The notes under the pieces: generated by a model
Database searches by the model: none
What the model was told of the DNA's origin: nothing
The model's input: the letters and a program-made list of their open reading frames with translations, nothing else
NCBI RefSeq assembly: GCF_020621385.1
Contig: NZ_JAESVA010000004.1
Location: 482,691 to 546,690, forward strand
Origin: Acidisoma cellulosilyticum
GTDB taxonomy: Bacteria > Pseudomonadota > Alphaproteobacteria > Acetobacterales > Acetobacteraceae
Length of the DNA: 64,000 nt
Direction of reading: 5' to 3'
Made by a program: the position numbers and the translations under genes
Shown: piece after piece, positions 1 through 64,000 of the stretch
How positions within the stretch are numbered: position 1 is the first letter of the stretch
Layout of the letters: every line of letters begins with the position of its first letter

Positions 1-1
1 G

Positions 2-40
2 CTATGCCGTGGCGGCACCATCATTCCCAACCCCGCCTGA
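2..40 (+). CDS. possible C-terminal tail of an upstream gene cut by the window edge
   Basis: Frame 2 is open from the window edge to a TGA at 38-40 and reads as a short tail ending in GGTIIPNPA. Frame 3 is also open, to a TAA at about 84, so the choice of frame is weak. The product cannot be named from a dozen residues. A gene here would sit about 58 bases upstream of the first binding-protein gene; it could be the missing ATPase of that importer, but nothing visible shows this. Confidence 0.2.
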   Translation, partial: LCRGGTIIPNPA

Positions 41-97
41 CGTCAAGCGCCCGCAAAGAGGCGCCCGAACGCAATAACAATTGAGAGGAGGAAGCCC

Positions 98-1324
98 ATG
101 TCTCGCCTGAAATGCCTCAGCGCTGGTCTTGTCTGCGCGGTCGCCTTGGGTCTCACTGGTGCCCCCCGCGCGGACGCCGCGCATATCACGCTCAATGTCT
201 GGACCATCGATCTGGAGAGCCAGTATATGTTCCCGCTGGCAAAGCAATTCGAGGCGCTGCATCCGGATATCACCGTGCATGTCAAGCATGTGCAGTTTCA
301 GGACATCAATAACGATCTCGCTCGCGCCTCGATTACCGGTGACGTTCCCGATATCAGCTATATCGACAATCCCTATATCGATCTGTTCGGCTCACGGGGA
401 TTGCTGCTCGATCTGGCACCGATGATCGCGCAGTCGAAGATGATCGATCTTTCGAAATTCTACCCCGGACCGCTCGCTGCCGTGAAATATGGCGACAAGA
501 TCTACGGCATTCCGCGCGGCGCCAATACTTTGGCACTCTACTACAATGCCGACAAGTTCAAGGCGGCGGGGCTGGATCCCAACAAGCCGCCGCGGACCTG
601 GGCCGAGCTTTACGCCGATGCCAAGACGCTGACCGATCCTGCCAAGCATGTCTATGGTCTCGCTTTCTCGGCAGTCGCGTCGGAGGAAGGGACCTTCCAA
701 TTCCTGCCTTGGATTCAAATGGCAGGCGGCGACTATAACCGATTGAATACGCCGAATGACGTGGAAGCGCTGCAATTCTGGCAGAAGCTGATCGACGAGA
801 AGCTTGCTTCCCCGGATACGCTGGTGCGCAGTCAATATGATTCGACCGCCACCTTCAATGCCGGCGACGCCGCCATGGCGATTTCCGGACCCTGGGAATT
901 GCCGCGCATGGCAAAGGACGCGAAGTTTGACTACCGCGTGGCGCTGCTGCCCACCATGACGGCCGGCAGTGCGCATGTCTCGGCCCTCGGCGAAGGGGAT
1001 AACGTCATCCTTGCGAAATCGCAGCACCCGAAAGAGGCGTTCGAGCTGCTGGAATTCCTCAATAGCAAGATGCCGAGCGTCTGGAACGATTGGGGCTTTC
1101 TGCCGGTGGAGCAGGTGACGGTCGATCATCCGAACTGGCCGGCGGATTATGCGCTGTTCCTGCAGGCCTTGCAGACGGCGCGCGTGCGTGGGCCAAGCCC
1201 GCATTGGGCCGACATCTCGCAGGCGATCCAGACGGCGGTCCAGGCCGCGCTCACCCATCAGGCGACGGCGGCCCAGGCATTGGCGACCGCGCAGCAATCG
1301 GTCGATGCGACGGTCAACCAATAG
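98..1324 (+). CDS. carbohydrate ABC transporter substrate-binding protein (CUT1, family 1)
   Basis: This is a periplasmic binding protein that captures a sugar or glycoside for the two permeases directly downstream. The 408-residue product starts with a Sec signal peptide, a basic start followed by a hydrophobic core and an ADAA-type cleavage site near residue 28. The mature part has the extended sugar-binding (SBP_bac_1/8) layout, with the YGIPRG and LALYYNADKFKAAG region around residues 135-160. The ATG at 98 has a strong GAGGAGG ribosome site at about 85-91. The gene ends 10 bases before the first permease start, so the three form one operon. The substrate is not known; the neighbouring Gfo/Idh and ThuA-like genes suggest a glucoside or disaccharide (inference). 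Confidence 0.9.
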   Translation: MSRLKCLSAGLVCAVALGLTGAPRADAAHITLNVWTIDLESQYMFPLAKQFEALHPDITVHVKHVQFQDINNDLARASITGDVPDISYIDNPYIDLFGSRGLLLDLAPMIAQSKMIDLSKFYPGPLAAVKYGDKIYGIPRGANTLALYYNADKFKAAGLDPNKPPRTWAELYADAKTLTDPAKHVYGLAFSAVASEEGTFQFLPWIQMAGGDYNRLNTPNDVEALQFWQKLIDEKLASPDTLVRSQYDSTATFNAGDAAMAISGPWELPRMAKDAKFDYRVALLPTMTAGSAHVSALGEGDNVILAKSQHPKEAFELLEFLNSKMPSVWNDWGFLPVEQVTVDHPNWPADYALFLQALQTARVRGPSPHWADISQAIQTAVQAALTHQATAAQALATAQQSVDATVNQ

Positions 1325-1334
1325 GCGGGCTGTC

Positions 1335-2237
1335 ATGACCCGGATGATCGCACGCTTCAGGGATGGTTCGAGTTTTGACCTGACGCTGGTCGCGCTGGCA
1401 CTCGCCTATCTCTTCGTCTTCGCGGCGCTGCCGATGCTCTATACCGTCGTCATGTCGGTGCAGAAGATCGATATGTTCACGTTGGGCACGCTGGCGCGGC
1501 CCTTCGTTGGACTGCGCAATTATGCCCATGTGCTCGCCATGCCGGTGGCCTGGCGCGTGGCCACGAATACGGCGATCTTCGTCGTCCTCTCGGTTGTCCT
1601 TCAGCTCGTCATTGGCCTCGTGCTTGCCATCTATTTCCGTCAGGATTTCCCTGGGGCTTCGACGCTGCGCGGCCTTTTTCTCGCGGGATGGGTGATGCCG
1701 GCGCTGGTCGTCGGCGCCATCTGGCGCTGGCTGCTGGCGGGGGATTTTGGTGTCGTCAATTTCCTGCTGGGCTCACTCGGCCTCATCAAAGGGCATATCT
1801 TCTGGATCTCCGATCCGCATGTCGCGCTCTATTCGCTCATCATCGCCAATGTCTGGCTGGGCATTCCGTTCAACATGCTGCTGCTGTCCGTCGGGCTCGC
1901 GGCCATTCCGGCGGATGTCTATGAGGCGGCGTCCTTGGACGGCGCCAGTGCGATCCAGCGCTTCCTGTTTGTGACCCTGCCGATGATGCGGGCAACGCTC
2001 GGCGCCGTCCTCTCGCTCAGCATTATCTTCACCATGCAGCAATACGATCTCGTCGCGGCACTGACCCAGGGGGGACCGTCCAATGCCTCGAATGTCGCGC
2101 AATACTGGTCCTGGCAGCTGTCTTTCGAGACCTATGACATCGCGGGCGGCAGCGTCGTCGCCGTCGTCATGATCCTGGTCGTGATCCTGGTCGCCATCCT
2201 TTATGTCCGTTCGACAAGGCTGGAGCAGCAGGCGTGA
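1335..2237 (+). CDS. sugar ABC transporter permease (MalF/UgpA type)
   Basis: Inner-membrane permease, about 300 residues, with roughly six hydrophobic segments and the cytoplasmic EAA loop (YEAASLDGASAIQRF followed by LP) that docks on the ATPase. The reading frame is open upstream into the binding-protein gene. The ATG at 1335 gives a start MTRMIARFRDG that leads straight into the first membrane helix, so I chose it over the upstream in-frame start. It pairs with the permease that follows, whose GTG overlaps this stop by four bases. No ATPase is encoded with the pair. Confidence 0.9.
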   Translation: MTRMIARFRDGSSFDLTLVALALAYLFVFAALPMLYTVVMSVQKIDMFTLGTLARPFVGLRNYAHVLAMPVAWRVATNTAIFVVLSVVLQLVIGLVLAIYFRQDFPGASTLRGLFLAGWVMPALVVGAIWRWLLAGDFGVVNFLLGSLGLIKGHIFWISDPHVALYSLIIANVWLGIPFNMLLLSVGLAAIPADVYEAASLDGASAIQRFLFVTLPMMRATLGAVLSLSIIFTMQQYDLVAALTQGGPSNASNVAQYWSWQLSFETYDIAGGSVVAVVMILVVILVAILYVRSTRLEQQA

Positions 2238-3055
2238 GCAGGATGAAACGGTCGCTTCTGCTTGGCATCGGTCTGGTGATCACCGGACTCTATCTGTTTC
2301 CGCTCTATTGGATGTATGTGAGCGCCCTGAAATCGAGCCAGGATCTGTTTGCCTATCCGCCGCACTTCCTGCCGCATCATATCGTGTGGACTGTCGGTCA
2401 GGTTTTCGTCCAGCACGAAATGGCGACCTATCTCACCAATTCCTTCCTCATCGCCGGCGGTGTCACCGTCATCTGCGTCGTGCTGGGCACCGGCTGCGCG
2501 CGGGTCTTGGCGCGATACCGCAACCGCTGGGTGGATGTCGCACTCTTTGCCGTCCTGATGACGCAGGTGCTGCCGTCCTCCCTGATGGTGATGCCGCTTT
2601 TCGTGGGTTTCAGCGAGGCCGGGCTTCTGCGGACGCCGCGGCTGGCCGTTATTCTGGCGCAAGTCGCCAAGGTGCTGCCCTTCTATATCGTGCTGACACG
2701 CGCGAGCCTCAGCCAGATTCCGGCGGAGCTGGAGCTAGCCGCCATGGTGGACGGTGCGTCCCGCATCGGTGCTTTCTTTCGTATCATCCTGCCGCTTGCC
2801 CGCAACGGCATTCTGGTGACGGGAATACTCGTGTTCCTGCAAAGCTTCGGCGAATATGTCTATGCGCGCTCGATGATTTCGCAGGATGACTTGCAGACGG
2901 CGACCGTGGGCCTATCAGCCTTCCTTGGCCCGAATACCAGCGATTGGAACGGCATGATGACCTATTCGGCGATCTACGTCACACCGATCCTCATCGTCTT
3001 TGTGCTGTTGCAGCGCAGAATCGTCAGCGGGCTGACGGCCGGTGCGCTGAAATGA
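2234..3055 (+). CDS. sugar ABC transporter permease (MalG/UgpE type)
   Basis: Second inner-membrane half of the importer, 273 residues, with about six membrane segments and an EAA-type loop (LELAAMVDGASRIGAF, then LP). The GTG start overlaps the TGA of the preceding permease (GTGA), which indicates translational coupling; an ATG at 2243 is a possible alternative. It completes the binding protein-permease-permease set of a CUT1 importer. The ATPase must come from elsewhere, since none lies between this gene and the metabolic genes that follow. Confidence 0.9.
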   Translation: MSRMKRSLLLGIGLVITGLYLFPLYWMYVSALKSSQDLFAYPPHFLPHHIVWTVGQVFVQHEMATYLTNSFLIAGGVTVICVVLGTGCARVLARYRNRWVDVALFAVLMTQVLPSSLMVMPLFVGFSEAGLLRTPRLAVILAQVAKVLPFYIVLTRASLSQIPAELELAAMVDGASRIGAFFRIILPLARNGILVTGILVFLQSFGEYVYARSMISQDDLQTATVGLSAFLGPNTSDWNGMMTYSAIYVTPILIVFVLLQRRIVSGLTAGALK

Positions 3056-3139
3056 TCTCGCATATCAGGATGACGGTGCTAGTCTGGAATGGGTTCAAAA
3101 ATTGACCGGCAGCCAGCTGGCGGAATGAGGAGCAAACGT

Positions 3140-4198
3140 ATGACGCTGCGCACGATCAAGGGACCGGCGATTTTCCTTGCCCAATTCGCGAGTGATACAG
3201 CCCCCTATCATTCTCTGAAGGACATCGCGCATTGGGCTGCGGATCTCGGCTATAAGGGCGTGCAGATCCCGTCCTGGGACGCGAGGCTGTTTGATCTTGC
3301 GCGCGCCGCCGACAGCAAGACCTATTGTGATGAGGTGAAGGGCATTCTGGCGCAATCCGGCGTCGAACTTACGGAACTGTCGACACATCTGCAGGGCCAG
3401 CTGGTTGCGGTTCACCCTGCCTATGATCATGCTTTTGACGGTTTCGCGCCGGTGGCGCTGCACGGCAATCCGACAGCACGGCAGGCCTGGGCCGTGGATC
3501 AGCTGAAGCTCGCCGCCCGCGCGTCTCGCAATCTTGGTCTCACCGCCCATGCCACCTTTTCAGGCGGGTTGGCCTGGCCCTTTCTCTATCCCTGGCCGCA
3601 GCGTCCAGCCGGCCTAATCGAGACCGCCTTCGATGAACTCGCCCGCCGTTGGCATCCGATTCTCGATGCCTTCGACGAGGCCGGGGTCGATCTTTGCTAC
3701 GAAATCCATCCCGGCGAGGATCTGCATGACGGCGTGACCTATGAGATGTTTCTGGAACGCGTCGGCAATCATCCGCGTGCCAATCTGCTGTATGATCCCA
3801 GCCATTTCGTGCTGCAGCAGCTCGATTATCTCGATTACATCGATATCTATCACGAGCGTATCCGCATGTTTCACGTCAAGGATGCGGAGTTCAACCCGAC
3901 CGGTCGCCAGGGCGTTTATTCCGGTTTCCAGCCCTGGGTGCAGCGGGCCGGGCGATTCCGTTCGCTCGGCGACGGGCAGGTCGATTTCGGGGGAATCTTC
4001 TCCAAACTCTCGCAATACGGGTTCGATGGCTGGGCCGTGCTGGAATGGGAATGCTGCATCAAGGACAGCGAACAAGGGGCGGCGGAAGGCGCACCTTTCA
4101 TCGCGAACCATATCATCCAAGTGGCTTCGCGCGCCTTCGATGATTTCGCGGCGAGCGGTGTGGATCAAGCGATGAATTATCGCATCCTCGGCCTCTGA
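3140..4198 (+). CDS. sugar phosphate isomerase/epimerase-like TIM barrel (AP-endonuclease 2 family)
   Basis: A 352-residue TIM-barrel protein of the xylose isomerase-like/IolE superfamily, whose members isomerise, epimerise, dehydrate or eliminate on sugars and keto-sugars with a divalent metal. Candidate metal ligands are the Glu in CYEIHPGE, the Asp and His in YDPSHF, the His in FHVKDAE, and the Glu in VLEWEC near the C-terminus. The frame is open from 3089, but the ATG at 3140 has a GAGGAG ribosome site eight bases upstream and gives the usual N-terminus. It sits 84 bases after the importer genes and 29 before a Gfo/Idh dehydrogenase. Homologues next to Gfo/Idh genes often act on 3-keto sugars. 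The exact reaction cannot be read from sequence. Confidence 0.85.
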   Translation: MTLRTIKGPAIFLAQFASDTAPYHSLKDIAHWAADLGYKGVQIPSWDARLFDLARAADSKTYCDEVKGILAQSGVELTELSTHLQGQLVAVHPAYDHAFDGFAPVALHGNPTARQAWAVDQLKLAARASRNLGLTAHATFSGGLAWPFLYPWPQRPAGLIETAFDELARRWHPILDAFDEAGVDLCYEIHPGEDLHDGVTYEMFLERVGNHPRANLLYDPSHFVLQQLDYLDYIDIYHERIRMFHVKDAEFNPTGRQGVYSGFQPWVQRAGRFRSLGDGQVDFGGIFSKLSQYGFDGWAVLEWECCIKDSEQGAAEGAPFIANHIIQVASRAFDDFAASGVDQAMNYRILGL

Positions 4199-4227
4199 CC
4201 ATCCCGCCCCATTCAAGGAAACAGATC

Positions 4228-5400
4228 ATGCCGGATTCCAATCCCGCATCGCATAAGCGCATTCGCCTTGGTATGGTGGGCGGCGGCCAGGGCGCCTTTA
4301 TCGGCGCCGTTCACCGCATGGCGGCGCGTCTCGACGACCAGTTCACCCTGGTCGCCGGCGCCTTGTCCTCCGACCCTGCGCGCACCGCGCTCTCCGCCGC
4401 CGAACTCGGCATCGCCCCCGATCGCGCTTATGCTAATTTCGAGGCCATGGCGGCAGCGGAGGCAGCCCGGCCGGACGGGATCGAAGCGGTTGCGATCGTC
4501 ACCCCGAACCATCTTCACGTGGCGCCGGCCATGGCCTTCCTGAAGGCGGGCATCCATGTCATCTGCGACAAGCCGCTGGCTTTGAACCTGGAGGAAGCGC
4601 AGTCGCTCGCCGCGGTTGCACGCACCAGCAAGAAGCTTTTCATCCTCACGCATAATTATACCGGCCATCCCATGGTGCGGCAGGCGCGGTCCATGGTCGC
4701 GCAGGGCCTGTTGGGCGATATCCGTGTCGTCAATGCGGAATATGTGCAGGACTGGCTGACCCAGAATATCGAAGCCTCGGGCCAGAAGCAGGCGGATTGG
4801 CGGACCGATCCGGCGCGGTCCGGCGCCGGCGGCGCGGTGGGCGATATCGGCACCCATGCCTTCAACCTGCTGTGCTTTGTCACTGGTTTGCAGCCGCAAT
4901 CGCTCTGCGCGGAACTCAGCCGTTTCGTCCCCGGGCGTCGGCTGGATGACGATGTGCAGATCCTGCTGCGGTTCGAGGGCGGCGCGCGGGGCATGCTATG
5001 GGCGAGCCAGGTCGCCCCCGGCAATGAGAATGCGCTGCGTCTGCGGGTCTATGGCAGCAAGGGCGGGCTGGAATGGTCGCAGGAGGAGCCGAACCATCTG
5101 TGGTTCACGCCCTTTGGGGAGCCCAAGCGTCTGCTGACCCGTGCCGGCGCCGGGGCTGGGCCAGACGCCGCGCGGGTCTCTCGCATCCCTGCCGGCCACC
5201 CGGAAGGCTATCTTGAGGCTTTCGCGACGATCTATGCGGAAGCGGCAAAGGCTATCCGCGCGGCGGAGCGTGGAGAAGCCAAGCCCGACGACGTTCTGTA
5301 TCCGACCATCGAGGACGGGCTTGCGGGCATGCGGTTCATCACGGCTGCGGTTGCGTCATCCGCAGCCGGCGGCGTCTGGCAGCCTTTCCCCGAGGTTTGA
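4228..5400 (+). CDS. Gfo/Idh/MocA family oxidoreductase
   Basis: NAD(P)-dependent sugar or polyol dehydrogenase of 390 residues. The N-terminal Rossmann fold shows GMVGGGQGAFIG near residue 15. The family's conserved EKP motif appears as CDKPLAL near residue 113, an Asp replacing the usual Glu while the catalytic Lys is kept. A second conserved motif, DIGTHAFNLLCFVTG, carries the catalytic His near residue 211. A ribosome site (AAGGAAA) precedes the ATG. It is the last plus-strand gene of the first importer operon, so it probably oxidises the imported sugar or reduces its keto derivative. It ends eight bases before a 106-bp stem-loop repeat. Confidence 0.88.
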   Translation: MPDSNPASHKRIRLGMVGGGQGAFIGAVHRMAARLDDQFTLVAGALSSDPARTALSAAELGIAPDRAYANFEAMAAAEAARPDGIEAVAIVTPNHLHVAPAMAFLKAGIHVICDKPLALNLEEAQSLAAVARTSKKLFILTHNYTGHPMVRQARSMVAQGLLGDIRVVNAEYVQDWLTQNIEASGQKQADWRTDPARSGAGGAVGDIGTHAFNLLCFVTGLQPQSLCAELSRFVPGRRLDDDVQILLRFEGGARGMLWASQVAPGNENALRLRVYGSKGGLEWSQEEPNHLWFTPFGEPKRLLTRAGAGAGPDAARVSRIPAGHPEGYLEAFATIYAEAAKAIRAAERGEAKPDDVLYPTIEDGLAGMRFITAAVASSAAGGVWQPFPEV

Positions 5401-5408
5401 CCTCTCCT

Positions 5409-5514
5409 TAGAGCAGATCACAGTCAGATGGAATCATCTGCCTGTGTGAAGATGCTCGCAAAAACAATAATCTACAGCGGTATCTGCGAGCGCAAGCGAG
5501 CAGGAAACGCTCTA
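5409..5514. repeat. dispersed 106-bp stem-loop repeat, copy 1
   Basis: This copy and the one at 42972-43077 have the same length and differ at about a dozen positions. The element opens with TAGAGC and closes with the inverted GCTCTA. It contains a hairpin, CACAGTCAGATG-gaat-CATCTGCCTGTG, with one mismatch. A GCTCGC/GCGAGC inverted pair lies in the second half. It fills the gap between two convergent genes. The final CTA at 5512-5514 supplies the TAG stop codon of the ThuA-like gene on the minus strand. Confidence 0.85.
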
Positions 5515-6159
5515 GTCGCGCGCGGCCCATAGCATGCCGCGCCGCAGGATTTCGCGCATCTCCGGATGCGTGAATTCTGCTGCCACATGGCCGAGCGCGG
5601 AATAGAACACACGCCCCGCGCCGTGCCGGCGCTTCCAAACGACCGGCATGACCGTGCCATCGATCCAGGATGCGTGATCACCGGTGAAGCGGGTGGTGGC
5701 AAGCACTTCGTTCGATGGATCGACATGCATGTAATACTGCTCCGAGCGATAGGCGAAGCTTGATGGCAGGCCTTGCATGATCGGGTCCTCGGGCTTCGTG
5801 ATCTCGACCGTATAATCGATGATATTGCCGGGATGGGCGACCCATTGGCCACCGACCATGAACTGGTATTCGACCGCCTCACGGAAGGCATCGGCCATGC
5901 CGCCATGAAAACCGGCGAGGCCGGCGCCGCCCTGTACGGCGCGCGTCAGATTGTCCAATTCCTCCTTCTCGATTTTCGACATGGTGAAGATCGGCACGAT
6001 GAGGGAGAGTTCCGCGATGGACGGGTCGGCGAAAGCCTCCGTCGTATTCTCAAGATAGGTCTTGAAGCCGGCCTCCTGCAGCAGATCCGCGACAACGGCA
6101 GCGCATTGCTCGGGCTCGTGCCCGGCCCAGCCGCCCCAGACGATCAAGGCTTCCCGCAT
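5512..6159 (-). CDS. ThuA-like protein (trehalose-utilisation/class I glutamine amidotransferase-like fold)
   Basis: A 215-residue ThuA-domain protein. The family has a glutamine-amidotransferase-like fold and, in rhizobia, works with a Gfo/Idh partner (ThuB) in oxidative use of trehalose and related disaccharides. The start IVWGGWAGHEPEQC and the AGFHGGMADAF turn near residue 82 are typical. The frame runs further upstream, but the ATG at 6159 follows the stop of the upstream dehydrogenase by 14 bases and gives the family's N-terminus. It is the last gene of the minus-strand trio ROK regulator, Gfo/Idh, ThuA. Its TAG stop is formed by the end of the repeat at 5409-5514, so the native C-terminus may have been altered by insertion of that repeat. 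Confidence 0.82.
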   Translation of the reverse strand: MREALIVWGGWAGHEPEQCAAVVADLLQEAGFKTYLENTTEAFADPSIAELSLIVPIFTMSKIEKEELDNLTRAVQGGAGLAGFHGGMADAFREAVEYQFMVGGQWVAHPGNIIDYTVEITKPEDPIMQGLPSSFAYRSEQYYMHVDPSNEVLATTRFTGDHASWIDGTVMPVVWKRRHGAGRVFYSALGHVAAEFTHPEMREILRRGMLWAARD

Positions 6160-6173
6160 TGTCTTTTTCCTTG

Positions 6174-7259
6174 TCAAATACCGTGGGTCGGCATGGGCGC
6201 CGGCCGTTCGACCGTGCTGGCGATGGTGACGAATTGCCCGCTGGCGGAGGAGCGCTCGAACGCTTCCATCACCTCCAGCACGTGATAGGCCATGGCACCG
6301 CTGGCGCGGTGCGGCCGGTCTTCCAGAATGGCTTGGGCCATGTCGGCGACGCCGAGGATGCGGTAATTGCCATCGCCATAGGCGTGACGGGTCTCGACCG
6401 CCGTCCAATCGCCGCCGGTACTGGCCAGTTCGATCTCACCGCCGAAATGGTTCGGATCAGGGATGATCATGCTCCCCTCGGTGCCGTAAAGTTCCAGCGG
6501 CAGATGCTTATGCTTCGGCACGTCGAAGCTCATGGCGATGGAGATGACGGCGCCCGAGACGAAATGCAGCGTGCCGGCGACATGGGTTGGGACTTCAACC
6601 GCAATAGACTGTCCGGCCAGCGGTTCGCTGGTAATTACGCGGCTGTCGCGCATCATGGTGGTAACGCCTGCGACACGGGCGACCGGGCCCAAAAGATTGA
6701 CCAGGCTTGTGATGTAATAGGGGCCCATGTCGAGCATCGGGCCGCCGCCGGACTGGTAATAGAAGGCCGGCGCCGGGTGCCAGCGCTCGTGCCCTGGGCA
6801 TAGGAAGAAGGCCGTGCCGCCCACCGGCCGGCCGATCGCACCTTCATCCAGCAGGGCGCGGCAGGTTTGCTGGCCGCCGCCCAGAAAGGTATCCGGCGCA
6901 CAGCCCAGCCGCCGACCTGCGTTTTCTGCCGCGTCAAGCAGGCGCTTCGCTTCTTCAGTTGTCACACCGAGCGGTTTCTCCGAATAGACATGCTTGCCCG
7001 CGGCCAGCACGCGCAGTCCGACGTCGACATGCACAAGGGGAATGGTGAGATTGATGACGATGTCGATGCTAGGATCAGCCAGCATCGCCTCGACCGTCAT
7101 TGCGGGGACATCGAATTCCGCGCTGCGCGCTTCTGCCGCCGCGCTATTCACATCGGCGAGGCCGCGTAAGGCCAGCACCGGAAAATTGCCGGCGGCCTTG
7201 AGATAGGCTGCGCTGATCGTGCCGCAGCCTATAATTCCGATACCGAGTTGCTTCGTCAT
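6174..7259 (-). CDS. Gfo/Idh/MocA family oxidoreductase (ThuB-like position)
   Basis: A 361-residue NAD(P)-dependent dehydrogenase. It has an N-terminal GIIGCGTIS dinucleotide fold, the conserved EKP motif in HVYSEKPLGV near residue 96, and LDMGPYYITSLVNLLGP, where the usual catalytic His of the third motif is replaced by Tyr-Tyr. The ATG at 7259 has a GGGAGGA ribosome site about 11 bases upstream; the frame extends further into the regulator gene. It lies between the ROK regulator and the ThuA-like gene with gaps of 32 and 14 bases, so the three are one operon. The pairing resembles ThuB-ThuA, in which the dehydrogenase forms or consumes a 3-keto sugar (family knowledge; role here inferred). 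Confidence 0.85.
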   Translation of the reverse strand: MTKQLGIGIIGCGTISAAYLKAAGNFPVLALRGLADVNSAAAEARSAEFDVPAMTVEAMLADPSIDIVINLTIPLVHVDVGLRVLAAGKHVYSEKPLGVTTEEAKRLLDAAENAGRRLGCAPDTFLGGGQQTCRALLDEGAIGRPVGGTAFFLCPGHERWHPAPAFYYQSGGGPMLDMGPYYITSLVNLLGPVARVAGVTTMMRDSRVITSEPLAGQSIAVEVPTHVAGTLHFVSGAVISIAMSFDVPKHKHLPLELYGTEGSMIIPDPNHFGGEIELASTGGDWTAVETRHAYGDGNYRILGVADMAQAILEDRPHRASGAMAYHVLEVMEAFERSSASGQFVTIASTVERPAPMPTHGI

Positions 7260-7291
7260 TTTTTTCTTTTGTCCTCCCTTAAGCGCCGCTG

Positions 7292-8509
7292 TCAGCCTGT
7301 GCGCGCGGGTCCCGTCGTGTTCCAAGGTGCGCCGTAGAGCTCACGCAAGGTGAGCGCCGCCGCGCCGCGTGCCCAGGAATCCTCGCTCCAACGATGGACG
7401 ACGAGGTCCGGAACCGGCGCGTAGCTGACCGGCAGATGGGCGCGGAAGCGTTCGCTCAGGCTTTCCAGCAGAACGTCGCCGCTGCTGACGGCTTCTCCCG
7501 CCAGCACCACCATGCGTGGCGCGAACAGCAGCACGAGATTGGCGATGGCGAAGCCGAGTGCGGCACCGGCTTCCCGCAAAATTCCGATGATCTTCGGGTC
7601 CCCGGCATCCGCCGCAGCGCGCAAGGTCGCGATGCCGCGCCCCGCGCGAAAGGCCGCGCGCTGCTGCGGCCCGTCCAGAATCGCTTCCGCGCGGCGCAGA
7701 ATGGCGGCGGCGGAGGCGATATCCCGCAGGCAGGCCGGCGTTTCGGAATTCAGTTGCAGGCTATCCAGATCCGGCCCCAGGCCATTGGCGCCGCGATACA
7801 GCTCCCCGCGCACCATGACACCAAGGCCGAGCGTATGTTCAATGCTGACGACCAGGAAATCCTCCAGCCCGCGCGCTTCCCCGAACCAGCTTTCGGCCAT
7901 GGTGATGAGGTTGATGTCGCTTTCGATGACGGTCGCGATGCCGAGGCGTTCTTGAAGATGACCGGCCAGCGGAAGGTTGGATTCCGAAAAAATCGGGCTG
8001 GACTGGCAGATGCCGGTTGCGCGGTCCACCCGGCCGGGCAGGCCGACGCAGAGGCCAGCGATTTTCTCGATCGGCAGGCCGGCATCAGCGATGCAGCGCT
8101 GCACGCCGTCTTCGATAAGATCTGCAATGACCGAGACCGGCTGGCGGCTGATGCGGATGGGCAAGGTCAGGCTCGCCAAGGTCTCAGCGCAGAAATCGGT
8201 GGTCGCGACCGTGATATGGTCGGGGGTGAGCTTGGCGCCGACGACATAAGCGGCATGGGGGTTCAGCTCCAGCAGCACCCGCGGGCGGCCACGGGCCATA
8301 TCGGTCATTGGCTCGCGCAGGGTGCCGAGCGCGCGGGGGACTACCAGCCCGTCGTCGAGCAATGCGGCGGTAATGGCGGAAACGGTGGTCGGACTAAGCT
8401 GGGTGAGGTCTGAAATCTCGACCCGCGCGATAGGGCCCGCGCGGCGGATGGCATCCATCACATGGAAGCGGTTGATGGCCCGCATCAGTTCGGGATCGGC
8501 GGTTTTCAT
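7292..8509 (-). CDS. ROK-family transcriptional regulator (NagC/XylR type)
   Basis: A 405-residue sugar-responsive repressor-like protein. Residues 8-60 form a winged helix (AINRFHVMDAIRR, then LSPTTVSAITAALLDDGL). Residues 80-390 form the ROK sugar-kinase fold, with VGAKLTPDHI and CVGLPGRVDR. The usual zinc-binding CxCGxxGCxE motif is not present: after LYRGANGLGPDL the chain runs DSLQLNSETPACLRDIA, so the Cys cluster is reduced to one Cys. It is transcribed divergently from the second importer and heads the Gfo/Idh-ThuA operon, so it most likely controls both through the 168-base gap. Confidence 0.88.
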   Translation of the reverse strand: MKTADPELMRAINRFHVMDAIRRAGPIARVEISDLTQLSPTTVSAITAALLDDGLVVPRALGTLREPMTDMARGRPRVLLELNPHAAYVVGAKLTPDHITVATTDFCAETLASLTLPIRISRQPVSVIADLIEDGVQRCIADAGLPIEKIAGLCVGLPGRVDRATGICQSSPIFSESNLPLAGHLQERLGIATVIESDINLITMAESWFGEARGLEDFLVVSIEHTLGLGVMVRGELYRGANGLGPDLDSLQLNSETPACLRDIASAAAILRRAEAILDGPQQRAAFRAGRGIATLRAAADAGDPKIIGILREAGAALGFAIANLVLLFAPRMVVLAGEAVSSGDVLLESLSERFRAHLPVSYAPVPDLVVHRWSEDSWARGAAALTLRELYGAPWNTTGPARTG

Positions 8510-8677
8510 CGTGGTCCGGATTAAGTCCCGCGAATGGCTTAGCTGTCAACGTGCCATTTCGTGATTTGATCGAGGCGTTTACGCATTGCACTTGACAGTT
8601 TTGCGGAAGGCGGGTCAGAATTAATACGCGTCACAAAAAAATAGCGCGATCATCGCGCAGATTGCCGGGGAAATGTC
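8510..8677. promoter_or_regulatory. divergent promoter region between ROK regulator and second sugar importer
   Basis: On the plus strand TTGACA at 8592-8597 is followed 18 bases later by CAGAAT (8616-8621), a good sigma-70-like pair about 57 bases before the binding-protein start. On the minus strand a second perfect TTGACA (8549-8544) reads towards the ROK gene with a weaker TTAA-type -10 about 17-19 bases on. The two -35 elements with their flanking G make an inverted pair CTGTCAA/TTGACAG 42 bases apart. Control by the adjacent ROK protein is an inference. Confidence 0.55.
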
Positions 8678-9943
8678 ATGCTCAAGGCTATGATCGGCGT
8701 AGTTTCGCTTGGTGTAAGCTTGCTCGCGTCCACGGCCATCGTGCAGGCCAAGACCGTCATCACCGTTCTGCATGAGGAGACCAATCCGGCGACGGTCGGC
8801 CTTTGGACGCATATCGCTGCCAACTATGAAAAAGCCCATCCCGATGTCGTCGTGCAATTCCAGTATCTGGAAAACGAGGCCTATAAGGCCAAGCTGCCGA
8901 CCATGCTGCAAAGCAGCGACCGGCCGGATATCATCTGGAGCTGGGCGGGCGGCGTGATGCACGCCCAGATCGATGCCGGCTATCTGCGCCCGCTCGGTGC
9001 GGCCGCACTGGCCGTTCTGCCGAAGATGGTGCCGGCGGATGCCGCGGCCTATGACGTCGACGGCAAATATTACGGCCTGCCGATTCTGACCGATGACGTC
9101 TGCTTTTTCTATAACAAGCAGCTCTTTGCCAAGGCCGGGGTCGATGCCAGCCAGATCAAGACCTGGGACGATCTTCTGGCGGCCGTCAAAAAAATAAAGG
9201 CGGCCGGGATCACCCCGATTGCGGTCGGTGCGGGCGAGAAATGGCCGATGCATTTCTATTGGGCCTATCTCGCCATGCGTGAAGGCGGCGGCGATATCAT
9301 CGCGCAGGCGCAGGCCGGCAAGAACGGTGCATTCGCAGGTCCCGCTTTTGTCGCGGCCGGGGAGCGCCTGCAGGAATTGGCCAAGCTGCAGCCCTTCCAG
9401 GCCGGCTATGTCGGCACGCTTGCACTGCAGGCGGACGGTATGTTCGGTGACGGCAAGGCGGCCATGGAGCTCATGGGCAATTGGCTGCTGGGAACCCAGG
9501 CCGGCAACGCGGCAGACGGAAAAGGCTTGGCGCTGTCCGATATCGGCGTTTTCGGCTTCCCGACGATCCCGAATACGCCCGGCCGAGCGAGTGACGAACT
9601 CGGCGGCGTCAACGGCTGGCTGGTGACGAAAAGCGCGCCACCCGCGGCTGACGATTTTCTGGCCTTCTTCTATCAGCCGAAATACCAGCAGGAGGCGGCG
9701 GCTTCCGGTATCTATATCCCGGCGCTGGCCGGCACCAGTTCCGCCATTTCCAACCCCCTGGTGCAGCAGATCGCCGGTTGGCTGGACAAAGCCAGCACCC
9801 TGCAGATTTTCTTTGATCAGGCGCTTGGGCCATCGGTCGGTCGTGTCGTCAACGACGCTTCGGTCGCGGTCGCGGCAGGGCAGATGACGCCCAAGGCGGC
9901 AGCGCAGTCCGTGCAGCAGGCATGGGACGACGAACAGCAATAG
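8678..9943 (+). CDS. carbohydrate ABC transporter substrate-binding protein (CUT1)
   Basis: Periplasmic sugar-binding protein of 421 residues. A Sec signal peptide ends near residue 24 (VQA, then KTVITVLHEE). The mature chain has the family-1 features: RPDIIWSWAGG near residue 85, YGLPILTDDVCFFYNKQLF near residue 135, and GDGKAAMELMGNW near residue 260. It is followed by two permeases and divergent from a ROK regulator. This second importer is not a duplicate of the first: its binding protein shares only the general fold with the one at 98-1324. The substrate is unknown. Confidence 0.9.
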   Translation: MLKAMIGVVSLGVSLLASTAIVQAKTVITVLHEETNPATVGLWTHIAANYEKAHPDVVVQFQYLENEAYKAKLPTMLQSSDRPDIIWSWAGGVMHAQIDAGYLRPLGAAALAVLPKMVPADAAAYDVDGKYYGLPILTDDVCFFYNKQLFAKAGVDASQIKTWDDLLAAVKKIKAAGITPIAVGAGEKWPMHFYWAYLAMREGGGDIIAQAQAGKNGAFAGPAFVAAGERLQELAKLQPFQAGYVGTLALQADGMFGDGKAAMELMGNWLLGTQAGNAADGKGLALSDIGVFGFPTIPNTPGRASDELGGVNGWLVTKSAPPAADDFLAFFYQPKYQQEAAASGIYIPALAGTSSAISNPLVQQIAGWLDKASTLQIFFDQALGPSVGRVVNDASVAVAAGQMTPKAAAQSVQQAWDDEQQ

Positions 9944-9968
9944 GGCAGAACGGCGAGGGGAGGCAGCG

Positions 9969-10859
9969 ATGGCGAGCATAGTACAAGGCATGCGCCGGGA
10001 TAATGGCGCGCTCCTCACGGTTCTGCTGTTTGTGCCGCCGGCTGTGCTGCTGTTCACGATCTTCGTTATCCTGCCATTGGGACAGGCAGCCTGGTTCAGC
10101 CTCTTCAAATGGAACGGCCTCGGCTGGCCGCATGATTTCATCGGCCTGCAGAATTACGGACGACTTCTGCAGTCATCGAACTTCCGCACCGCCTTTTGCA
10201 ACAATCTGCTGATCATCGTCTTTTCCATCGCCATCCAACTGCCGCTCGGCCTCGGCATGGCCTTGCTGCTGGCCCGTCGCGCCTGGGGTTCGGTCGCCTT
10301 CCGACTGATCTTTTTCCTGCCCTATGTCCTGGCCGATGTCGCGGCCGGCCTTATCTTTCGCTTCATTTTCGATGGCAATTATGGGCCGATTTCATCGCTC
10401 ATCCAAGCCATGGGCGGGCAGCCGCTATTCATGCTGGCAGACCCGAATCTTGCCTTCACGGCCATCATCATCGTCGTCGTGTGGAAATATTTCGGCTTTC
10501 ACATGATGCTTTATATCGCGGGCCTCCAGGGGATCGATCGTCAGCTATACGAAGCGGCCGAGATTGACGGCGCCAATGCCCGCCAGCGCTTCGTCTCCAT
10601 TACCCTGCCGCAGCTGGCACCGATGCTGAAACTCTCGGTCTTCTTCTCCGTCATCGGTGCGTTGCAGCTATTCGACATGATCATCCCGCTGACGGGCGGT
10701 GGGCCTTTCGAAAAGACCAATACCATGGTCACGTTCATGTACAGCTTCGGCATCACGCGCATGCGGGTAGGCTATGGCTCGGCCGTCGGCGTTATTCTGT
10801 TTCTTGTCTGCGTGATTTTTGCCTTGTTCTATCAGCGGATTTTGATGCGAGATGAGTGA
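9969..10859 (+). CDS. sugar ABC transporter permease (MalF type)
   Basis: A 296-residue inner-membrane permease with six or so hydrophobic segments and the EAA loop YEAAEIDGANARQRF-VSITLPQL near residue 200. It begins 25 bases after the binding-protein stop, with a GGGGAGG ribosome site before the ATG, and overlaps the next permease by eight bases. It forms the first half of the second CUT1 importer. Confidence 0.9.
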   Translation: MASIVQGMRRDNGALLTVLLFVPPAVLLFTIFVILPLGQAAWFSLFKWNGLGWPHDFIGLQNYGRLLQSSNFRTAFCNNLLIIVFSIAIQLPLGLGMALLLARRAWGSVAFRLIFFLPYVLADVAAGLIFRFIFDGNYGPISSLIQAMGGQPLFMLADPNLAFTAIIIVVVWKYFGFHMMLYIAGLQGIDRQLYEAAEIDGANARQRFVSITLPQLAPMLKLSVFFSVIGALQLFDMIIPLTGGGPFEKTNTMVTFMYSFGITRMRVGYGSAVGVILFLVCVIFALFYQRILMRDE

Positions 10860-11763
10860 TTTGTCTCTCAGCCGGACGCGTGCAAACCGGATGGCGGATC
10901 GTGACGCCGATCGCGCAGGGGCGCAAACCTCCCGCCGCGCGGGACAACGCCGATTTGCCATCTGGCGCGCGGCGATCCTGATCATTATGGCCGGCATCGT
11001 GTTGATGCCGCTTGGCGCCACGCTGCTCGGTGGTTTCAAGACCGTCGGGGAATTGCGTACCAATCCGCTCGGCCTGCCGCGAGTCTGGCTCTGGCATAAT
11101 TATTGGGACATTCTGGCGAGCCTGCGTTACTGGCGCGTGCTGGGCAATTCGCTGCTCATTGCGAGCCTGACGGTGGTGCTTACCCTGGCACTTGCCGCGA
11201 CGGCCGCTTTCGCCTTCGCCCATCTGCGTTTCTTCGGGCGCAAATTCCTCTTCAACTATCTGGTGCTGGGGCTGATGTTCCCGGCCGCTGCCGCCATTCT
11301 GCCCTTGTTCATCCGGGTGCGGCAGCTGGGGCTGGTGGACACGCCCTGGGGCGTCATTCTGCCGCAGGTCGCCTTCGGCCTCGCCATGGCCGTGCTGCTG
11401 CTGCGCAACGCCTTCCGCCAATTGCCGACGGAGCTGCTGGACGCAGCGCTGGTCGACGGTTGCAGCTATATCCGCTACTTCACGCATATCACGCTGCCGC
11501 TGTCCCGGCCGATCCTGTCGACCGTCGGCGTCATCGCCTTCGTCGGCAGCTGGAACAATTACCTCGTCCCGCTCATCATGCTCGACAGTAATTCTCTCTT
11601 CCCTTGGCCGCTTGGGCTGATGGATTACCAGGGTGAGTATTCGACCGCCTGGCAACTGGTGCTGGCCTTCATCACCCTGACCATCCTGCCCGCGATCCTC
11701 ATGTTCCTGCTGGCGCAGCGATATATCGTGGAGGGGCTGACGGCCGGCGCGGTGAAGGGCTAG
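10852..11763 (+). CDS. sugar ABC transporter permease (MalG type)
   Basis: A 303-residue inner-membrane permease. The N-terminal 35 residues are polar and Arg-rich, followed by about six membrane segments and the EAA-type loop LDAALVDGCSYIRYF-THITLP near residue 205. The C-terminus YIVEGLTAGAVKG is typical of MalG-like permeases and matches the end of the permease at 2234-3055 (GLTAGALK). As with the first importer, no ATPase follows, so both may share one ATPase encoded elsewhere. Confidence 0.9.
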   Translation: MSDLSLSRTRANRMADRDADRAGAQTSRRAGQRRFAIWRAAILIIMAGIVLMPLGATLLGGFKTVGELRTNPLGLPRVWLWHNYWDILASLRYWRVLGNSLLIASLTVVLTLALAATAAFAFAHLRFFGRKFLFNYLVLGLMFPAAAAILPLFIRVRQLGLVDTPWGVILPQVAFGLAMAVLLLRNAFRQLPTELLDAALVDGCSYIRYFTHITLPLSRPILSTVGVIAFVGSWNNYLVPLIMLDSNSLFPWPLGLMDYQGEYSTAWQLVLAFITLTILPAILMFLLAQRYIVEGLTAGAVKG

Positions 11764-11860
11764 GTTGAACACCTCATCATATCATTGATTTTGCTGTTCT
11801 GTTTTGATTGTCTGTGCGTGTCGGTGGAGGCGCGCATGAGTGGCGGTGATCGATGAGGCC

Positions 11861-12925
11861 TCACTCTGCTTTCGGTTTGCCTTGGATTGTCTGTATGACG
11901 GCGTGCATAAGGACCGAAATCAGCATACCCAGAAGGCCGCCCAGAACGACATTGAACGCCCGGCTGGCCGCCAAGACATCCCCCTGGCCCAGCACCATCA
12001 GTGCCAGGGCAACGCAGGCACAACGCAGCCCGAAGGCGAGGACATAGCGGCGAATTGCTACCAGCGTCAGCAATGCCGCCAGTGCGGCCAGCCCATAGGT
12101 CAGGCCGTCATGCGGGAGGATGAAGCTGGCGCCGATACCGAGCGGTACCCCCACCAAAGCTCCTGTCAGTCGCTCCCGCAACTTGCGCCGATCACTGGCC
12201 GTTGTCCCGGTGATGACGCTGGCTGCCGACCAGATCACCCATTCTCCATATTGCAGATGCTGCCATTCCACGACGCCGGCCGTCACGGCAACGGCCACAA
12301 ATGTAGCGGCCATGGGTTCAAGGACGCGCTGACGTTCGCCGTGATCGCTCCGACGAAACAGGCGCCAGAACCCATGGCTATGGCCGGTGAGCGCGCCGGT
12401 GCTTTGCCGATAGCGGATGATCGATAGAATCAGCCCAGGGACAACGGCGGCCGCCAGATAGGGCAGAAAGTGAAGACCGCGCAATGCCAGAACGCCGGGT
12501 GCCGAACCGTCTCTGAGATCCGAAGCGAGATAAAGGATGGGAATGAAGGTCCAGCTTCCGAGAGACCGAAACGTCGCTCCGTAGGAGCGTAACATGACGC
12601 TGGCCCCGCCCAGGCTCGCCGCACCGAGGACAAATAATGGTGGAACGGCGAAAGAGATGAGCAAAAGGATAATGCCCGCCGCCACGACAGCAGCGTGCAA
12701 AATGACCCCGAGCGGAGCAAGACCGACTTTTTCAACAACTATATAGATCGCCATACCGACGATCATCGCCCGCCACCATTGAAGATTACCCGAGAGGCCG
12801 GCGGCGAGCATGAGCGGCGACAAAACGATGAGCGTTATGACCAGCGTTTGCCAGTCAATCTCCCGCTGCAGGCGCCAAAACAGCATTCTTGCCTTGATAA
12901 CCCAAACACCTGATCCCATCGCCAT
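11861..12925 (-). CDS. FUSC-family inner-membrane protein
   Basis: A 354-residue membrane protein with two blocks of hydrophobic helices (about residues 25-170 and 205-340) separated by a short polar stretch. The second block carries an R-A-F-N-V-V-L-G-G-L-L-G pattern seen near the end of FUSC (fusaric acid resistance/YccS-like) domains. The family is linked to export of aromatic acids, usually with a periplasmic partner, but no adaptor is adjacent. It is convergent with the second sugar importer and divergent from the RND pump. Family membership is fairly secure; substrate and direction are not. Confidence 0.6.
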   Translation of the reverse strand: MAMGSGVWVIKARMLFWRLQREIDWQTLVITLIVLSPLMLAAGLSGNLQWWRAMIVGMAIYIVVEKVGLAPLGVILHAAVVAAGIILLLISFAVPPLFVLGAASLGGASVMLRSYGATFRSLGSWTFIPILYLASDLRDGSAPGVLALRGLHFLPYLAAAVVPGLILSIIRYRQSTGALTGHSHGFWRLFRRSDHGERQRVLEPMAATFVAVAVTAGVVEWQHLQYGEWVIWSAASVITGTTASDRRKLRERLTGALVGVPLGIGASFILPHDGLTYGLAALAALLTLVAIRRYVLAFGLRCACVALALMVLGQGDVLAASRAFNVVLGGLLGMLISVLMHAVIQTIQGKPKAE

Positions 12926-13267
12926 TCCCAGTAGGGGCTCTGCTTCTTAGTCCGCGCGGCCGCCTTCGACGCAGAAACGCGCGTGCATTATCACGTTAAC
13001 GCGCGGTATGCCTCTCTCACGTGTCCGGCCTGCGCCTCCGGGACATTCTGGCACTGAAGCGACGCAAAGCCCGCGGCGGAATGGTGCATGACATGGCCTT
13101 TGCCAGTTTCCTGCCGATGGATGCTATCTGCGTGACGTATAGTAACAAAAATCCCGTTTCGATTGTCCGGATTTCCCAGTAAAACGCCAGGAAGAGAGCG
13201 ACTGGGAGGTGACACATCTTAGCCGAATGCTCGGTTAGGTGCCGCGGCCCGATAAAAGGGTTCAATC
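12926..13267. promoter_or_regulatory. intergenic region between FUSC gene and RND pump, with operator-like palindrome
   Basis: No gene is seen in these 342 bases. At 13218-13239 there is an imperfect palindrome, CTTAGCCGA-ATGC-TCGGTTAGG (seven of nine positions symmetrical), ending 28 bases before the pump start. It could be an operator for a TetR- or MarR-type repressor, or form a leader hairpin. No regulator gene is adjacent. The AAGGG before 13268 is a plausible ribosome site for the TTG start of the pump. Confidence 0.4.
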
Positions 13268-16200
13268 TTGATCGCCATTGTTCGCCTAGCGCTCAGAAAA
13301 CCCTACACGTTTATTGTGATGGCGATCCTCATCATGATCTTCGGCGTCATGTCCGCGCTGCGGACACCGGTGGATATCTTTCCGAATATAAACATTCCCG
13401 TCGTCAGTGCCGTTTGGAGCTATACGGGATTGTCGCCGGACGGAATGGCCGGCAGGGTGGTGTCGATTTACGAGCGTTCCCTGACGACCACCGTCAACGA
13501 TATCCAGCATATCGAGAGTCAGTCCCTGGCCGGCTACGGCATCGTGAAAGTCTTCTTTCAGCCGAATGTGAACATCAATACGGCGCTGGCTCAAGTAACG
13601 GCCATTTCACAGACCGTTCTCAAGCAAATGCCGGCGGGTATTACGCCACCTATTATTCTAAGCTATAACGCGTCCAGCGTGCCGATTATTCAGCTCGCCT
13701 TGTCAAGCAACCGCTATTCGCAGACCAGGCTTAATGATCTTGCGATGAACTTCATTCGTCCGCAGATCACCACGGTGCAAGGCTCGGCCATTCCGGCCCC
13801 CTACGGTGGCGCATCGCGGCAGTTGCAGATCGACCTCAATCAGCAGGCACTGCAATCCTACGGGATTTCGGCCGCCGATGTCGTGAATGCGCTGACGACG
13901 CAGAATTTGATCACACCTGCCGGCACAGAGAAGATCGGGAAGTTTGAATATACGGTCTCGCTCAACGACTCCCCCTTGCGCATGGCGTCATTCAGCGATC
14001 TTCCCATTAAAGTAGTGCATGACACGGTAATCTATATGCGTGATGTCGGCACCGTCCATGACGGCAGCCCGCCGCAGACCAATCGTGTGGAGCTGGACGG
14101 CAAGCCCGGCGTGCTGATGACCGTGCTGAAAAATGGCTCCGTCTCCACGCTGGCGATCATCGCAGGGATTAAGAAACTATTGCCCCAGGTGTCGCAGCTT
14201 CTGCCCCCAGGGGTCGATATGCGTGCCGTGGGGGACCAGTCCGTTTTCGTCAAGGATTCGGTCACCGCGGTCATAAGGGAAGGCGTCATTGCCGCAGGAC
14301 TGACGGCGATCATGATACTGCTGTTTCTCGGCAGTTGGCGTTCGACCCTGATCATCACGATTTCCATTCCTCTCGCCATTCTCAGTTCCATCACCATTCT
14401 TTCGCTGCTCGGCGAGACGATCAATGTCATGACCCTCGGCGGACTAGCCCTGGCCGTCGGCATTCTCGTCGATGATGCAACGGTGACGATCGAGAACATC
14501 AATTTCCATCTTGAGCAGGGCAAGAAGATCGAGCCGGCCATCATGGACGGCGCCCAGCAGATCGTCCTGCCCGCGACCGTATCCTTGCTGTGCATCACGA
14601 TCGCCTTCACGCCGATGTTCGGTCTGGGTGGCGTCGCCGGCTATCTTTTTCGCCCGCTGGCCGAAGCCGTCGTCTTTGCGATGATGAGCTCCTACGTCTT
14701 GTCGCGGACATTGGTGCCGACCATGGCCAATTTCCTGCTTCGTGGCACATCGACCCTGCCGCATGGGAGCAAAGGGGCTGCCAGTCGCAATCCGTTCTCC
14801 TTATTCCAGCAGAAGTTCGAGCAGGGTTTCGAATTTGTGCGCAGCCTCTACCGTGGTCTGCTCACTCTGGCACTCCAGGCGCGGTTACCGGTGATCGGCG
14901 GGTTCTTTGCCATTGTCGTGCTATCCGCAGGGCTTGTGCCTTATCTCGGCCAGAACTTCTTTCCGGATATCGATTCCGGCGAGATCAAGTTGCATGTCAG
15001 GGCGCAGACCGGCACACGCATCGAAGCCGTTACGCGCCTGATCGAGCAAGTGACGCGGACGATCCGGGTTTTGGTCCCGCCGGATCAGATTGGGAGCATC
15101 GTCAACAATATCGGTTTGCCGATCAGCGGCATTAATCTCTCCTACGGCAATTCCGGCACGGTGAGCGTGGCGGATGCCGATATGCTGATCACGTTGAAGG
15201 GGCAGCACCGGCCGACGGACGAGATCGTGAAAATGCTGCGCGAAAAGTTGCCGGCAGCCTATCCCGGCACGGTCTTTTCCTTCCTGCCGGCCGATATCGT
15301 CACGCAAATCCTCAATTTTGGTCTGCCGGCGCCAATCGATGTTCAGATTGTCGGCAGTAATCTGACGGCGAGCCGAGCCTATGCCGATGATATTCTGGCA
15401 AGGCTCAGGCGAATACCCGGTGTTGCCGATGCAAGGATTCAGCAGGCCTTTCAAACACCGACGCTTAACGTCAACCTGAACCGGACCTTTGCCAGCATGG
15501 TCGGTGTAACGGAAGGCAATGCTGCCACCAGCATGCTGGACACGCTCGGCGGCAGCACGCAGACGACGCCGATCTATTGGCTTAACCCGGCGACCGGCGT
15601 GTCCTATCCGGTTGCGGTGCAGACCCCGCAATACGCCATGAGTTCGTTGGGCGATCTCGATAACCTGCCGCTGCGCGCCGCCGGGTCCACGCAGTTGCTC
15701 GGCGGGCTGGCGACGATACAGCCGGGGCCGAGCGATGCGATTGTGACCCATTACAACACGCGACCGGTGATCGATATCTACGCAACCCCGCAAGGGCGCG
15801 ATCTGGGTGCCATCGCTGCGGATATTCGCAAAGTCCTGGCCGAAACGTCGCATGATCTGCCGCGTGCGACCTCGGTCTCTCTCATCGGGCAGGTCAGCAC
15901 CATGGCCAGCGCCTATGCTCAGCTTTATTATGGGCTCGGCTTCGCAATCGTCCTGATCTATTTGCTGATCGTCGTGACCTTCCAATCCTGGCTCGATCCC
16001 TTCGTCATTGTTCTGGCCTTGCCGTTCGCGCTGGCCGGGATCGTCTGGATGCTGTTCATCACCAATACCACGCTCTCGGTTCCGGCGCTGACCGGTGCCA
16101 TTATGTGTATGGGCGTCGCGACCGCGAACAGTATTCTGGTCATTAGTTTCGCCCGCGAGCGGTTGGCAGCCGGACGGAATTCTCTTCAGGCGGTGATGGA

Positions 16201-16438
16201 GGCCGGCAGCACCCGGTTTCGCCCGGTGGTGATGACGGCGCTGGCCATGATCATCGGCATGGCGCCGATGGCGATCGAGCCGGGTCAGAACGCGCCGCTC
16301 GGCCGGGCGGTCATCGGTGGTCTGATCTTCGCCACTTGTGCCACTCTTTTCTTTGTTCCGCTTGTCTTTTCCTTAGTCCATGCACGCGACCATCTGAAAG
16401 CCCCGGCGGGCGCGATGGCTGCGGCACACCTGTCCTGA
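13268..16438 (+). CDS. RND efflux pump inner-membrane subunit (HAE1/AcrB type)
   Basis: A 1056-residue proton-driven efflux transporter. It has the RND plan: one N-terminal helix, a periplasmic domain of about 300 residues, a helix block, a second periplasmic domain and a final block. The proton-relay Asp pair in helix 4 is present (GILVDDATVTIEN, near residues 402-403). It starts at TTG (13268), preceded by AAGGG; no better ATG gives the canonical N-terminus MIAIVRLALRKPYTFI. The adaptor gene follows, the reverse of the usual adaptor-then-pump order, and no TolC-like outer-membrane gene is nearby. It is closer to the broad multidrug or solvent pumps than to metal pumps, which carry a different helix-4 signature. 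Confidence 0.93.
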   Translation: MIAIVRLALRKPYTFIVMAILIMIFGVMSALRTPVDIFPNINIPVVSAVWSYTGLSPDGMAGRVVSIYERSLTTTVNDIQHIESQSLAGYGIVKVFFQPNVNINTALAQVTAISQTVLKQMPAGITPPIILSYNASSVPIIQLALSSNRYSQTRLNDLAMNFIRPQITTVQGSAIPAPYGGASRQLQIDLNQQALQSYGISAADVVNALTTQNLITPAGTEKIGKFEYTVSLNDSPLRMASFSDLPIKVVHDTVIYMRDVGTVHDGSPPQTNRVELDGKPGVLMTVLKNGSVSTLAIIAGIKKLLPQVSQLLPPGVDMRAVGDQSVFVKDSVTAVIREGVIAAGLTAIMILLFLGSWRSTLIITISIPLAILSSITILSLLGETINVMTLGGLALAVGILVDDATVTIENINFHLEQGKKIEPAIMDGAQQIVLPATVSLLCITIAFTPMFGLGGVAGYLFRPLAEAVVFAMMSSYVLSRTLVPTMANFLLRGTSTLPHGSKGAASRNPFSLFQQKFEQGFEFVRSLYRGLLTLALQARLPVIGGFFAIVVLSAGLVPYLGQNFFPDIDSGEIKLHVRAQTGTRIEAVTRLIEQVTRTIRVLVPPDQIGSIVNNIGLPISGINLSYGNSGTVSVADADMLITLKGQHRPTDEIVKMLREKLPAAYPGTVFSFLPADIVTQILNFGLPAPIDVQIVGSNLTASRAYADDILARLRRIPGVADARIQQAFQTPTLNVNLNRTFASMVGVTEGNAATSMLDTLGGSTQTTPIYWLNPATGVSYPVAVQTPQYAMSSLGDLDNLPLRAAGSTQLLGGLATIQPGPSDAIVTHYNTRPVIDIYATPQGRDLGAIAADIRKVLAETSHDLPRATSVSLIGQVSTMASAYAQLYYGLGFAIVLIYLLIVVTFQSWLDPFVIVLALPFALAGIVWMLFITNTTLSVPALTGAIMCMGVATANSILVISFARERLAAGRNSLQAVMEAGSTRFRPVVMTALAMIIGMAPMAIEPGQNAPLGRAVIGGLIFATCATLFFVPLVFSLVHARDHLKAPAGAMAAAHLS

Positions 16439-16460
16439 TGTCGCCGAGAACGGAGTTCTC

Positions 16461-17681
16461 ATGTCCATAGAACCATCCCGAGACCCGGACGACGGCGGCG
16501 CCACGAACAGGCAGCCGGATCATCACGCCGTCGCCGAGCCGCCGATACGCGCTATTCGTCCCTGGTGGGTCGGTGTCACCGGTCTTGTCCTGGCCATGGG
16601 CGCCGTTCTTCTGGTCGTGCGGGGCATTTCGGCGCGCGCCCATACAGAGAATGCTTTGAGCATCTGGACCAATGCGCAAGCGGTGCCGACAGTCGCCCTG
16701 GTTGAGCCGACGGTCGACGAACAGGCACGTCAGATTACGCTGCCGGGCACGATTCAGGCATTTTACGCGGCACCGATCTATCCGCGTGTCACGGGCTATG
16801 TGAAATCCTGGAGCACGGATATTGGTGCTCATGTCAGCAAAGGCCAGGTACTGGCGACGATCGACACGCCTGACCTCGATCAGCAGCTCATCCAGGCGCA
16901 AGCCAATCTTGCGAGCGCGGTTGCGGGTGAGCAACTGGCAGCGGTCACGGCGAACCGCTGGTCTCAGCTTCTGAAATCCCAGACGGTGTCGGTGCAGGAT
17001 CAGAACGAGAAGATATCCGACGCGATCGCGAAGCAGGCGGCCGTGCAGGCGGCCCAGGCCAATGTCGGGCAATTGGAGGCGTTTCAGCGTTACAAGAATA
17101 TTGTAGCCCCGTTCGACGGGATCGTGACGGCGCGTCACGTCGATATCGGCGATCTCGTTTCCGCGGGCAGCGCCGGCTCCGCTCTATTTCAGGTTTCGGA
17201 CGTTCATAAAGTGCGCATCTACGTTCAGGTTCCGCAGGCTTTCGCCGGCAAAATGCAGCCTGGGCTCAACGCAACGCTCAATCTGCCGCAATATCCTGAT
17301 GAGATCTTCGACGCCAAGCTGGCGACGACGGCCAATGCATTCGATGAGGCATCGCGGACGGTGCAAGTTGAGCTGCAAGCCGATAATGCGAATGACAAGC
17401 TTTGGCCGGGGACCTTTGCCGAGGTCTCATTCTCCGTCCCGGCTGCCGCGCATGTTTTGCATGTTCCCGCAACGGCACTCGTGCTGGATGCCAATGGTGT
17501 CCGTGTCGCCTTGCTCGGCAGTGGTGACAAGGTCAAATTCCAGACCGTGACCCTGGGGCGTGACCTCGGGGATCAGGCCGAAGTGTTGAGCGGGCTCTCA
17601 CTGGCCGACAAACTCATCGACAGCCCGCCGGAATGGTTGAGTGCGGGCGATACGGTGAAAGTCGCAAGCCAGGCACGATAA
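16461..17681 (+). CDS. RND efflux pump periplasmic adaptor (membrane fusion protein)
   Basis: A 406-residue HlyD/AcrA-type adaptor bridging the pump to an outer-membrane channel. Residues 1-33 are cytoplasmic and Pro/Arg-rich, residues 34-55 form a single membrane anchor, and no lipobox is present. The lipoyl half motifs are PRVTGYVKSW near residue 110 and IVAPFDGIVTARHVDIGD near residue 212, separated by an alpha-hairpin of about 90 residues. It starts 23 bases after the pump gene, so the two are co-transcribed. Confidence 0.92.
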   Translation: MSIEPSRDPDDGGATNRQPDHHAVAEPPIRAIRPWWVGVTGLVLAMGAVLLVVRGISARAHTENALSIWTNAQAVPTVALVEPTVDEQARQITLPGTIQAFYAAPIYPRVTGYVKSWSTDIGAHVSKGQVLATIDTPDLDQQLIQAQANLASAVAGEQLAAVTANRWSQLLKSQTVSVQDQNEKISDAIAKQAAVQAAQANVGQLEAFQRYKNIVAPFDGIVTARHVDIGDLVSAGSAGSALFQVSDVHKVRIYVQVPQAFAGKMQPGLNATLNLPQYPDEIFDAKLATTANAFDEASRTVQVELQADNANDKLWPGTFAEVSFSVPAAAHVLHVPATALVLDANGVRVALLGSGDKVKFQTVTLGRDLGDQAEVLSGLSLADKLIDSPPEWLSAGDTVKVASQAR

Positions 17682-17841
17682 TCCAGGGATCTGATGACCT
17701 GCCTGCTGACAAGTGGTTGCGCTGTCGCAGAAAATTGAACCGGACAGGCTCAGGTTGATCGTAAATTTGCCTTGGCCCGATCGCCCCGGCCAAGGGAATG
17801 AGTGCTAACCTTGATTTGGCTGGCAGCATCGGGAGGATGGC

Positions 17842-18837
17842 ATGCGTTACAAAAAATTCGGTGGGACGGGTCTGCAAGTCTCGGAACTTTGTCTTGGAAC
17901 CATGACATTTGGCCTGCAATGCGATGAAACGCAAAGCCGGGCGATATTGAATGCAGCTTCCGAAGGCGGCATCGATTTCCTGGATCTGGCGAACGTCTAT
18001 CCCCTTGGTGGCGGAAAAGCGATGGCCGGCCGCACGGAGGAGATCGTCGGATCCTGGTTGGATGGCAGGCGCCAGGATTTCATCATCGCCACGAAATGTG
18101 CCGGCGAAATGGGGGCTAAGCCTTGGCAACGCGGAATGTCTCGAAAGAGCATCCTGGACGCGATTGACGCGTCTCTGCGACGTCTGCGCACTGATTACAT
18201 CGACCTTTATCAATTACATCGCTTTGATCCCTTGACCCCTTTGGACGAAACGCTCGAAGCGCTGGACAGCGTGGTGCGTGCAGGGAAGGCGCGCTATGTT
18301 GGCGTATCAAACTGGCAGGCCATTCGGGTCGCGCGCGCGCTCGGCCGCTCCGAAGTAAAAAACCTCGTGTCGATCGATTCCGTCCAACCGCGGTATAATT
18401 TGCTGTTTCGTGCCTTCGAGCGTGATCTGCTGCCTCTATGCGAGGAGGAGGACGTGGCTGTCATCCCATACAATCCGCTTGCGGGTGGATTATTGACCGG
18501 CAAACACAATCCCGGCGAAGCCCCGCCGGAGGGTGGCCGTTTCAAGCTGGGGGAAGCAGGCTCACGTTACCAGGACCGTTATTGGCATGAACGATCCTTC
18601 GAAACGGTTGAGCGGTTGCGCGTGGTCGCGCGTGAGGCAGGCTTGACATTGGCGACAATGGCCATGCGTTGGGTGATGTCCAATCCCGCCGTTACGGCAC
18701 CGATCATCGGTGCAAGTCGGCCCGAACAGTTGGCTGATAGTTTCGCCGCCGCCGAGCAAGGTCCTTTGGAAGCAGACCTTAAAGCGAAGCTCGACGAGAT
18801 GACATTTGAATGGCGCGCCGTCGAAGCCGAAAGATAA
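17842..18837 (+). CDS. aldo/keto reductase
   Basis: A 331-residue NADPH-dependent TIM-barrel reductase. The catalytic tetrad is visible: Asp and Tyr in FLDLANVYPLGGG (near residues 52 and 57), Lys in IIATKC (near residue 86), and His in LYQLHRFDP (near residue 126). C-terminal cofactor-binding residues lie in IIGASRPEQL near residue 292. The sequence resembles the YghZ/AKR11-14 type that reduces sugar aldehydes and ketoaldehydes. It stands alone, 160 bases after the efflux adaptor; the intergenic stretch shows no obvious regulatory motif. Confidence 0.9.
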   Translation: MRYKKFGGTGLQVSELCLGTMTFGLQCDETQSRAILNAASEGGIDFLDLANVYPLGGGKAMAGRTEEIVGSWLDGRRQDFIIATKCAGEMGAKPWQRGMSRKSILDAIDASLRRLRTDYIDLYQLHRFDPLTPLDETLEALDSVVRAGKARYVGVSNWQAIRVARALGRSEVKNLVSIDSVQPRYNLLFRAFERDLLPLCEEEDVAVIPYNPLAGGLLTGKHNPGEAPPEGGRFKLGEAGSRYQDRYWHERSFETVERLRVVAREAGLTLATMAMRWVMSNPAVTAPIIGASRPEQLADSFAAAEQGPLEADLKAKLDEMTFEWRAVEAER

Positions 18838-18983
18838 ACGGCCAGGTTGTAAACTCAAAATTTCTCAACGCGATGGGGATGGATTTCCCCTTCGCTCACT
18901 CAAACAGGCGCAACGAAAAGCTTAGCTGGAGCTCCGCTCGAACTTGGCGCTATCGCGGCATCCGAAGCCGGATTTTGCGCCGG

Positions 18984-19601
18984 TTATGCTTTCTCGAAGA
19001 AGAGTGCAAGATTATTCGCGGGCATCACGAGGCGCTCTGAGAGTTTGAAACCTTGAAGCACCGCGAGTGCGACGACATTGCCCAGATCCCGCAGACCCCA
19101 GGCTGGATTACGTGCTTTGAGGTCTTGGTGAAATGCCAAGTTGCTCGGCGCAGTTTCGACCTCAGTCTCAAGGTAGGGGCCGTATAAAAAAAGCAGACCA
19201 CCGGGCGGCAATAGCCGGCTGGCTCCAACCATCAGTCCTTGCGCCGCTGACCATGGCGCTATGTGGATCATGTTGATGGAGATGACGACATCCGTCCGTT
19301 CAAGCGGCCATTCATCGGGGGAAGCGGCATCGAGATATAATGGCGCATGCAAGTTCGGCAGAGCGGTGTGGTCGCGCCACGCGGCTATGCTGACAAGGGC
19401 GTTCGGGTCGGCATCGGTCGGCTGCCATTCAAGATGAGGGAATGCGGCAGCGTTGAATGCCGCATGCTCTCCCGTGCCGGCGGCGATTTCAAGCACGGAG
19501 CCGGATTTTGGCAGTCTTGTCCTGAGAGCCGCCAAAATCGGCTCTCGGTTGCGCGCGACAGAAGGCGAAAATCGGGCTTCTGGAGGAAGTTGGTCTGACA
19601 T
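18984..19601 (-). CDS. DUF938-family SAM-dependent methyltransferase-like protein
   Basis: A 205-residue class I methyltransferase-like protein. The SAM-binding motif VLEIAAGTGEHAAF lies near residue 37 and LEWQPTDAD near residue 63, followed by DVVISINMIHIAPW near residue 107, all typical of the DUF938 family. The ATG at 19601 (MSDQLPPEARFS) gives the normal family start; the frame extends 12 codons further without support. The target of the family is not established. It lies 88 bases downstream of the LuxR-type gene on the same strand. Confidence 0.8.
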   Translation of the reverse strand: MSDQLPPEARFSPSVARNREPILAALRTRLPKSGSVLEIAAGTGEHAAFNAAAFPHLEWQPTDADPNALVSIAAWRDHTALPNLHAPLYLDAASPDEWPLERTDVVISINMIHIAPWSAAQGLMVGASRLLPPGGLLFLYGPYLETEVETAPSNLAFHQDLKARNPAWGLRDLGNVVALAVLQGFKLSERLVMPANNLALFFEKA

Positions 19602-19689
19602 CCAGACACAATACAAGGCCGATGGGTTATTATACAATCCGCGTGGAGTTGCCCTGGCTAAAAACCGCCGGAAAGATCCGCGATGAGAT

Positions 19690-20469
19690 CTAGCTACTGC
19701 AGCTCAACCACAACGCCATCAGACCGGCACGACTGTGAACGCCAAATTTACGAAAAATGCCGACGATATATTGGTGGACGGTAGCAGCCGACAGGAGCAA
19801 CTGGCGGGCGATGTCTTTTTCGGATGCGCTGGTCAATAGCAATTGCATGACCTTGCGTTCGGCAGGGGTCAAGGGCGAAGACGCCACCACCAGGCCGTAG
19901 CTCAGCATCATGTGGCGATGAAACCATTTGATCCCGCGCAGCGCGTAGGAAAGCTTGGCGATCTGTTCATCCGTGAAGGTTGTCTGCGCATAAAGGCCGA
20001 CATGCGACTCACAATCCTTGTTCAAAGGAAATGCGACGAAAAGAGCATCGACGGTACCGACAGAGGCATAATAGCGCTGATAAAAAGCGGATTCGAACCA
20101 GCTCGCGGGCAGTTCTCGCCGGAAGGAATAGGATCTGAAGGCGCCGACGCGCTGCATTGGCAGAAGGAAGGACGGGTCGATCTCGCGCTTGTCCCAGACC
20201 TCCAGGATATCCTTGAAATGTCCTTCGTCCGGATGCGGCGGAATGGCATGAAGGGCCTGCACCGCGCCGACGCGCCAGCCTTGCAATGGGTCGGTGTCAT
20301 GGGCGCCCTCCAGCCGGACCGCACCCGCCCAGGTTGCATTCCAGGCACCAACCGTTTCGCACAGAAATGAAAGGAGATGCAGGACGGCCTGAGTGGAATG
20401 GTCGGCGCCAAACCCGCTGAGGTCATCCCAGACGCGATGTATGGCCTCTTCGCTAGTGGCTGTCATCAT
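19690..20469 (-). CDS. LuxR-family transcriptional regulator
   Basis: A 259-residue protein whose last 60 residues form a LuxR-type helix-turn-helix (LTPAERKVMQLLLTSASEKDIAR, then LSAATVHQYIVGIFRKFGV). The N-terminal 190 residues are mostly helical by composition, with several Trp residues and no recognisable autoinducer, PAS or receiver signature, so the signal is unknown. It follows the Rieske oxygenase fusion on the same strand after a 205-base gap, and may regulate that gene pair. Confidence 0.82.
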   Translation of the reverse strand: MMTATSEEAIHRVWDDLSGFGADHSTQAVLHLLSFLCETVGAWNATWAGAVRLEGAHDTDPLQGWRVGAVQALHAIPPHPDEGHFKDILEVWDKREIDPSFLLPMQRVGAFRSYSFRRELPASWFESAFYQRYYASVGTVDALFVAFPLNKDCESHVGLYAQTTFTDEQIAKLSYALRGIKWFHRHMMLSYGLVVASSPLTPAERKVMQLLLTSASEKDIARQLLLSAATVHQYIVGIFRKFGVHSRAGLMALWLSCSS

Positions 20470-20674
20470 GGAGGGCTAAGCCTCGGAGGAGAGTCCTAAC
20501 TCTCGACAGCGGTGAAATCTGTCAAGGGCTATGTTCGTCTCGGGGCAGGCTAAGCCGGACAGGGATCGTTGCCGCAGTTCCCTATCCGCCCCTCCAGGAC
20601 CAAAGACGGCGGCCGGGGCCAAGAAGAAGCCTTGCACCGATGCCTTCGCCGGCCCGAACGCCTGCTATCCTTGG

Positions 20675-22870
20675 TCAGAGATCAAGGACTATTCCCTTGG
20701 CCTGATCGGCCGCGGGGACGGAACAACAGAGGAGTACGGCGCCGTCCTCTGCCTCGGCCACAGTATCCTCCTCCTGCACGACGCGGCCTTCTCGGAGTTG
20801 CGTGGAGCAGGTACCGCAAATGCCTGAACGGCAGCTAAAGGCCGGGGCAAGACCGAGCGTCTCTGCGAATTCCAGCAGCGTTCCCTGCGCCGGAGACCAT
20901 TCGCCGGAGATGCCGGATCGGGCAAAGGTCACTGTGACAGGGGCGGTCTGAGTGCTGTCCGGCAGCAATGTCGGTTTCAGCTTGAGAGCGCCGCCGAAGG
21001 ATTCGTATCGGATGCTGGCGGGTGAGGCCCCGGAAGCGGTCAGCCCGTCATAGAGCGACTGCATGAAACCAGTGGGGCCGCAGAGATAGATATCGGCCTC
21101 ACTGATCGGGAGCAGCTCCGCGAGCCGGGCGGCTGTCATACGGCCCTCACTGTCATGGGTTTCGCCCAGGCGGTCCTCCGCCGCTGCTGCACCGTAGATG
21201 ATATGCACGGAGAGCCAGGAATGCTTGGCCGCCAGCGCGCGCACATGCGCGCCGAAGGCATGGGCCTTGCCATGATGCGCGCCATGGATGAAATGCACGC
21301 GCCTTGCGCCGCCGACCCGTTCCGCTTCGATGACCAACTGGTTCAGCATGGCAATCATCGGCGTAATGCCGACGCCCGCGGAAACCAGGGCGACCGGCCG
21401 CTCGTTGCCGGCCGCGAGCGTAAACTTGCCGCGCGGTGTCATCGCTTCCACCTGGAAACCTGGGTCGGCCTTGTCGTGCAGATAGGCCGAAACCGATTTC
21501 TCCCCCTCGCATCGTTTGATCGACAGGCGGAACTGGCTGCCGTCTGTCACATCCGAGATCGTGTAGGTACGCAAGATTGGGCGCGATTGCCCTGGCAGGG
21601 TCAAGCGGATCGGCAGGAACTGACCAGGGACCGCGGCCACCGGGCCAGCGTCGCTGCGGCGCAGGTAGAAGGAGGTGATGGTGTCGCTCTCGCGCTCCAC
21701 TTTGAACACCTCATAGCGGTGATAGGTGTTGGGTGTTGCGACGGCAGCGACGGGCGCCGGATTTGCGATCAGCGCCTGCACGACGAGGCGCTGGAAGTGG
21801 AGGGGGAGTGCCTCTGCATGCGGCAGGAAGCGCGCCTTCTCAGGCAGACCTGACCGCAGCCCGTACTGCACGGAATCCGTCAGGTCATCATCTTCACGCG
21901 CGACCTGCTGGTTGAATTCGATGAGGTCCTTGGCGAAGTCCTCGGCAACACCCGGCGCGAAATATTGCTCGGAAGCCCCATTCGTGCTGTTCGGCCCATT
22001 GGGCATCCAGACATCCACCGACATGTTCGGGAAGCCGGGATTGATATTGATGGTGAGGTTCGGCCAGAGCAGGTGATACTGCGCCTGTCCCACGTCGCCG
22101 CGCGCGTCGTAGGTTTTGATCTGGCTTTTCGCTTCGAGGGCAGAATCGCGCACATAGCCGATCTGGCTGGAAAACCACTCATCATGGGTGAGCGCGTAAT
22201 TTTCGGGTTTCACGTCAATGGCCGCGCTGAACCCCGGATGCGCGATCGCGCAATGATAGCATTCGAGGTAGTTTTCCAGCAGCGTCTTCCAGTTGGACTG
22301 CGAGACCCATTCCGTGCGGCTATAGAGTTCGAGCTTGTCGAGGTCGATACCGCTCTGCGCGATGAGATCGAGTACGCGACCGTGATAGACATGGGCCGGT
22401 TTCGCATCGCGGTCGAGATTGACGAAGACGAAGGGCCCGATGGCCTCTGCCCGGATCGGCAATAGCGGATAGTCTTCGAGCCGGAAATCCGGCTCATCAT
22501 CCGAGCGCGGCGCGCCCTTGAGATTGCCATGCAGGTCATAGACCCAGGCATGGTAGCCGCACTGGATCTTGCTTGTATTGCCACGTCCTTTGAGGACCTG
22601 ATGCCGACGGTGACGGCAGACATTGACGACGCCTGCAAGTCCGTCCGCGTTGCGGATAACCGCGACAGGAACAAGCCCCACCATGCCCGTGATATAGTCA
22701 CCATTATTCGCCAAGGCGCTCGCCGGCCCGATATATTGCCAGGTCCGTCGGAATATGTCGGTGATTTCGCGCTCTGTGACGGCCGGGTCAGTATACCACG
22801 CGGTGGGAAGGCCGTCGCCGTGCTCCACGGCCGACAGCAACGCCTGATAGTTCTCCGCTTGAATGGTCAT
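20675..22870 (-). CDS. self-sufficient Rieske monooxygenase: oxygenase and reductase fused
   Basis: A 731-residue fusion of a Rieske oxygenase alpha subunit and its complete electron-transfer chain. Residues 40-120 hold the Rieske [2Fe-2S] site (Cys85, His87, Cys104, His107). The mononuclear iron site is in LECYHCAIAHPGF (His206, His211) with the acidic ligand in REDDDL near 326-329. From about 380 the chain is a ferredoxin-NADP-reductase fold: FAD motif RTYTIS at 434, nucleotide motif GVGITP at 499, CGPTG at 597. Residues 645-731 form a plant-type ferredoxin with Cys680, Cys685, Cys688 and Cys715 or 716. The Glu203 next to the His ligand matches the quaternary-ammonium class (GbcA, CntA, stachydrine demethylase), whose reductases have the same FAD-NAD-ferredoxin order but are separate proteins. 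An MFS gene overlaps its start by four bases. All cofactor ligands look intact. Confidence 0.9.
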   Translation of the reverse strand: MTIQAENYQALLSAVEHGDGLPTAWYTDPAVTEREITDIFRRTWQYIGPASALANNGDYITGMVGLVPVAVIRNADGLAGVVNVCRHRRHQVLKGRGNTSKIQCGYHAWVYDLHGNLKGAPRSDDEPDFRLEDYPLLPIRAEAIGPFVFVNLDRDAKPAHVYHGRVLDLIAQSGIDLDKLELYSRTEWVSQSNWKTLLENYLECYHCAIAHPGFSAAIDVKPENYALTHDEWFSSQIGYVRDSALEAKSQIKTYDARGDVGQAQYHLLWPNLTININPGFPNMSVDVWMPNGPNSTNGASEQYFAPGVAEDFAKDLIEFNQQVAREDDDLTDSVQYGLRSGLPEKARFLPHAEALPLHFQRLVVQALIANPAPVAAVATPNTYHRYEVFKVERESDTITSFYLRRSDAGPVAAVPGQFLPIRLTLPGQSRPILRTYTISDVTDGSQFRLSIKRCEGEKSVSAYLHDKADPGFQVEAMTPRGKFTLAAGNERPVALVSAGVGITPMIAMLNQLVIEAERVGGARRVHFIHGAHHGKAHAFGAHVRALAAKHSWLSVHIIYGAAAAEDRLGETHDSEGRMTAARLAELLPISEADIYLCGPTGFMQSLYDGLTASGASPASIRYESFGGALKLKPTLLPDSTQTAPVTVTFARSGISGEWSPAQGTLLEFAETLGLAPAFSCRSGICGTCSTQLREGRVVQEEDTVAEAEDGAVLLCCSVPAADQAKGIVLDL

Positions 22871-24078
22871 CGTAAATCCCTAACATCCGGTTTTTGTGCG
22901 GGGGTTCCTGGGCCTGTGCGCAGGACGAGCGGAATCAAGAGCAGAAGGATGAGGCCGGCGCAGAGCATGATTTGGCTGAAGCTGACGGAGGACGCGGGGA
23001 GCACGACCAGTGTGGAGGCGCCCATCATGCCGATGCTGTAGGCGATGTTGTAAACAGCGTAGACAGCGCCGTAGCAGGCAAGGCCGCGCCGCTCGACCGC
23101 ATAGCCGAGTTCGGCGGCGGTGGGATTAAGCAGGAAGGCAAGGGCTATGCTCACGAGGCAAAGAACAAGCCCGATCATCGGCAAGGACAGCGACACGCCG
23201 AGCAGCGGCAGCGTGACGGCCATGCCAAGCAAGCCGCCGATGATGGTGGGCTTGAGGCCAAAACGCGCGGTGGAGAAGCTCACCAAAGGCGCAAATAGCC
23301 CGTAGACGATCGAGGCGACCGTAAACAGCAGCCCGACCACGGCAGGACCTGGGCCGCTGGTGCGTTGCAGATGGTGCGGCAGCAGCGGTTCCAAAATGCC
23401 CCAGCCGGCGGCGGCGGCGGCAACCGCGATGGCCGAAACCACCACGCTGCGATCCATCAGCAGGTCGAGCGTGGATAGACCGGACGAGAGAGGCGGCACC
23501 TTGCTTGGCAGCAGAAGAAAGCGCCCAACAGCGTCGATCAGCACCAGCATGCCGAGCACCAGGAAGGTCGATTTATAGCCGCCGATTTCATAGAGCGCGC
23601 CGGATAGGACAGGGCCAAGGACGGTTCCCGCGGTACTCGCCATGAATGCGATTCCGAGCATGCGGACGCGATCGCTCTGGTAATGCGAGGCGAGGAGGGC
23701 GAAACCCGCGGTCCAGGTTGCTGCCGCCGCCACGCCTTGCAGCACGCGCCCAAGCAGCATAGTGGCAAAATCAGGCCCCGCGCCGAGGAGCAGCACGGCC
23801 AGGATACCGAAGCCCGATCCCAGCAGCATAGGAAATCGGTAGCCGCGTCGATCCCCCAATATGCCGAACAGCGGGGTGCTGACCAGCAACCCGAAGGCAT
23901 AGGCGCCGTAGAGGACGCCGAGTTGCCTATCCCCCGCTTGGCCGGCGGGTGAATAAGCGCCGAGTGCGACGATCGCGCCGTAAACAAGGTAATCGACCAA
24001 AGCAGCGAAGGCGACCGAACTCAGCGCCGCATACCGGCTGACGCGCAAGCGGCCGAGACATGCCGAGCTTTCCAACAA
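22867..24078 (-). CDS. MFS transporter
   Basis: A 403-residue major facilitator protein with about twelve membrane segments. The loop 2-3 motif appears as GILGDRRGYRFPML near residue 72, and a related motif follows helix 8. The start is uncertain: the first candidates are TTG codons at 24078 and 24075 with only a weak AGCAGG upstream. It is the first gene of a minus-strand pair; its TGA overlaps the ATG of the Rieske fusion by four bases. The tight coupling suggests it imports the oxygenase substrate or exports its product. The substrate is unknown. Confidence 0.85.
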   Translation of the reverse strand: MLESSACLGRLRVSRYAALSSVAFAALVDYLVYGAIVALGAYSPAGQAGDRQLGVLYGAYAFGLLVSTPLFGILGDRRGYRFPMLLGSGFGILAVLLLGAGPDFATMLLGRVLQGVAAAATWTAGFALLASHYQSDRVRMLGIAFMASTAGTVLGPVLSGALYEIGGYKSTFLVLGMLVLIDAVGRFLLLPSKVPPLSSGLSTLDLLMDRSVVVSAIAVAAAAAGWGILEPLLPHHLQRTSGPGPAVVGLLFTVASIVYGLFAPLVSFSTARFGLKPTIIGGLLGMAVTLPLLGVSLSLPMIGLVLCLVSIALAFLLNPTAAELGYAVERRGLACYGAVYAVYNIAYSIGMMGASTLVVLPASSVSFSQIMLCAGLILLLLIPLVLRTGPGTPAQKPDVRDLR

Positions 24079-24349
24079 TTATGTACCTGCTCTGGGTGCT
24101 TTTAACTGAGACGTTTGGATGGCAAAACCATAAAGCCGAGGCGTCATGCGAGGCGGTGCAATCTCGCCGAAGGCATGCTGACGCTTGGCCTTATTCTGAC
24201 GCGCAAGAATTTACAGATATCGCGGAAAGCCTGAGATGGCCAAGCCTACTAAACAGGAGGGGTAGGGGGGCATGAGACCAAGAGCAGACAGTATAGTTGA
24301 AATATTTTTGTTAGGATTTGTAAAATTCACAGAATTCCACTTTGCACGC

Positions 24350-24859
24350 TTATTCGCTTTCATAGGCGAGGTATCGCATGATCTTCCAATGACCGTCGGA
24401 CTGGCGTTGGAAGATATCCATCCCAGGCTCCTCATGCGTCGTGACGTCTTTATTGGATAGAGTGACCGTCGAAATCCAAGTCAACCTCACGGCAGCCATG
24501 GAGCCGGAGACAATGATTTCCTTGATATGCAGACCATATTGAAAGGTCTTTGTATTGTCGGCCAAGGCGCGATGAAGCCGGGCACAGAGCAAGGGATAGC
24601 TCTGCTCAGGCAAGCCCCGAAAATCATAGCGGAGATCGGTCGAGAAAAGATCGCAGATATGGGCAGATCGGCGCGCATTGAAATCAACACGCCAATGCTC
24701 CAGCGCCGTGCGGATGGCGGAGGCAGAGTCCGGCTGAGCATAGGCGGCGCCGTCCAAGCCGATGCCGAAACAGGCGATGGTTGCGCCGACAAGAATGCGT
24801 TTGGGGAGCATGCTGGCTCGTTTTGGTTTTGCTATGACGTCCATCGCTTTATGTGCCAT
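24350..24859 (-). CDS. exported NTF2-like (DUF4440/SgcJ-type) protein
   Basis: Up to 169 residues. A hydrophobic stretch (ILVGATIACFGIGLDGAAYA) looks like a signal peptide ending near AYA, followed by an NTF2-like cone fold with IRTALEHWRVDFNARR and a C-terminal WKIMRYLAYE strand typical of DUF4440 proteins. An internal ATG at 24811 (MLPKRILVG) would give a tidier signal peptide, and neither start has a clear ribosome site. No enzymatic role can be assigned. It is divergent from the lytic transglycosylase gene. Confidence 0.6.
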   Translation of the reverse strand: MAHKAMDVIAKPKRASMLPKRILVGATIACFGIGLDGAAYAQPDSASAIRTALEHWRVDFNARRSAHICDLFSTDLRYDFRGLPEQSYPLLCARLHRALADNTKTFQYGLHIKEIIVSGSMAAVRLTWISTVTLSNKDVTTHEEPGMDIFQRQSDGHWKIMRYLAYESE

Positions 24860-24887
24860 ATCGACAGATAGATAATTGGGTTGCGCG

Positions 24888-25304
24888 ATGTCTCTTCCTT
24901 ATTTCGCCTGCATGCTGGCCGTGGCTCAGCTGCAGCACCTTCCACCGCGCGTTCTGCCCTCGATCCAGGCGGTCGAAGGAGGCGCGGTCGGCACGGTAAG
25001 CCACAATCGGGATGGTTCGGAAGATCTGGGCGTCATGCAGATCAATACCCGCTGGCTGCCGGTTCTTGCCGTCCGCTTTGGTGCCGACGAAGAGGCGGTG
25101 CGTAGCGCGCTGATTCGCAAGCCCTGCCTGAATATTCTGGTCGCGAGCGCCATTCTGCGCGCCTATCTTCGCGAAACGAACGGCAATATTCTGCAAGCCG
25201 TCGGCGATTATCATTCCCATACGCCTTTGCTGAACCACAGCTATCAGGCCGAGGTGATCGACAAGGCTCAGGCGCTTTTCGCCCAGGCGGCGGCTCATCC
25301 TTGA
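24888..25304 (+). CDS. small lytic transglycosylase (SLT-like)
   Basis: A 138-residue peptidoglycan-cleaving enzyme of the SLT/lysozyme-like fold. The probable catalytic Glu is in LPSIQAVEGG near residue 30, followed by LGVMQINTRW, the conserved G-x-M-Q-I-N motif of the family, and VGDYHSHTP near residue 108. The frame opens at a TTG (24876), but the ATG at 24888 is preferred. The protein has little more than the catalytic domain, as in specialised transglycosylases that open the wall for secretion systems or pili. It lies 1.4 kb upstream of the type II secretion cluster on the same strand, so a role in assembling that machine is plausible but not proven. Confidence 0.78.
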   Translation: MSLPYFACMLAVAQLQHLPPRVLPSIQAVEGGAVGTVSHNRDGSEDLGVMQINTRWLPVLAVRFGADEEAVRSALIRKPCLNILVASAILRAYLRETNGNILQAVGDYHSHTPLLNHSYQAEVIDKAQALFAQAAAHP

Positions 25305-25315
25305 CCGACGCGGCT

Positions 25316-25627
25316 TCACTGTCCGCAGGCAACCAGGAGGCCAGCTGTGCCGAAGCTTGGATCGGCATCAAGCGCGGCCGGGCTTGGGTAAGGCCTGCGC
25401 CAAGGCTTGCCGTCCCAATCATAGAGTGTGTAACCCCGGAACCCACAGAGTTTCCCGGCCGAGCGATAGCAGGCCACCGCCCCGTCAAGAGCTAGATTAC
25501 ACGTGATATGGCTGACTTCCTGACCGGTCGGCAGAAAGTTCGTCTGCCGTTGCGTGCAGGCTGTCAGAGCAAGGATCAAGCTGAGGCTGAGGCCAAATCC
25601 GGCCCGGTCCAGCCTGGCATCCGTCAT
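25316..25627 (-). CDS. small lipoprotein of unknown function
   Basis: A 103-residue protein with a lipoprotein signal peptide (SLSLILALTAC, lipidated Cys24). The mature part of about 80 residues has four further Cys residues and aromatic-rich segments (YTLYDWDGKPW). I do not recognise the family. Its ATG overlaps the stop of the upstream DsbA-like gene by four bases, so the two are translated together, and the Cys residues may be substrates of that oxidase. Confidence 0.65.
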   Translation of the reverse strand: MTDARLDRAGFGLSLSLILALTACTQRQTNFLPTGQEVSHITCNLALDGAVACYRSAGKLCGFRGYTLYDWDGKPWRRPYPSPAALDADPSFGTAGLLVACGQ

Positions 25628-26415
25628 TGCTTGGCGCTTTTCCGCGCCGCATCGGCGGCGGCCTGCACATCGGTCAAAGAGGAGCCGACAACAAGCTGAT
25701 CCCCCACAACGAAGCCCGGGGTTCCTTGGATACCGAGCTTTTGCGCCAATTGTTCGTTATCGGCAAGGCGCTGCGCGATTGCCGGATCATTCATGTCTTT
25801 TTGTAACTTTGTCCAATTCAGACCGAGCTCATCACTGATCCGATGCACCATCGCACTGTCGATATTGGGTGGGCTTGCCATCAGCGCGGCGCGGAACGGC
25901 ATATAGGCACCCTGCCGTTCTGCGGCGAGCGCGGCTTGAGAGCCGATGACGCTCGGCGGCCCCAGGATCGGGAGATCCTTATAGACGATCCGCAGATCGG
26001 GATCGTGCTGTTGCCAGAGACTCAGCATCGGGTCGACCTGGCGGCAATAGGGGCAGCGCGGGTCGTAAAATTCTATAACTGTAACATTCGCCTTAGCCGG
26101 ACCCACGCTCGGGTCCATTGCATTATAAATCTGCGGCCGGTTGGCCGCGATCGCCTGTCGATTGGTGACCTCCTGCTGGTGCTGCTGATCGGCTTTCCAG
26201 GCGCTGATCGCGTCTTGCAGGATCGTTGGATCTTTCACCATGGCGTCCCGAACGATTTGAACAATTTCAGACCGTTGCTCTGTCGAAAAGCTATCCGCGA
26301 AGGCTGTCGCGCCCAGACTTGCCGTGCAGAGCATCACGCATAATGGAAAACCAAGCGCTCGGCTTATCTTTCGGTCAAGCCGCCAATATCGGTTTTGCTT
26401 TGTAAACACTGGCAT
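25624..26415 (-). CDS. DsbA-family thiol:disulfide oxidoreductase (ScsC/Com1-like)
   Basis: A 263-residue periplasmic thioredoxin-fold protein. An N-terminal signal segment ends near residue 40 (AFA). A helical region of about 60 residues precedes the thioredoxin domain, as in the trimeric or Com1/ScsC-like group. The active site is Cys121-Pro-Tyr-Cys124 (DPRCPYCRQ), and the cis-Pro loop is IQGTPGFVVG near residue 230. It is divergent from the type II secretion cluster across 312 bases. Since the large cargo-like protein at 26728 is rich in Cys, this oxidase may help fold it (inference). Confidence 0.85.
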   Translation of the reverse strand: MPVFTKQNRYWRLDRKISRALGFPLCVMLCTASLGATAFADSFSTEQRSEIVQIVRDAMVKDPTILQDAISAWKADQQHQQEVTNRQAIAANRPQIYNAMDPSVGPAKANVTVIEFYDPRCPYCRQVDPMLSLWQQHDPDLRIVYKDLPILGPPSVIGSQAALAAERQGAYMPFRAALMASPPNIDSAMVHRISDELGLNWTKLQKDMNDPAIAQRLADNEQLAQKLGIQGTPGFVVGDQLVVGSSLTDVQAAADAARKSAKQ

Positions 26416-26727
26416 CGCCCTCCCCTTCGTCCTGTGACGGCGGCGTACTTATTTCACCCGCAAAGCAGAGGGCGGTCAATTCCCTTCACTCCGAAAATGA
26501 CCCCTACTAATTAGTAGGCATGACCGCCTGGCCGGATTTGCGATATGCACATTCTGCAAGGCGTTAAGCGACCTGCTACTCGAACGACTGCCAAATGTGC
26601 CGCGCCATAGGTTTCGCTGCCGTCCGCGCGCCCGAAAGCATGCGATCGACCATTTCGCGTTTGATTCCGTTTTAAAAATGATATTGTCATCCGGTGTCGT
26701 TGGCGCCGCATGCGGGAGAGGATCGTG
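26416..26727. promoter_or_regulatory. divergent control region of the DsbA-like gene and the secretion operon, with perfect palindrome
   Basis: No gene is seen in these 312 bases. At 26503-26518 there is a perfect 16-base palindrome, CCTACTAATTAGTAGG, bordered on both sides by ATGACC (26497-26502 and 26520-26525) in direct orientation. It lies about 90 bases upstream of the DsbA-like start and 210 upstream of the operon's first gene, a good position for a shared repressor or activator. A weak TTGATT near 26661 could be a -35 element for the operon. No candidate regulator gene is adjacent. Confidence 0.5.
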
Positions 26728-29700
26728 ATGAAGCTGACGAGGTCCTGGGGCTTGTTCACCGGGCAGGCTCCGCGCAACCGAGGGTTGTATGGCCTCGCTC
26801 TTCCTTTCGCGATCTGTCTCGGGTGGCTGAGCATGCCGGCTCCAGCAAGGGCGGATGATGCGTCTACCGTCTCGCCCCCGCCCATCCGGTGTAGCGACGT
26901 GCTTGCGCCGCAAGCTCTTGCGATATCGGACCCGAAGGTGGAGAGCGGCCGGATAGCCTTGGATGCGCAACCTGACCTGCTGGTTGAGAGCGACTGCGTG
27001 GTCAAGCCGGGGAGCTATTATTTCGGCCATGTCAATATCATCAAGGGCGGCAGTCTGATCTTTAAAGAAAATGACGTGCCTGGGCCGAACAACCAGATCA
27101 CCTTTTGGGCCAGGTCGATCCTCATCGAAAATCAGGGCGCCATGAAGGCAGGCGTAGACGGAGACAAGCCTTTTGGCGAGAGGGGCGGAAAACTCGATAT
27201 CGTTCTCTATGGTCCGGATCAGGTCTTCCAGGACGGCAAGATAATACCAGCCCAAGGCGCGGTTTGCGCTTCGGCGATGTCGGGACCGAACGGCGCGCCC
27301 TGCGGCATTCCCCAGGACACCTGGATTTCCAACGGTGACGATCCGGTCAGCCTGCCCGGTGGCGCCAAGAAAGACTACTTCTACCGATATGGTCCGCTGA
27401 TGTTCGACGGTGCCAAGACCAGTACGGGCGCACAAGGGTATTTTGGTTCCAAGACGCTCGGCCTCTCCTATGGCGGGACCCTGCAACTCAAGGGTGCGGA
27501 AGGAACCGATCTTGGCAAAGCCATCTTCATGCAACCGGCGGACTACCCGGACCCGGCCCAGAACAAGGACAATTACAAGCTTAATTCCGGCACCAGCTGG
27601 GCCCGCCTGAACGGAGACGTGAAAGCCGGCGATAATGAGCTGAAACTCGACAGGCGCGTGCAAAATGACTGGCAGGTCGGGGATGAGATTGTCCTCAGCA
27701 CCACGGATTATGTCCCGGATCATTCCGAGGATCTGATCATTACGGGCTTCAAGGATGATCATACGATCACCGTCCGGCAGGCGCCGGATGAGACGTCGTC
27801 CTGCCGGAAACCGTCGGGCGAATTGACGCCGGCCGAGCAAGAAACCTGCACGACGACGGGGCCGCTGCACTGGGGCCATAACGGCACGCAATTCGATATC
27901 GCGACCCTGCTCGGCGCACAGGGAAAGAGCATGACAGGGGGCATGGACCCCGCCTTGCAGCAATCTGCCGAGACCAGGGCTGCGGTCGCGCTGCTGAGCC
28001 GGAGCATCGTGATTGAATCGGGTGGCGATCGCGCGGGCGAAACTTTCGCGGACGCAACTAATGGTAGTGATGTCAAGCATGTTCCGAAAAACCCCAACTA
28101 CGCGATGGGGGCGATCACAACCTTCCGTCAGGGTTTCGAATCGCTGGGGATTGACGGTGTCGAATTCCGTAACCTGGGCGTGGGCGGGCGTATGGACCAT
28201 TACGCCGTGCATTTCCATGAGGCACGCAATGTGCCGCCGGACACCTATATCCGTGACTCCTCCGTCAATGATTCCATGACGCGGTGGTTCGTTCTGCACG
28301 ATACCAATGGCGTCGAACTGTCACGCAATGTCGGCTGGAAGTCGATCGGGCATGGATTTTATCTTGAGGACGGGACCGAGGCCGATAACGATCTTTATTC
28401 GAATATAGGAATCTTTGCGCGGGCCGGCGTTGTGAGCAGTGACAATCCGCGCAACATTCCAGGAATCCTCTCGCAGAAGAGCATGGAGCCGTCCGTCCGC
28501 TACCGGTCCGATGCCGTGAACCCTTCCATCTTCTGGATCACCAATGGCTGGAACGAGCTGGCGGGCAATATGGCCGTGGGCGCGGGAACCTGTGGGACCT
28601 GCTTCTGGTATGTCCCGTCCATCAATAGCGATCGTATGGATGTTCCTTCCACCGGGGCTTCCATGCTGACGAATCAGAAGTGGGAGGGTTACTCCGCTGA
28701 GCAGGAGCCCTATCCCATCGGTCGGGCGGGGGCCGGAAGCACGCCGGTCAAGCTATTCTATAAGAATTACTGCTCCACGGCGATGGCGGCGCTGAATTTT
28801 ACCAGCGATGCCTCGCCCTGCGATGCGATGTCCAACCCGTTAGCCGGCACACCTGAGGCCGGGAAGATTGCGCCTATCGTCAATCCTCTGGCAGCGTCGG
28901 GGGTAGTGGATGCCGCCAACATGGCTGCCGCGATGTACTATCCGAATATCCTTCCCGGCCTTGTACGTATTCCTACGATCTGCGACCCCAATAAGCCTGG
29001 CTCCTGCGCGACGGTCGATCGGTGCTCTAACACCGACCCCAAAACCTGCGGCATCACCGTCGCCGATCATTTCACCACGTCTTTCAATTGGCCGCAGACG
29101 AATTTCGCGGCTGTCTGGATGCGCGGGGCATGGAACATCTTCGACAATAGCTTCATCAGCGATGTGCAGAATGGCGGCCTAACCCTCGTCTCCGGCGGCG
29201 ATTATTCGCGGTCCTCGGTGCCCCTGGGATATTGGGCCCTGGCCAGTCATTCGGTGTTCGCGGGCTTTACGCAGCCGCAGGATGGCGGTGCTTTTGACGG
29301 GCCGCATGAATACGCTCTGGAGCAAGGGCCGTGCGCGGCGCTGAACTGCGACCGTCGCTACGGGAATGTAAGGATCGCCCAAAACCAGGGTATTGCCTTC
29401 GCGCTGAGCGATTGGGCGACCAATCAACGCCTGTTCAGCATTTATGATGGCCCTGCCTATGAGGACGCCAATGCTTTCCTGAATGTCAAATCTGTAGGCT
29501 GCGACAATGCGGAAACCTGCATGTATTGGGGCAAGCCCGGCGTAAGGCGGCTTGACGCGAGCGCCAGCGGTATCGACGACGCGGGCTATCTCCCGAATGC
29601 CGCGATCGGCTGGAAACAACCGAACGGCTTCTATTATCCGCCAGCTTTTGGATCGCGGAACCTGTTTTTCGACAATGTGGATATCCGCCACTTCGTGACG

Positions 29701-31404
29701 ACGCCGATCACCAAGCGTGGCACTTATCTGACGGATGCGGCCGAAGCACAGAAGCAATTGGTTGGGTCAGGCATCGTTCCAACCAATGCTTTCACGAACT
29801 ATACGGATGTCGATCGTCAGACGGTTCTGAATGACGAGGATGGGTCCTTGACCGGTTTCGTGAAAACCGTCTCGGTGAACGATGATTTCTCGTCGATCGA
29901 GACCGTCGGAGGGAAAAGCGTGCTCAACAAGCCGCTCGGCGGGTTCTTCGGTGCTCCGATACAGGCGGAGGAGTGTGAGTCGAGCACAGGGGTCAATCCG
30001 GACAATGCCTGCGCCAACCAGGTGCCTCAAACGCCGCCCAGTACGCGCACCAGCCCTTATGAATACGTCACGACCGTCGTTTATCCGGAATGCGCAAAAC
30101 AGGGCACCAAAGACGACGCCTGTGGGTCGATGACGGGTGACGATAACCGGAACCCGATCCCGGAGGAAAAGGAGGTAACCAGCCCGCGGCGGATGATCAA
30201 CGAAAACCAGCGCGGCGGCGATTGGTCGAAGGACTGCGCTGGGCCGTTCTGTACCGGGGTTAAGCTCTATCGCCAGGATTTGACGACTGAGGAAGCGGCG
30301 CAGGCAGGCGTTGCCACCTATCCGCGCGAATGGCAGCAATGGGCGGATAATGGCTGCGACGATCAGGCGGCTATAGCGAAAGCGGTTCAGCTGATGGCAC
30401 AAAGGACGGTGCTTCGGGCCGAGGGGAAAACGCTTCCTCCGGATGAGGCAGCAGCGGCTGAGCAGGCTGCCGAGGAATTGGAGAAGTGCAATTTTCCCTT
30501 CATCCGCATGGCGGGCGCGTCCGAGTGGCAGCGTAGTTCACTCACAGTCAATGGCGGTACCTATTATCTGGATACAACGACCAGTCAGAACGAGCAGCGC
30601 TCCACCAACGCCCTGGGTGCGCCGACCGATACCAACATCAATTATGTGGATTGTGCCTACCGCCAAGGGAATTTGAAGACGCTTAACTGTGAGCCGCGTA
30701 GCGTGAATGTCTTCAAAGGCGGCGAGACCTATGACGTCCTCTTTCTTTTCGTGACGCCGACGATAGAGCAAACGTATCAGATCTATGTTGGCGACGGCTT
30801 CAATAAAGACACCGATATCCATGGCGTGCAGGTGCCTGACTCTAATCAGCATTTCAAGATCGACCCGTGGAGCGCGATGCCGAAGTCCTGGATCGAAAAT
30901 GCAAAGATGATCAGCAGTGATCCCAAGGAAGAGCCCGCGCGCAAGGATGTCCTGCAGATAACCGTGAATTTCTCGGAAGTCGAAGGTCTAAACCCGAAGG
31001 ATTCAAAGGTGATCGATAGCGGAGAGACTTGCCAGCCTCACTCCTTCTGTGAACCGGACGGGACATCACCCAGCGGCTGTGGATGCAATATCAAGGCATT
31101 GGAGGAACAGCCTTGGCAGTCGCTGAGCCCGACGTTGAAAGCAAGCTGCCAGAATGCATGCGAAACATGGGCGGTGCATGATCTCGATTATCCGAAGAGC
31201 GGTATCCTTGGCTTCTCTTTCACGCTGCCCAAAACCTTCACGGCGGAAGATCAGTATCGGCGGCCACAGCCCGCGCCCGCTGCGATCGACGCTGCGCCGT
31301 GGAATGTAGAATTGACCTCGCCGAAAGATGAAGCGCTTGCCGGCGTCTGTTACCATGCGCCGAACCAGACTCCCGGCAAGGGAAGCTGCGGAGTGCCGAA
31401 TTGA
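26728..31404 (+). CDS. very large exported CEMIP/TMEM2-like protein (G8-like domain plus beta-helix), candidate T2SS cargo
   Basis: About 1558 residues from the ATG at 26728, which has a GAGAGGA ribosome site; another in-frame ATG is at 26710. A long signal peptide ends near residue 42 (APARA). The next 300 residues are beta-rich with G8-type strands, including WARLNGDVKAGDNELKL and WQVGDEIVLSTTDYVPD, the pattern before the beta-helix of animal CEMIP/TMEM2. From about residue 470 the CEMIP-like beta-helix follows: VEFRNLGVGG, then YAVHFHEARN, and GHGFYLEDGTEADND near 550. Animal homologues bind or depolymerise hyaluronan. The second half has many Cys and ends without an anchor. It lies 29 bases upstream of gspE, so it heads the secretion operon. 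The ligand or substrate is unknown. Confidence 0.8.
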   Translation: MKLTRSWGLFTGQAPRNRGLYGLALPFAICLGWLSMPAPARADDASTVSPPPIRCSDVLAPQALAISDPKVESGRIALDAQPDLLVESDCVVKPGSYYFGHVNIIKGGSLIFKENDVPGPNNQITFWARSILIENQGAMKAGVDGDKPFGERGGKLDIVLYGPDQVFQDGKIIPAQGAVCASAMSGPNGAPCGIPQDTWISNGDDPVSLPGGAKKDYFYRYGPLMFDGAKTSTGAQGYFGSKTLGLSYGGTLQLKGAEGTDLGKAIFMQPADYPDPAQNKDNYKLNSGTSWARLNGDVKAGDNELKLDRRVQNDWQVGDEIVLSTTDYVPDHSEDLIITGFKDDHTITVRQAPDETSSCRKPSGELTPAEQETCTTTGPLHWGHNGTQFDIATLLGAQGKSMTGGMDPALQQSAETRAAVALLSRSIVIESGGDRAGETFADATNGSDVKHVPKNPNYAMGAITTFRQGFESLGIDGVEFRNLGVGGRMDHYAVHFHEARNVPPDTYIRDSSVNDSMTRWFVLHDTNGVELSRNVGWKSIGHGFYLEDGTEADNDLYSNIGIFARAGVVSSDNPRNIPGILSQKSMEPSVRYRSDAVNPSIFWITNGWNELAGNMAVGAGTCGTCFWYVPSINSDRMDVPSTGASMLTNQKWEGYSAEQEPYPIGRAGAGSTPVKLFYKNYCSTAMAALNFTSDASPCDAMSNPLAGTPEAGKIAPIVNPLAASGVVDAANMAAAMYYPNILPGLVRIPTICDPNKPGSCATVDRCSNTDPKTCGITVADHFTTSFNWPQTNFAAVWMRGAWNIFDNSFISDVQNGGLTLVSGGDYSRSSVPLGYWALASHSVFAGFTQPQDGGAFDGPHEYALEQGPCAALNCDRRYGNVRIAQNQGIAFALSDWATNQRLFSIYDGPAYEDANAFLNVKSVGCDNAETCMYWGKPGVRRLDASASGIDDAGYLPNAAIGWKQPNGFYYPPAFGSRNLFFDNVDIRHFVTTPITKRGTYLTDAAEAQKQLVGSGIVPTNAFTNYTDVDRQTVLNDEDGSLTGFVKTVSVNDDFSSIETVGGKSVLNKPLGGFFGAPIQAEECESSTGVNPDNACANQVPQTPPSTRTSPYEYVTTVVYPECAKQGTKDDACGSMTGDDNRNPIPEEKEVTSPRRMINENQRGGDWSKDCAGPFCTGVKLYRQDLTTEEAAQAGVATYPREWQQWADNGCDDQAAIAKAVQLMAQRTVLRAEGKTLPPDEAAAAEQAAEELEKCNFPFIRMAGASEWQRSSLTVNGGTYYLDTTTSQNEQRSTNALGAPTDTNINYVDCAYRQGNLKTLNCEPRSVNVFKGGETYDVLFLFVTPTIEQTYQIYVGDGFNKDTDIHGVQVPDSNQHFKIDPWSAMPKSWIENAKMISSDPKEEPARKDVLQITVNFSEVEGLNPKDSKVIDSGETCQPHSFCEPDGTSPSGCGCNIKALEEQPWQSLSPTLKASCQNACETWAVHDLDYPKSGILGFSFTLPKTFTAEDQYRRPQPAPAAIDAAPWNVELTSPKDEALAGVCYHAPNQTPGKGSCGVPN

Positions 31405-31432
31405 CCCGTCCTAGACGTTTGCACAAGCGTCC

Positions 31433-33121
31433 ATGATGGATAGTGGGCGAAACGCGATAGAGGCGGTGCTTGCCGCGAGAGGGCTGCTTTCCGAAGCAGC
31501 CCTTGAGCGTGTACGCCGCCTGGAAACGGAAAGCGGCGAAAGGATCGATCTGATCGCGTCCAAGCTCGGTCTGCTCTCCGACCGAGATCTGGCTTCCGCC
31601 TATGCCGAGGTTCTGGGCAAGCCTCTAGTCATGCCAGGCGATTTTCCCGCGGAACCCATAGCACCGGAGCGGGCGCGCCTCGCCTTTCTCAAACGCGCGC
31701 GTGTGCTGCCGATTGCCGAGACCGATACGGAACTCGTGCTGGCGATGGCTGATCCACTGGATGATGCCGCCGCGCAAGCGCTGGAATTCGCGTTCGGCAA
31801 ATCCGTGGCGCGCGTGGCTGCCGTGCCGGGTGATATCGACGCGGCCCAGGACCGGCTCTACAGCGAAGGCCGCTCATCCCTCGGGCAGATTGCCGACGCT
31901 GCCGGAGGGCGCGAGGACGCCGACCGGGATTCGGACCTGGAACGGCTCAAGGATCTGGCGAGCGAGGCGCCGGTTATCCGACTGGTCAATGCGCTCATTA
32001 CCAGCGCGGTCGAGATGCACGCCTCCGATATCCATCTTGAATCAATGGAAAGCGGCTTGCGTATCCGCTACCGGATCGATGGTGTGCTGCGCGAGATGGA
32101 AGCGCCGCCGGGACGGCTGCGCAGTGCCGTGATTTCGCGCATTAAAATCATGGCCAAACTCAATATTGCCGAGCGGCGACTGGCGCAGGACGGCCGCATC
32201 CGTCTGGCCGTACGCGGCAAGGAGATCGATTTTCGTGTCTCCACGACACCCGCGATCCACGGCGAAAGCGTCGTCCTGCGTATTCTGGATCGCGGATCCC
32301 TGGCTCTCGATTTTGAGATACTCGGCTTCGACGATGCCCAGCTTCCCGCTTTTCTTGCCTGCCTCTTTCGTCCCCATGGCATTGTGCTCGTCACCGGGCC
32401 GACCGGCAGCGGCAAGACCACCACGCTCTATGCCGCGCTCAGCAAGCTGAATGCCCCGACATCCAAGATCCTGACGGCAGAAGACCCGGTTGAGTATGTT
32501 CTGCATGGCGTGAACCAGGTGCAGGTGAAGGCCGAGATCGGGATGACCTTCGCGTCCGCGTTGCGCAGCTTTCTGCGCCAGGACCCCGATATCATGATGA
32601 TCGGTGAAATCCGCGATCTTGAGACGGCGCGGATCGCCGTGCAGGCGGCTTTGACGGGGCATCTTGTGCTCTCGACAGTGCATACGAATGACGCGGCGAG
32701 TGCCATGACCCGTCTTCTCGATATGGGGATCGAGACTTATCTGCTGACATCGACCATCAACGGCGTGCTTGCGCAGAGACTTGTGCGCCGCCTTTGCCCT
32801 GCCTGCCGCGAAGCCTATACGCCGGATCCGCCTTTGCTTGCCGAGTTGCAGCTTGAGAGTGACGGCGAGGTGAAGCTCTATCGCCCCGTCGGCTGTCCCC
32901 AATGCAACGGAGTCGGGTTCAGCGGGCGTACCATGATCCTCGAACTGATGGTGATGAATGATGCGCTGCGCGCCCTGGTGCTGCGGCGGACAGAGGCGCG
33001 GGAGCTCCAGGCCCGCGCGATCGCGGACGGCATGCAGACGATGTATGCGCACGGCATGCGCAAGGCGCTCGTAGGGATTACCACCTACGAAGAGGTCCTG
33101 CGCGTGACGCGGGAGTTTTAG
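31433..33121 (+). CDS. gspE: type II secretion ATPase GspE
   Basis: A 562-residue hexameric ATPase that powers pseudopilus assembly at the inner membrane. The N-terminal 150 residues are the GspE/PilB N-domain that binds GspL. The C-terminal half has Walker A GPTGSGKTTTLY near residue 322, an Asp box and Walker B (DPDIMMIGEIRD) near 383, a conserved His box (LSTVHTNDA) near 412, and the tetracysteine zinc motif (CPAC near 456, CPQC near 487) that separates GspE and PilB from retraction ATPases. Two ATGs lie side by side at 33 and 36 (31433, 31436). PilB of a type IV pilus is the main alternative, but the full gsp order downstream decides. Confidence 0.95.
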   Translation: MMDSGRNAIEAVLAARGLLSEAALERVRRLETESGERIDLIASKLGLLSDRDLASAYAEVLGKPLVMPGDFPAEPIAPERARLAFLKRARVLPIAETDTELVLAMADPLDDAAAQALEFAFGKSVARVAAVPGDIDAAQDRLYSEGRSSLGQIADAAGGREDADRDSDLERLKDLASEAPVIRLVNALITSAVEMHASDIHLESMESGLRIRYRIDGVLREMEAPPGRLRSAVISRIKIMAKLNIAERRLAQDGRIRLAVRGKEIDFRVSTTPAIHGESVVLRILDRGSLALDFEILGFDDAQLPAFLACLFRPHGIVLVTGPTGSGKTTTLYAALSKLNAPTSKILTAEDPVEYVLHGVNQVQVKAEIGMTFASALRSFLRQDPDIMMIGEIRDLETARIAVQAALTGHLVLSTVHTNDAASAMTRLLDMGIETYLLTSTINGVLAQRLVRRLCPACREAYTPDPPLLAELQLESDGEVKLYRPVGCPQCNGVGFSGRTMILELMVMNDALRALVLRRTEARELQARAIADGMQTMYAHGMRKALVGITTYEEVLRVTREF

Positions 33122-33124
33122 TCC

Positions 33125-34336
33125 GTGGCGGTCTTTCGCTACCGCGCCCTGTCGGCCGCCGGGGATATGGTAACAGGCGAAATCGAAGCGCCAAGCGAGG
33201 TGGCAGCCATTGCTCGCCTCAACGAGCGAACCTTGCTCCCCATCCAGGCGGTTGAAAAAGGGGCGTCTTCGCGCTTCACGCTGTCATTGACGCGGGGGGA
33301 GCGTCTTGCGCCCGCCGAACTGGCTTTGTTCATTCAGCAGCTTGCGCGCCTGCTGGCCGCCAGCCTGCCCTTGGACCGTGCTCTCGAAATTCTCACGACA
33401 CTGGTCGAGGATGGGCCGTCGCGGCGGATCGTGGCGCGGCTGTTGGGCCGGGTGCGGGACGGGTCGAGCCTCGCGGAGGCGATGAGCGCGGAAAAAAACG
33501 TCTTTCCGCGACTGTGCATTTCCATGGTGCGCGCGGGCGAGGAGGGCGGGGCGGTCCGCGCCGTGCTGGAACGGGTGGCGGAATTTCTCGTCCGGTCCGA
33601 GGCGATCCGTCAGAAGGTCATCTCCGCCTTGGTCTATCCGGTCATCCTGACTGTCGTGGCGCTCGGCTCGGTTGCGCTGATCCTGACCCTCGTGATCCCG
33701 CAATTTGAGACGATGTTCACCGATGCCGGGGCAAAACTGCCGATGGCGACGCGGATCGTGCTTTTGGCGAGCAAGGGGCTGCGCGGCTATTGGCTTTGGC
33801 TCCTGCTCGGCTTGGTCCTGCTTGTGGGCGCGGCCCGTGGCCTTGGCAGCCTGGGGCAGATACAGCGCCTGCGTGACAGGCTGCTGCTTCGGCTGCCGCT
33901 GCTTGGCGGCATTTTGATCCGGTTCGAGGTCAGCAGGCTCTGCCGCAGCCTGGCCGTGCTGCTCGCGAATGGTGTGCCGGCCGCGCGTGCCCTGTCCCTG
34001 GCAGGGGCGACCGTCGGCAACCGCCTGATGGTGGAGGCTATCGAGACGCTGGCCACGCGCTTCAAGGAGGGCGCGGCGCTCGCCCCCTCGCTGGAGGCGA
34101 CCGGGCGCTTTCCACCGCTCGCCGTGCAACTCATCCAGATCGGCGAGGAAACGGGTCGTCTGGCGGAGATGCTGCAACAGGTTGCCGATATCTACGACCA
34201 GGAGGTCGAGCGCGTATTGCAGCGAGGCATGGCGCTGCTGATCCCTGTCATTACCATCGTCATGGGCCTGCTGGTCGCGTTCATCATGGCGGCGGTGATG
34301 ACCGCGATGGTCAGTATCTCTGAACTGGCCGGTTGA
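33125..34336 (+). CDS. gspF: type II secretion inner-membrane platform protein GspF
   Basis: A 403-residue platform protein with two repeated T2SSF domains (about residues 70-195 and 270-395) and three membrane segments. The motif near residue 135 (AGEEGG-AVRAVLERVAEFL) and its repeat near 336 (IGEETGRLAEMLQQVADIY) are diagnostic. The start is GTG at 33125, three bases after the gspE stop. It anchors the GspE ATPase and moves with pseudopilin addition. Confidence 0.95.
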   Translation: MAVFRYRALSAAGDMVTGEIEAPSEVAAIARLNERTLLPIQAVEKGASSRFTLSLTRGERLAPAELALFIQQLARLLAASLPLDRALEILTTLVEDGPSRRIVARLLGRVRDGSSLAEAMSAEKNVFPRLCISMVRAGEEGGAVRAVLERVAEFLVRSEAIRQKVISALVYPVILTVVALGSVALILTLVIPQFETMFTDAGAKLPMATRIVLLASKGLRGYWLWLLLGLVLLVGAARGLGSLGQIQRLRDRLLLRLPLLGGILIRFEVSRLCRSLAVLLANGVPAARALSLAGATVGNRLMVEAIETLATRFKEGAALAPSLEATGRFPPLAVQLIQIGEETGRLAEMLQQVADIYDQEVERVLQRGMALLIPVITIVMGLLVAFIMAAVMTAMVSISELAG

Positions 34337-34337
34337 C

Positions 34338-34778
34338 ATGCGCGCAGCGGAAGCAGGTTTCACCCTCATCGAGATGCTGGTTGTGGTCAGCATTCTGGGC
34401 CTCTCCCTGATGGTCGTGCCGGCCATCACCGGCGGTATCGGCGGCAGCCGGCTTCGTGCCGCGTCGGACAGTATGATTGCGGTGCTGCGTGAGACGCGCG
34501 CCGAGGCGTTGCGCCGCGACGGGCCGGCCGACTTCGTTCTCAGCATGTCGGGCGAGAGCTATGCGACCTCCTGGCGGGCGAGCAAGCAGCAACTGCCTGG
34601 CGCTGTCACAAAGGTCGAGATCGTTCCGCCCGCCCTGGCGGATGCCAAGGGTCTCGTTCTCATCCGCTTCCAGCCTGACGGCCGCGCCACGCCGGCACAG
34701 ATCATGCTGTTCAGCGGCGACCGTCGCGTTGTGATCGGCGTCGATTGGCTGACGGGACGGGTGCGGCAGGATGATTAG
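34338..34778 (+). CDS. gspH: type II secretion minor pseudopilin GspH
   Basis: A 146-residue pseudopilin. The class III leader ends in AEAG with cleavage before Phe (FTLIEMLVVVSILGLS), and Glu+5 of the mature protein is present. The following 100 residues include RAASDSMIAVLRETRAEALRRDG, typical of GspH. It starts one base after the gspF stop and overlaps gspI by eight bases. It is processed by the peptidase encoded at the end of the operon. Confidence 0.88.
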   Translation: MRAAEAGFTLIEMLVVVSILGLSLMVVPAITGGIGGSRLRAASDSMIAVLRETRAEALRRDGPADFVLSMSGESYATSWRASKQQLPGAVTKVEIVPPALADAKGLVLIRFQPDGRATPAQIMLFSGDRRVVIGVDWLTGRVRQDD

Positions 34779-35172
34779 TCACCATTCCGCGCGGGATGCC
34801 GGCTTCACGCTGGTGGAACTTCTGGTGGCGCTGACCGTCGTCGGACTTGTCACGGGCTATGCGCTGCAAAGCCTGTCGGGTGCCCTGGCACAGCTTGCGA
34901 GCAGCCGGGATGTGACGGTTGCGACATCGGTCGCCCAGTCGGCTCTGGCACGCGTCGGCCAGGATATTCCTTTCGGCAAGGAGGTGGCAGGTGCGTCAGG
35001 CGCCTATGATTGGGTCGCGCAATCGCGGCGCTTCACGGCGATTTCCGTTCCGGTGGCGAGCGGTGTCGCAGCCTATACCGTTGTGGTGAAGGTCAGCTGG
35101 CGCGAGCGCGGCAGACAAAGACAAATTGAAATGGAAACAGTCGGACTTGCCTATCAGCGGTTGGGTTCATGA
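34771..35172 (+). CDS. gspI: type II secretion minor pseudopilin GspI
   Basis: A 133-residue pseudopilin with a short leader ending DAG before FTLVELLVALTVVGLVTG, keeping Glu+5. The small globular domain has the GspI pattern of one helix and short strands. It overlaps gspH upstream and gspJ downstream (four bases), so it is strictly co-translated. GspI normally forms the pseudopilus tip with J and K. Confidence 0.88.
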   Translation: MISHHSARDAGFTLVELLVALTVVGLVTGYALQSLSGALAQLASSRDVTVATSVAQSALARVGQDIPFGKEVAGASGAYDWVAQSRRFTAISVPVASGVAAYTVVVKVSWRERGRQRQIEMETVGLAYQRLGS

Positions 35173-35816
35173 CATCACGAACGCGCATGGCCGGTTTCAC
35201 GCTTGTCGAAGTCATGGTCGGCCTCGCATTGCTGGCGATGCTGATGACCGTGATCCTTTCGGCCATACGGATTGGCACGGGCATATGGACCCGGGCTGAA
35301 TTCCAGGCGGACGATCTCGATGCCATGACAGCGGTACAGAACCTGCTGCGACGGACGATAGAGTCCGCGCAACCCGCCTTCGCCTCATCCAAGCCGGCCG
35401 ACCAGTCGATCCTGTTCGCGGGCGGCCCGGCGACCCTGCGTCTGGTCGCTCCGATGCCGGGAAGCAATAATCTGGGATCATGGACCTTGCTCACGCTGCA
35501 CCTTGTTCAAGATGGCAAGGATAAGGCGCTGACCTTGAGTTGGGACGAAGCCGGGCGTTCCCATCAAGACTGGCTATTGGATCAGGTCACCGAACTCGAT
35601 CTCAGCTATTTCGGCGCAGCCTTGGCGAGCACGGCGCCCCAGTGGTCCAAGCAATGGGCGAGGGCAGATAGGCTTCCGGCCCTCATCCGTCTTCATATCG
35701 TGCGCAGCCCTGCCTGGCCTGTCTGGCCCGATTTGATTGCCGCCACCCCGGTCAATGCCAATGCGACTTGCCTGAGCGATTCCGCGGGCAAGGACTGCCG
35801 GCGGATAACCCGATAA
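35169..35816 (+). CDS. gspJ: type II secretion minor pseudopilin GspJ
   Basis: A 215-residue pseudopilin. The leader ends with MAG before FTLVEVMVGLALLAML, with Glu+5 present, followed by a GspJ-like domain (residues 40-205). It starts with ATG overlapping the gspI stop by four bases, and its TAA shares one base with the gspL ATG. In known systems J, I and K form the tip complex that contacts cargo. Confidence 0.88.
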   Translation: MTSRTRMAGFTLVEVMVGLALLAMLMTVILSAIRIGTGIWTRAEFQADDLDAMTAVQNLLRRTIESAQPAFASSKPADQSILFAGGPATLRLVAPMPGSNNLGSWTLLTLHLVQDGKDKALTLSWDEAGRSHQDWLLDQVTELDLSYFGAALASTAPQWSKQWARADRLPALIRLHIVRSPAWPVWPDLIAATPVNANATCLSDSAGKDCRRITR

Positions 35817-36862
35817 TGCGGATCGAGACCCTCGCTTCATCCCAGGCGCTGTACCCGATCCGCCGCATCGTCTCCTGGTGGCTTGCCGAGCTTGCCGGCA
35901 TGGTGCCGAAACGCTGGACCGAGCGTGGCGCCACTGGTCCGGTTCTTCTCCTGTCGCGCAAAGGCGTCATGCTGCTGCGGAACAAAGCCGAGCCGCTGGC
36001 TTTGCCAGAGGACGGCACAGACTGGGACAAGACGCGGGCTGTCCTGCGCAGAAGCCGGGGCAACTTGACCGTTCGGCTTGATTCCTCGCTTTTGCTGACA
36101 ACGAGCACGGTGCTGCCTATCGCGGCAGAAGGGAACTTGCGGTCCATTCTGCAAAACCAGATCGACCGGCTGCTGCCGCTTCCCGCCGATGAGGTAGTGT
36201 TCGACTATACGGTTTTGGCCCGCAATCCGCAGGAAAAGACCATTACCGTGCGACTTCTCGTCACGACGCGCGCGACCATCGCCCGTGCCCTCGATTTCGC
36301 CAATCGCTTCGACATCACGCCAAGTCGGATCGTCACGATGGAGCCAAGGCCCGTGGTCTTTTGGCGCGCGGATCGCGCCGGGCTTGGGCGCGGCCGGCGG
36401 CGTTTGCTGCATGCGCTGGAAATTCTGGCCCTGCTCCTGCTGATCGCATCATACGGGTGTTATCTGCAAAAGCTGAGTGCCGTGAAAACAGCTCTGGGTG
36501 AGGATGTGGCGCGGACCGCGAAAGTGGCGCTGCGCGCGCGCACGTTTTCGAACGAGATCACGCAGACCGAAACGACGCTCGCGGTGCTGACCAGTCAAGA
36601 CCAGAAGGCCAAGCCCTTGTCCCTGGTCGACGCATTGACGCGGCTTCTGCCTGACGCTGCCTGGGTCAATCAGCTCTCGATGCGTGGACCCCAGATTGAG
36701 ATCATAGGCTATACCGATCGTGTCTCCACCCTTATCCAGAGCATCGCGAAACACCCCGGTTTTGACAAAACGCATCTGCGCGCCCCCATCACGCCGTCAC
36801 CGGATGGCAAAGGAGAGCGTTTCGATCTTGGTTTCACACTTGGCGACGGGGCCAGTCAGTGA
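35816..36862 (+). CDS. gspL: type II secretion protein GspL (shortened, PilN-like)
   Basis: A 348-residue bitopic inner-membrane protein. Residues 1-190 are a cytoplasmic part related to the GspE-binding domain. One membrane helix lies near residues 203-222 (LEILALLLLIASYGCYLQ). The periplasmic part is PilN-like, with SLVDALTRLLPDAAWVNQLS near residue 264. The frame runs 16 codons upstream, but ATG 35816 in the TAATG overlap with gspJ is the better start. It is shorter than the classical GspL of about 400 residues and could equally be named a PilN-domain protein; its position between J and M supports GspL. Confidence 0.8.
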   Translation: MRIETLASSQALYPIRRIVSWWLAELAGMVPKRWTERGATGPVLLLSRKGVMLLRNKAEPLALPEDGTDWDKTRAVLRRSRGNLTVRLDSSLLLTTSTVLPIAAEGNLRSILQNQIDRLLPLPADEVVFDYTVLARNPQEKTITVRLLVTTRATIARALDFANRFDITPSRIVTMEPRPVVFWRADRAGLGRGRRRLLHALEILALLLLIASYGCYLQKLSAVKTALGEDVARTAKVALRARTFSNEITQTETTLAVLTSQDQKAKPLSLVDALTRLLPDAAWVNQLSMRGPQIEIIGYTDRVSTLIQSIAKHPGFDKTHLRAPITPSPDGKGERFDLGFTLGDGASQ

Positions 36863-37431
36863 TGGCCCCGCGCATGTCGAGCATGAGCGGGCGTATGCTC
36901 GCGCTGCTCATTCTGCTCTTGGCACTGACGCTGGCCTGGAAAGCTGTCGTGCAGCCGATCATTGATATGGCGACAAGCCGTCAGAAGGAGATTGAGGCAA
37001 TGTCCGATCGCCTCACGCAACTTCGCGCCATCGTGGCACGCATTCCGGCCTTACGGGCCAATGCGGATGCGCTGAGGGAACGGCTTGAAGCAGAAGGGGG
37101 AGTCTGGACCGGCACCAACGAAACCGTCGTCGCCACCAGCATGCAAAGTAAGATTCGCGATGTCGTGACCGGGCGGGGCGGGAAGATCCGCAGTACCTCG
37201 GAACTGAATGGGACCGATGAAGCTGGTCTCAGGCTGGTGCTGGTGCATGTGGTGATCGATGGCACTCTGGACACCGTGGTCCAAACGCTTGCGTCCATCG
37301 CGACCTCGCGGCCGCCCATATTCGTGGAAAATATGACGATCACAGCACCCACGCATAGCGCGCCCACACAGGTGCCGATGCTGTCACTCGATCTTGATGT
37401 GCTTGGTTATATGAGAAAGTCCGCCCAATGA
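36862..37431 (+). CDS. gspM: type II secretion protein GspM (PilO-like)
   Basis: A 189-residue bitopic protein: a short cytoplasmic tail, one helix near residues 10-28, a coiled coil (residues 35-75, rich in Arg, Glu and Leu), then a ferredoxin-like periplasmic domain. This is the GspM/PilO layout and it should pair with the preceding GspL. The start is the ATG in the TGATG junction with gspL; a GTG three bases upstream is also possible. The GspMb-type label fits, as in other alphaproteobacterial systems. Confidence 0.78.
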   Translation: MAPRMSSMSGRMLALLILLLALTLAWKAVVQPIIDMATSRQKEIEAMSDRLTQLRAIVARIPALRANADALRERLEAEGGVWTGTNETVVATSMQSKIRDVVTGRGGKIRSTSELNGTDEAGLRLVLVHVVIDGTLDTVVQTLASIATSRPPIFVENMTITAPTHSAPTQVPMLSLDLDVLGYMRKSAQ

Positions 37432-37958
37432 GCCAGGCGATACGAAGCAAAGCTCGGCCGGCCCCGTTTGCCCCGCTAGCCTTGCGGCTGCTGGCTGTGC
37501 TGCTCGCGGCGGTTGTACTCTCCCGAATCCTCGCTTTGGGGCAAGGCAGCCTGCAGCCCGACATAGCGCGAGCCCGCCCGCTGGCCTCGCCGTCCGCTGC
37601 TGCCACAGCGGACCCGACGCCGCCGGAAGCCACCGCCACGCATTATCCCGCCATCATCGAGAGGCCGCTTTTTTTTGCTTCGCGTAAGCCGTGGCAACCG
37701 CCGCAGGCACCAAAGCCCCCGCCCGTGGTGCGTCCTCCACCGAAGCTGACGGGTTACCTGGCTCTGGGCATTCTCGAAAGCGGCTCGGTTCGCGTGGCCC
37801 TGATCAAACCGAAGAGTGGGAAGACCATCATGGTCTATGAGGGGCAGACGCTGGATGGGTGGATCTTGAAGACGATTGCCGGGAACCAGCTGCATTTTGT
37901 GACGGAGAGCGCAAGCTTCGATATGACGTTACCAAAACCGTCAAGTAAAAAGCCATGA
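37428..37958 (+). CDS. type II secretion GspC/GspN-like protein
   Basis: A 176-residue inner-membrane protein with a cytoplasmic start, one helix near residues 17-36, a Pro/Ala-rich linker, and the motif IIERPLFFASRKPW near residue 78. That motif marks the homology region that in GspC touches the secretin and is also seen in GspN-type proteins. A small beta domain follows (LALGILESGSVRVALI, then GWILKTI). There is no PDZ domain, so it is a short form. It lies just before gspD with a four-base overlap, which suits a secretin-linking role. I cannot separate GspC from GspN by sequence alone. Confidence 0.7.
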   Translation: MSQAIRSKARPAPFAPLALRLLAVLLAAVVLSRILALGQGSLQPDIARARPLASPSAAATADPTPPEATATHYPAIIERPLFFASRKPWQPPQAPKPPPVVRPPPKLTGYLALGILESGSVRVALIKPKSGKTIMVYEGQTLDGWILKTIAGNQLHFVTESASFDMTLPKPSSKKP

Positions 37959-40174
37959 GTTCCGTTTCATTGGTACATCGTTATCGCTTGCCTGGCCTTC
38001 TCTGCCTCGGTTTCGCGATTGTTTCGCTCAATGGATGCAACCATCAATCGGTGGCGCCGCTGGCCGGAGCGTCCGCGCCCGCCATCGCAACCCAACCGCT
38101 CGGCCCGGCGCCGGCGGCGGGCAACGGGCCGATTTCGCTCAGCACAGACAGCGACTCCGCTCGCTTCGTGCGGCCGGAGGTGCAGATCGGTACTGGTCAG
38201 TTTATGAATCCAGGCAGTACCCAGCCGGCGCCCGTTACCTTCAGCGGTGCCGATGTGTCGCTGAACTTCGTCAATGCCGATGCCCGTGATGTCGTGCAAA
38301 GCGTCATCGGCGGCATTCTGAAACAGGCCTATACGGTCGATCCGGCGGTGAAGGGCACGGTCACGCTTGAAACACCGTCACCCATCCCACGCAGCAACGT
38401 CATCGGCGTGTTGACGAATGCATTGCAGGTGAGTGGCATTGGCCTTGTGCTGCGTGGTGATGTCTATGCCGCCGTGCCCATCGCCAATGCCGCCAAACAG
38501 GCGCCCCTGGGGGCGAGCGTGGGCTTCGTCTCGCGCATGGTTCAGTTGAACTATGTTTCGGCCACCGAAGTCGAACAGGCGCTGCAACCGCTCGTGCCGC
38601 CGAACGCCTCTTTGCGGGTAGCGCAGGGCAGCAACGTTCTTCTGGTGTCGGGAAATTCCATCGATGTCGACACATTGTGCGATGATATCGCCTCCTTCGA
38701 TGTCGACTATCTTCGGGGCATGTCCTTCGCCCTGGTGCCGTTGCAGAACGGCATGGCAAGCGAGGTCGCGACCGACGTCAATAAACTGCTGGCGACCACG
38801 TCGCGCGGCATAGGCGACATGGTAAAGGTCGCGCCTATCGAGCGCATGAATGCCATTCTTGTGACGGCGATGCAGCCCGCCTATCTCCGCCAAGTCGAAA
38901 ACTGGATAACCCGCTTCGACCAAGGGAACGGGGAGGGGACGCCGCAGCTATTTATCTATCGCGTACAAAACGGTCGTGCCACGGACCTGGCCCTCGTCCT
39001 GCGGCGTGCCTTGGGCATTCAGGACACAGCGGCTGGCGGCGCCACACAGAGCGGGGGAGATGGCGGCAGTTTTGATATTCAGACGAATGCGAGTGATTCG
39101 AATGCGGCGGCCGGGCTAAAAACCGTCCAGACCGCGCTCTCGGGGGCGCCATCCTCCAGCGCCGCGGCACCCGCGCAGGCGGATGTCTTGCTCGGGGGCG
39201 GGGGCGGCAGCGGCAGTGACGCCGGCGCGGGGGGCTGGTCAGGCAGCGATGTGCGCGTGACCGCCGATCCCACCAACAATGCCCTGATCATCATGGCCAA
39301 GTCCCAGGAATACGCGACAATCCGCGCGGCCCTGACACAGTTGGACGTGACACCGCTGCAAGTGCTGATCGAGGCGACGGTCGCGCAAGTCACGCTCTCC
39401 AACCAGCTCAGCATGGGACTGCAATATTATATCAAAAGCGGCAATTTCGGCGCGATTTTCGCGCCCAGCCAGGCGGGCGCGGCCTCGGCGACGACCTTAA
39501 CCCCCTTCGGCGGTTTTGCCCTCAATGGCGCCGCCAATGTACTTTATGCGGCGGGCGGCACCAATATCGTTCTGCAGGCGCTGCAGAGTAAGACGACGGT
39601 TCGCGTGCTCTCTTCGCCGGATCTTCTGGTGCTGAACAATGAAACCGCCAAGCTGCAGGTGGGTGATCAGGTCCCGGTCGCCACCCAATCCTCCTCCAGC
39701 ACGCTCACCGATACAGCGCAGACGGTGAATGCCATCGCCTACCGTGATACGGGCGTGATCCTGCAGGTGACGCCGCGCGTGAACGAAAGCGGGCTGGTGC
39801 AACTGGACCTGGAAGAGGAGGTCAGCGCGCCCACGGCGACGGCGACCAGTTCCAGCTACGATCAACTGAACTCCCCGTCGATCTCGACCCGCAAGGTTTC
39901 GAGCACGCTTGCCATCAACGACGGCCAGACGATCGTTCTGGCCGGCCTGATCCAACAGACGGATAGCCGTGGCCAATCCGGACTGCCCTGGCTGCAGGAC
40001 ATTCCCGTCCTTGGCTATCTGTTTGGTACAAAAACGAAAAGCCTCAACCGTAGTGAACTGATCGTTCTGATCACGCCTTACGTTATTCGTAACCAGAACG
40101 ATGCGGACAGTGTGACAGCGGAATTGCGCAACAGCCTGCGGTTGACCGTGCCGGTTGCCGCGCAAGCAGAATAG
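37955..40174 (+). CDS. gspD: type II secretion secretin GspD (lipoprotein form)
   Basis: A 739-residue outer-membrane channel. The signal peptide ends in a lipobox (SLNGC, lipid Cys28), so the secretin is itself a lipoprotein and may not need a separate pilotin; no gspS gene is seen. The N0 domain lies at about residues 100-180, N1-N3 domains follow, then a Gly/Ser-rich linker near 408-425, and the secretin core at 440-725 with the VxxxSxSxLPxLxxIPxLGxLF-like ending (SGLPWLQDIPVLGYLFG). The unusual 60-residue Ala/Gly/Ser-rich insert in N3 is the main oddity. The ATG overlaps the preceding stop (ATGA). Confidence 0.94.
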   Translation: MSSVSLVHRYRLPGLLCLGFAIVSLNGCNHQSVAPLAGASAPAIATQPLGPAPAAGNGPISLSTDSDSARFVRPEVQIGTGQFMNPGSTQPAPVTFSGADVSLNFVNADARDVVQSVIGGILKQAYTVDPAVKGTVTLETPSPIPRSNVIGVLTNALQVSGIGLVLRGDVYAAVPIANAAKQAPLGASVGFVSRMVQLNYVSATEVEQALQPLVPPNASLRVAQGSNVLLVSGNSIDVDTLCDDIASFDVDYLRGMSFALVPLQNGMASEVATDVNKLLATTSRGIGDMVKVAPIERMNAILVTAMQPAYLRQVENWITRFDQGNGEGTPQLFIYRVQNGRATDLALVLRRALGIQDTAAGGATQSGGDGGSFDIQTNASDSNAAAGLKTVQTALSGAPSSSAAAPAQADVLLGGGGGSGSDAGAGGWSGSDVRVTADPTNNALIIMAKSQEYATIRAALTQLDVTPLQVLIEATVAQVTLSNQLSMGLQYYIKSGNFGAIFAPSQAGAASATTLTPFGGFALNGAANVLYAAGGTNIVLQALQSKTTVRVLSSPDLLVLNNETAKLQVGDQVPVATQSSSSTLTDTAQTVNAIAYRDTGVILQVTPRVNESGLVQLDLEEEVSAPTATATSSSYDQLNSPSISTRKVSSTLAINDGQTIVLAGLIQQTDSRGQSGLPWLQDIPVLGYLFGTKTKSLNRSELIVLITPYVIRNQNDADSVTAELRNSLRLTVPVAAQAE

Positions 40175-40179
40175 ATAAG

Positions 40180-40989
40180 GTGGGCCATCGCCCGCCTGCG
40201 CCGGCCATGCGCGCGTCAGGCCGTGAAAGCGGCATGGCGCTCGTCGTCGCGCTTTGGGGGACAGCAATCCTGGCCATCGTCACGATGAGCGTTCTGGACC
40301 TGACGCGTGCGAACAGCCGGATGGAGCATAGCGGTTCGGATGCCGCTCGTCTTGGGGATGTCGCAGACGCTGCCATCAACCTCGCCATTCTCTCGATGCT
40401 TGGGCCGTCGAAGACCCGCCCACCCGTTCTGGGCCTGCCCTTCACCATTACCTTCGGCGGGTCTCAGGCGCGCATGACTATTCAGGATGAGGCTGGCAAG
40501 CTTGACCTCAACTTCGTGAGCGTCGGCATTTTGGAACAGATGCTGGCAGCGTCGGGCCTGGATGCGGCGCAACAGGAAGCGGTGGCAACCCGGATCGTTG
40601 CGCGGCGCAAAGGTGCGGATGCTCAGCCGTTCCAGTCGGTCTCTGCGCTTCGCGATGTCCCGGGCATCACGCCCGCAGCCTATAACTGGCTTTCGTCGAC
40701 TCTCACCGTCTATGCGCAGACACCCTATCTCGATCCGACCTATGCAAGCACGCAGGTCCTGCAGGTTTTCCGCACTCAAGATCCGAGTATTGAGGCCCGA
40801 TTGCGGGACAGGACAGATGCCGCACGCGGCATGCCTGCCACCACGCCCTTACCCGGTGTTGTGCTGGGGCATGCCTATACGATTACCGCCGAAGTCGCGG
40901 GGCTGCGCGGCGCGCGTGCCTTTCGTCGCGCCGTCATTCGCCTCAGCGGTCAGTCAAGCGCTCCCCTCCTCGTTTATGAATGGAACTAG
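40180..40989 (+). CDS. gspK: type II secretion minor pseudopilin GspK
   Basis: A 269-residue large minor pseudopilin. The prepilin junction is ESG before MALVVALWGTAILAI, lacking the usual Phe+1 and the Glu+5 of other pseudopilins, as expected for GspK. The domain contains LDLNFVSVGILEQML and the SAM-like fold region VSALRDVPGITPAAY near residue 150. The start is GTG 40180, after a weak AAGG; an ATG at 40207 is the alternative. GspK caps the tip complex. Confidence 0.88.
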   Translation: MGHRPPAPAMRASGRESGMALVVALWGTAILAIVTMSVLDLTRANSRMEHSGSDAARLGDVADAAINLAILSMLGPSKTRPPVLGLPFTITFGGSQARMTIQDEAGKLDLNFVSVGILEQMLAASGLDAAQQEAVATRIVARRKGADAQPFQSVSALRDVPGITPAAYNWLSSTLTVYAQTPYLDPTYASTQVLQVFRTQDPSIEARLRDRTDAARGMPATTPLPGVVLGHAYTITAEVAGLRGARAFRRAVIRLSGQSSAPLLVYEWN

Positions 40990-41456
40990 CCATGCTCCAC
41001 AATCTTCTGGGCTATTGCCCACGCCTCCGGACGAGGCCGCCGCAAATGCGGCGGGCAGGGGAGGCCGGTTTTACGCTGCTCGAAATCCTGGTCGTGATCA
41101 CGATCATTGGCCTGCTGATCGCGCTCGTGGCGCCGGCAGCACTCCGCCAGCTTTCAGGGGCCAAAAATTCGATCGCGAAACAGTCGATCGAGCGGATCGG
41201 GACGGTGCTGGATCTCTATCACCTTGATGTGGGGTCTTACCCGACAACTCAGGAAGGGCTGGAAGCCTTGTTGCACAAACCTGCCGGCGCTTCGCGCTGG
41301 AACGGGCCTTATCTCAAGGGTGATAAGGTGGCGCTCGACCCTTGGAATCATCCCTATGTTTATCTAAACCCATCCGAGCGCAAAGACCGGGAATATGACC
41401 TCTGCTCGGCCGGGCCGAAAGGGAACGCAACGGGATCGGAGATGGTCTGCAATTGA
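40980..41456 (+). CDS. gspG: type II secretion major pseudopilin GspG
   Basis: A 158-residue major pseudopilin that forms the pseudopilus shaft. The junction is GEAG before FTLLEILVVITIIGLLIALV with Glu+5. The C-terminal domain shows the family hallmark YPTTQEGLEALLHKP and LDPWNHPYVYLNP (calcium-site region), ending with two Cys. The leader is long (about 28 residues); a start at ATG 40992 would shorten it slightly. It is usually placed early in gsp operons, but here it comes near the end. Confidence 0.93.
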   Translation: MELAMLHNLLGYCPRLRTRPPQMRRAGEAGFTLLEILVVITIIGLLIALVAPAALRQLSGAKNSIAKQSIERIGTVLDLYHLDVGSYPTTQEGLEALLHKPAGASRWNGPYLKGDKVALDPWNHPYVYLNPSERKDREYDLCSAGPKGNATGSEMVCN

Positions 41457-42202
41457 CGGGTCTCGGCCTGCTGCCCAGCTGGGCTTGGGTGCTGTTCGCG
41501 GCACCCTTCGCTGGCAGTTTTCTGGGTCTTCTGGCCGCGAGACTGCCTGTCGGGCGGCCGGTTGTGCTGGCGCGATCGGCCTGCGATCATTGTGGAGCAA
41601 TGCTGGGCGCGACGCAGCTTGTCCCGTTGGTCAGCTACGCTTTGCAGCGCGGACGGTGCCGGCACTGCCGCGGCGCGATCTCGGCTTGGCATATGATCAT
41701 GGAACTCGGCTGCCTCGGTATCGCTGTCTGGGGTGCCATGCTGGTGAGTGGTCCGACGCTCTATGCCGCCTGCCTGCTGGGCTGGATGCTTCTGGCACTG
41801 GCCGTCTGCGACTGGCGCAGCTTCCTCCTGCCCGATGCTATGACGCTGCCGCTTCTGCTGCTTGGGCTGATCTCAACCGAATGGTTATCCCCTGCCGATC
41901 TGCTCGATCACGGCATTGCAGTGATCCTGGGTTATGGCATCTTTCGTGGGGTCTCGCTCGCCTATCGACGGTTTCGCGGTAAGGAGGGGTTGGGCCAAGG
42001 CGATGCCAAGCTGCTGGCAGCTGGCGGCGCTTGGGCGGGCCTTTCGGCTCTCCCCGCGATTATGCTCGTCAGTGCGCTTGGCGGCCTGGCCCTGGCTGCC
42101 GCGCTCAGGTTGACCGGCAAGAGCGTCCGGCATGATACGGTCCTACCCTTTGGCCCGGCACTGGCGCTCGGTATCTGGCTTGTCTGGCTCTATCACTTAT
42201 AA
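41453..42202 (+). CDS. gspO: prepilin peptidase and N-methyltransferase GspO/PilD
   Basis: A 249-residue integral-membrane aspartic peptidase that cleaves the pseudopilin leaders and methylates the new N-terminus. The two catalytic Asp residues are visible (Asp120 in AVCDWRSFLLPD and Asp184 in GQGDAKLL). The N-terminal zinc site has Cys44, Cys47, Cys69 and Cys72, so the methylase part should be active. It starts at TTG 41453, overlapping the gspG stop. It is the last gene of the operon and makes the cluster self-contained. Confidence 0.92.
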   Translation: MTGLGLLPSWAWVLFAAPFAGSFLGLLAARLPVGRPVVLARSACDHCGAMLGATQLVPLVSYALQRGRCRHCRGAISAWHMIMELGCLGIAVWGAMLVSGPTLYAACLLGWMLLALAVCDWRSFLLPDAMTLPLLLLGLISTEWLSPADLLDHGIAVILGYGIFRGVSLAYRRFRGKEGLGQGDAKLLAAGGAWAGLSALPAIMLVSALGGLALAAALRLTGKSVRHDTVLPFGPALALGIWLVWLYHL

Positions 42203-42214
42203 GGCCGTTCAAAA

Positions 42215-42400
42215 TCATGCTGTGAGGCCGAGGAACCAGGAGGCCCAAGTGAACCTCCGCTCGGCAACCCAACGATTTCTCCGAGATAGCGGGCTGCTGT
42301 CGATCGCTTCTCTGGCGATGCGATGCTTTGATATCGCGATGCGTGCGGATCACCGCCGCCCAATGCCTATGGGGGCCGCTCGTAGCGCGATGACAACCTC
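42215..42400 (-). pseudogene. decayed IS5/IS427-type transposase C-terminal fragment
   Basis: On the minus strand, the frame ending at the stop 42217-42215 reads IAREAIDSSPLSRRN followed by RWVAERRFTWASWF. This matches the conserved C-terminal block of IS5/IS427-group transposases (IAR-x-GIESS, then HRWVVERT-x-AWL), including the catalytic Glu. An in-frame stop interrupts it upstream, and the rest of the transposase is missing. GGCCGTTC at 42203-42210 and its inverted copy GAACGGCC at 42729-42736 could be remains of terminal repeats, though that pairing is weak. Confidence 0.5.
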
Positions 42401-42583
42401 ACATTGGCAACTCCGATGCGCAGGACTTTTATTTTCTGATGCAGAAATGTTTCGCAGGTATTGTTGATCCATCACGATTATGTCATGATGCAAAAAATGA
42501 AGTCTCGGTGGCCTGTACGCCATTGAGATCAAGCTGTCCTGGGAGAGAGTTCAAGCGCAGAAAGATTGTAAGGGTGGCTTTAG

Positions 42584-42610
42584 CAATGACTCTCTTTGCG
42601 AGAGTCGTTG
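42584..42610. other. strong intergenic hairpin
   Basis: CAATGACTCTC and GAGAGTCGTTG are separated by TTTGC, giving an 11-base stem with one T-G wobble. No T-run follows on either strand, so it is not a classic intrinsic terminator. It may belong to a small RNA, a DNA palindrome bound by protein, or the relic of a mobile element. Confidence 0.45.
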
Positions 42611-42971
42611 ATTGCCAAACATGTTGATCTCCACATATTAAGTTAATAAACGGGGCCGCAGCTGACGCCTCGCAGGTGACAGAAACAATAATGCAGTTCT
42701 CCACTGCGCAACAATAATCTTGCCCCAAGAACGGCCCCTAAGCTCACTCATCTGCAAACGGAAACGCAACGGTATTCTACCGCCTGAAATTCTGTTGAAG
42801 CACCGCGGTGCAAACAGAGTTCACGCGTGGGATTTTAACGATCGGATAACGCCAAGTATCCGAGAAGTGATTACGTCTTTTTACTTATATAACTTTCAGT
42901 CGGGCCTAGCCTGAACGCCCGCAATATTACTCTGTTCCTTCTTGTAATTTTAGAGAAACAGCGACGCCGCC

Positions 42972-43077
42972 TAGAGCAGATCACAGTCAGATGGAATCAT
43001 CCGACTGTGAGAACATGCTCGCAAAAACAATAATCTAGAACGGTATCTGTGAGCGTAAGCGAGCAGGAAACGCTCTA
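42972..43077. repeat. dispersed 106-bp stem-loop repeat, copy 2
   Basis: Same length and boundaries as the copy at 5409-5514 (TAGAGC start, GCTCTA end). The hairpin is CACAGTCAGATG-gaat-CATCCGACTGTG, again with a single mismatch but at a different position, so the stem is kept while the bases vary. It ends 46 bases before the Hint-domain gene start. Both copies lie in intergenic DNA next to a gene end or start. Confidence 0.85.
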
Positions 43078-43123
43078 GCGGGCCGCAATGCGCGGGTAAC
43101 AGCGCAAATTTTGGAGACTTGAA

Positions 43124-44782
43124 ATGGCAACACGTGTTTGGAGTGCGACTGCGGGCAGTACGAGTTGGTACACGCGCCTGGATTGGAGTGGAGAACAGGT
43201 GCCGGGTGCCGGTGATACTGTGATCATCGGCCCGACATCGACTGGCAATTACCCCATTCTCAAGTCGAGTACGAAGATCCAGGGAATCACCATCAACGCT
43301 GGCGGATCTCTGACGATCGTCGGAGGTCGCTTTTATACGGTGGCGCTGACCGTATCGGGCGACGGGGTGAAGGGCGCCGATGTCGTTAACGCGGGAACCA
43401 TTAACCTTGAGGGCAAAAGTGCGACCATCCTCGCCGCCCTCATTGTCAACGGCCGAGGCGGAATCGCCAATAGCGGTACGATCACCGCGACGGTCGGCAG
43501 TTCCTTGGACGTCGGCGCCCATCATGCCATCGCCAATAGCGGGATCATCGACGTCAAATCTGGCAAGCTGACGGTCACCGGCCTGATCACCGACACCGGT
43601 GCGAGCCAGATCAACATCTCCAGCGGCGCCACACTCACGACCGCCGAGGCGATCACCAACACTGCCGGCACGATCACGCTTGCCGGCGGCTCGCTCTCCA
43701 CCGGAACGGCGGCCCTGACCCTGACGAGCGGTAGTCTCACGGGCTATGGCTCTGTCACAACCGGAAACTTCACGGGCGCCGGCATCCTGAAGGCATCAGG
43801 CGGCCTTCTCACTGTCGACGGCACGATCGATGCCACAGGTTCGGCGACGGTCTTGGAGATTGCCAGCGGTTCCACGCTCGACCTCGCCGGCAATGTCGGT
43901 TACAGTGGCCATATCCTGCCGACCTTGACGTTCCTCTCCAGCGTCAACGCGATCTTTGAGGACACCACCGTCACGCAAAGTGACGTCAATCTCGGAACGA
44001 TCTCGGGCTTCGCAGGCAGCGATGAGATTAAGCTGGAGGGTTCCCGTCGCGGCACTGACAGGATTGTCGTCAGCGGCGATACGCTTTCGATCAAAAGCGC
44101 TACCGGATCGCTGTTGCAGACATACACCTTCGCCAGCGGCACGGATATGAGCGCGATCAGGCTCACCACGGGCCGCGGCGTCGATACGATTACCATCTGC
44201 TTCATGGCGGGCACGCTTGTCGGCACGCCGGATGGCGCGGCGGCGATCGAAACATTGCGGCCCGGGGATCTGGTTCTGACCAGCGACGGAATCGCCAAGC
44301 CGGTTAATTGGATCGGCGTACAGACCATTTCGACGCGCTTCGCCGATCCGCTCCGCAACCTGCCGATCCGCGTCAAGGCCGGCGCGATCGCCGAAAACCT
44401 GCCCGCGCGCGATCTGCTGATCTCACCGGATCATGCTCTGCTCGTGAATGGCGTGCTGATCTGCGCCGGTGCGCTGGTAAACGGAAGCTCGATCGTCCGC
44501 GAGGCTGATGTGCCGCCGATCTTCGTCTATTACCATATCGAACTCGACGATCATTCCTTGATTCTTGCCGAGAATGTGCCGGCCGAAACCTTCGTGGATA
44601 ATGTGGACCGTCGGAATTTCGACAATTGGGCGGAATTCGAGGCGCTTTATCCCGAGGGCAAAAATGTCCAGGAATTGCTCTATCCACGCGCCAACAGCCA
44701 TCGTCAGGTTCCGGTCTCCATAAGAACTGCCCTTGCGGATCGTGCTTTGGCTATCGGCACGGCGGTCTCGGCCGTCGCCTGA
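43124..44782 (+). CDS. Hint-domain protein with beta-repeat N-terminus
   Basis: A 552-residue protein. Residues 1-330 are short beta-strand repeats rich in Gly, Thr, Ser and Ala (ITINAGGSLTIVGG, IANSGTITATVGSS, ISSGATLTTAEAIT), as in autotransporter-like or biofilm-type passenger repeats. From about residue 357 there is a Hint (hedgehog/intein) domain: the nucleophile Cys in TICFMAGTLVGTPDG, PGDLVLTSDG, then LLISPDHALLVNG with the conserved His. Such Hint proteins are common in Acetobacteraceae and other alphaproteobacteria. There is no Sec signal peptide, so export, if any, may use a type I or unusual route. The ATG at 43124 has a TTGGAGAC ribosome site. Self-cleavage activity is inferred, not shown. 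Confidence 0.8.
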   Translation: MATRVWSATAGSTSWYTRLDWSGEQVPGAGDTVIIGPTSTGNYPILKSSTKIQGITINAGGSLTIVGGRFYTVALTVSGDGVKGADVVNAGTINLEGKSATILAALIVNGRGGIANSGTITATVGSSLDVGAHHAIANSGIIDVKSGKLTVTGLITDTGASQINISSGATLTTAEAITNTAGTITLAGGSLSTGTAALTLTSGSLTGYGSVTTGNFTGAGILKASGGLLTVDGTIDATGSATVLEIASGSTLDLAGNVGYSGHILPTLTFLSSVNAIFEDTTVTQSDVNLGTISGFAGSDEIKLEGSRRGTDRIVVSGDTLSIKSATGSLLQTYTFASGTDMSAIRLTTGRGVDTITICFMAGTLVGTPDGAAAIETLRPGDLVLTSDGIAKPVNWIGVQTISTRFADPLRNLPIRVKAGAIAENLPARDLLISPDHALLVNGVLICAGALVNGSSIVREADVPPIFVYYHIELDDHSLILAENVPAETFVDNVDRRNFDNWAEFEALYPEGKNVQELLYPRANSHRQVPVSIRTALADRALAIGTAVSAVA

Positions 44783-44796
44783 ACGGGGACATCCTA

Positions 44797-44985
44797 GACC
44801 TGTGCGTAAGGCGGCAGTAGCTGTTCGCAAAAGAATTTGAGGAGGAGGCCGTTCGCCCGTGGCGGACGAGCGGCTGGACCTGACGGGCGATGGAGGCTGT
44901 AGACGATTCCTGTCGGGGCAGGCCTCCCAAGTGCGACTTGGCTGATAGGCCACAAAATTCGCACTTCGAGATAGAATCCACCCCG
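44797..44985 (-). pseudogene. possible C-terminal remnant of a LysR-type regulator
   Basis: On the minus strand a frame ending at TAG near 44797 reads PTGIVYSLHRPSG, then RANGLLLKFFCEQLLPPY. This resembles the closing strand and helix of LysR effector domains. It has no start: an in-frame stop lies just upstream inside the 14-base target duplication, so only some 60 residues remain. The resemblance is by eye and weak. Confidence 0.25.
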
Positions 44986-44996
44986 CTAGCACGTAA
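44983..44996. repeat. 14-bp target-site duplication, left copy
   Basis: CCGCTAGCACGTAA here is repeated exactly at 46438-46451. The two copies border a 1441-base segment that starts and ends with matching inverted TGT termini and carries a transposase, as expected for a duplicated insertion target. Confidence 0.85.
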
Positions 44997-46437
44997 TGTC
45001 GGCGCAAGTTAGAAATGTCATCCTTTGTGCAAAATAGAGATGTCACTCAGGTGGCAGCGAAGCTCGGCGCTTCGAGGTTATTCCGATGCGTATAGCGGGC
45101 TGGATCGAGACGACGCTGATGGGCGGGCAGGGCGGCCTGACGCTCTTTGATGAGGGCCAGAGCCGGACCGAGCCGCTTGTTTTCAACGATCGGGGCTTGC
45201 TCGAGCGTGCGGATCTTGTCGAAGACGCGGAACGGCAGATCACTGCCGCGATACTGTAACGCAAACCGACCGTCCGGATAGTTGACGACCATAATGCGCT
45301 TGCGAGCCAAACGCCGGGCCTGCGGGGTTGGTTCCAAAATCAGCATCATGCGGTCGTAATGGACCGTCAGATTTGAGGTCACACTGCGCTCATCCCGTGT
45401 CGCAAAAATTTCCGCTAAATTGTCATCCAGGGCCAAAGGTCGGTGCAAATCCGCATCGCTCTTGGGCGGCTTGGCAAACCGACGATTATGATCCTCCATA
45501 AAGCCCGGTAGCCAAGCATTGGCGGCTTCGATCGTATCAATTCCGGCCAGCCTCAACTCCTTGACCAGCCGGTCCTGCAGGGTTCCGAATGCCCGCTCGA
45601 TCCGGCCCTTAGCCTGTGGTGAGTTGGCACAGATAATATCGATATCCAATGCGTGCAGCGCCCGGCCGAATTGCGTCATTCCGTCGCCACCTACGGCGTC
45701 GCGCTTGTAAACCCGAAAAACACTGAACTTGTCCGAGTAAAAGGCAATCGGCTTGCCCCAGTTCTCCAGATAGCTCCTGGTCGCGCGGAAATAATCAAAG
45801 GTGGTTTCGGCTGCCACAAAACGCAGCGCCATCAGCCGGCTTGTCGCGTCGTCGATGAACGCAAGCAGCGTGCAACGCGGCCGACGCTCTTCGAACCAGG
45901 CATGATCCGAACCGTCAATTTGAACCAGCTCGCCCACGCACTCCCGACGATTGCGCGGTTGATGTACCGAGGGAAGGCGGCGCCGGCGATCAATCCACAA
46001 GCCGTCTTCTATCATCCAATGCCGCAAGGTCTCCCGCGAAATGCCGAAGCCGTGCAGTTCGCTGAGCTTCTCGGTGGCCAGCGTGGGACCAAAATCGGCG
46101 TAGCGCTCCTTCACCAGCGCCATCGCCAGATCGCGATAGCTCGGAGGCAGTCGTCGGTTGCTCGGACGCCCGCGACGGCGCGACACCAGGCTAGGCGCAC
46201 CTTGCTCACGCAGGCTCTTCAGAAGCCGGAAGACTTGTCGACGGCTCAGTCCCGTCAGCTCGGCCGCGTCCTGAACCCGCAGACCGCCCGATTGCACGTC
46301 CAAGAGAACCTTAAGTCGCGAAAACTCCCGATCGCTCATCGATACCACCGCCATCACACAATCCTCCGGACCCTCAGAACCGGAACACAGTGACACTTCT
46401 ATTTTGCAGAGGGTGACATCTGTATATTGCTCCTACA
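44997..46437 (-). mobile_element. IS1202-like insertion sequence (formerly in the ISNCY group), complete
   Basis: The element runs from TGTCGGCGCAAG on the left to the inverted TGTAGGAGCAAT on the right. Over the first 50 or so bases the two ends align with a common core: ATGTCA, then TGCAAAATAGA, then TGTCACT. It carries one intact transposase on the minus strand and is bordered by the 14-base duplication CCGCTAGCACGTAA. TGT termini, long target duplications and this transposase type fit the IS1202 group. No passenger gene is present. The intact reading frame and exact duplication suggest a fairly recent insertion. Confidence 0.85.
45047..46354 (-). CDS. IS1202-type DDE transposase
   Basis: A 435-residue transposase. 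The N-terminal helix-turn-helix (VQDAAELTGLSRRQVFRLLK) spans about residues 22-45. The integrase core holds the acidic triad: Asp in VQIDGSDHAWF near residue 145, Asp in LLAFIDDATSRL near 163, and Glu in GRIERAFGTLQDRL near 255. A beta-barrel-like C-terminal part follows. The ATG at 46354 has a GGAGGA ribosome site; the frame extends 14 codons upstream to a GTG in the terminal repeat. No frameshift or premature stop is seen, so it may be active. Confidence 0.9.
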   Translation of the reverse strand: MAVVSMSDREFSRLKVLLDVQSGGLRVQDAAELTGLSRRQVFRLLKSLREQGAPSLVSRRRGRPSNRRLPPSYRDLAMALVKERYADFGPTLATEKLSELHGFGISRETLRHWMIEDGLWIDRRRRLPSVHQPRNRRECVGELVQIDGSDHAWFEERRPRCTLLAFIDDATSRLMALRFVAAETTFDYFRATRSYLENWGKPIAFYSDKFSVFRVYKRDAVGGDGMTQFGRALHALDIDIICANSPQAKGRIERAFGTLQDRLVKELRLAGIDTIEAANAWLPGFMEDHNRRFAKPPKSDADLHRPLALDDNLAEIFATRDERSVTSNLTVHYDRMMLILEPTPQARRLARKRIMVVNYPDGRFALQYRGSDLPFRVFDKIRTLEQAPIVENKRLGPALALIKERQAALPAHQRRLDPARYTHRNNLEAPSFAAT

Positions 46438-46451
46438 CCGCTAGCACGTAA
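46438..46451. repeat. 14-bp target-site duplication, right copy
   Basis: An exact copy of CCGCTAGCACGTAA at 44983-44996. Its last base directly precedes the first base of the dif-like sequence at 46452, so the insertion lies just outside the XerC-side arm of that site. Confidence 0.85.
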
Positions 46452-46479
46452 ATCTCGCAGAATATTTGTTATGTTAAAT
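46452..46479 (+). other. candidate dif site (XerC/XerD recombination site)
   Basis: The 28 bases divide into a XerC-side arm ATCTCGCAGAA, a six-base centre TATTTG, and a XerD-side arm TTATGTTAAAT. The XerD arm is identical to that of the E. coli dif site, and the XerC arm matches the common proteobacterial form ATTTCGCATAA at nine of 11 positions. The arms are partly inverted copies of each other (AT-T---CA-AA), as expected. Genes on both sides point towards it. It could be the chromosomal dif at the terminus or the resolution site of a chromid or plasmid. Confidence 0.7.
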
Positions 46480-46500
46480 TCAATGTTAGATCTAAGTCCT

Positions 46501-46514
46501 GGCGGCCGGCCGCC
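46501..46514. other. perfect 14-base GC palindrome next to the dif-like site
   Basis: GGCGGCCGGCCGCC is perfectly symmetrical and lies 21 bases beyond the dif-like site. It could be a protein-binding site or simply a GC-rich palindrome. The region from 46480 to 46649 holds no gene. Confidence 0.35.
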
Positions 46515-46649
46515 ACTCGGCGGTCACGGCCAAGGCCGCCCCACTGATTTTGGGGTATCGGAACCAAGAATCACCGATCCATGGTTCCGATCATGTTCCG
46601 CGTCTTGTCCTGCGAAATGACAAGCACTCAGGTAAATTGATCACTGGCA

Positions 46650-47471
46650 CTATACCAAAATCATCCCGCCGTCACACATGATGATCTGTCCCGTCATATA
46701 GTCGGAATCGGCCGAGGCAAGAAAGGCGCAGATACCCGCGAGGTCAGCCGGAACGGCTGGACGGCCGACCAGGATATTCGCAGAAAACGAATTGAGGAAT
46801 TCGCCCTTCTCCTTGATCACGCCTTTATCGATCATATCCCGCTCCAACCCGTCCCATAGCGGGGTCACGACAACACCCGGTGCAATGCCGTTGACCGTGA
46901 TCTTATGCGGTGCGAATTCACGCGCGGCGGCTTGGGTCAGCGAGATGACGGCAGCCTTGCTTGCGCAATAAGGCGCGAATTCTGCATAGCCCTGGCGCCC
47001 GGCAATGGAGGCCGTGTTGATGATCTTGCCGCCCTGCCGGCTTGCGATCATCTGGCGGCCGACCTCCTGCATGCCGATCAAGACACCAAGGGCATTCACG
47101 CGCATGATGCTGTTGAAATTGGCATCATCGATGTCCATGAACGGCACTGGCTTGTTGAAGCCGGCATTGTTGAACAGCACGTCGATTTTGCCATAGACAC
47201 CGACGACCTTTTCGACCATCGCGCGGGTCGCAATACGGTCCGCGACATCGACTGCCACACCCAGGCCAGAAAACCCCTCTGCCCGCAGGCTTTCTGCTGC
47301 ATGCTCCGCTTTGCCACCGTCAAGATCGGCGATGACGGCATGCGCGCCTTCGGCCGCCACGCGGCGAATAATCCCCTCCCCCAGACCGGAGGCACCGCCG
47401 GTGACGATGACGACCTGACCCGCCAAGCGACCTGCCACGATCCGCGCGTCTTTGGTTGCAAGATCAGTCAT
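46650..47471 (-). CDS. SDR-family NAD(P)-dependent dehydrogenase
   Basis: A 273-residue short-chain dehydrogenase. The cofactor motif is VTGGASGLG near residue 24, NNAG lies near residue 103, the catalytic Ser is in TASIAG, and Tyr-x-x-x-Lys is in YCASK near residue 169. The C-terminus MTGQIIMCDGG is typical. It closes the long minus-strand operon and overlaps the preceding alcohol dehydrogenase by eight bases. The family oxidises polyols, sugars or hydroxy acids; the operon setting suggests a cyclitol-like or polyol substrate (inference). Confidence 0.88.
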   Translation of the reverse strand: MTDLATKDARIVAGRLAGQVVIVTGGASGLGEGIIRRVAAEGAHAVIADLDGGKAEHAAESLRAEGFSGLGVAVDVADRIATRAMVEKVVGVYGKIDVLFNNAGFNKPVPFMDIDDANFNSIMRVNALGVLIGMQEVGRQMIASRQGGKIINTASIAGRQGYAEFAPYCASKAAVISLTQAAAREFAPHKITVNGIAPGVVVTPLWDGLERDMIDKGVIKEKGEFLNSFSANILVGRPAVPADLAGICAFLASADSDYMTGQIIMCDGGMILV

Positions 47472-48447
47472 TGCTCAGGGTCACCTTGATGCATTTATCA
47501 GCCTGCGAGCCAAGGGCAAAAGCCTCGATGCTGCGGCTCAGTGGAAATTCATGCGTGCGGATAGGGGAAAGGTCGAGCTTGGTGCGCTCCAGAAAGCGGA
47601 TTGCCGCCGGCCATACGCCGGGCGAACCAATGCAGCCTCTGACAGTAAGATTGCGCATCTGGATATTGCCCAGATGGGAACTGACCATTCGTCCGATATT
47701 GATTCCGACCATCGACAAGCGGCCTTCTTCCCGCACGAGGTCGAAGACCAGACCGAGAGACGCATCATGGCCGGAGGCTTCCACCACCAGATCGGCACCC
47801 TTCCCTTGTGTCAGCGCCATGACCTGGTCAATCGTGTTTCCGGCCAGCGGATCGATGACCTCGGCCGCCTCAAGCTTCAAAGCGGCGTCCCGTCGGCTTG
47901 CGATTGGATCGATGACGATGACGCGCGCACCCATGCCGATGGCAGCCGCCGCGGACACAAGACCGATAGTGCCGCCGCCGGAGACCACAACCGTCTCGCT
48001 CGCATTCGTGCCGCCGGAGCGTTGCACGGCATAGAAGCCACACGTAAAGGGCTCGATCAGTGACGCAGTCCCGTCATCGATCGTGTCGGGCAATTTGTGC
48101 AGCCATTCCGGCCGAACCACGAAATATTCCCGGTCTGCTCCATTCAGGGAGAAGCCGAAATGGTGAATCCGATCCGGCAAACGCACAACGCATTCACCCA
48201 CCACGCGCTCACCGCGATGGAAACCCTGCACGTTGCGGCCAGTCTCGACAATCTCTCCGCACCATTCGTGGCCGGGCGTCACCGGATAGCTGATCGGAAT
48301 GATGTAGCGGCCCGCGAGCAACTCGTAATCAGAATGGCAGATCCCGACCTTGAGAAGGCGCACGAGAATTTCATTCTCGGTGATTTTAGGCACCGGCACA
48401 TCTTGCAGAACAGGTGCGTCCGGCGTTTCGAAGACGAGCGCTTTCAT
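47464..48447 (-). CDS. zinc-dependent medium-chain alcohol/polyol dehydrogenase
   Basis: A 327-residue MDR dehydrogenase. Catalytic zinc ligands are visible (Cys in VGICHSDYELLAG near residue 37, His in TPGHEWCGE near residue 58), and the cofactor motif is GGGTIGLV near residue 166. The four-Cys structural zinc lobe is absent, a feature shared with sorbitol-dehydrogenase-like members that bind only the catalytic metal. It overlaps both neighbours by four to eight bases and is thus part of the hydroxyquinol operon. The substrate is probably a polyol or sugar-like alcohol. Confidence 0.87.
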   Translation of the reverse strand: MKALVFETPDAPVLQDVPVPKITENEILVRLLKVGICHSDYELLAGRYIIPISYPVTPGHEWCGEIVETGRNVQGFHRGERVVGECVVRLPDRIHHFGFSLNGADREYFVVRPEWLHKLPDTIDDGTASLIEPFTCGFYAVQRSGGTNASETVVVSGGGTIGLVSAAAAIGMGARVIVIDPIASRRDAALKLEAAEVIDPLAGNTIDQVMALTQGKGADLVVEASGHDASLGLVFDLVREEGRLSMVGINIGRMVSSHLGNIQMRNLTVRGCIGSPGVWPAAIRFLERTKLDLSPIRTHEFPLSRSIEAFALGSQADKCIKVTLSND

Positions 48448-49466
48448 GCCGCTTCTCTCCCCTCGCCTTGCACCGCTTCCAACCTTTGGCTTCGCGCGCC
48501 GCGCACGATCGCTTCAAGGAGTGCGATATTCGCGACCATCTCGGCGCCCGTAATGGGATAGGCAGCCTCACCGCGCACGGCGCGCGCAAAGGCCTCAAAA
48601 TTCGTGACTACCGGCTCCGCAGGCTTCACCTCTTCGACCGTGATGGGCTGATCCTTCATGCCGGTGGTGACAACCCATCCGTCCGGCGCTTCGACATGGG
48701 CGCGGTCCCGCACATCGATCCAACCTTCCGTGCCGAAGACAGCGAAACGCGAGAAGAAGGGCGTGGCAAGTGTCGCGCTGATATAGGCGGTGCCGCCGCC
48801 GGCGAAGCGGACATAGGCGCTCATCGTGTCGCCGGAGGGCAAGTCAGACGCCCGCTGTTCGCAGGTCACCAGAACATCGCGCGCCGGGCCCATCAGCTTC
48901 ACGGCGAGGTCCGTCAGATGAATGCCGGTTGCGGTCATGCCACCCGCCGGCGCTTGATCCGGCTTCAACCGCCAGTTTGCCCGATCGAGCTTGAGGAATT
49001 TGTCATGGCTGAAATTGGCCTCGATCTGCAGCAGGCGGCCGAGCGAACCGTTTTCAGCGGCCGTCAGGATCGCGGCGATCGGGGGCTCAAACCGCCGCTC
49101 ATGGCCCATGCCCAGAACAAGCCCGGCCTGCTGGCAGCGCGCGACGGCCTGCTCGGCCCCGGCGCGTGTCAGTGCCAGGGGCTTTTCGCAAAAGACGTGC
49201 TTTCCGGCCGCGACGGTTTGCGCGATCTGCTGCTCGTGAAAGCTATGCGGTGTCACTAGCAGCACGGCTTCGATGGCCGGATCGGCCAATGCATCTTCGA
49301 GAGCTGCCGATACTGGGATTTTGTAGCGATCGGCAAATTGGGTTGCGATGTCCTGATTAACTTCGACCGCGCGCGCGATGCGAATACGAGGATTGCCTTC
49401 GAGCGTCGCCGCGATCTTGCTGCCCCACCAACCGAGCCCGACAAGGGCCACTTTTACCGGTTCCAT
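48444..49466 (-). CDS. Gfo/Idh/MocA family oxidoreductase
   Basis: A 340-residue NAD(P)-dependent dehydrogenase with VALVGLGWWGSKIA at the N-terminus, the EKP motif in HVFCEKPLAL near residue 92, and TATGIHLTDLAVKLMGP with the conserved His near residue 176. ATG 49466 is chosen because GGGAGTG lies nine bases upstream; a further ATG at 49481 lacks one. It starts 39 bases after the thiolase gene and overlaps the alcohol dehydrogenase by four bases, which links sugar- or inositol-type oxidation to the ring-cleavage genes. Confidence 0.88.
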   Translation of the reverse strand: MEPVKVALVGLGWWGSKIAATLEGNPRIRIARAVEVNQDIATQFADRYKIPVSAALEDALADPAIEAVLLVTPHSFHEQQIAQTVAAGKHVFCEKPLALTRAGAEQAVARCQQAGLVLGMGHERRFEPPIAAILTAAENGSLGRLLQIEANFSHDKFLKLDRANWRLKPDQAPAGGMTATGIHLTDLAVKLMGPARDVLVTCEQRASDLPSGDTMSAYVRFAGGGTAYISATLATPFFSRFAVFGTEGWIDVRDRAHVEAPDGWVVTTGMKDQPITVEEVKPAEPVVTNFEAFARAVRGEAAYPITGAEMVANIALLEAIVRGARSQRLEAVQGEGREAA

Positions 49467-49505
49467 CTGTTTCACTCCCATTGTCTTTTTTGCCGCGCGG
49501 TGTCT

Positions 49506-50711
49506 TCAGACCGCTTCCAGCATCAGCGCTATGCCTTGTCCGACGCCAATGCACATCGTCACCAAGGCGAAGCGCCCGCCACGCTGCTCCAGCGCATTGA
49601 CCGCTGTCATGGCCAGCCTGGCGCCAGACGCCCCCAAGGGATGGCCGATAGCGATGGCACCGCCATGCGGGTTGACGTGCTCGGCATCCGCTGGCAGGCC
49701 CAACCGCCGCAGCACGGCAATGGCCTGGGACGCGAAGGCCTCGTTCAGTTCGATGACATCGACATCGCGAATGGACAGGCCGAGGCGCGCAAGCAGCTTT
49801 TCACTGGCGGGTGCCGGCCCCATGCCCATGATGCGCGGCTCAACGCCCGCTGTCGCCATGCCGAGAATCCGCGCGCGCGGCCTTAACCCATGGCGAGCGG
49901 CCGCCGCTTCACTGGCGACGATCAGCGCGGCCGCGCCATCATTCACGCCGGAAGCATTGCCGGCGGTGACCGTGCCACCTGTCTTGCGGAAGGGCGTCGG
50001 CAGTTTCGCCAAAGCATCCAAGCTTGTCTCCGGTCTTGGATGTTCGTCGACCGAGACCACGGTTTCGCTCTTCTTGCCGCGCATGGTGACAGGCACAATT
50101 TCCCGTGCAAAGAAGCCCTCAGCCTGCGCCTTTGCGGCGCGCTGCTGACTGCGCAGTGCAAACTGGTCCTGCTCCGCACGCGACACGCCAAACTGTTCCG
50201 CCACATTCTCGCCGGTCTCCGGCATGGCGTCTGTGCCGTAGAGCGCCTGAAGGGCCGGATTGATGAAGCGCCAGCCGATCGTCGTATCCTCAAGGGCTGC
50301 CTGTCGCGAGAAGGCCTGCGCCTGCTTGCCCATGACGAAGGGCGCCCTTGTCATGCTCTCCACGCCACCAGCCAGCGCGAACTCTCCCTCCCCAGCCCGG
50401 ATCATGCGCGCGGCCGTGCCGAGCGCGTCCAGGCCCGAGCCACAGAGGCGATTGACGGTGCTCCCCGGAACCCCAGGCCCGAAGCCCGCCAGCAGCAGCG
50501 CCATGCGGGCGACGTTACGATTATCCTCACCGGCCTGGTTGGCACAGCCCATGGAGCAGTCGTCCAGCGCATCCCAATCGACGGAGCCGTGTCGCGTGTG
50601 TAGCGTCGCCAGGACATGCGCCAGCATATCGTCGGGACGCAGATCTTTCAGGGCGCCGCCGTAGCGGCCGAAGGGCGTGCGGGCAAAGTCACAGATAAAA
50701 GCTTCAGACAT
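49506..50711 (-). CDS. pcaF: 3-oxoadipyl-CoA thiolase
   Basis: A 401-residue thiolase that splits 3-oxoadipyl-CoA into succinyl-CoA and acetyl-CoA, the last step of the 3-oxoadipate pathway. The nucleophile Cys90 is in STVNRLCGSG, the His is in AIAIGHPLGASGAR near residue 357, and the second Cys is in TMCIGVGQG near residue 387. Its start overlaps pcaJ by eight bases. Sequence alone cannot exclude a general acetyl-CoA acetyltransferase, but the pcaIJ neighbours support pcaF. Confidence 0.9.
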   Translation of the reverse strand: MSEAFICDFARTPFGRYGGALKDLRPDDMLAHVLATLHTRHGSVDWDALDDCSMGCANQAGEDNRNVARMALLLAGFGPGVPGSTVNRLCGSGLDALGTAARMIRAGEGEFALAGGVESMTRAPFVMGKQAQAFSRQAALEDTTIGWRFINPALQALYGTDAMPETGENVAEQFGVSRAEQDQFALRSQQRAAKAQAEGFFAREIVPVTMRGKKSETVVSVDEHPRPETSLDALAKLPTPFRKTGGTVTAGNASGVNDGAAALIVASEAAAARHGLRPRARILGMATAGVEPRIMGMGPAPASEKLLARLGLSIRDVDVIELNEAFASQAIAVLRRLGLPADAEHVNPHGGAIAIGHPLGASGARLAMTAVNALEQRGGRFALVTMCIGVGQGIALMLEAV

Positions 50712-51363
50712 GAACGGTCTCCGCCGCCAGCAGAGAGGCGCCCGTCAGGCGTCTGAGGTCTTCGATGGAAATATCCTGGTGCTTGTCGCGAAGGACAAAA
50801 CCTGCAGGCGTCACGTCGATCACCGCTAAATTGGTGCAGATCCGGCTGACGACGCCGAGCGCCGTCAGTGGATACCGACATTGCTCGACGAGTTTGGGGG
50901 CGCCGTCGCGCGTCGTATGCTCGGTCATAACCCAGACGCGCTTGGCGCCGGCCGCGAGGTCCATCGCGCCACCGACCGCCGGCGCCGCATCGGCCTCCGA
51001 GATCGCCCAATTCGCCAGGTCGCCGTTGCTGGCAACCTCGTAGGCGCCGAGGACGCACAGATCGATATGGCCGCCGCGGATCATCGCGAAACTGTCCGCG
51101 TGATGAAAAAAAGCCCCACCCTTGTGCAGCGTGACATGCTGTTTTCCGGCATTGATCAGCCAAGGATCTTCCTGCCCTTTCTCGGGGGCCGGCCCCATAC
51201 CCAGCAGTCCGTTTTCGGAATGCAGCACCACTTCGCGGTCATCGGGGATCGCGTCGGCGATCAATGTCGGGATGCCGATGCCGAGATTGACATACCATCC
51301 TTCCGGAATCTCGGCAGCAACGCGCGCCGCCATTTCCCGTCTGGACCAACCAGCGGCGCTCAT
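50704..51363 (-). CDS. pcaJ: 3-oxoadipate CoA-transferase beta subunit
   Basis: A 219-residue subunit B of a class I CoA-transferase that moves CoA from succinyl-CoA to 3-oxoadipate. The catalytic Glu50 is in VLHSENGLLG. The sequence GIGIPTL near residue 28 and GGAMDLAAGAKRVWVMTEH near residue 128 are typical. ATG 51363 overlaps the pcaI stop by four bases; the frame runs further upstream without support. Confidence 0.9.
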   Translation of the reverse strand: MSAAGWSRREMAARVAAEIPEGWYVNLGIGIPTLIADAIPDDREVVLHSENGLLGMGPAPEKGQEDPWLINAGKQHVTLHKGGAFFHHADSFAMIRGGHIDLCVLGAYEVASNGDLANWAISEADAAPAVGGAMDLAAGAKRVWVMTEHTTRDGAPKLVEQCRYPLTALGVVSRICTNLAVIDVTPAGFVLRDKHQDISIEDLRRLTGASLLAAETVHV

Positions 51364-52043
51364 GCTGCAAGCTCCTTGGGTAGCGGCAATGTCAGGATGC
51401 GTTGGACGAAGATGCCCGGTGTCACGACCACTTCCGGATCGATGGCGCCGAGCTCGACGAAATAATGCGTCTGCGCGATCGTCAACTTCGCCGCCGTCGC
51501 CATGACCGCGTTGAAATTGCGGCCGCTCTTTTGATAGGTCAGATTGCCCCAACGATCGGCAAACCAGGCTTCGACCAGCGCAACGTCGCCGGGCAGCGCT
51601 TGTTCCAGCACATAGAACCGGCCGCCGATTTCCCGGACTTCCTTGTCCTTAGCGAGCTTCGTGCCATAGCCTGTGGGGGTGAAGAACGCCGGAATGCCGG
51701 CGCCGGCCGCGCGTAGCCTCTCGGCGAGCGTGCCCTGCGGCACAATTTCCAGCTCGATCTTGCCGGCTCGAAACAGATCCTCGAACACAACGGATCCCGC
51801 GCTGCGCGGGAAAGAGCAGATGATACGACGGACGCGCCCGGCCTCCATAAGCTTTGCAAGACCGACCCGCCCTGCTCCGGCATTATTGGCGACAACCGTC
51901 AGGTCACGTGCCCCTTGATCGATCAAAGATTCAATCAATAGATCAGGTTGTCCGACCGCACCGAAACCGCCGACTAAAATCGTCGCGCCGTCTTCAATGC
52001 CCGCGAGCGCCTCCTCGATAGTCGCGACTGATTTGTTGATCAT
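51360..52043 (-). CDS. pcaI: 3-oxoadipate CoA-transferase alpha subunit
   Basis: A 227-residue subunit A of the same transferase. The CoA-binding Gly loop is VGGFGAVGQPD near residue 23, and the conserved FFTPTGYGT lies near residue 121. Paired with pcaJ in the usual alpha-then-beta order. Scot-type transferases for acetoacetate are close relatives; the ring-cleavage context favours 3-oxoadipate. Confidence 0.9.
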   Translation of the reverse strand: MINKSVATIEEALAGIEDGATILVGGFGAVGQPDLLIESLIDQGARDLTVVANNAGAGRVGLAKLMEAGRVRRIICSFPRSAGSVVFEDLFRAGKIELEIVPQGTLAERLRAAGAGIPAFFTPTGYGTKLAKDKEVREIGGRFYVLEQALPGDVALVEAWFADRWGNLTYQKSGRNFNAVMATAAKLTIAQTHYFVELGAIDPEVVVTPGIFVQRILTLPLPKELAA

Positions 52044-52065
52044 GATGTGTGAACCACTGGAGGCA

Positions 52066-53733
52066 TCAGGCAGCCCTCCTGCTTGATTTGTGACGAAAAA
52101 TGCCGTCGATCCGCCGCTGAGCGGAAACGAGGGCTGCTCTGTCCGTTGTTTGCCCGGTCAGGGCATCATGCACTTCCTGGCCGATGATCGCTTCCATCGC
52201 GACATATTCGGGAATCGGCGGGCGCTGCCAGCTGTCGAGCAGATCGCGCCGCGCCACGCGCTCCACAAAGTTCACGATCGGTGAGCTTTGCATGACCTCA
52301 GGGTCAGAGATCACGCTGAAACGCGGACGCACCGGCAGTCCGCTTTTCAGATGATCCCGCACCGTATCGGGCGAGGTGATCCAGGCGATCGCATCGACCG
52401 CAAGGCGCATGCGCTCTTCCGGCAGATTGCTCGGAACTGCGAGCACAAAACCGCCGATCGGCGCTGTCACCTTGCCTTGGGGGCCGGCAGGATGCGGCAG
52501 GTATTCCACCTTGCGGCCGACTTTGGAGCGCGTGTCGTATTCAAAACGCGCGGCCCGCATGCTCCAGCAATAGGTCATCGCCGCGTGCCCGGTTAGAAAG
52601 GTATCGAGGCTTGCTTCCCAATCCAATTCCGTCACACCAGGCGGCGAAATCTCCACCAGCCTGTGCATATAGTCGAGGACGCGCAGCCCCGCTGTCATGT
52701 CGATGACCGGCCTTACGGGTTTGCTGGCTGTCTTGGCAGAGCGGTCCAACAAAAAGCTTCCGCAATCGCCGAGCAGGAACAGGAAACTCGCGGCGATCGG
52801 CATGCCTCGCGCCGCATTCCAGGTAATGCCATAGCGGCCATGGGCGGGCGCGTGCAGCGCCTTGCCGGCAGCCAGCACCTGTTCGAAGTTCGACGGAAAC
52901 CCGATATTGGCTTCCTGAAAAAGATCCCGCCGCACCGCCAATGTCTCGATCGTACAATAGATCGGCATGCCGTATTGCGTGCCACGCCATTTGCCGGTTG
53001 CCCAGAAATCCGCATGAAATTCGGTCGGCTCCAACCCGGCATCCCGCACCACATTGCCGAGCGGGCGAATGAAACCCTTGGCCGCGAATTCCCCCATCCA
53101 GGGAATATTGATGGCAACGATATCATATTGCGAGACGGGCCTTTGGGCATTTTCCATCGCAAGTTGATAAAGCTGCGGCAGGCGCGCCAAGGTAAAGTCG
53201 CGACGGGAGCCAAAGCTTGTTCGCAGATCAGCCCACATATTCTGCAACGCGACGAAATAATTGTCCTCTGCCAGCAGAAAGCGAATGTCGAAGCGCTTGC
53301 TGTGCTGAGCGCCGGGTGACCCGCCGATAGGCGAAGCGCCGAAATAATAGTCCTCGCTCGCCTCCCCAGGGCCGCGACTACCCAGGGTTTGAGCGACCGC
53401 GCGCTTCACCTCAACCAGATAGGATTCGAACAGTTTCTTGAGCTTCGCACTTGGCTGCAGAGCGAATGATTTCCCTGTCTTCGTGCGCGGCACGCGGGTA
53501 ATCAGCCCCGCGTCTATCAACTCCTCGACCTTGCGTAACGCCGTGGTGTAAGGCGCGTAACCGGCCTGGGCTAAAGCCGAGATGGTGACGATATCCCCAC
53601 GGGTCACACTGCTCATGAGATGATGGACCAACTGCCAAACGAGTTCGCTGTCACCTTGTGGAAATGCTTTTGCCCAGGGCGAGCGTAGCTTCTGCAGAAA
53701 GTCCAGAATCCTCAGGAGTTCAAGGTCATTCAT
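52066..53733 (-). CDS. regulator-like fusion: winged helix plus solute-binding-protein fold
   Basis: A 555-residue cytoplasmic protein with no signal peptide. Residues 1-115 look like a MarR-type winged helix, with ISALAQAGYAPYTTALRKVE and a wing ending GKSFALQPS. Residues 150-550 match a family-1 extracellular sugar-binding protein (IVAINIPWMGEFAAKGFI near residue 205, YGMPIYCTIETLAVRRDLF near 255, and PIGGFVLAVPSN near 425). Normally this fold is periplasmic; here it would serve as an intracellular ligand sensor joined to DNA binding. It sits inside the hydroxyquinol operon, between the dehydrogenase and pcaI, so it probably reads a pathway compound and controls the operon. Related proteins occur in a few proteobacteria and tend to be annotated simply as solute-binding proteins. 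Confidence 0.8.
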   Translation of the reverse strand: MNDLELLRILDFLQKLRSPWAKAFPQGDSELVWQLVHHLMSSVTRGDIVTISALAQAGYAPYTTALRKVEELIDAGLITRVPRTKTGKSFALQPSAKLKKLFESYLVEVKRAVAQTLGSRGPGEASEDYYFGASPIGGSPGAQHSKRFDIRFLLAEDNYFVALQNMWADLRTSFGSRRDFTLARLPQLYQLAMENAQRPVSQYDIVAINIPWMGEFAAKGFIRPLGNVVRDAGLEPTEFHADFWATGKWRGTQYGMPIYCTIETLAVRRDLFQEANIGFPSNFEQVLAAGKALHAPAHGRYGITWNAARGMPIAASFLFLLGDCGSFLLDRSAKTASKPVRPVIDMTAGLRVLDYMHRLVEISPPGVTELDWEASLDTFLTGHAAMTYCWSMRAARFEYDTRSKVGRKVEYLPHPAGPQGKVTAPIGGFVLAVPSNLPEERMRLAVDAIAWITSPDTVRDHLKSGLPVRPRFSVISDPEVMQSSPIVNFVERVARRDLLDSWQRPPIPEYVAMEAIIGQEVHDALTGQTTDRAALVSAQRRIDGIFRHKSSRRAA

Positions 53734-53762
53734 TGCAATTCCTAAGCCCTGTTTCCTGTTCC

Positions 53763-54656
53763 CTAGGCCAAGGGCAAGCCCGCCTGAGCCTCATATTGCT
53801 CAAGCAGCACAAAAAAGTCCTTCAAGCCACTCCCTTGAGCGCGCGCCACTTCATATTGTTGGCGGATCAGGCTGATCAGAAACACGGGCACCTGCTCGCT
53901 ACTTGCGGCGTCCAGGACCAAGTCAAAATCCTTGATCATCTGTTCGACCGTAAAGGCCGGCGTGAAATCGCGCGATGTCAGCATGTCGCGCTTATAGGCG
54001 ATCAGCGGCGATGCCACGGCGCTTTCGCAAATGACCTCCAGCATCTGCTCCGTCGTCAAATTGCCTTTCCGCCCGAAGGTGAGCGCCTCGGCAAGAAGGG
54101 CCGATGTGGCACCCACAAGCATATTGATGGCGAGCTTGAGATAGCGCGCCTCCTCCCCGGTGCCGAGATAGAAGCGGCGGATGGAAAACGTCTCCAGCAA
54201 GGGCTCCACAATGCGGTAAGCGGCTTCCGCGCCGGACGCGAGGACCGTGAGTTTGCCGGCCTCAGCCGTCGCGGTACTGCCGGACAAGGGCGACCGCAGA
54301 TAGTGGATACCCGCTGCCGCCAAAGCGATGCCGACCTCAGCCGACACACGCGGCGATACCGTGCTGGTTTCAACCAGGATCGAATCCGGGGCCATTCTTC
54401 GCGCAAGCCCTTGATCACCCAAAACCAGCGAGCGCAGAACGCCATCATTCGGGATCGACAGAAACGTGATGGGCGCGGCTGCCGCGACCGCCTCAGGGCT
54501 CAGGGCGACCTCCGCGCCTGCCGCCGCGGCGATGGCCGTTGCCTCCGGCGATATATCATAGACATGGAGCTGATGCCCGGCCGCCCCGATATGGCGGCTC
54601 ATCGGCGCACCCATCTTGCCGAGGCCGATCCAACCCACAGACATCCTATTCCTCAT
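53763..54656 (-). CDS. 3-hydroxyisobutyrate dehydrogenase-family oxidoreductase
   Basis: A 297-residue beta-hydroxyacid dehydrogenase. The N-terminal motif is GWIGLGKMGAPMSRH, the substrate motif is LRSPLSGSTATAEAGKL near residue 120 (the usual DAPVSGG region, with altered residues), and the catalytic Lys is in YLKLAINMLVG near residue 173. ATG 54656 overlaps the dioxygenase stop by four bases (ATGA); ATG 54644 has a slightly better AGGA and is also possible. Family members oxidise 3-hydroxy acids or reduce semialdehydes, including tartronate semialdehyde. The substrate here is unknown. Confidence 0.85.
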   Translation of the reverse strand: MRNRMSVGWIGLGKMGAPMSRHIGAAGHQLHVYDISPEATAIAAAAGAEVALSPEAVAAAAPITFLSIPNDGVLRSLVLGDQGLARRMAPDSILVETSTVSPRVSAEVGIALAAAGIHYLRSPLSGSTATAEAGKLTVLASGAEAAYRIVEPLLETFSIRRFYLGTGEEARYLKLAINMLVGATSALLAEALTFGRKGNLTTEQMLEVICESAVASPLIAYKRDMLTSRDFTPAFTVEQMIKDFDLVLDAASSEQVPVFLISLIRQQYEVARAQGSGLKDFFVLLEQYEAQAGLPLA

Positions 54657-55582
54657 GTGGGGGCTCCGTTCAATCCGGCAACCGTCCTGGCGCCAGTCAT
54701 AGGGTTCAACGCCTCCTTCTGGAGGCGAAAGTCGAGGGACAAGCATTGGCAGCCCTCGGGGAGACTATACAGCCGGCGTTCTTCCGTCGTGGGATCACGC
54801 AAAGGCGTTATCAGACTGTCTTTCACGCCGAAGACAGCATCGCTATCGAGGTAAGGATCACCATCGATAAAAATATGCGTCGTCAGCGTGTCATAGCCAG
54901 CGCAGCGCAGAATGAAATGAATATGGGCCGGGCGCATCGGATGCCGGCCCAGGGCTTTGAGCATATCGCCGACAGGCCCGTCGCTCGGGATCGGGTAGGA
55001 GGCCGGCACAATGCTGCGAAACCAGAAATCGCCATCGGAACCCGTGCTAAAAACGCCGCGCAGATTCATATCGGGCTGGCTATCATCCTGTGTATCATAG
55101 AAGCCGTCCTCGGATGTCTGCCAGACATCCAGCTCGACGTTTTCAAGGGGCAAGCCATGCTCATCGCTTACACGCCCAAGCACAAATAGCGGCTCACCCC
55201 GGCCATGATGCGCAATCATCGCACCCATCGGCAGATGCGGCGCGCCATCGACATAAAAAGGCCCAAGCACGGTCGAGGGTGTCACTTCATCGATCTTGCG
55301 GCTGTTGATGGCATCGACGAGCATGGAGACGCCCAAACAGTCCGAGAGGAGGATGAACTCCTGCCGCCGGTCGCTGCTGATCTGGCCCGTACGTGTCAGA
55401 AACTGAATAGCGGCCAGCCATTCCTCCGGCGTCAGCCGCAATTCCTTGACGATCGCGTGCAGATGCGGAACCAGGACGGACATGATCTCGCGCAGACGCT
55501 CATCCGTGCAACCGGCATTGCGCTCCAGCACCGCCTCAACCGACCGTTCTTCCGTAAAATGCTGGGTTTTACCGAGCATCAC
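54653..55582 (-). CDS. hydroxyquinol 1,2-dioxygenase
   Basis: A 309-residue intradiol dioxygenase that opens 1,2,4-trihydroxybenzene to maleylacetate. The non-haem Fe(III) ligands are all present: Tyr162 (SEDGFYD), Tyr196 (VPASYPIP), His220 and His222 (RPAHIHF). The N-terminal helical domain (residues 1-100) is the intradiol dimerisation and lipid-binding part. Hydroxyquinol and chlorocatechol dioxygenases share the fold; the adjacent maleylacetate reductase supports hydroxyquinol. Its ATG overlaps the maleylacetate reductase stop by four bases. Confidence 0.9.
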   Translation of the reverse strand: MMLGKTQHFTEERSVEAVLERNAGCTDERLREIMSVLVPHLHAIVKELRLTPEEWLAAIQFLTRTGQISSDRRQEFILLSDCLGVSMLVDAINSRKIDEVTPSTVLGPFYVDGAPHLPMGAMIAHHGRGEPLFVLGRVSDEHGLPLENVELDVWQTSEDGFYDTQDDSQPDMNLRGVFSTGSDGDFWFRSIVPASYPIPSDGPVGDMLKALGRHPMRPAHIHFILRCAGYDTLTTHIFIDGDPYLDSDAVFGVKDSLITPLRDPTTEERRLYSLPEGCQCLSLDFRLQKEALNPMTGARTVAGLNGAPT

Positions 55583-56652
55583 GCTTGCTCCTCCTGAGGC
55601 GGTTTCCCCGCGAAAGCATTCTGGAGAAGCCTGCGTAGCGCCGCTGTCTCCAACGGTCGTGGGTTAGGATAAGGGCGTGCCGCCGCTTGGGTAACGGCCT
55701 GCTCGATATCAGCTTCGCGCATGCCGATCTCTGCCAGGCTGAGCGGTGCGCCCAGGCGCCGGGACAGATCATACAGCCCTTGCGCGGCATTCTCTGCCCC
55801 CAGAGCCGATGCGATGCGCCGCATCGCCTCCGGCGCACCCGCGGCATTATATGCGACCGCATGGGGCAGCACGACGGTATGGGTCGGTGCATGAGGAAGA
55901 TTGAAGGACCCACCGAGCACATGACAAAGCTTGTGATGCAGCGCCATGCCCACAGAACCGAGTGCGATGCCGCAAAGCCAGGCACCATAGAGCGCCTGAT
56001 GGCGTGCATCCCGGTCATGAGGATCTGCCACGATGATCGGCAAAGCCTTCGCCAGCGCCTTGATCGCCTCCTCCGCCATCAGGGAGATGATCGGATTGCG
56101 CTCCTCCGCATAAAGCGCTTCGACCGCATGGGCGATGGCATTCATGCCACTTGTCGCGCTGATCGCTGGCGGCAGGCTGAGTGTCAAGGACACGTCGTAA
56201 ATCGTCGTCTCCGGCAGCACTTTCGGCGTACGCAGCGTGATTTTCTCGCCGTTCTTCGTTTCGCCGAGGATCGGTGTCATTTCTGACCCGGCATAGGTCG
56301 TCGGCACGGCGATTTGCGGCAAGTCCGTGCGCAGAGCGATGGCTTTGCCGAGGCCGGTGGTCGATCCGCCACCGACGGAGACCACGCCGTCCACATTCAG
56401 GGACTGCACGACGGCCAGGGCCTGCTCGGTGATGTCGACCGGCGTATGCATGGTCGCCCGGTCGAAAAGTCCGACGGCAAGCGTACCGAGACGCGCCGCG
56501 ATATCGGCGGCCTGGTCTTTTTGCTCCGGCGTCGACAGCACGAGGATTCTTCCCATGCCGAGGCGCTCTGCCTCTTCCGGCAATTGCGCCAAGGTGCCGT
56601 CGCCAAAGACGACGCGCATCGGCAGGCCATCAAATACAAATGGTTCTAGCAC
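55579..56652 (-). CDS. maleylacetate reductase
   Basis: A 357-residue iron-alcohol-dehydrogenase-fold enzyme that reduces maleylacetate to 3-oxoadipate with NAD(P)H. GGGSTTGLGKAIAL near residue 94, AVPTTYAGSEMTPI near residue 116, and the histidine-containing ALHHKLCHVLGG near residue 237 are all typical. It is the first gene of the ten-gene operon, with divergent transcription from the ribose-type importer. Together with the dioxygenase and pcaIJF it completes the route from hydroxyquinol to succinyl-CoA and acetyl-CoA. Confidence 0.92.
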   Translation of the reverse strand: MLEPFVFDGLPMRVVFGDGTLAQLPEEAERLGMGRILVLSTPEQKDQAADIAARLGTLAVGLFDRATMHTPVDITEQALAVVQSLNVDGVVSVGGGSTTGLGKAIALRTDLPQIAVPTTYAGSEMTPILGETKNGEKITLRTPKVLPETTIYDVSLTLSLPPAISATSGMNAIAHAVEALYAEERNPIISLMAEEAIKALAKALPIIVADPHDRDARHQALYGAWLCGIALGSVGMALHHKLCHVLGGSFNLPHAPTHTVVLPHAVAYNAAGAPEAMRRIASALGAENAAQGLYDLSRRLGAPLSLAEIGMREADIEQAVTQAAARPYPNPRPLETAALRRLLQNAFAGKPPQEEQA

Positions 56653-56898
56653 TTTGCCTCCCGTAATCGCGCGACGTCATATTATTTGTGCGGCGCATCA
56701 TAGGACTGCACCGCGCGTCGGCTTCAGCCCAACTTAGGTTCGCCATCCTGCCAGGGCGAGATGTAAATTGTCCAATTTGAACAATTTCAATCTAGCCAAA
56801 CTGCGTTTTGAGTTCCACCCTCTCGGAAACTGAGGCAGCGTTGTCTCGGCAAGATAAACAAAAATGGATTGCCATCATCGGCAACCAAGAGGGGAAAC
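56653..56898. promoter_or_regulatory. divergent control region between hydroxyquinol operon and CUT2 importer
   Basis: No gene lies in these 246 bases. At 56765-56787 there is an inverted repeat, AAATTGT, nine bases, then ACAATTT, inside an A/T-rich patch that stands out in this GC-rich DNA. A second, overlapping symmetry is TTGAA-CAAT-TTCAA. The position between the two operons fits a shared operator; the winged-helix fusion at 52066-53733 is the most obvious candidate binder. The importer start has AGAGGGGA as its ribosome site. Confidence 0.5.
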
Positions 56899-58056
56899 AT
56901 GAGGAACGGATTCAAAGCCGCGCTTCTCGGCACGCTGGCTGCTGGCTTTCTCGCAGGCGTCGGTCATGCGCAAAGCCAACCCGCAACGCCCGCCGGATAT
57001 CAAGGCGCGCCGCGCACGGAACTTTTCAATCCGGCGCTCACCACCTGCATTCGCGACACCTCGAAATACAAGAAGGCGCCTCCCTATACGATCGGCTTCT
57101 CCAATGCCGGTCTCGGTGACAGCTGGCGCGTCGTCGCATTGGATGAATTGAAGCAAGGTGCCGAAGACCACAAGGACGTCATCAAAAAGCTGATTATTAC
57201 CGATGCTGGGCATGATGACGCCAAGCAAGTCTCGGACGTGCAGGATCTTGCGTCTCAAGGCGTTGATCTGATGATTGTCAGCGCGAATACTGAAAAGGCG
57301 CTTGACCCGATCGTCACGCGCGTGATGCGCCAGGGTATTCCGGTCATCATGCTCGACCGTCGCATCTCATCCGATCATTTCGTCACCTATATCAACGCCT
57401 CGGATCCCATGATGGGCCGCCTCTGGGCGCAGTGGATCGTCGAGAAGCTGCATGGCAAGGGCAATGTCGTGCTGCTCGGTGGTCAGGCCGGGTCAAGCCC
57501 GAGCGAAAACCGCATGAATCCGGCCAAGGAGATCTTCGCGCAATATCCCGGCATTCATATCCTCGACACGGTCTATTCGGACTGGAGCCCCGTGAAGGGT
57601 AAGCAGGTCATGCAGGCCGTCATCGCCAAATACGGTCACAAGATCGACGCGGTCTGGTCGGCCCATGGCCTGCAGGTGCCTGGCTCGATCGAGGCCTTCG
57701 TGGAGGCCGGCTTCAAGCCTGGTGAAATTCCGATGCACACCACGGCGGACGTCAACGGCCCGTTGCTTGAAGCCATCAAGTATAAAGTGCCGATGCTGGA
57801 GATCAGCGACCCGCCGTCACAGTATCGCACAGCGATCGACGTTGCCCTGAAAGTATTGAGCGGCGCGGCCGTTCCCTGCACCTATACCGTGAACTCTCAG
57901 ATCTCGGTGACCCCTGGCGACGAGACGCCGTCGATCAAGAGCGATGTCCCGTTCGACAGCCTGGGCCTGCCGGATAAGCCGTCCAACTACCTCGTGACCA
58001 ATGATCTCGGGCCGACCTACGATCCGACGACCGCGCATACTCAATATCCGCATTGA
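56899..58056 (+). CDS. ribose-type (CUT2) ABC transporter substrate-binding protein
   Basis: A 385-residue periplasmic binding protein of the RbsB/family-4 type. The signal peptide ends near residue 24 (GHAQ). The paired Rossmann-like lobes carry TIGFSNAGLGDSW near residue 61, DLMIVSANTEKALDPIV near residue 125, and VIMLDRRI near residue 150. ATG 56899 with a strong ribosome site is preferred over the upstream in-frame start. Relatives bind ribose, xylose, inositol, erythritol and other polyols. The divergent hydroxyquinol operon suggests an unusual cyclic or polyol substrate. Confidence 0.9.
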   Translation: MRNGFKAALLGTLAAGFLAGVGHAQSQPATPAGYQGAPRTELFNPALTTCIRDTSKYKKAPPYTIGFSNAGLGDSWRVVALDELKQGAEDHKDVIKKLIITDAGHDDAKQVSDVQDLASQGVDLMIVSANTEKALDPIVTRVMRQGIPVIMLDRRISSDHFVTYINASDPMMGRLWAQWIVEKLHGKGNVVLLGGQAGSSPSENRMNPAKEIFAQYPGIHILDTVYSDWSPVKGKQVMQAVIAKYGHKIDAVWSAHGLQVPGSIEAFVEAGFKPGEIPMHTTADVNGPLLEAIKYKVPMLEISDPPSQYRTAIDVALKVLSGAAVPCTYTVNSQISVTPGDETPSIKSDVPFDSLGLPDKPSNYLVTNDLGPTYDPTTAHTQYPH

Positions 58057-58063
58057 GGTCGCC

Positions 58064-59560
58064 ATGCTTTCGGTCAGCGGCATCCGTAAAGCCTTCCCCG
58101 GCGTGCAAGCGCTCGCCGGGGTCAAGCTTGAGGTCAAGGCCGGGGAAATTCATGCCCTGGTTGGTGAAAATGGCGCCGGCAAGTCGACGCTGACCCGGAT
58201 CATCGCGGGCGTGGAATCGCCCGACGAAGGCGAAATCCGCCTCGGTGAGGCGGTCGTCCAATGGCATGGACCGGCACAAGCCAAGGCAGCCGGCATCCAT
58301 GTCATCTATCAGGAATTCGTGCTCTTCCCGCATCTGACGGTCGCCGAAAACATCTTTCTTGGCCGCATGCCGCGCAACCGTCTCGGTCTTCTTGACCACG
58401 CGCAGGCCGAACGGCGGTCGCGGGAGATTCTGGATCGGCTTGGCGTTTCGATCGACGTGCGTCAGCAAGTGCGCTTGCTGACGGTCGCCGACCAGCAGAT
58501 GGTCGAGATCGCCAAGGCAATGATCGATACGCCGAAGGTGCTCATTCTTGACGAGCCAACGGCTGTCATCGCGGGCCGGGAGGTGGAACTGCTCTTCACG
58601 CGGTTGCGCCGGCTGCGCGAGGCTGGTGTCGCCATCATCTATATTTCGCATCGGCTGGACGAGATTTTCGCGCTATGCGACCGGCTGACCGTGATCAAGG
58701 ACGGGCAATGGATCGCGACACAGCCGGTCGCCGGCATGACACGCGACACGCTGATTACAATGATGGTCGGCCGCGATCTCGCCCATCTTTTCCCGCCCCA
58801 TGAACAGCCGCCGCCGGCCCAGCCGGACGTCGTGCTGCAAGCGCAGGACATTCATGTCGGCAGGCGCGTGCTCGGCTGCAGTCTGGAACTGCATGCCGGC
58901 ATCATCACAGGTCTTGCCGGTATGGTTGGGTCAGGACGCTCGGAACTCGCGATGGCGATCTTCGGCGGCCTGCCGATGGAACGCGGCACCGTCACGATCG
59001 CCGGGCGGAGCTTCCGCACGATCACGCCAGGACAGGCAATCAGCCTTGGTATCGGCTTCGTGACCGAGGATCGTAAAGGCCAAGGCCTCGCCATGCTGCA
59101 GCCTATCGGGGCCAATATCAGCGCCGCAAGTCTGGAGACGGTCCGGCGCGGGGTGATGCGGGACGGCCGCCGCGAATGGCAAATCGCTGAGGAAGATATC
59201 GCAAGCTATCAAATTGCTTGCCGCGGTCCCGGCACGCTGGTCTCGACCATGTCCGGCGGCAACCAGCAGAAAGTGTTGATCGCTCGGTGGGCAAGGGCCT
59301 GTCACCGTGTGCTGATCCTGGATGAGCCGACACGCGGCGTCGATGTCGGCGCGCGTGCGGAGATTTATCGGATCATGCGTGGGCTCGCGGCCCGCGGCAT
59401 TGCGATCCTGATGATCAGTTCCGAACTGCCGGAAGTCGTCGGCATGTCCGACCGCGTCTATGTCATGCGTGAGGGATCGATCACGGGCATCCTGGAAAAG
59501 GATGAGATCACCGAGGAAGCGGTCGTCGACCTCGCGACGCATGACCGGCAGGCTGCCTGA
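58064..59560 (+). CDS. ribose-type ABC transporter ATPase (two-domain)
   Basis: A 498-residue ATPase with two fused nucleotide-binding domains. The first has Walker A VGENGAGKST near residue 36 and Walker B VLILDEPTAVI near residue 160. The second has a degenerate Walker A (GMVGSGRSEL, near residue 287) and the signature SGGNQQKVLIARW near residue 397, the usual CUT2 asymmetry. The frame opens upstream at 58001, but ATG 58064 gives the family start, MLSVSGIRKAFPGVQ. It lies seven bases after the binding-protein gene. Confidence 0.92.
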   Translation: MLSVSGIRKAFPGVQALAGVKLEVKAGEIHALVGENGAGKSTLTRIIAGVESPDEGEIRLGEAVVQWHGPAQAKAAGIHVIYQEFVLFPHLTVAENIFLGRMPRNRLGLLDHAQAERRSREILDRLGVSIDVRQQVRLLTVADQQMVEIAKAMIDTPKVLILDEPTAVIAGREVELLFTRLRRLREAGVAIIYISHRLDEIFALCDRLTVIKDGQWIATQPVAGMTRDTLITMMVGRDLAHLFPPHEQPPPAQPDVVLQAQDIHVGRRVLGCSLELHAGIITGLAGMVGSGRSELAMAIFGGLPMERGTVTIAGRSFRTITPGQAISLGIGFVTEDRKGQGLAMLQPIGANISAASLETVRRGVMRDGRREWQIAEEDIASYQIACRGPGTLVSTMSGGNQQKVLIARWARACHRVLILDEPTRGVDVGARAEIYRIMRGLAARGIAILMISSELPEVVGMSDRVYVMREGSITGILEKDEITEEAVVDLATHDRQAA

Positions 59561-59571
59561 GGAGAAACGGC

Positions 59572-60546
59572 ATGAGCATCACCGCCACTACGGCCCTGCC
59601 GCGCAACAGGGCGCGTCGCTTGCCTGAGCAAGTGCTGCGACTTGGCATCGTCGTTCTTTTGATCGTTGTCATCACGGTTCTGGGCTGTCTTGTCTCGGAT
59701 CGCTTCGGCACGCTCAATAATTTTCTGAATGTCTATGAGCAATCGACGGATCTGGCACTCGTCGCGCTCGGGCAGACTTTGACGATTCTGACGGGCGGTA
59801 TCGACCTGTCTGTCGGCTCCATGATCAGTCTGCTGTCGGTCCTGACCTCGGGCATCATCAACAGCAATGGCGATCTGGTGCTCCCCGTCTGCGCCGGCAT
59901 CATTGTGCTCGGCATGGTCATCGGCCTCATCAATGGCATCGCCATCGTGATGCTCAGGGTGCATCCATTGATCGTCACGCTCGGCACCGGCGCCGTGCTG
60001 CAGGGTCTGGCCCTGCTATACACCATGGCGCCTGCGGGCGGGGTGCCGGACGGTTTCGACTTCCTGGCCTATGGCCGCATCGCGGATATATCGGTCGGCG
60101 CGACGATCGTGCTCCTCGTCTATCTGCTCGCCAGTTTCCTGATGCGGCGGACGGCCACGGGTCGCAATATCTACGCGATCGGCGATGACAGACACGCTGC
60201 CGTGCTGCTGGGCTTGCCCGTCAAACGGCTGACGATGCTCGTCTACACTTTGTCCGGTCTGCTTTGCGCGATGACAGCGATCTATCTGGTCGCGCGGTTC
60301 GGGTCCGGCCAGCCTTACGCGGGGGCGAACTACACGCTCGCCTCCGTGACCCCCGTCGTTGTCGGTGGCACCATGCTGAGCGGCGGCCGCGGCGGTGTCA
60401 TCGGCACGCTGCTCGGCGCCTATCTCATCGCGCTGCTCAATGACTTCCTGAATTTCCTCCACGTATCGACCGAAATCCAGCTCGTCGTGCAGGGGCTGAT
60501 CATCATGCTGGCCGTTTCGGCCTATCGCGAAGGGAAGAGAGGCTGA
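59572..60546 (+). CDS. ribose-type ABC transporter permease 1
   Basis: A 324-residue RbsC-like permease with eight to ten membrane segments. The conserved QTLTILTGGIDLSVGSMISL motif lies near residue 65, and TPVVVGGTMLSGGRGGVIGTL near residue 260. It overlaps the next permease by one base (TGATG). Confidence 0.9.
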   Translation: MSITATTALPRNRARRLPEQVLRLGIVVLLIVVITVLGCLVSDRFGTLNNFLNVYEQSTDLALVALGQTLTILTGGIDLSVGSMISLLSVLTSGIINSNGDLVLPVCAGIIVLGMVIGLINGIAIVMLRVHPLIVTLGTGAVLQGLALLYTMAPAGGVPDGFDFLAYGRIADISVGATIVLLVYLLASFLMRRTATGRNIYAIGDDRHAAVLLGLPVKRLTMLVYTLSGLLCAMTAIYLVARFGSGQPYAGANYTLASVTPVVVGGTMLSGGRGGVIGTLLGAYLIALLNDFLNFLHVSTEIQLVVQGLIIMLAVSAYREGKRG

Positions 60547-61529
60547 TGAAAGTGGATGCTATTCCGCAGGTCCGCTCGCTCGTCACCAAGTCAGGTCGGG
60601 GCAGCAAACCAAGGCTGAGCGACTCTATCGCGCGCTACGCGATCTACATCTTTCTCGTTCTGCTGCTCATACTGTCCGGCATCGCGGCGCCGTCCTTTCT
60701 GAGCCAGCAGAATCTCTCCAACCTCGTGCTGCAAACCGTGCCGCTGGCGATCGTTGTTATCGGCCAGGCCATTGTCATCATGACCGGCGGGCTTGATCTG
60801 TCGGTCGCCTCCGTCATGGCGACAGCGGCGGTCGCCGGCACTTGCTTCGCGGGCGGCGTCGGCGCGGTCATCGAAATACTCGTCGTATCGCTGTTCATCG
60901 GTGGCGCCACCGGGCTCGTCAACGGTCTGCTGGTCGCCAAGCGACAGGTTTCCCCCTTCCTCGCAACGCTTGCCAGCATGATCGTTCTGCAGGGTCTGCG
61001 TTTCGCCTGGACGAAGGGCGCGCCGAGCGGCGGCCTGCCACCTATCCTGCGGGTCGTCGGTTCCGGCACCTGGCACGGCATTCCGGTCAATCTGGCCGTT
61101 CTGGCCGTCCTGGCTGTCGCTGCCTGCTTCATCGTCCATTTCACGCTGCTCGGCCGGCGGTTCATGATCACAGGCGGCAACCAGGTCACGGCAAGGCTTC
61201 TCGGCTATCCTGTCGATAGGATCATCATCGGCAGTTACGTCGCCTCCGGCCTGCTGGCCGCCATCGCCGGCGTCGTTCTGGGTGGCTATGCCGAAATCGT
61301 CGATAATCAGGTCGGTCGTGGTTTCGAACTCGACAGCATTGTCGCGGCGGTCATCGGCGGTGTCGCGCTCTCGGGCGGGCGTGGCACCATCCCGGGTGCC
61401 CTGGCGGGTGCGGCCGTGCTGATGCTGGCAGCCAATGCCGTGCTGCTGCTCGGCCTGCCGATCCAGTTCCAGATCGTGCTAAAAGGCGTCGTCATCGTTC
61501 TTGCCGCCGCCTGCTACGTGCGGCGCTGA
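60546..61529 (+). CDS. ribose-type ABC transporter permease 2
   Basis: A 327-residue RbsC-like permease, related to but distinct from the preceding one, with AIVIMTGGLDLSVASVMA near residue 77 and AAVIGGVALSGGRGTIPG near residue 277. Two unequal permeases imply a heterodimeric channel, as in some polyol and sugar CUT2 systems. The N-terminal 35 residues are polar and basic. Confidence 0.9.
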   Translation: MKVDAIPQVRSLVTKSGRGSKPRLSDSIARYAIYIFLVLLLILSGIAAPSFLSQQNLSNLVLQTVPLAIVVIGQAIVIMTGGLDLSVASVMATAAVAGTCFAGGVGAVIEILVVSLFIGGATGLVNGLLVAKRQVSPFLATLASMIVLQGLRFAWTKGAPSGGLPPILRVVGSGTWHGIPVNLAVLAVLAVAACFIVHFTLLGRRFMITGGNQVTARLLGYPVDRIIIGSYVASGLLAAIAGVVLGGYAEIVDNQVGRGFELDSIVAAVIGGVALSGGRGTIPGALAGAAVLMLAANAVLLLGLPIQFQIVLKGVVIVLAAACYVRR

Positions 61530-61561
61530 CGGCAGCCGTTCAGACCAAGAAAGGCAAGCTC

Positions 61562-62335
61562 ATGTCGATCGATTCTCTCTATCGCCTGGATGGGCGCGTC
61601 GCCGTGGTGACTGGCGCTGAGCGTGGTATCGGCGCCACCATCGCGGAGCATCTTCTGTCCCTCGGTGCCACCGTCGTCCTCGCCGACCGGTCGCCGGGCG
61701 TGCGCGAAACCGCGCAGCGTCTGGACCCGGACGGCAAACGCACGTCCTGGCTGACACTGGACGTGACGGATTCTGGCTCCCTGGATGCGGCGGCGGAAAC
61801 CGTGGTCAGCCGTCACGGTCAGGTCGATATCCTGGCCGCCAATGCCGGCATCAGCTATGAGGCCGCCGCCATCGACCATACCGATGAAATTTGGCGCCGT
61901 GCGCTTTCCGTCAATCTCGACGGCAGCTTCTATTCCGCCCGCGCCTTCGCGCGCCCCATGCTGCAACGCGGCAAGGGTGCCATTGTGCTGACATCCTCGA
62001 TCGCCGGCGTGAAGGTCGTCAGGCCGGAACTGCATGTCGGTTACGATGTCGCCAAGGCCGGCGTCGCGCATATGACACGCGTGCTCGGCATCGAATGGGC
62101 GAAGCAAGGCTTGCGCGTCAATGCCGTGGGTCCCGGCTATACCGATACCGAAATGCTGGCGGATGTCGGGCGCACGCAGCCCGAAGTCATGAAGATCTGG
62201 CTGGAAGACATGCCGAACGGGCGGTTGCTGCGCAAGCAGGAGATCGCCTCCGCCGTCGCCTTCCTCGCCTCGGACGCCGCATCCGGCATCAACGGCCATG
62301 TTCTGATGGTCGATGCCGGCTATTCCATTTCCTGA
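61562..62335 (+). CDS. SDR-family NAD(P)-dependent dehydrogenase
   Basis: A 257-residue short-chain dehydrogenase with VTGAERGIGATIAEH near residue 17, ANAGISYEA near residue 94, the catalytic Ser in LTSSIAG near residue 143, and Tyr-x-x-x-Lys in VGYDVAKAG near residue 161 (Tyr-Asp-Val-Ala-Lys). It starts 32 bases after the importer genes and is co-transcribed with them. The probable role is oxidation of the imported compound. Confidence 0.88.
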   Translation: MSIDSLYRLDGRVAVVTGAERGIGATIAEHLLSLGATVVLADRSPGVRETAQRLDPDGKRTSWLTLDVTDSGSLDAAAETVVSRHGQVDILAANAGISYEAAAIDHTDEIWRRALSVNLDGSFYSARAFARPMLQRGKGAIVLTSSIAGVKVVRPELHVGYDVAKAGVAHMTRVLGIEWAKQGLRVNAVGPGYTDTEMLADVGRTQPEVMKIWLEDMPNGRLLRKQEIASAVAFLASDAASGINGHVLMVDAGYSIS

Positions 62336-62349
62336 TAAGGAGAAAAGCC

Positions 62350-62643
62350 ATGCATTTCACCATTCATTGCCTGGACAAAGCCGGTGCTGTGGAACAAAGG
62401 CTCGCGCATTACGATGCTCATAAAGCCTATCTATCCTCGGCACCGATCACCATGCTCGTGTCAGGTCCGCTTCTGGCGCCGGATCACGAGACGATGATCG
62501 GCAGTTTCTTTCTTGTCGAAGCGGATAGCCAGGCGCAGGTTGAAGCCTTCCATAACAACGACCCCTTCAAGAAGGCGGCGATCTGGGAAAAGGTTTCGAT
62601 CCATCCTTTTCTGAAGCGCGTCGATAATCGCGCTGCGACATAA
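62350..62643 (+). CDS. YciI-family protein (TftG-like dehydratase or dehydrohalogenase candidate)
   Basis: A 97-residue YciI-fold (ferredoxin-like) protein. The His-Asp pair typical of the family is visible (HYDAHKAYL near residue 20, following CLDKAGAV), with MIGSFFLVEADSQAQVE near residue 50 and NDPFKKAAIWEKV near residue 75. The frame extends upstream, but ATG 62350 is the only sensible start and has AGGAGA upstream. In the 2,4,5-T pathway, the YciI-type protein TftG eliminates HCl from 5-chlorohydroxyquinol. Here it is linked to hydroxyquinol genes, so an elimination step on a trihydroxy ring or its precursor is possible (inference). Confidence 0.82.
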   Translation: MHFTIHCLDKAGAVEQRLAHYDAHKAYLSSAPITMLVSGPLLAPDHETMIGSFFLVEADSQAQVEAFHNNDPFKKAAIWEKVSIHPFLKRVDNRAAT

Positions 62644-62661
62644 CAAAATCGAGGGACGACA

Positions 62662-63429
62662 ATGGGACGCCTAGACCAAAAAATCGCGATCATAACGGGC
62701 GGCGGCACCGGTATCGGGGAAGCCACCTGCCAGCGATTCGCTGAGGAAGGGGCCAAGGTTGCGGTCTTTGAAATCAGTGCCGAGAACGGTGGCAAGACAG
62801 CGGAAAAGCTGCGTAGTCTTGGTGCTGATGCCGATTTCTTTCAAGTCGACGTGCGCGATGCGGACAGTGTTTCAAGCGCTGTCGCGGCGGTCGCAGACAA
62901 ATGGGGCCAGATCGACATCCTGGTGAATAATGCGGCCATCCCGGGCGCCAATAAATTCACTCATGATCTCAGCCTTGAGGAATTCGAGGCTGTCTTCGCC
63001 GTCAATGTGCGCGGCACCTTCCTGTGTTCCAAATACGTGCTGCCGCATATGATGCAGGCGAAGCGCGGCGCGATCGTGAATTTCTCCTCGATCTATGGTC
63101 TGATCGGCAATGACGATCTGCCGCCCTATCATGCGACCAAGGGCGCGGTGCTGCTGATGACCAAGACGGACGCCATCTGCTATGCGCCTTACGGCATCCG
63201 CGTCAATTGCGTGCACCCCGGCTCGACGAAGACGCCGCTTTTCATGAAGGCGGGCGAAACCTATCCAGGCGGTCTGCAGCATTATCTCGACATGATGAAG
63301 GCGAAGCATCCGCTGACATTGGGTGAGCCGGTCGATGTCGCGAATTGCGTGCTGTTCCTGGCCTCGGATGAAGCGCGTTTTGTGACGGGCGCCAGTCTGG
63401 CCTGTGACGGCGGCTATACGGCGCAATAA
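62662..63429 (+). CDS. SDR-family NAD(P)-dependent dehydrogenase
   Basis: A 255-residue short-chain dehydrogenase with ITGGGTGIGEATCQRF near residue 12, NNAAIPG near residue 90, the catalytic Ser in NFSSIYG near residue 139, and Tyr-x-x-x-Lys in YHATKGA near residue 155. It is not a copy of the SDR at 61562. It lies 18 bases after the YciI gene. Having two different SDRs and a zinc dehydrogenase in one operon suggests successive oxidations of a polyhydroxy compound. Confidence 0.88.
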   Translation: MGRLDQKIAIITGGGTGIGEATCQRFAEEGAKVAVFEISAENGGKTAEKLRSLGADADFFQVDVRDADSVSSAVAAVADKWGQIDILVNNAAIPGANKFTHDLSLEEFEAVFAVNVRGTFLCSKYVLPHMMQAKRGAIVNFSSIYGLIGNDDLPPYHATKGAVLLMTKTDAICYAPYGIRVNCVHPGSTKTPLFMKAGETYPGGLQHYLDMMKAKHPLTLGEPVDVANCVLFLASDEARFVTGASLACDGGYTAQ

Positions 63430-63454
63430 CACCGCCGAACAAAGGATAAACTCC

Positions 63455-64000
63455 ATGCGCGCTGTGCGCTTTTACTCCAAGCGCGACATCCGGGTTGAGG
63501 ATGTCGCGCCACCGTCTGACAACCCCGGGCCGGACGAGGTTCTGGTCGCGCCCACCGTCTGTGGCATCTGCGGCACGGATCTGCATGAATATATCGCGGG
63601 ACCCATCGTCACGCCGATAGAGCCGAATGTGCTGACCGGCGCCACCCTGCCGCAGATCCTGGGCCATGAGTTCTCGGCCCGCGTCGTGAAAACCGGCGAC
63701 CGCGTCAGCCATGTGAAACCGGGCGACCTGGTTTCCATCCAGCCGCTGATGGCCCCGGCGGATGACTATTATGCGCGCCGCGGGCTTCTGCATCTCAGCG
63801 AGAAGCTCGGCGTTATCGGCCTGTCCCATGCCTGGGGCGGCATGGCGGAAATGGCGATGCTGCCCGCTGCCAATGTCGTTCCCGTACCCGCCGGGCTGAC
63901 GGACGTGCAGGCCGCATTGATTGAACCCGCGGCGGTCGCGGTCTACGCCGTCGATCGCGGTCGCGTGCAGGCGGGCTCCACCGTGCTCGTATCGGGGGCC
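63455..64000 (+). CDS. zinc-dependent alcohol dehydrogenase, 2,3-butanediol/sorbitol type (cut by window end)
   Basis: The frame from ATG 63455 is open to the window edge, giving the first 182 residues of an MDR dehydrogenase. The catalytic zinc region is TVCGICGTDLHEYIAGP near residue 30 and ILGHEFSARV near residue 68. The segment after it (APADDYYARRG) has no four-Cys structural zinc motif, unlike most butanediol dehydrogenases. IEPAAVAVYAVDRG near residue 152 leads into the cofactor domain, which is truncated. A start site AAAGGA lies upstream. Confidence 0.85.
   Translation, partial: MRAVRFYSKRDIRVEDVAPPSDNPGPDEVLVAPTVCGICGTDLHEYIAGPIVTPIEPNVLTGATLPQILGHEFSARVVKTGDRVSHVKPGDLVSIQPLMAPADDYYARRGLLHLSEKLGVIGLSHAWGGMAEMAMLPAANVVPVPAGLTDVQAALIEPAAVAVYAVDRGRVQAGSTVLVSGA

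Follow-up and report, generated by a model that had tools for sequence, protein, structure and literature searches.

The window analysed here is a 64,000-nucleotide stretch of the Acidisoma cellulosilyticum genome, and the genes considered lie between 46650 and 64000. Frame reading and Pfam families define ten open frames on the minus strand from 46650 to 56652, in which neighbours overlap or stand no more than 29 bases apart. Four of the ten encode dehydrogenases and one a probable regulator; the rest are a hydroxyquinol dioxygenase, a maleylacetate reductase and PcaIJF. In order of coordinates, the ten encode an SDR dehydrogenase of 273 residues (46650..47471; Pfam adh_short), a zinc-dependent MDR dehydrogenase resembling threonine and scyllo-inosose dehydrogenases (MDR327, 47464..48447), a Gfo/Idh/MocA dehydrogenase (48444..49481), a thiolase (49506..50711) called PcaF-like from its context, PcaJ-like and PcaI-like CoA-transferase subunits (50704..51363 and 51360..52043), a probable one-component regulator of 555 residues (52066..53733), a HIBADH-type dehydrogenase with an uncertain start (53763..54656; Pfam and NCBIfam), a hydroxyquinol 1,2-dioxygenase (54653..55582) and a maleylacetate reductase (55579..56652).

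The plus-strand frames are likewise all open and encode a CUT2 (ribose-type) substrate-binding protein (56899..58056; Pfam Peripla_BP_4 and PDB relatives), a double ATPase whose start was placed after the stop of the binding protein (58064..59560), two permeases (59572..60546 and 60546..61529), an SDR of 257 residues (61562..62335), a YciI-like protein (62350..62643), an SDR of 255 residues (62662..63429), both SDRs assigned with Pfam and NCBIfam, and a Pfam-assigned MDR dehydrogenase (MDR372) that starts at 63455 and extends beyond the window end at 64000 to L005:1212. An operator-like palindrome, AAATTGTCCAA-T-TTGAACAATTT, which has no strand, occupies 56765..56787 in the divergent promoter. 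The first-pass annotation had described ten tightly packed genes joining ring cleavage to dehydrogenases, opposite a ribose-type importer with two SDRs, a YciI protein and an MDR. The open frames and Pfam families confirm both descriptions, and the make-up of the ten is as claimed except that one is the 555-residue protein with a solute-binding domain.

The window dioxygenase is nearest to hydroxyquinol enzymes; its best PDB match is a 6-chlorohydroxyquinol dioxygenase (8r2x), and 1tmx was also matched. Tyr162, Tyr196, His220 and His222 are invariant in alignment A1, and we take this Tyr/Tyr/His/His set of an intradiol enzyme to be the iron ligands. The gene overlapping that of the dioxygenase belongs to the Fe-ADH family, and its predicted maleylacetate reductase activity is named from this position. 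The genome contains four such dioxygenases. The second, 45% identical, is located 1.3-2.3 kb beyond the window end with FAH and GntR genes as neighbours, and a third dioxygenase cluster (L007) was left unclassed.

The window dehydrogenases match NCBIfam profiles below the cut-offs, broad subfamilies excepted. IolM is the second-best profile for MDR327 and the best for MDR372, in both cases under the cut-off. An assignment of the Gfo/Idh protein as IolG was rejected, because it reached 115 of the 355 bits needed by the NCBI cut-off. No IolE or IolD was found in the cluster, no frame read in the window or its flank resembled IolE, and in the own genome iolD is separate, exceeding the cut-off on C2 only. 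The window has no clear dehydratase gene. The YciI-like protein is related in sequence (1.2e-11) to TftG, a 5-chloro-2-hydroxyhydroquinone dehydrochlorinase and its nearest relative of solved structure.

The 555-residue protein is probably a regulator. Its C-terminus is a CUT1-type solute-binding domain (Pfam SBP_bac_1) related to the sugar and sorbitol-binding proteins 5iai and 4rya, and we infer a winged helix at the N-terminus; no NCBIfam match was obtained for the protein. SgrR-type regulators combine a DNA-binding domain with a solute-binding domain. The window protein is like them in its C-terminal domain and in having no evident signal peptide, but its domain is of the sugar-type SBP_bac_1 family and its DNA-binding part is putative. 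CUT2 genes adjoin all eight distant relatives of the regulator that were read, at loci without a dioxygenase; IolE and IolG above their cut-offs accompany one relative, and IolG another. The palindrome is conserved, and seven of the eight class P genomes (defined below) outside the matrix score at least 20 against a matrix built from ten sites, partly picked by eye.

We designated as class P the loci that carry much of the upper gene set together with a hydroxyquinol dioxygenase; they were found in 13 genomes, including this one. Relatives of MDR372 occur in all 12 other class P genomes (64-84%), and those of MDR327 (65-87%) and of the Gfo/Idh protein (60-78%) in 11 of the 12. The 273-residue SDR has relatives of 50-79% in five of them (G679, G061, G635, G667 and L095) and one of 69% in G090, where Gfo-MDR-SDR genes stand without a dioxygenase within the 20 kb read. 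With MDR327 as the anchor, 9 of 299 genomes of the order were picked out, and the dioxygenase lies inside the cluster in eight of the nine. Maleylacetate reductase is present in 8/13 class P clusters and PcaF in 4/13. A PRISE enone reductase is located in or beside 10/13; the L088 copy has strong homology to progesterone 5beta-reductase, and in the own genome a 72% copy lies outside the cluster. The dioxygenases of 11 of the 13 genomes are spread over several lineages, and a single clade was rejected in a quick tree (p-AU 1.85e-75), which rules out one inherited dioxygenase lineage for class P.

In a second arrangement, class Q, an inositol 2-dehydrogenase and a TIM-barrel protein (AP_endonuc_2) are joined to the dioxygenase. 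At L125, a protein above the IolG cut-off adjoins the dioxygenase, and four more loci hold relatives of 79-97%. L146 and L162 were excluded from class Q because they have no TIM-barrel gene, and they were counted among the 68 other loci described below. Culturable carriers include Devosia psychrophila (L113) and Paraburkholderia metrosideri (L159).

The first-pass annotation also reported that no hydroxylase accompanies the ring-cleavage genes, which was borne out for the kinds searched. None was seen among the frames of 46650-64000, in the 25.9 kb up to the contig end (frames of at least 170/200 residues), or, for frames of at least 220 residues, in the second cluster on C14. Genome-wide searches covered FAD_binding_3, HpaB and group-D flavin oxygenases: the FAD_binding_3 matches are located tens of kilobases or more from the cluster (the best at C2:29570), HpaB gave no match, and group-D enzymes occur solely on C16 and C6. 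A resorcinol-type pathway with a nearby hydroxylase of these kinds was rejected for this genome.

The same annotation had treated a hydroxylase regularly linked to the cluster in relatives as evidence against its proposal. Across 80 loci of named genomes, a flavin hydroxylase is found at 0/12 class P or Q loci versus 47/68 others (Fisher p 5.9e-6, for loci that are not independent), and 21 of these 68 likewise have neither flavin hydroxylase type. Within the own order, however, the contrast between class P and other loci vanishes. FAD_binding_3 hydroxylases occur at none of its 40 dioxygenase loci and group-D oxygenases at 2/5 class P loci versus 3/35 others, so that 35 of the 40 have neither type and five have one. 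The two class P genomes concerned, G112 and G073 (L056 and L058), carry a group-D flavin monooxygenase resembling HsaA, XiaF and HPA-C2 about 0.5 kb downstream of the dioxygenase. Another is located at the second dioxygenase copy of G019 (L077), and one adjoins the Gfo-MDR-SDR genes of G090. The contrast thus appears among the named genomes and not within the order, and this order-level control lowers our confidence in aromatisation and in the wider route proposed below, and slightly raises that in two of the rival explanations. A Pfam scan of unlabelled frames covered 110 frames in 22 loci (112 frames of at least 150 residues, minus three at LysR positions, plus one labelled frame) and the commonest 25 of 104 families; rarer hydroxylase types may therefore be present. 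A hydroxylase-free cluster that feeds hydroxyquinol cleavage and is retained across genomes is supported.

The locus shares features with three known systems. Its dioxygenase, maleylacetate reductase, PcaIJF-like end steps and TftG-like YciI protein resemble the resorcinol and chlorophenol pathways through hydroxyquinol, but the cluster has no aromatic hydroxylase of the searched kinds, and polyol-type dehydrogenases stand upstream in the route. The importers also differ: that of the window is CUT2, whereas hydroxylase-linked loci mostly carry Liv-type genes, as read by eye. Among 40 hydroxylase loci, however, four have CUT2 genes (L110, L120, L128 and L130) and one (L117) has a YciI protein of at least 45%. 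Inositol catabolism (iolG, iolE and iolD, or the IolG-IolM route) is similar in its CUT2 importer, its Gfo/Idh and MDR dehydrogenases and the regulator relatives beside IolE and IolG, whereas the window route ends in aromatic ring cleavage. The route proposed here would follow a logic analogous to the conversion of quinate and shikimate into protocatechuate by quinate/shikimate dehydrogenase, QuiC and PcaGH, in which a hydroxylated carbocycle is oxidised, dehydrated, aromatised and cleaved, although the product in the window would be hydroxyquinol. Neither 3-dehydroshikimate dehydratase nor protocatechuate dioxygenase was found among the frames of 40000-64000, and the window has no QuiC. Quinate/shikimate-type genes, named by reading, are located about 18 kb beyond the window end (L079) beside a divergent CUT2 importer; their quinate/shikimate dehydrogenase passes an NCBIfam cut-off, and a relative of the L079 QuiC adjoins a class P cluster at L108. 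Co-regulation of these genes through the palindrome was rejected, as no site of at least 18 exists in L005 or L079.

On a slight balance of probability, we favour a predicted hydroxylase-free pathway that would convert a polyol, probably of the cyclitol type, into aromatic hydroxyquinol; the substrate class, the order of reactions and the role of each protein are inferred. The CUT2 importer would take up a polyhydroxylated compound, most likely a cyclitol such as an inositol, a methyl-inositol or a deoxyinositol, and the Gfo/Idh, MDR and SDR enzymes would oxidise ring hydroxyls to ketones. Water could then be lost by beta-elimination beside a ketone, perhaps aided by the YciI protein or, in class Q, by the TIM-barrel protein; TftG itself acts on a chlorinated hydroxyquinol, which counts against this reading. 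The PRISE enone reductase may set the redox state before the ring tautomerises to hydroxyquinol, which the dioxygenase would open; maleylacetate reductase would yield 3-oxoadipate, and PcaIJF succinyl-CoA and acetyl-CoA. The 555-residue protein would respond to the compound or to an intermediate formed early in the route, controlling the divergent promoter at the palindrome.

Support for a polyol or cyclitol, as in the first-pass proposal, comes from the CUT2 importers, the sugar-type domain of the regulator, and the inositol dehydrogenase and dehydratase genes near related regulators and dioxygenases; quercitol in particular is not established. Deoxy-scyllo-inosose gives hydroxyquinol, and quercitol dehydrogenases occur in Burkholderia. 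However, seven dehydrogenases, with an enone reductase in 10/13 clusters, are a surplus for a deoxyinositol and would also suit an inositol. Among the literature matches listed, as far as titles and the openings of abstracts go, none links hydroxyquinol with cyclitol catabolism. Keto-inositols aromatise through enolisation and beta-elimination to tetra-, penta- and hexahydroxybenzene derivatives (PMC5327690).

Other substrates would also account for parts of the cluster. AP_endonuc_2 TIM barrels such as those of class Q also act in C-glycoside cleavage. An imported aryl O- or C-glycoside, whose sugar would be oxidised by the dehydrogenases and eliminated as a 3-keto sugar to leave hydroxyquinol or a close aglycone, would agree with these barrels, with the CUT2 importer and with the C-glycoside enzyme DgpA among the Gfo/Idh relatives (4.2e-12). 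We consider it unlikely, since no glycosidase or sugar catabolic genes were seen among the window frames, and PRISE and the regulators near IolE and IolG fit a carbocycle better. Similarly unlikely is a conventional route from resorcinol, a phenol or a chlorophenol, with the hydroxylase gene either lying elsewhere or lost from this locus. The resemblance of YciI to TftG, the distant FAD_binding_3 proteins, the group-D enzymes at L056, L058 and L077, and the general scarcity of flavin hydroxylases at dioxygenase loci of the order speak for it, but it conflicts with the distribution among named genomes and leaves the sugar-type importer and seven dehydrogenases unexplained, and the regulator relatives accompany CUT2 genes rather than dioxygenases.

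A tetrahydroxybenzene, formed when an inosose loses two waters, could instead be the ring that is opened if the dioxygenase and reductase tolerate an extra hydroxyl. Inosose esters chemically give 1,2,3,5-tetrahydroxybenzene (PMC5327690), and IolG adjoins the dioxygenase in class Q; however, PcaIJF in the window operon demands 3-oxoadipate, and hence a trihydroxybenzene, and PRISE suggests a reduction, which makes this version improbable. Mere adjacency of polyol oxidation and beta-ketoadipate metabolism as two unrelated pathways would agree with the lack of a proven link and with G090, but we regard it as very improbable because the genes overlap, the dioxygenase is kept in most of the anchored genomes, and the same upper genes are joined to several dioxygenase lineages.

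Aromatisation of a cyclitol thus remains the preferred reading. More tentatively, and with somewhat less than an even chance, we propose an undescribed route that turns inositols or deoxyinositols into hydroxyquinol by oxidation, dehydration and reduction, perhaps into tetrahydroxybenzene in some bacteria, and degrades the product as an aromatic with no oxygenase before cleavage. In this tentative proposal, class P of the Alphaproteobacteria, mostly controlled by the regulator with a sugar-type binding domain, and class Q of mostly Betaproteobacteria, with IolG and a QuiC-related TIM barrel, would each have joined more than one dioxygenase lineage. Schemes of aromatic catabolism usually begin with compounds that are already aromatic, quinate and shikimate being the familiar non-aromatic entries. 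The cluster offers a testable regulon with a single regulator and a single palindrome. If the proposal is true, a cyclitol-to-hydroxyquinol route would connect plant ring alcohols with the beta-ketoadipate pathway and assign a function to hydroxyquinol dioxygenases that lack a hydroxylase partner; its enzymes would serve to produce trihydroxybenzenes from ring polyols in aqueous solution.

The window (G000:C4:482691-546690) comes from a 6.0 Mb draft genome. Ten open minus-strand frames, overlapping or nearly touching, extend from 46650 to 56652 in the order SDR, MDR (MDR327, 47464..48447), Gfo/Idh, PcaF-like thiolase, the CoA-transferase subunits PcaJ and PcaI, a 555-aa protein (52066..53733), HIBADH, dioxygenase, and maleylacetate reductase. 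They are followed on the plus strand by a CUT2 importer, an SDR, a YciI protein (62350..62643), a further SDR, and an MDR (MDR372, from 63455) that continues beyond the window. The Pfam families agree with the two opposed gene sets described in the first-pass annotation. Among solved structures, a 6-chlorohydroxyquinol dioxygenase matches the dioxygenase best, with hydroxyquinol dioxygenase 1tmx among the hits that follow. No obvious dehydratase was found in the window. A transposase-like gene with HTH domains (45047-46396) adjoins the operon end, and a secreted-looking repeat protein (43124-44782) has a C-terminal stretch that resembles a Hint/intein-type domain by eye.

A search of 200 genomes of the order for the dioxygenase gave 61 with a match at 1e-40, and 40 neighbourhoods were taken; the best 80 of at least 592 relatives formed a named-genome sample; genes in the neighbourhoods were called and labelled by script. 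The gene set proposed for a search elsewhere recurs as window-like clusters (class P) in 13 genomes: our own, those of loci L088, L038, L039, L054, L056, L058, L095, L108, L109, and L113, and later G635 and G667. In the stretches read, MDR372 and the CUT2 ATPase are present in all 13, MDR327, Gfo/Idh, YciI, and HIBADH in 12 each, the 555-aa protein in 11, and an enone reductase (PRISE) in or beside the cluster in 10; maleylacetate reductase occurs in 8 (missing from 5) and PcaF in 4. One member, G073, is without MDR327, Gfo/Idh, YciI, and PRISE. Loci resembling L006, a cluster on contig C14 of our genome, form class Q (L125, L134, L136, L144, L159, L166, and L167). They have an AP_endonuc_2-type TIM barrel, matched by the QuiC model in L006 and L167 and not in L134, with Gfo/Idh genes near the dioxygenase except in L006, and CUT2 and maleylacetate reductase genes in most of the longer loci. 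In L060-L064, of the same family, the dioxygenases adjoin a BKACE (DUF849)-like gene, with YciI in L060-L063 and LacI-type regulators in L061-L064; the FAD_binding_3 hydroxylase had no match in these loci, which possibly represent another context for hydroxyquinol cleavage.

In class R, a FAD_binding_3 hydroxylase mostly lies immediately upstream of the dioxygenase (Pfam 6e-111 for the L092 protein). Our own HMM detected it in 40 of the 80 named loci, and 7 more have a group-D flavin oxygenase. Either type occurs in 47/68 named loci outside classes P and Q vs 0/12 within (L088, L095, L108, L109, L113, and the seven named class Q loci; Fisher p 5.9e-6), where the classes were defined after the loci were seen, related species are non-independent, and several loci end at contig ends. 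The FAD_binding_3 HMM had no match even at E 1 in 23 P, Q, and own loci, and none at 1e-5 in further stretches around the MDR327-anchored clusters. However, several observations count against a hydroxylase-free route from a polyol to hydroxyquinol. Neither hydroxylase type is present in 21 of the 68 named loci outside P and Q. Among the order loci, the FAD_binding_3 hydroxylase occurs in 0/40, and the group-D oxygenase in 2/5 of class P (L056 and L058) vs 3/35 others (L051, L055, and L077), so that this control does not reproduce the contrast. A group-D flavin monooxygenase adjoins the dioxygenase in G112 and G073 (2/13 class P genomes), a second dioxygenase of G019 (L077), and the Gfo-MDR-SDR genes of G090. 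Moreover, CUT2 genes occur in 4/40 hydroxylase loci and YciI in one. The absence of maleylacetate reductase from 5/13 class P stretches and of an obvious dehydratase from the window also counts against it. The search for a linked hydroxylase in relatives, suggested in the first-pass annotation, favours its absence among the named loci but not within the order.

MDR327 was detected at 1e-100 in one of 385 class genomes (our own) and in 9 of 299 order genomes, 8 of which have the dioxygenase within the cluster; G090 has Gfo-MDR-SDR genes and no dioxygenase within the 20 kb read. G679 and L088, whose contigs agree in length and gene order, were counted as one. A quick tree built from 124 dioxygenases scatters the 11 proteins of class P over separate places (window with L088, L038, and L039; L095/L109; L054/L056/L058; L108; L113); it has seven label changes, of which well-supported branches force at least five. 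A single class P clade was rejected (478 log-likelihood units worse, p-AU 1.85e-75). Where present in other class P genomes, the MDRs and Gfo/Idh are 60-87% identical to our copies, and HIBADH and the 555-aa protein 41-80%. We infer that one upper pathway has repeatedly been combined with different hydroxyquinol dioxygenases, which would be expected of a pathway whose product is the dioxygenase substrate.

The 555-aa protein, a probable one-component regulator, has a sugar-type binding domain at its C-terminus, and its N-terminus is read as a putative winged helix. Among the 385 class genomes, 7 besides our own encode relatives at 1e-60. All 8 loci read have CUT2 genes next to the regulator relative and contain neither dioxygenase nor FAD_binding_3 hydroxylase matches; IolE and IolG exceed their cut-offs in L187, and IolG does in L182. 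L187-L189 come from 1.4 Mb genomes in which CUT2 importers and the regulator relative share one island with IolE and IolG (checked in L187), and all three have palindrome sites. In the window, a near-perfect palindrome (56765-56787) between the two halves of the cluster is the only strong site for a matrix built from ten such sites. Sites scoring at least 20 occur in 7/8 class P genomes outside the matrix set (the exception is L109), with none in G090 (outside these 8). The 117 control loci (2.19 Mb) contain six, four of which share one locus.

Quercitol had been proposed as the substrate. A deoxyinositol fits the atom balance, since a single oxidation and the removal of two waters would give hydroxyquinol, but it is one of several candidates. 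An inositol fits too if it is oxidised once, reduced once, and loses three waters; the reduction would employ the enone reductase. The L088 PRISE matches progesterone 5beta-reductase (1.9e-76), and PMC11643720 describes PRISEs as reducing activated C=C bonds in 1,4-enones. Our genome has a 72% PRISE copy on contig C2, adjoining an HxlR-like gene, and the G667 cluster contains a comparable pair. For both MDRs, one of the two top-ranking NCBIfam models is scyllo-inosose 3-dehydrogenase IolM, with scores far short of its cut-off, and the nearest solved relative of YciI is TftG. The class Q Gfo/Idh of L125 exceeds the IolG cut-off (394.6 vs 355 bits), with relatives (79-97%) in L134, L136, L159, and L166 and none in the available sequence of L144 and L167. 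Published work describes aromatisation of keto-inositols via enolisation and beta-elimination (PMC5327690) and chemical preparation of 1,2,4-trihydroxybenzene from myo-inositol derivatives (PMC11467972). The imported compound is probably not plain myo-inositol, because iolD exceeds its cut-off in our genome and also in 18 of the 21 further genomes checked, which cover classes P and Q, three class R members, and L146.

Our genome has four dioxygenases of this family. The second on contig C4, 1.3-2.3 kb beyond the window end, is 45% identical to the window enzyme and adjoins genes for an FAH protein and a GntR regulator; an SDR, one more CUT2 importer, and a YciI come next. Intradiol dioxygenases are likewise paired with FAH and GntR genes in L066-L070, L072, L073, and L076, as in our L005. 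L006 combines SDRs, the TIM barrel (best NCBIfam model QuiC, 1.5e-23, far short of the cut-off), YciI, cupin, MDR, CUT2, maleylacetate reductase, dioxygenase, and PcaIJF. A further CUT2 importer is encoded on the minus strand about 12 kb beyond the window end (L005:12803-17459). Divergent from it, at about 18 kb, is a dehydrogenase of the quinate/shikimate type that passes an NCBIfam cut-off. With this dehydrogenase are genes read as QuiC, PcaH, PcaG, PcaB, PcaD/C, and an MFS transporter (L079:4102-12464 = G000:C4:564102-572464); this importer would serve them. They lack pcaIJF up to the contig end, and the window PcaIJF may also serve these quinate/shikimate-to-protocatechuate genes.

The best-supported reading of the gene content is that an upper pathway without a hydroxylase would feed hydroxyquinol cleavage. 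Its substrate is likely a polyol, and a cyclitol would be our best guess.

What the first reader, a model, noticed from the sequence alone, without database searches (positions are those of the whole stretch)
46650..63429. Hydroxyquinol ring-cleavage operon merged with polyol-type dehydrogenases and a CUT2 importer, without an aromatic hydroxylase
Ten minus-strand genes with overlaps or short gaps join maleylacetate reductase, hydroxyquinol dioxygenase and pcaIJF to Gfo/Idh, MDR, SDR and HIBADH-type dehydrogenases; opposite them is a ribose-type importer with two SDRs, a YciI protein and an MDR. No hydroxylase that would make hydroxyquinol from resorcinol or a phenol is present. A deoxyinositol (quercitol) fits the atom balance: oxidation to a deoxyinosose, then loss of two waters, gives C6H6O3, hydroxyquinol; deoxy-scyllo-inosose is known to aromatise to it chemically. 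This would be a non-aromatic-to-aromatic catabolic route. It is a hypothesis.
Basis: inference. Interest (0 to 1): 0.85.

Follow-up and report, generated by a model that had tools for sequence, protein, structure and literature searches.

The report
Cyclitol-to-hydroxyquinol catabolic gene cluster
A bacterium from rotting oak heartwood carries a gene cluster, shared with other soil and plant bacteria, that looks built to import a sugar-like ring alcohol, turn it into an aromatic ring (hydroxyquinol) by oxidation and loss of water, and then break that ring open; the route is inferred from the genes, not shown.

Summary
The operon is real: ten minus-strand genes (46650-56652) opposite a ribose-type importer with two SDRs, YciI and an MDR that continues past the window. 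Dioxygenase and maleylacetate reductase are firmly identified. The unnamed tenth gene (52066-53733) is a winged-helix/solute-binding-domain fusion, probably the regulator. The host is Acidisoma cellulosilytica HW T5.17, from decaying oak (Quercus) heartwood. Orthologous clusters occur in Acetobacteraceae, Rhizobiales and Rhodobacterales. YciI's only strong solved relative is TftG, which eliminates HCl from a chlorohydroxyquinol; a second own-genome cluster has a QuiC-like barrel. A cyclitol-type substrate aromatised to hydroxyquinol is more likely than not (0.6); quercitol is one candidate, unproven. Beside the window lies a second module (intradiol dioxygenase + FAA hydrolase) for which I propose a tetrahydroxybenzene route to pyruvate and malonate; two relatives carry malonyl-CoA synthetase and decarboxylase beside it, the own genome does not.

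The parts
46650..47471 (-). SDR1, short-chain dehydrogenase
   Evidence: PF00106/PF13561; best NCBIfam acetoin reductase and L-iditol 2-dehydrogenase, below cut-off
47464..48447 (-). MDR1, zinc-type dehydrogenase
   Evidence: PF08240+PF00107; L-threonine 3-dehydrogenase 157 bits and scyllo-inosose 3-dehydrogenase IolM 152 bits, both far below cut-off; in 12 of 13 loci
48444..49481 (-). Gfo/Idh/MocA dehydrogenase
   Evidence: PF01408; best PDB 3db2, then 4,5-dihydroxyphthalate dehydrogenase 7wzd; Ala where 2glx and 3kux have Asp
49506..50711 (-). pcaF, 3-oxoadipyl-CoA thiolase
   Evidence: TIGR02430 645 bits, cut-off 597
50704..51363 (-). pcaJ, 3-oxoacid CoA-transferase subunit B (start set by me)
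   Evidence: TIGR02428 292 bits, cut-off 244
51360..52043 (-). pcaI, 3-oxoacid CoA-transferase subunit A
   Evidence: TIGR02429 344 bits, cut-off 128.5
52066..53733 (-). probable regulator: N-terminal winged helix (about residues 1-115) fused to an SBP_bac_1 domain
   Evidence: PF01547 at 192-456; HTH_27/MarR_2 E 0.002-0.003, below cut-off; AF2 model H-H-H-H-b-b-H then SBP fold, best fold match 5iai
53763..54656 (-). HIBADH/6PGDH-type dehydrogenase (start set by me)
   Evidence: PF03446+PF14833
54653..55582 (-). hydroxyquinol 1,2-dioxygenase-type intradiol dioxygenase
   Evidence: best PDB 8r2x 6-chlorohydroxyquinol 1,2-dioxygenase E 3e-83, 1tmx hydroxyquinol 1,2-dioxygenase E 5e-73; Y,Y,H,H iron ligands present
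55579..56652 (-). maleylacetate reductase
   Evidence: best PDB 3hl0 and 3w5s, maleylacetate reductases, E about 1e-125
56766..56786 (.). palindrome in the divergent promoter, candidate operator (weak variant of the motif of relatives)
   Evidence: 3 mismatches to TATCCRNNNYGGATA
56899..58056 (+). CUT2 periplasmic binding protein SBP2
   Evidence: PF13407
58064..59560 (+). CUT2 ATPase (start by my gene caller)
   Evidence: PF00005, 2 stretches
59572..60546 (+). CUT2 permease 1
   Evidence: PF02653
60546..61529 (+). CUT2 permease 2
   Evidence: PF02653
61562..62335 (+). SDR2
   Evidence: PF13561
62350..62643 (+). YciI-family protein, candidate dehydratase
   Evidence: PF03795; best PDB TftG E 1e-11; 18 columns invariant with TftG, among them R17, H24, D71-P72-F73
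62662..63429 (+). SDR3
   Evidence: PF13561
63455..64000 (+). MDR2, zinc-type dehydrogenase, continues outside the window (to L006:8212)
   Evidence: PF08240+PF00107; IolM 147 bits, cut-off 450

Best explanation
A catabolic island that imports a polyhydroxylated six-ring compound (cyclitol or related hydroaromatic) through a CUT2 importer, oxidises a ring carbinol to a ketone with Gfo/MDR/SDR dehydrogenases, lets the keto-cyclitol lose two waters (YciI as candidate beta-elimination catalyst, by analogy with TftG) to become hydroxyquinol, cleaves it with HQD to maleylacetate, reduces that with MAR to 3-oxoadipate, and ends with PcaIJF in succinyl-CoA and acetyl-CoA. A winged-helix/SBP fusion senses a sugar-alcohol-like ligand and controls the divergent promoter. 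The lower half (HQD, MAR, PcaIJF) follows from strong family identification; import of a sugar-like solute is a family-level inference; oxidation, aromatisation and regulation are inferred. A deoxyinositol oxidised next to its CH2 (C6H12O5 - 2H = C6H10O5; - 2 H2O = C6H6O3) is the simplest candidate; an inositol can reach the same formula by loss of three waters with an extra reduction, for which the PRISE-type gene of many relatives might serve.
For: HQD and MAR identities. No listed PF01494 match within 10 kb of the cluster in 24 of 24 records (list cut at E about 3e-6, some contigs end earlier), no HpaB_N match in the own genome. Positive control: 5 of 12 other HQD-type genes have one against 0 of 19 cluster HQDs (Fisher p 0.005); three of those control stretches carry a 584-aa FAD hydroxylase, LIV-type importer and LysR-type gene (L146, L147, L149; importer and LysR named by eye; the L146 hydroxylase by Pfam). 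Conserved linkage. The cluster HQDs are not one clade: at least 5 changes against HQDs of hydroxylase or LIV-importer contexts, so the contexts exchange the same enzyme, as expected if both make hydroxyquinol. TftG acts on a chlorohydroxyquinol. A second own-genome cluster (C14:74345-94894) has two CUT2 importers, YciI, HQD, MAR, PcaIJF and a PF01261 barrel whose best NCBIfam hit is QuiC. AroE- and QuiC-type genes lie next to the cluster in Loktanella and about 17 kb further on the own contig. Host from oak heartwood, grows on inositol and sorbitol.
Against: No gene of the window is a proven keto-cyclitol dehydratase; YciI is 38% identical to TftG over 85 residues. MAR was not found in 3 of 8 fetched Acetobacteraceae stretches, one of which (L045) also lacks Gfo, MDR1 and YciI. 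Two relatives (L057, L083) carry the upper genes without HQD, MAR or the core YciI. PcaIJF is not part of the conserved core. The own genome has an IolB/KduI-type gene on another contig, so inositol use need not involve this cluster. SBP2 and the second-type binding protein have no informative solved relative. The regulator's sensor is also close to maltose/trehalose-binding proteins. 7 of the 12 other HQD-type genes also lack a hydroxylase within 10 kb, so absence alone proves little. L056 has an FMO-type oxygenase (by eye) about 2.6 kb from YciI.
Confidence: 0.6

Rival explanations
1. An ordinary phenol/resorcinol-type hydroxyquinol pathway whose hydroxylase is encoded elsewhere in the genome; the polyol dehydrogenases and importer are a separate neighbouring system.
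For: The own genome has 32 PF01494 matches, the 5 listed ones on other contigs; HQD/MAR are the standard lower pathway.
Against: Upper and lower genes lie in one tight operon and the linkage persists in Acetobacteraceae, Rhizobiales and Rhodobacterales; control clusters of the same genomes have a hydroxylase and a LIV-type importer instead; no HpaB_N match in the own genome.
Confidence: 0.15
2. Catabolism of an aryl or C-glycoside or another conjugate: Gfo/MDR oxidise the sugar part to release hydroxyquinol or a precursor.
For: Gfo/Idh proteins such as DgpA act on glycosides (listed as weak relatives; function recalled); CUT2 importers take up sugar-like solutes.
Against: No glycosidase or lyase is annotated in the cluster of the four annotated relatives; the Gfo is closer to 4,5-dihydroxyphthalate dehydrogenase (E 1e-24) than to DgpA (E 4e-12).
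Confidence: 0.1
3. Degradation of a halogenated or otherwise substituted (hydro)aromatic, with YciI acting as a dehydrohalogenase as TftG does.
For: YciI's best PDB match is TftG and HQD's best match is 6-chlorohydroxyquinol 1,2-dioxygenase.
Against: No hydroxylase partner; sugar-type importer; relatives come from soil, wheat leaves, pea nodules and plant tumours.
Confidence: 0.08
4. The substrate is an aminocyclitol or a hydroaromatic acid (for example quinate-like) rather than a neutral cyclitol; otherwise the same route.
For: AroE/QuiC-type genes lie near the cluster in two lineages; an amidohydrolase recurs near related modules.
Against: No aminotransferase or decarboxylase is annotated in the cluster of the four annotated relatives.
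Confidence: 0.15

Closest known systems
Quinate/shikimate to protocatechuate catabolism (pathway recalled)
   Same: Non-aromatic ring alcohol oxidised, dehydrated to a phenol and cleaved by an intradiol dioxygenase; AroE-, QuiC-, PcaGH-, PcaB- and PcaDC-like genes lie on the same contig
   Different: End product there is protocatechuate, here hydroxyquinol; different dehydrogenases; TftG-like YciI and no QuiC in the window cluster
Canonical hydroxyquinol pathways (resorcinol, chlorophenols, nitrophenol)
   Same: HQD, maleylacetate reductase, 3-oxoadipate end
   Different: They use an aromatic hydroxylase and, in three controls read here, a LIV-type importer; the cluster has neither
2,4,5-T lower pathway with TftG
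   Same: YciI-family TftG and hydroxyquinol-type dioxygenase, with maleylacetate as product
   Different: No TftD-type hydroxylase; polyol importer and dehydrogenases instead; loss of water rather than HCl is inferred
Inositol catabolism (IolG/IolE/IolD/IolB; Thermotoga IolG/IolM), pathway recalled
   Same: Gfo/Idh plus MDR dehydrogenases that resemble IolG and IolM, and a CUT2 importer
   Different: All matches far below the IolG and IolM cut-offs; the ring would be aromatised and oxygenated instead of hydrolysed

Membership tests
Hydroxyquinol lower pathway | Intradiol dioxygenase closest to characterised hydroxyquinol dioxygenases, with the four iron ligands | tested here: met
Hydroxyquinol lower pathway | Adjacent maleylacetate reductase and 3-oxoadipate CoA-transferase/thiolase | tested here: met
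Canonical hydroxyquinol peripheral pathway | Linked aromatic hydroxylase (FAD_binding_3 or HpaB type) | tested here: not met
   no listed match within 10 kb in 24 of 24 records
Inositol (iol) pathway | IolG or IolM equivalogs above curated cut-off | tested here: not met
   IolG 115 bits vs 355; IolM 152 and 147 bits vs 450
Inositol (iol) pathway | IolE, IolD, IolB in the cluster | tested here: not met
   not among the cluster genes; an IolB/KduI-type gene lies on contig C2
Quinate/shikimate pathway | QuiC-type dehydratase in the window cluster | tested here: not met
   absent from the cluster; QuiC-like gene about 18 kb beyond MDR2, QuiC-like barrel in the C14 cluster
TftG (YciI dehydrochlorinase) | Residues shared with TftG | tested here: met
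   18 columns invariant in 7 cluster proteins and the TftG stretch, including R17, H24, D71, P72, F73; that a His-Asp pair is catalytic in TftG is recalled
TftG (YciI dehydrochlorinase) | Activity on chlorohydroxyquinol | not testable with these tools
   needs purified protein
Cyclitol-to-hydroxyquinol pathway (proposed) | Substrate binding, oxidation and aromatisation shown | not testable with these tools
   needs growth, binding and enzyme assays

The most novel reading that the evidence does not exclude
A family of parallel pathways in alphaproteobacteria aromatises cyclitols on purpose: deoxyinositols (quercitols) to hydroxyquinol with a 3-oxoadipate end, and inositols via inosose minus two waters to 1,2,3,5-tetrahydroxybenzene, cleaved by a distinct intradiol dioxygenase clade (IDO2) to 2,4-dioxoadipate and split by an FAA-hydrolase-family acylpyruvase to pyruvate and malonate. 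YciI proteins, mostly of unknown function, would be the aromatising dehydratases.
Probability: 0.3. Interest if true: 0.85.

Novelty: new variant of a known kind. Interest (0 to 1): 0.7.

Why it matters
Aromatising a ring alcohol in order to burn it through an aromatic pathway is known for quinate and shikimate. Extension to cyclitols would add a catabolic route for common plant solutes, explain why some hydroxyquinol dioxygenases occur without hydroxylases, give the YciI family a second mechanism-based function, and supply enzymes that make polyphenols from cyclitols. It can be tested directly in a cultured environmental type strain.

Tried and rejected
Filing the cluster under the iol pathway was rejected: IolG and IolM models score far below cut-off. 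Reading 52066-53733 as a secreted binding protein was rejected: the shared part of the 32 aligned rows starts directly with the winged-helix region and shows no conserved leader (by eye; a few rows have longer starts), and the model has a winged-helix fold there. Pfam support for it is weak.

That the FAA hydrolase partner of IDO2 implies malonate was written down before malonate genes were seen. MatB- and MatA-type genes lie within about 4 kb of IDO2/FAAH in Kaistia and Mesorhizobium. The own genome and G283 have neither, only a malonate decarboxylase alpha subunit, in the own genome about 84 kb from IDO2; so for the own genome this is weak. Against it too: acid dehydration of myo-inosose is reported to give the 1,2,3,4 isomer, while base elimination from a protected inosose gives the 1,2,3,5 pattern.

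Solved relatives of the importers gave no cyclitol binder. Distant Gfo relatives (43-50% identity) sit beside luciferase-like monooxygenases and flavin reductases (by eye) and did not help. The operator motif was found in the same 21 stretches in which 19 have at most 2 mismatches; the two that fail are the window (3) and its closest relative L038 (4); background 30 of 1215. The hold-out passed in 3 of 7 stretches (L131, L133, L051) and failed in L153 and the three type-B stretches. The HQD tree has long branches, one poorly filled row, and changes may be losses. Paper searches (listings only) showed none that joins hydroxyquinol with quercitol (0 papers); the one paper is, by title, about a dihydrodiol. 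Most subscription papers are not held, so this is no proof of novelty.
Full report
The window is a stretch of contig C4 of a 59-contig genome of 6,004,381 bases; C4 is 572,597 bases long. The description of Acidisoma cellulosilytica HW T5.17 gives 59 contigs, 6,010,181 bp and an N50 of 572,597 (passages, PMC8537097), and the closest regulator homologue is from Acidisoma silvae (93%). I take the host to be that strain. [quoted passage not shown] That oak wood contains quercitol is recalled, not read here.

Ten minus-strand genes run from 56652 to 46650 with overlaps or gaps of at most 29 bases: MAR, HQD, HIBADH-type, a 555-aa protein, pcaI, pcaJ, pcaF, Gfo/Idh, MDR1, SDR1. HQD is closest to solved hydroxyquinol-type dioxygenases (8r2x E 3e-83, 1tmx E 5e-73; catechol dioxygenases E 9e-38 and weaker) and keeps the four iron ligands. 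MAR matches maleylacetate reductases at E about 1e-125. PcaF, PcaI and PcaJ pass their curated cut-offs. Opposite lie a CUT2 importer, SDR2, YciI, SDR3 and MDR2.

The 555-aa protein is called an extracellular or sugar-transport binding protein where sources name it. About 115 N-terminal residues score weakly as winged helix (E 0.002-0.003, below cut-off) and are modelled as H-H-H-H-b-b-H, followed by a solute-binding fold (mean pLDDT 80). That domain is nearest in sequence and fold to 5iai (recalled as ribitol-bound) and also matches 4rya, named sorbitol-binding; maltose/trehalose binders follow closely. I read it as a cytosolic regulator with a sugar-alcohol-like ligand. In 19 of 21 promoter stretches a palindrome TATCCRNNNYGGATA occurs with at most 2 mismatches (background 30 of 1215); the window has a palindromic variant with 3 and its closest relative 4; a hold-out test passed in 3 of 7.

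Comparative evidence. Of 299 genomes of the order, 9 have the regulator over its full length, own genome included. All 8 others were fetched, 20 kb each: HQD and HIBADH are found in 8 of 8, Gfo and MDR1 in 7, MDR2 and YciI in 6, MAR in 5 (some stretches end inside the cluster). Among the best 80 of 572 Gfo loci in named genomes, the partners are confined to the 13 with Gfo of at least 60% identity; these include Neorhizobium, Rhizobium, Aureimonas, Cypionkella, Sulfitobacter, Kaistia and Mesorhizobium records. Of 9 plasmids with such a Gfo I fetched 8, and all 8 hold HQD, MAR, YciI, Gfo, MDR1, MDR2, HIBADH and the regulator; 4 of the 8 are annotated, the other 4 not. Many relatives add a PRISE-type SDR and a ketopantoate-reductase-like gene and use another kind of CUT2 importer. 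The own genome has a PRISE gene on contig C2 (60%). PcaIJF is not part of the conserved core.

Hydroxylase test. PF01494 was sought in 24 genomes or plasmid records with the cluster; no listed match lies within 10 kb of it (matches weaker than E about 3e-6 are not listed, and some contigs end within 10 kb). HpaB_N matches lie elsewhere and the own genome has none. In 19 of these records I compared the HQD relatives: hydroxylase within 10 kb for 0 of 19 cluster HQDs and 5 of 12 others (counted by hand; Fisher p 0.005). Three control stretches (L146, L147, L149) show a 584-aa FAD hydroxylase, LIV-type importer, LysR-type gene, HQD and MAR (partly by eye; for L146). The cluster HQDs are not one clade; well supported branches force at least 5 changes between cluster and hydroxylase-or-LIV contexts (23 and 10 rows). 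The same kind of enzyme has thus moved between contexts, which fits a shared substrate, hydroxyquinol.

How the ring is made is inferred. C6H12O5 minus 2 H gives C6H10O5, minus 2 H2O gives C6H6O3; elimination on both sides of a ketone placed next to the CH2 gives the 1,2,4 pattern (worked out here). Chemical precedents for inososes going to tetrahydroxybenzenes are in PMC11467972 (passages). The candidate catalyst is YciI: its only strong solved relative is TftG (E 1e-11), which turns chlorohydroxyquinol into hydroxybenzoquinone (PMC3975901, passage); 18 columns, including R17, H24 and D71-P72-F73, are invariant between TftG and 7 cluster YciI proteins. The Gfo has Ala where 2glx and 3kux have Asp before the conserved His; 3db2 has Gln and 4,5-dihydroxyphthalate dehydrogenase Ser.

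The same genome repeats the theme. C14:74345-94894 holds Dabb, two CUT2 importers, SDR2- and MDR2-like genes, a PF01261 barrel whose best NCBIfam match is QuiC (83 bits, cut-off 1200 for the two-domain protein), YciI, a cupin, MAR, HQD and PcaIJF; no hydroxylase was seen and no listed PF01494 match lies on C14. Beyond the window on C4 lie GntR, IDO2, FAA hydrolase, SDR4, a second CUT2 importer and a second YciI, then a third CUT2 importer, TetR, AroE-like, QuiC-like, PcaHG, PcaB and PcaDC-like genes. Loktanella has shikimate-dehydrogenase and QuiC-type genes beside its cluster too.

IDO2 forms one well supported clade (100/99, 4 rows) and is adjacent to the FAA hydrolase in 4 of 21 records searched (own, G283, Kaistia, Mesorhizobium). 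In Kaistia and Mesorhizobium the module lies with GntR, SDR4, Gfo2 and YciI2 and with malonyl-CoA synthase (852 bits, cut-off 558, for the Mesorhizobium gene) and malonyl-CoA decarboxylase genes. Intradiol cleavage of 1,2,3,5-tetrahydroxybenzene would give 2,4-dioxoadipate, and an acylpyruvase would give pyruvate and malonate; this was noted before those genes were seen. The own genome lacks both malonate genes but has a malonate decarboxylase alpha subunit, so the support there is weak.

Verdict. Observation confirmed; interpretation partly supported and strengthened; quercitol is a good but unproven candidate. A cyclitol-type substrate aromatised to hydroxyquinol: 0.6. The two-branch reading: 0.3.

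Noticed in passing
52066-53733: Winged helix fused to an SBP_bac_1 domain, named extracellular or sugar-transport binding protein in sources; probably a one-component regulator of an unusual kind
   Followed up: partly
L006:8258-10792 and L006:11059-16877 (outside the window): GntR, intradiol dioxygenase, FAA hydrolase, SDR, second CUT2 importer and second YciI: a parallel module
   Followed up: partly
L142:12345-18000 and L137:12-15894 (G000:C14): Second hydroxyquinol cluster of the same genome with two CUT2 importers, YciI, QuiC-like barrel, cupin, MAR, HQD and pcaIJF
   Followed up: partly
L007:855-15076: SDR, PF04199 cyclase, third CUT2 importer, TetR, AroE-like, QuiC-HPPD-like, pcaHG, pcaB and pcaDC-like genes
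   Followed up: partly
L138:6257-10205 (G000:C10): HQD with two YciI proteins, MAR and GST-like genes (GST by eye)
   Followed up: no
L144:8420-9790, L143:8343-9668, L142:9778-11145, L056:7307-8695: A TRZ/ATZ-type amidohydrolase (L144 tested, the others by eye) recurs near these modules; role unknown
   Followed up: no
L058, L060, L063, L064, L066, L071, L074, L085: Gfo relatives at 43-50% identity lie beside luciferase-like monooxygenase and/or flavin reductase genes (named by eye)
   Followed up: no
45047-46396: Helix-turn-helix gene (HTH_29), possibly a transposase, next to the end of the operon
   Followed up: no
13268-16438 and 26710-31404: Very long reading frames (1056 and 1564 aa) not examined
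   Followed up: no
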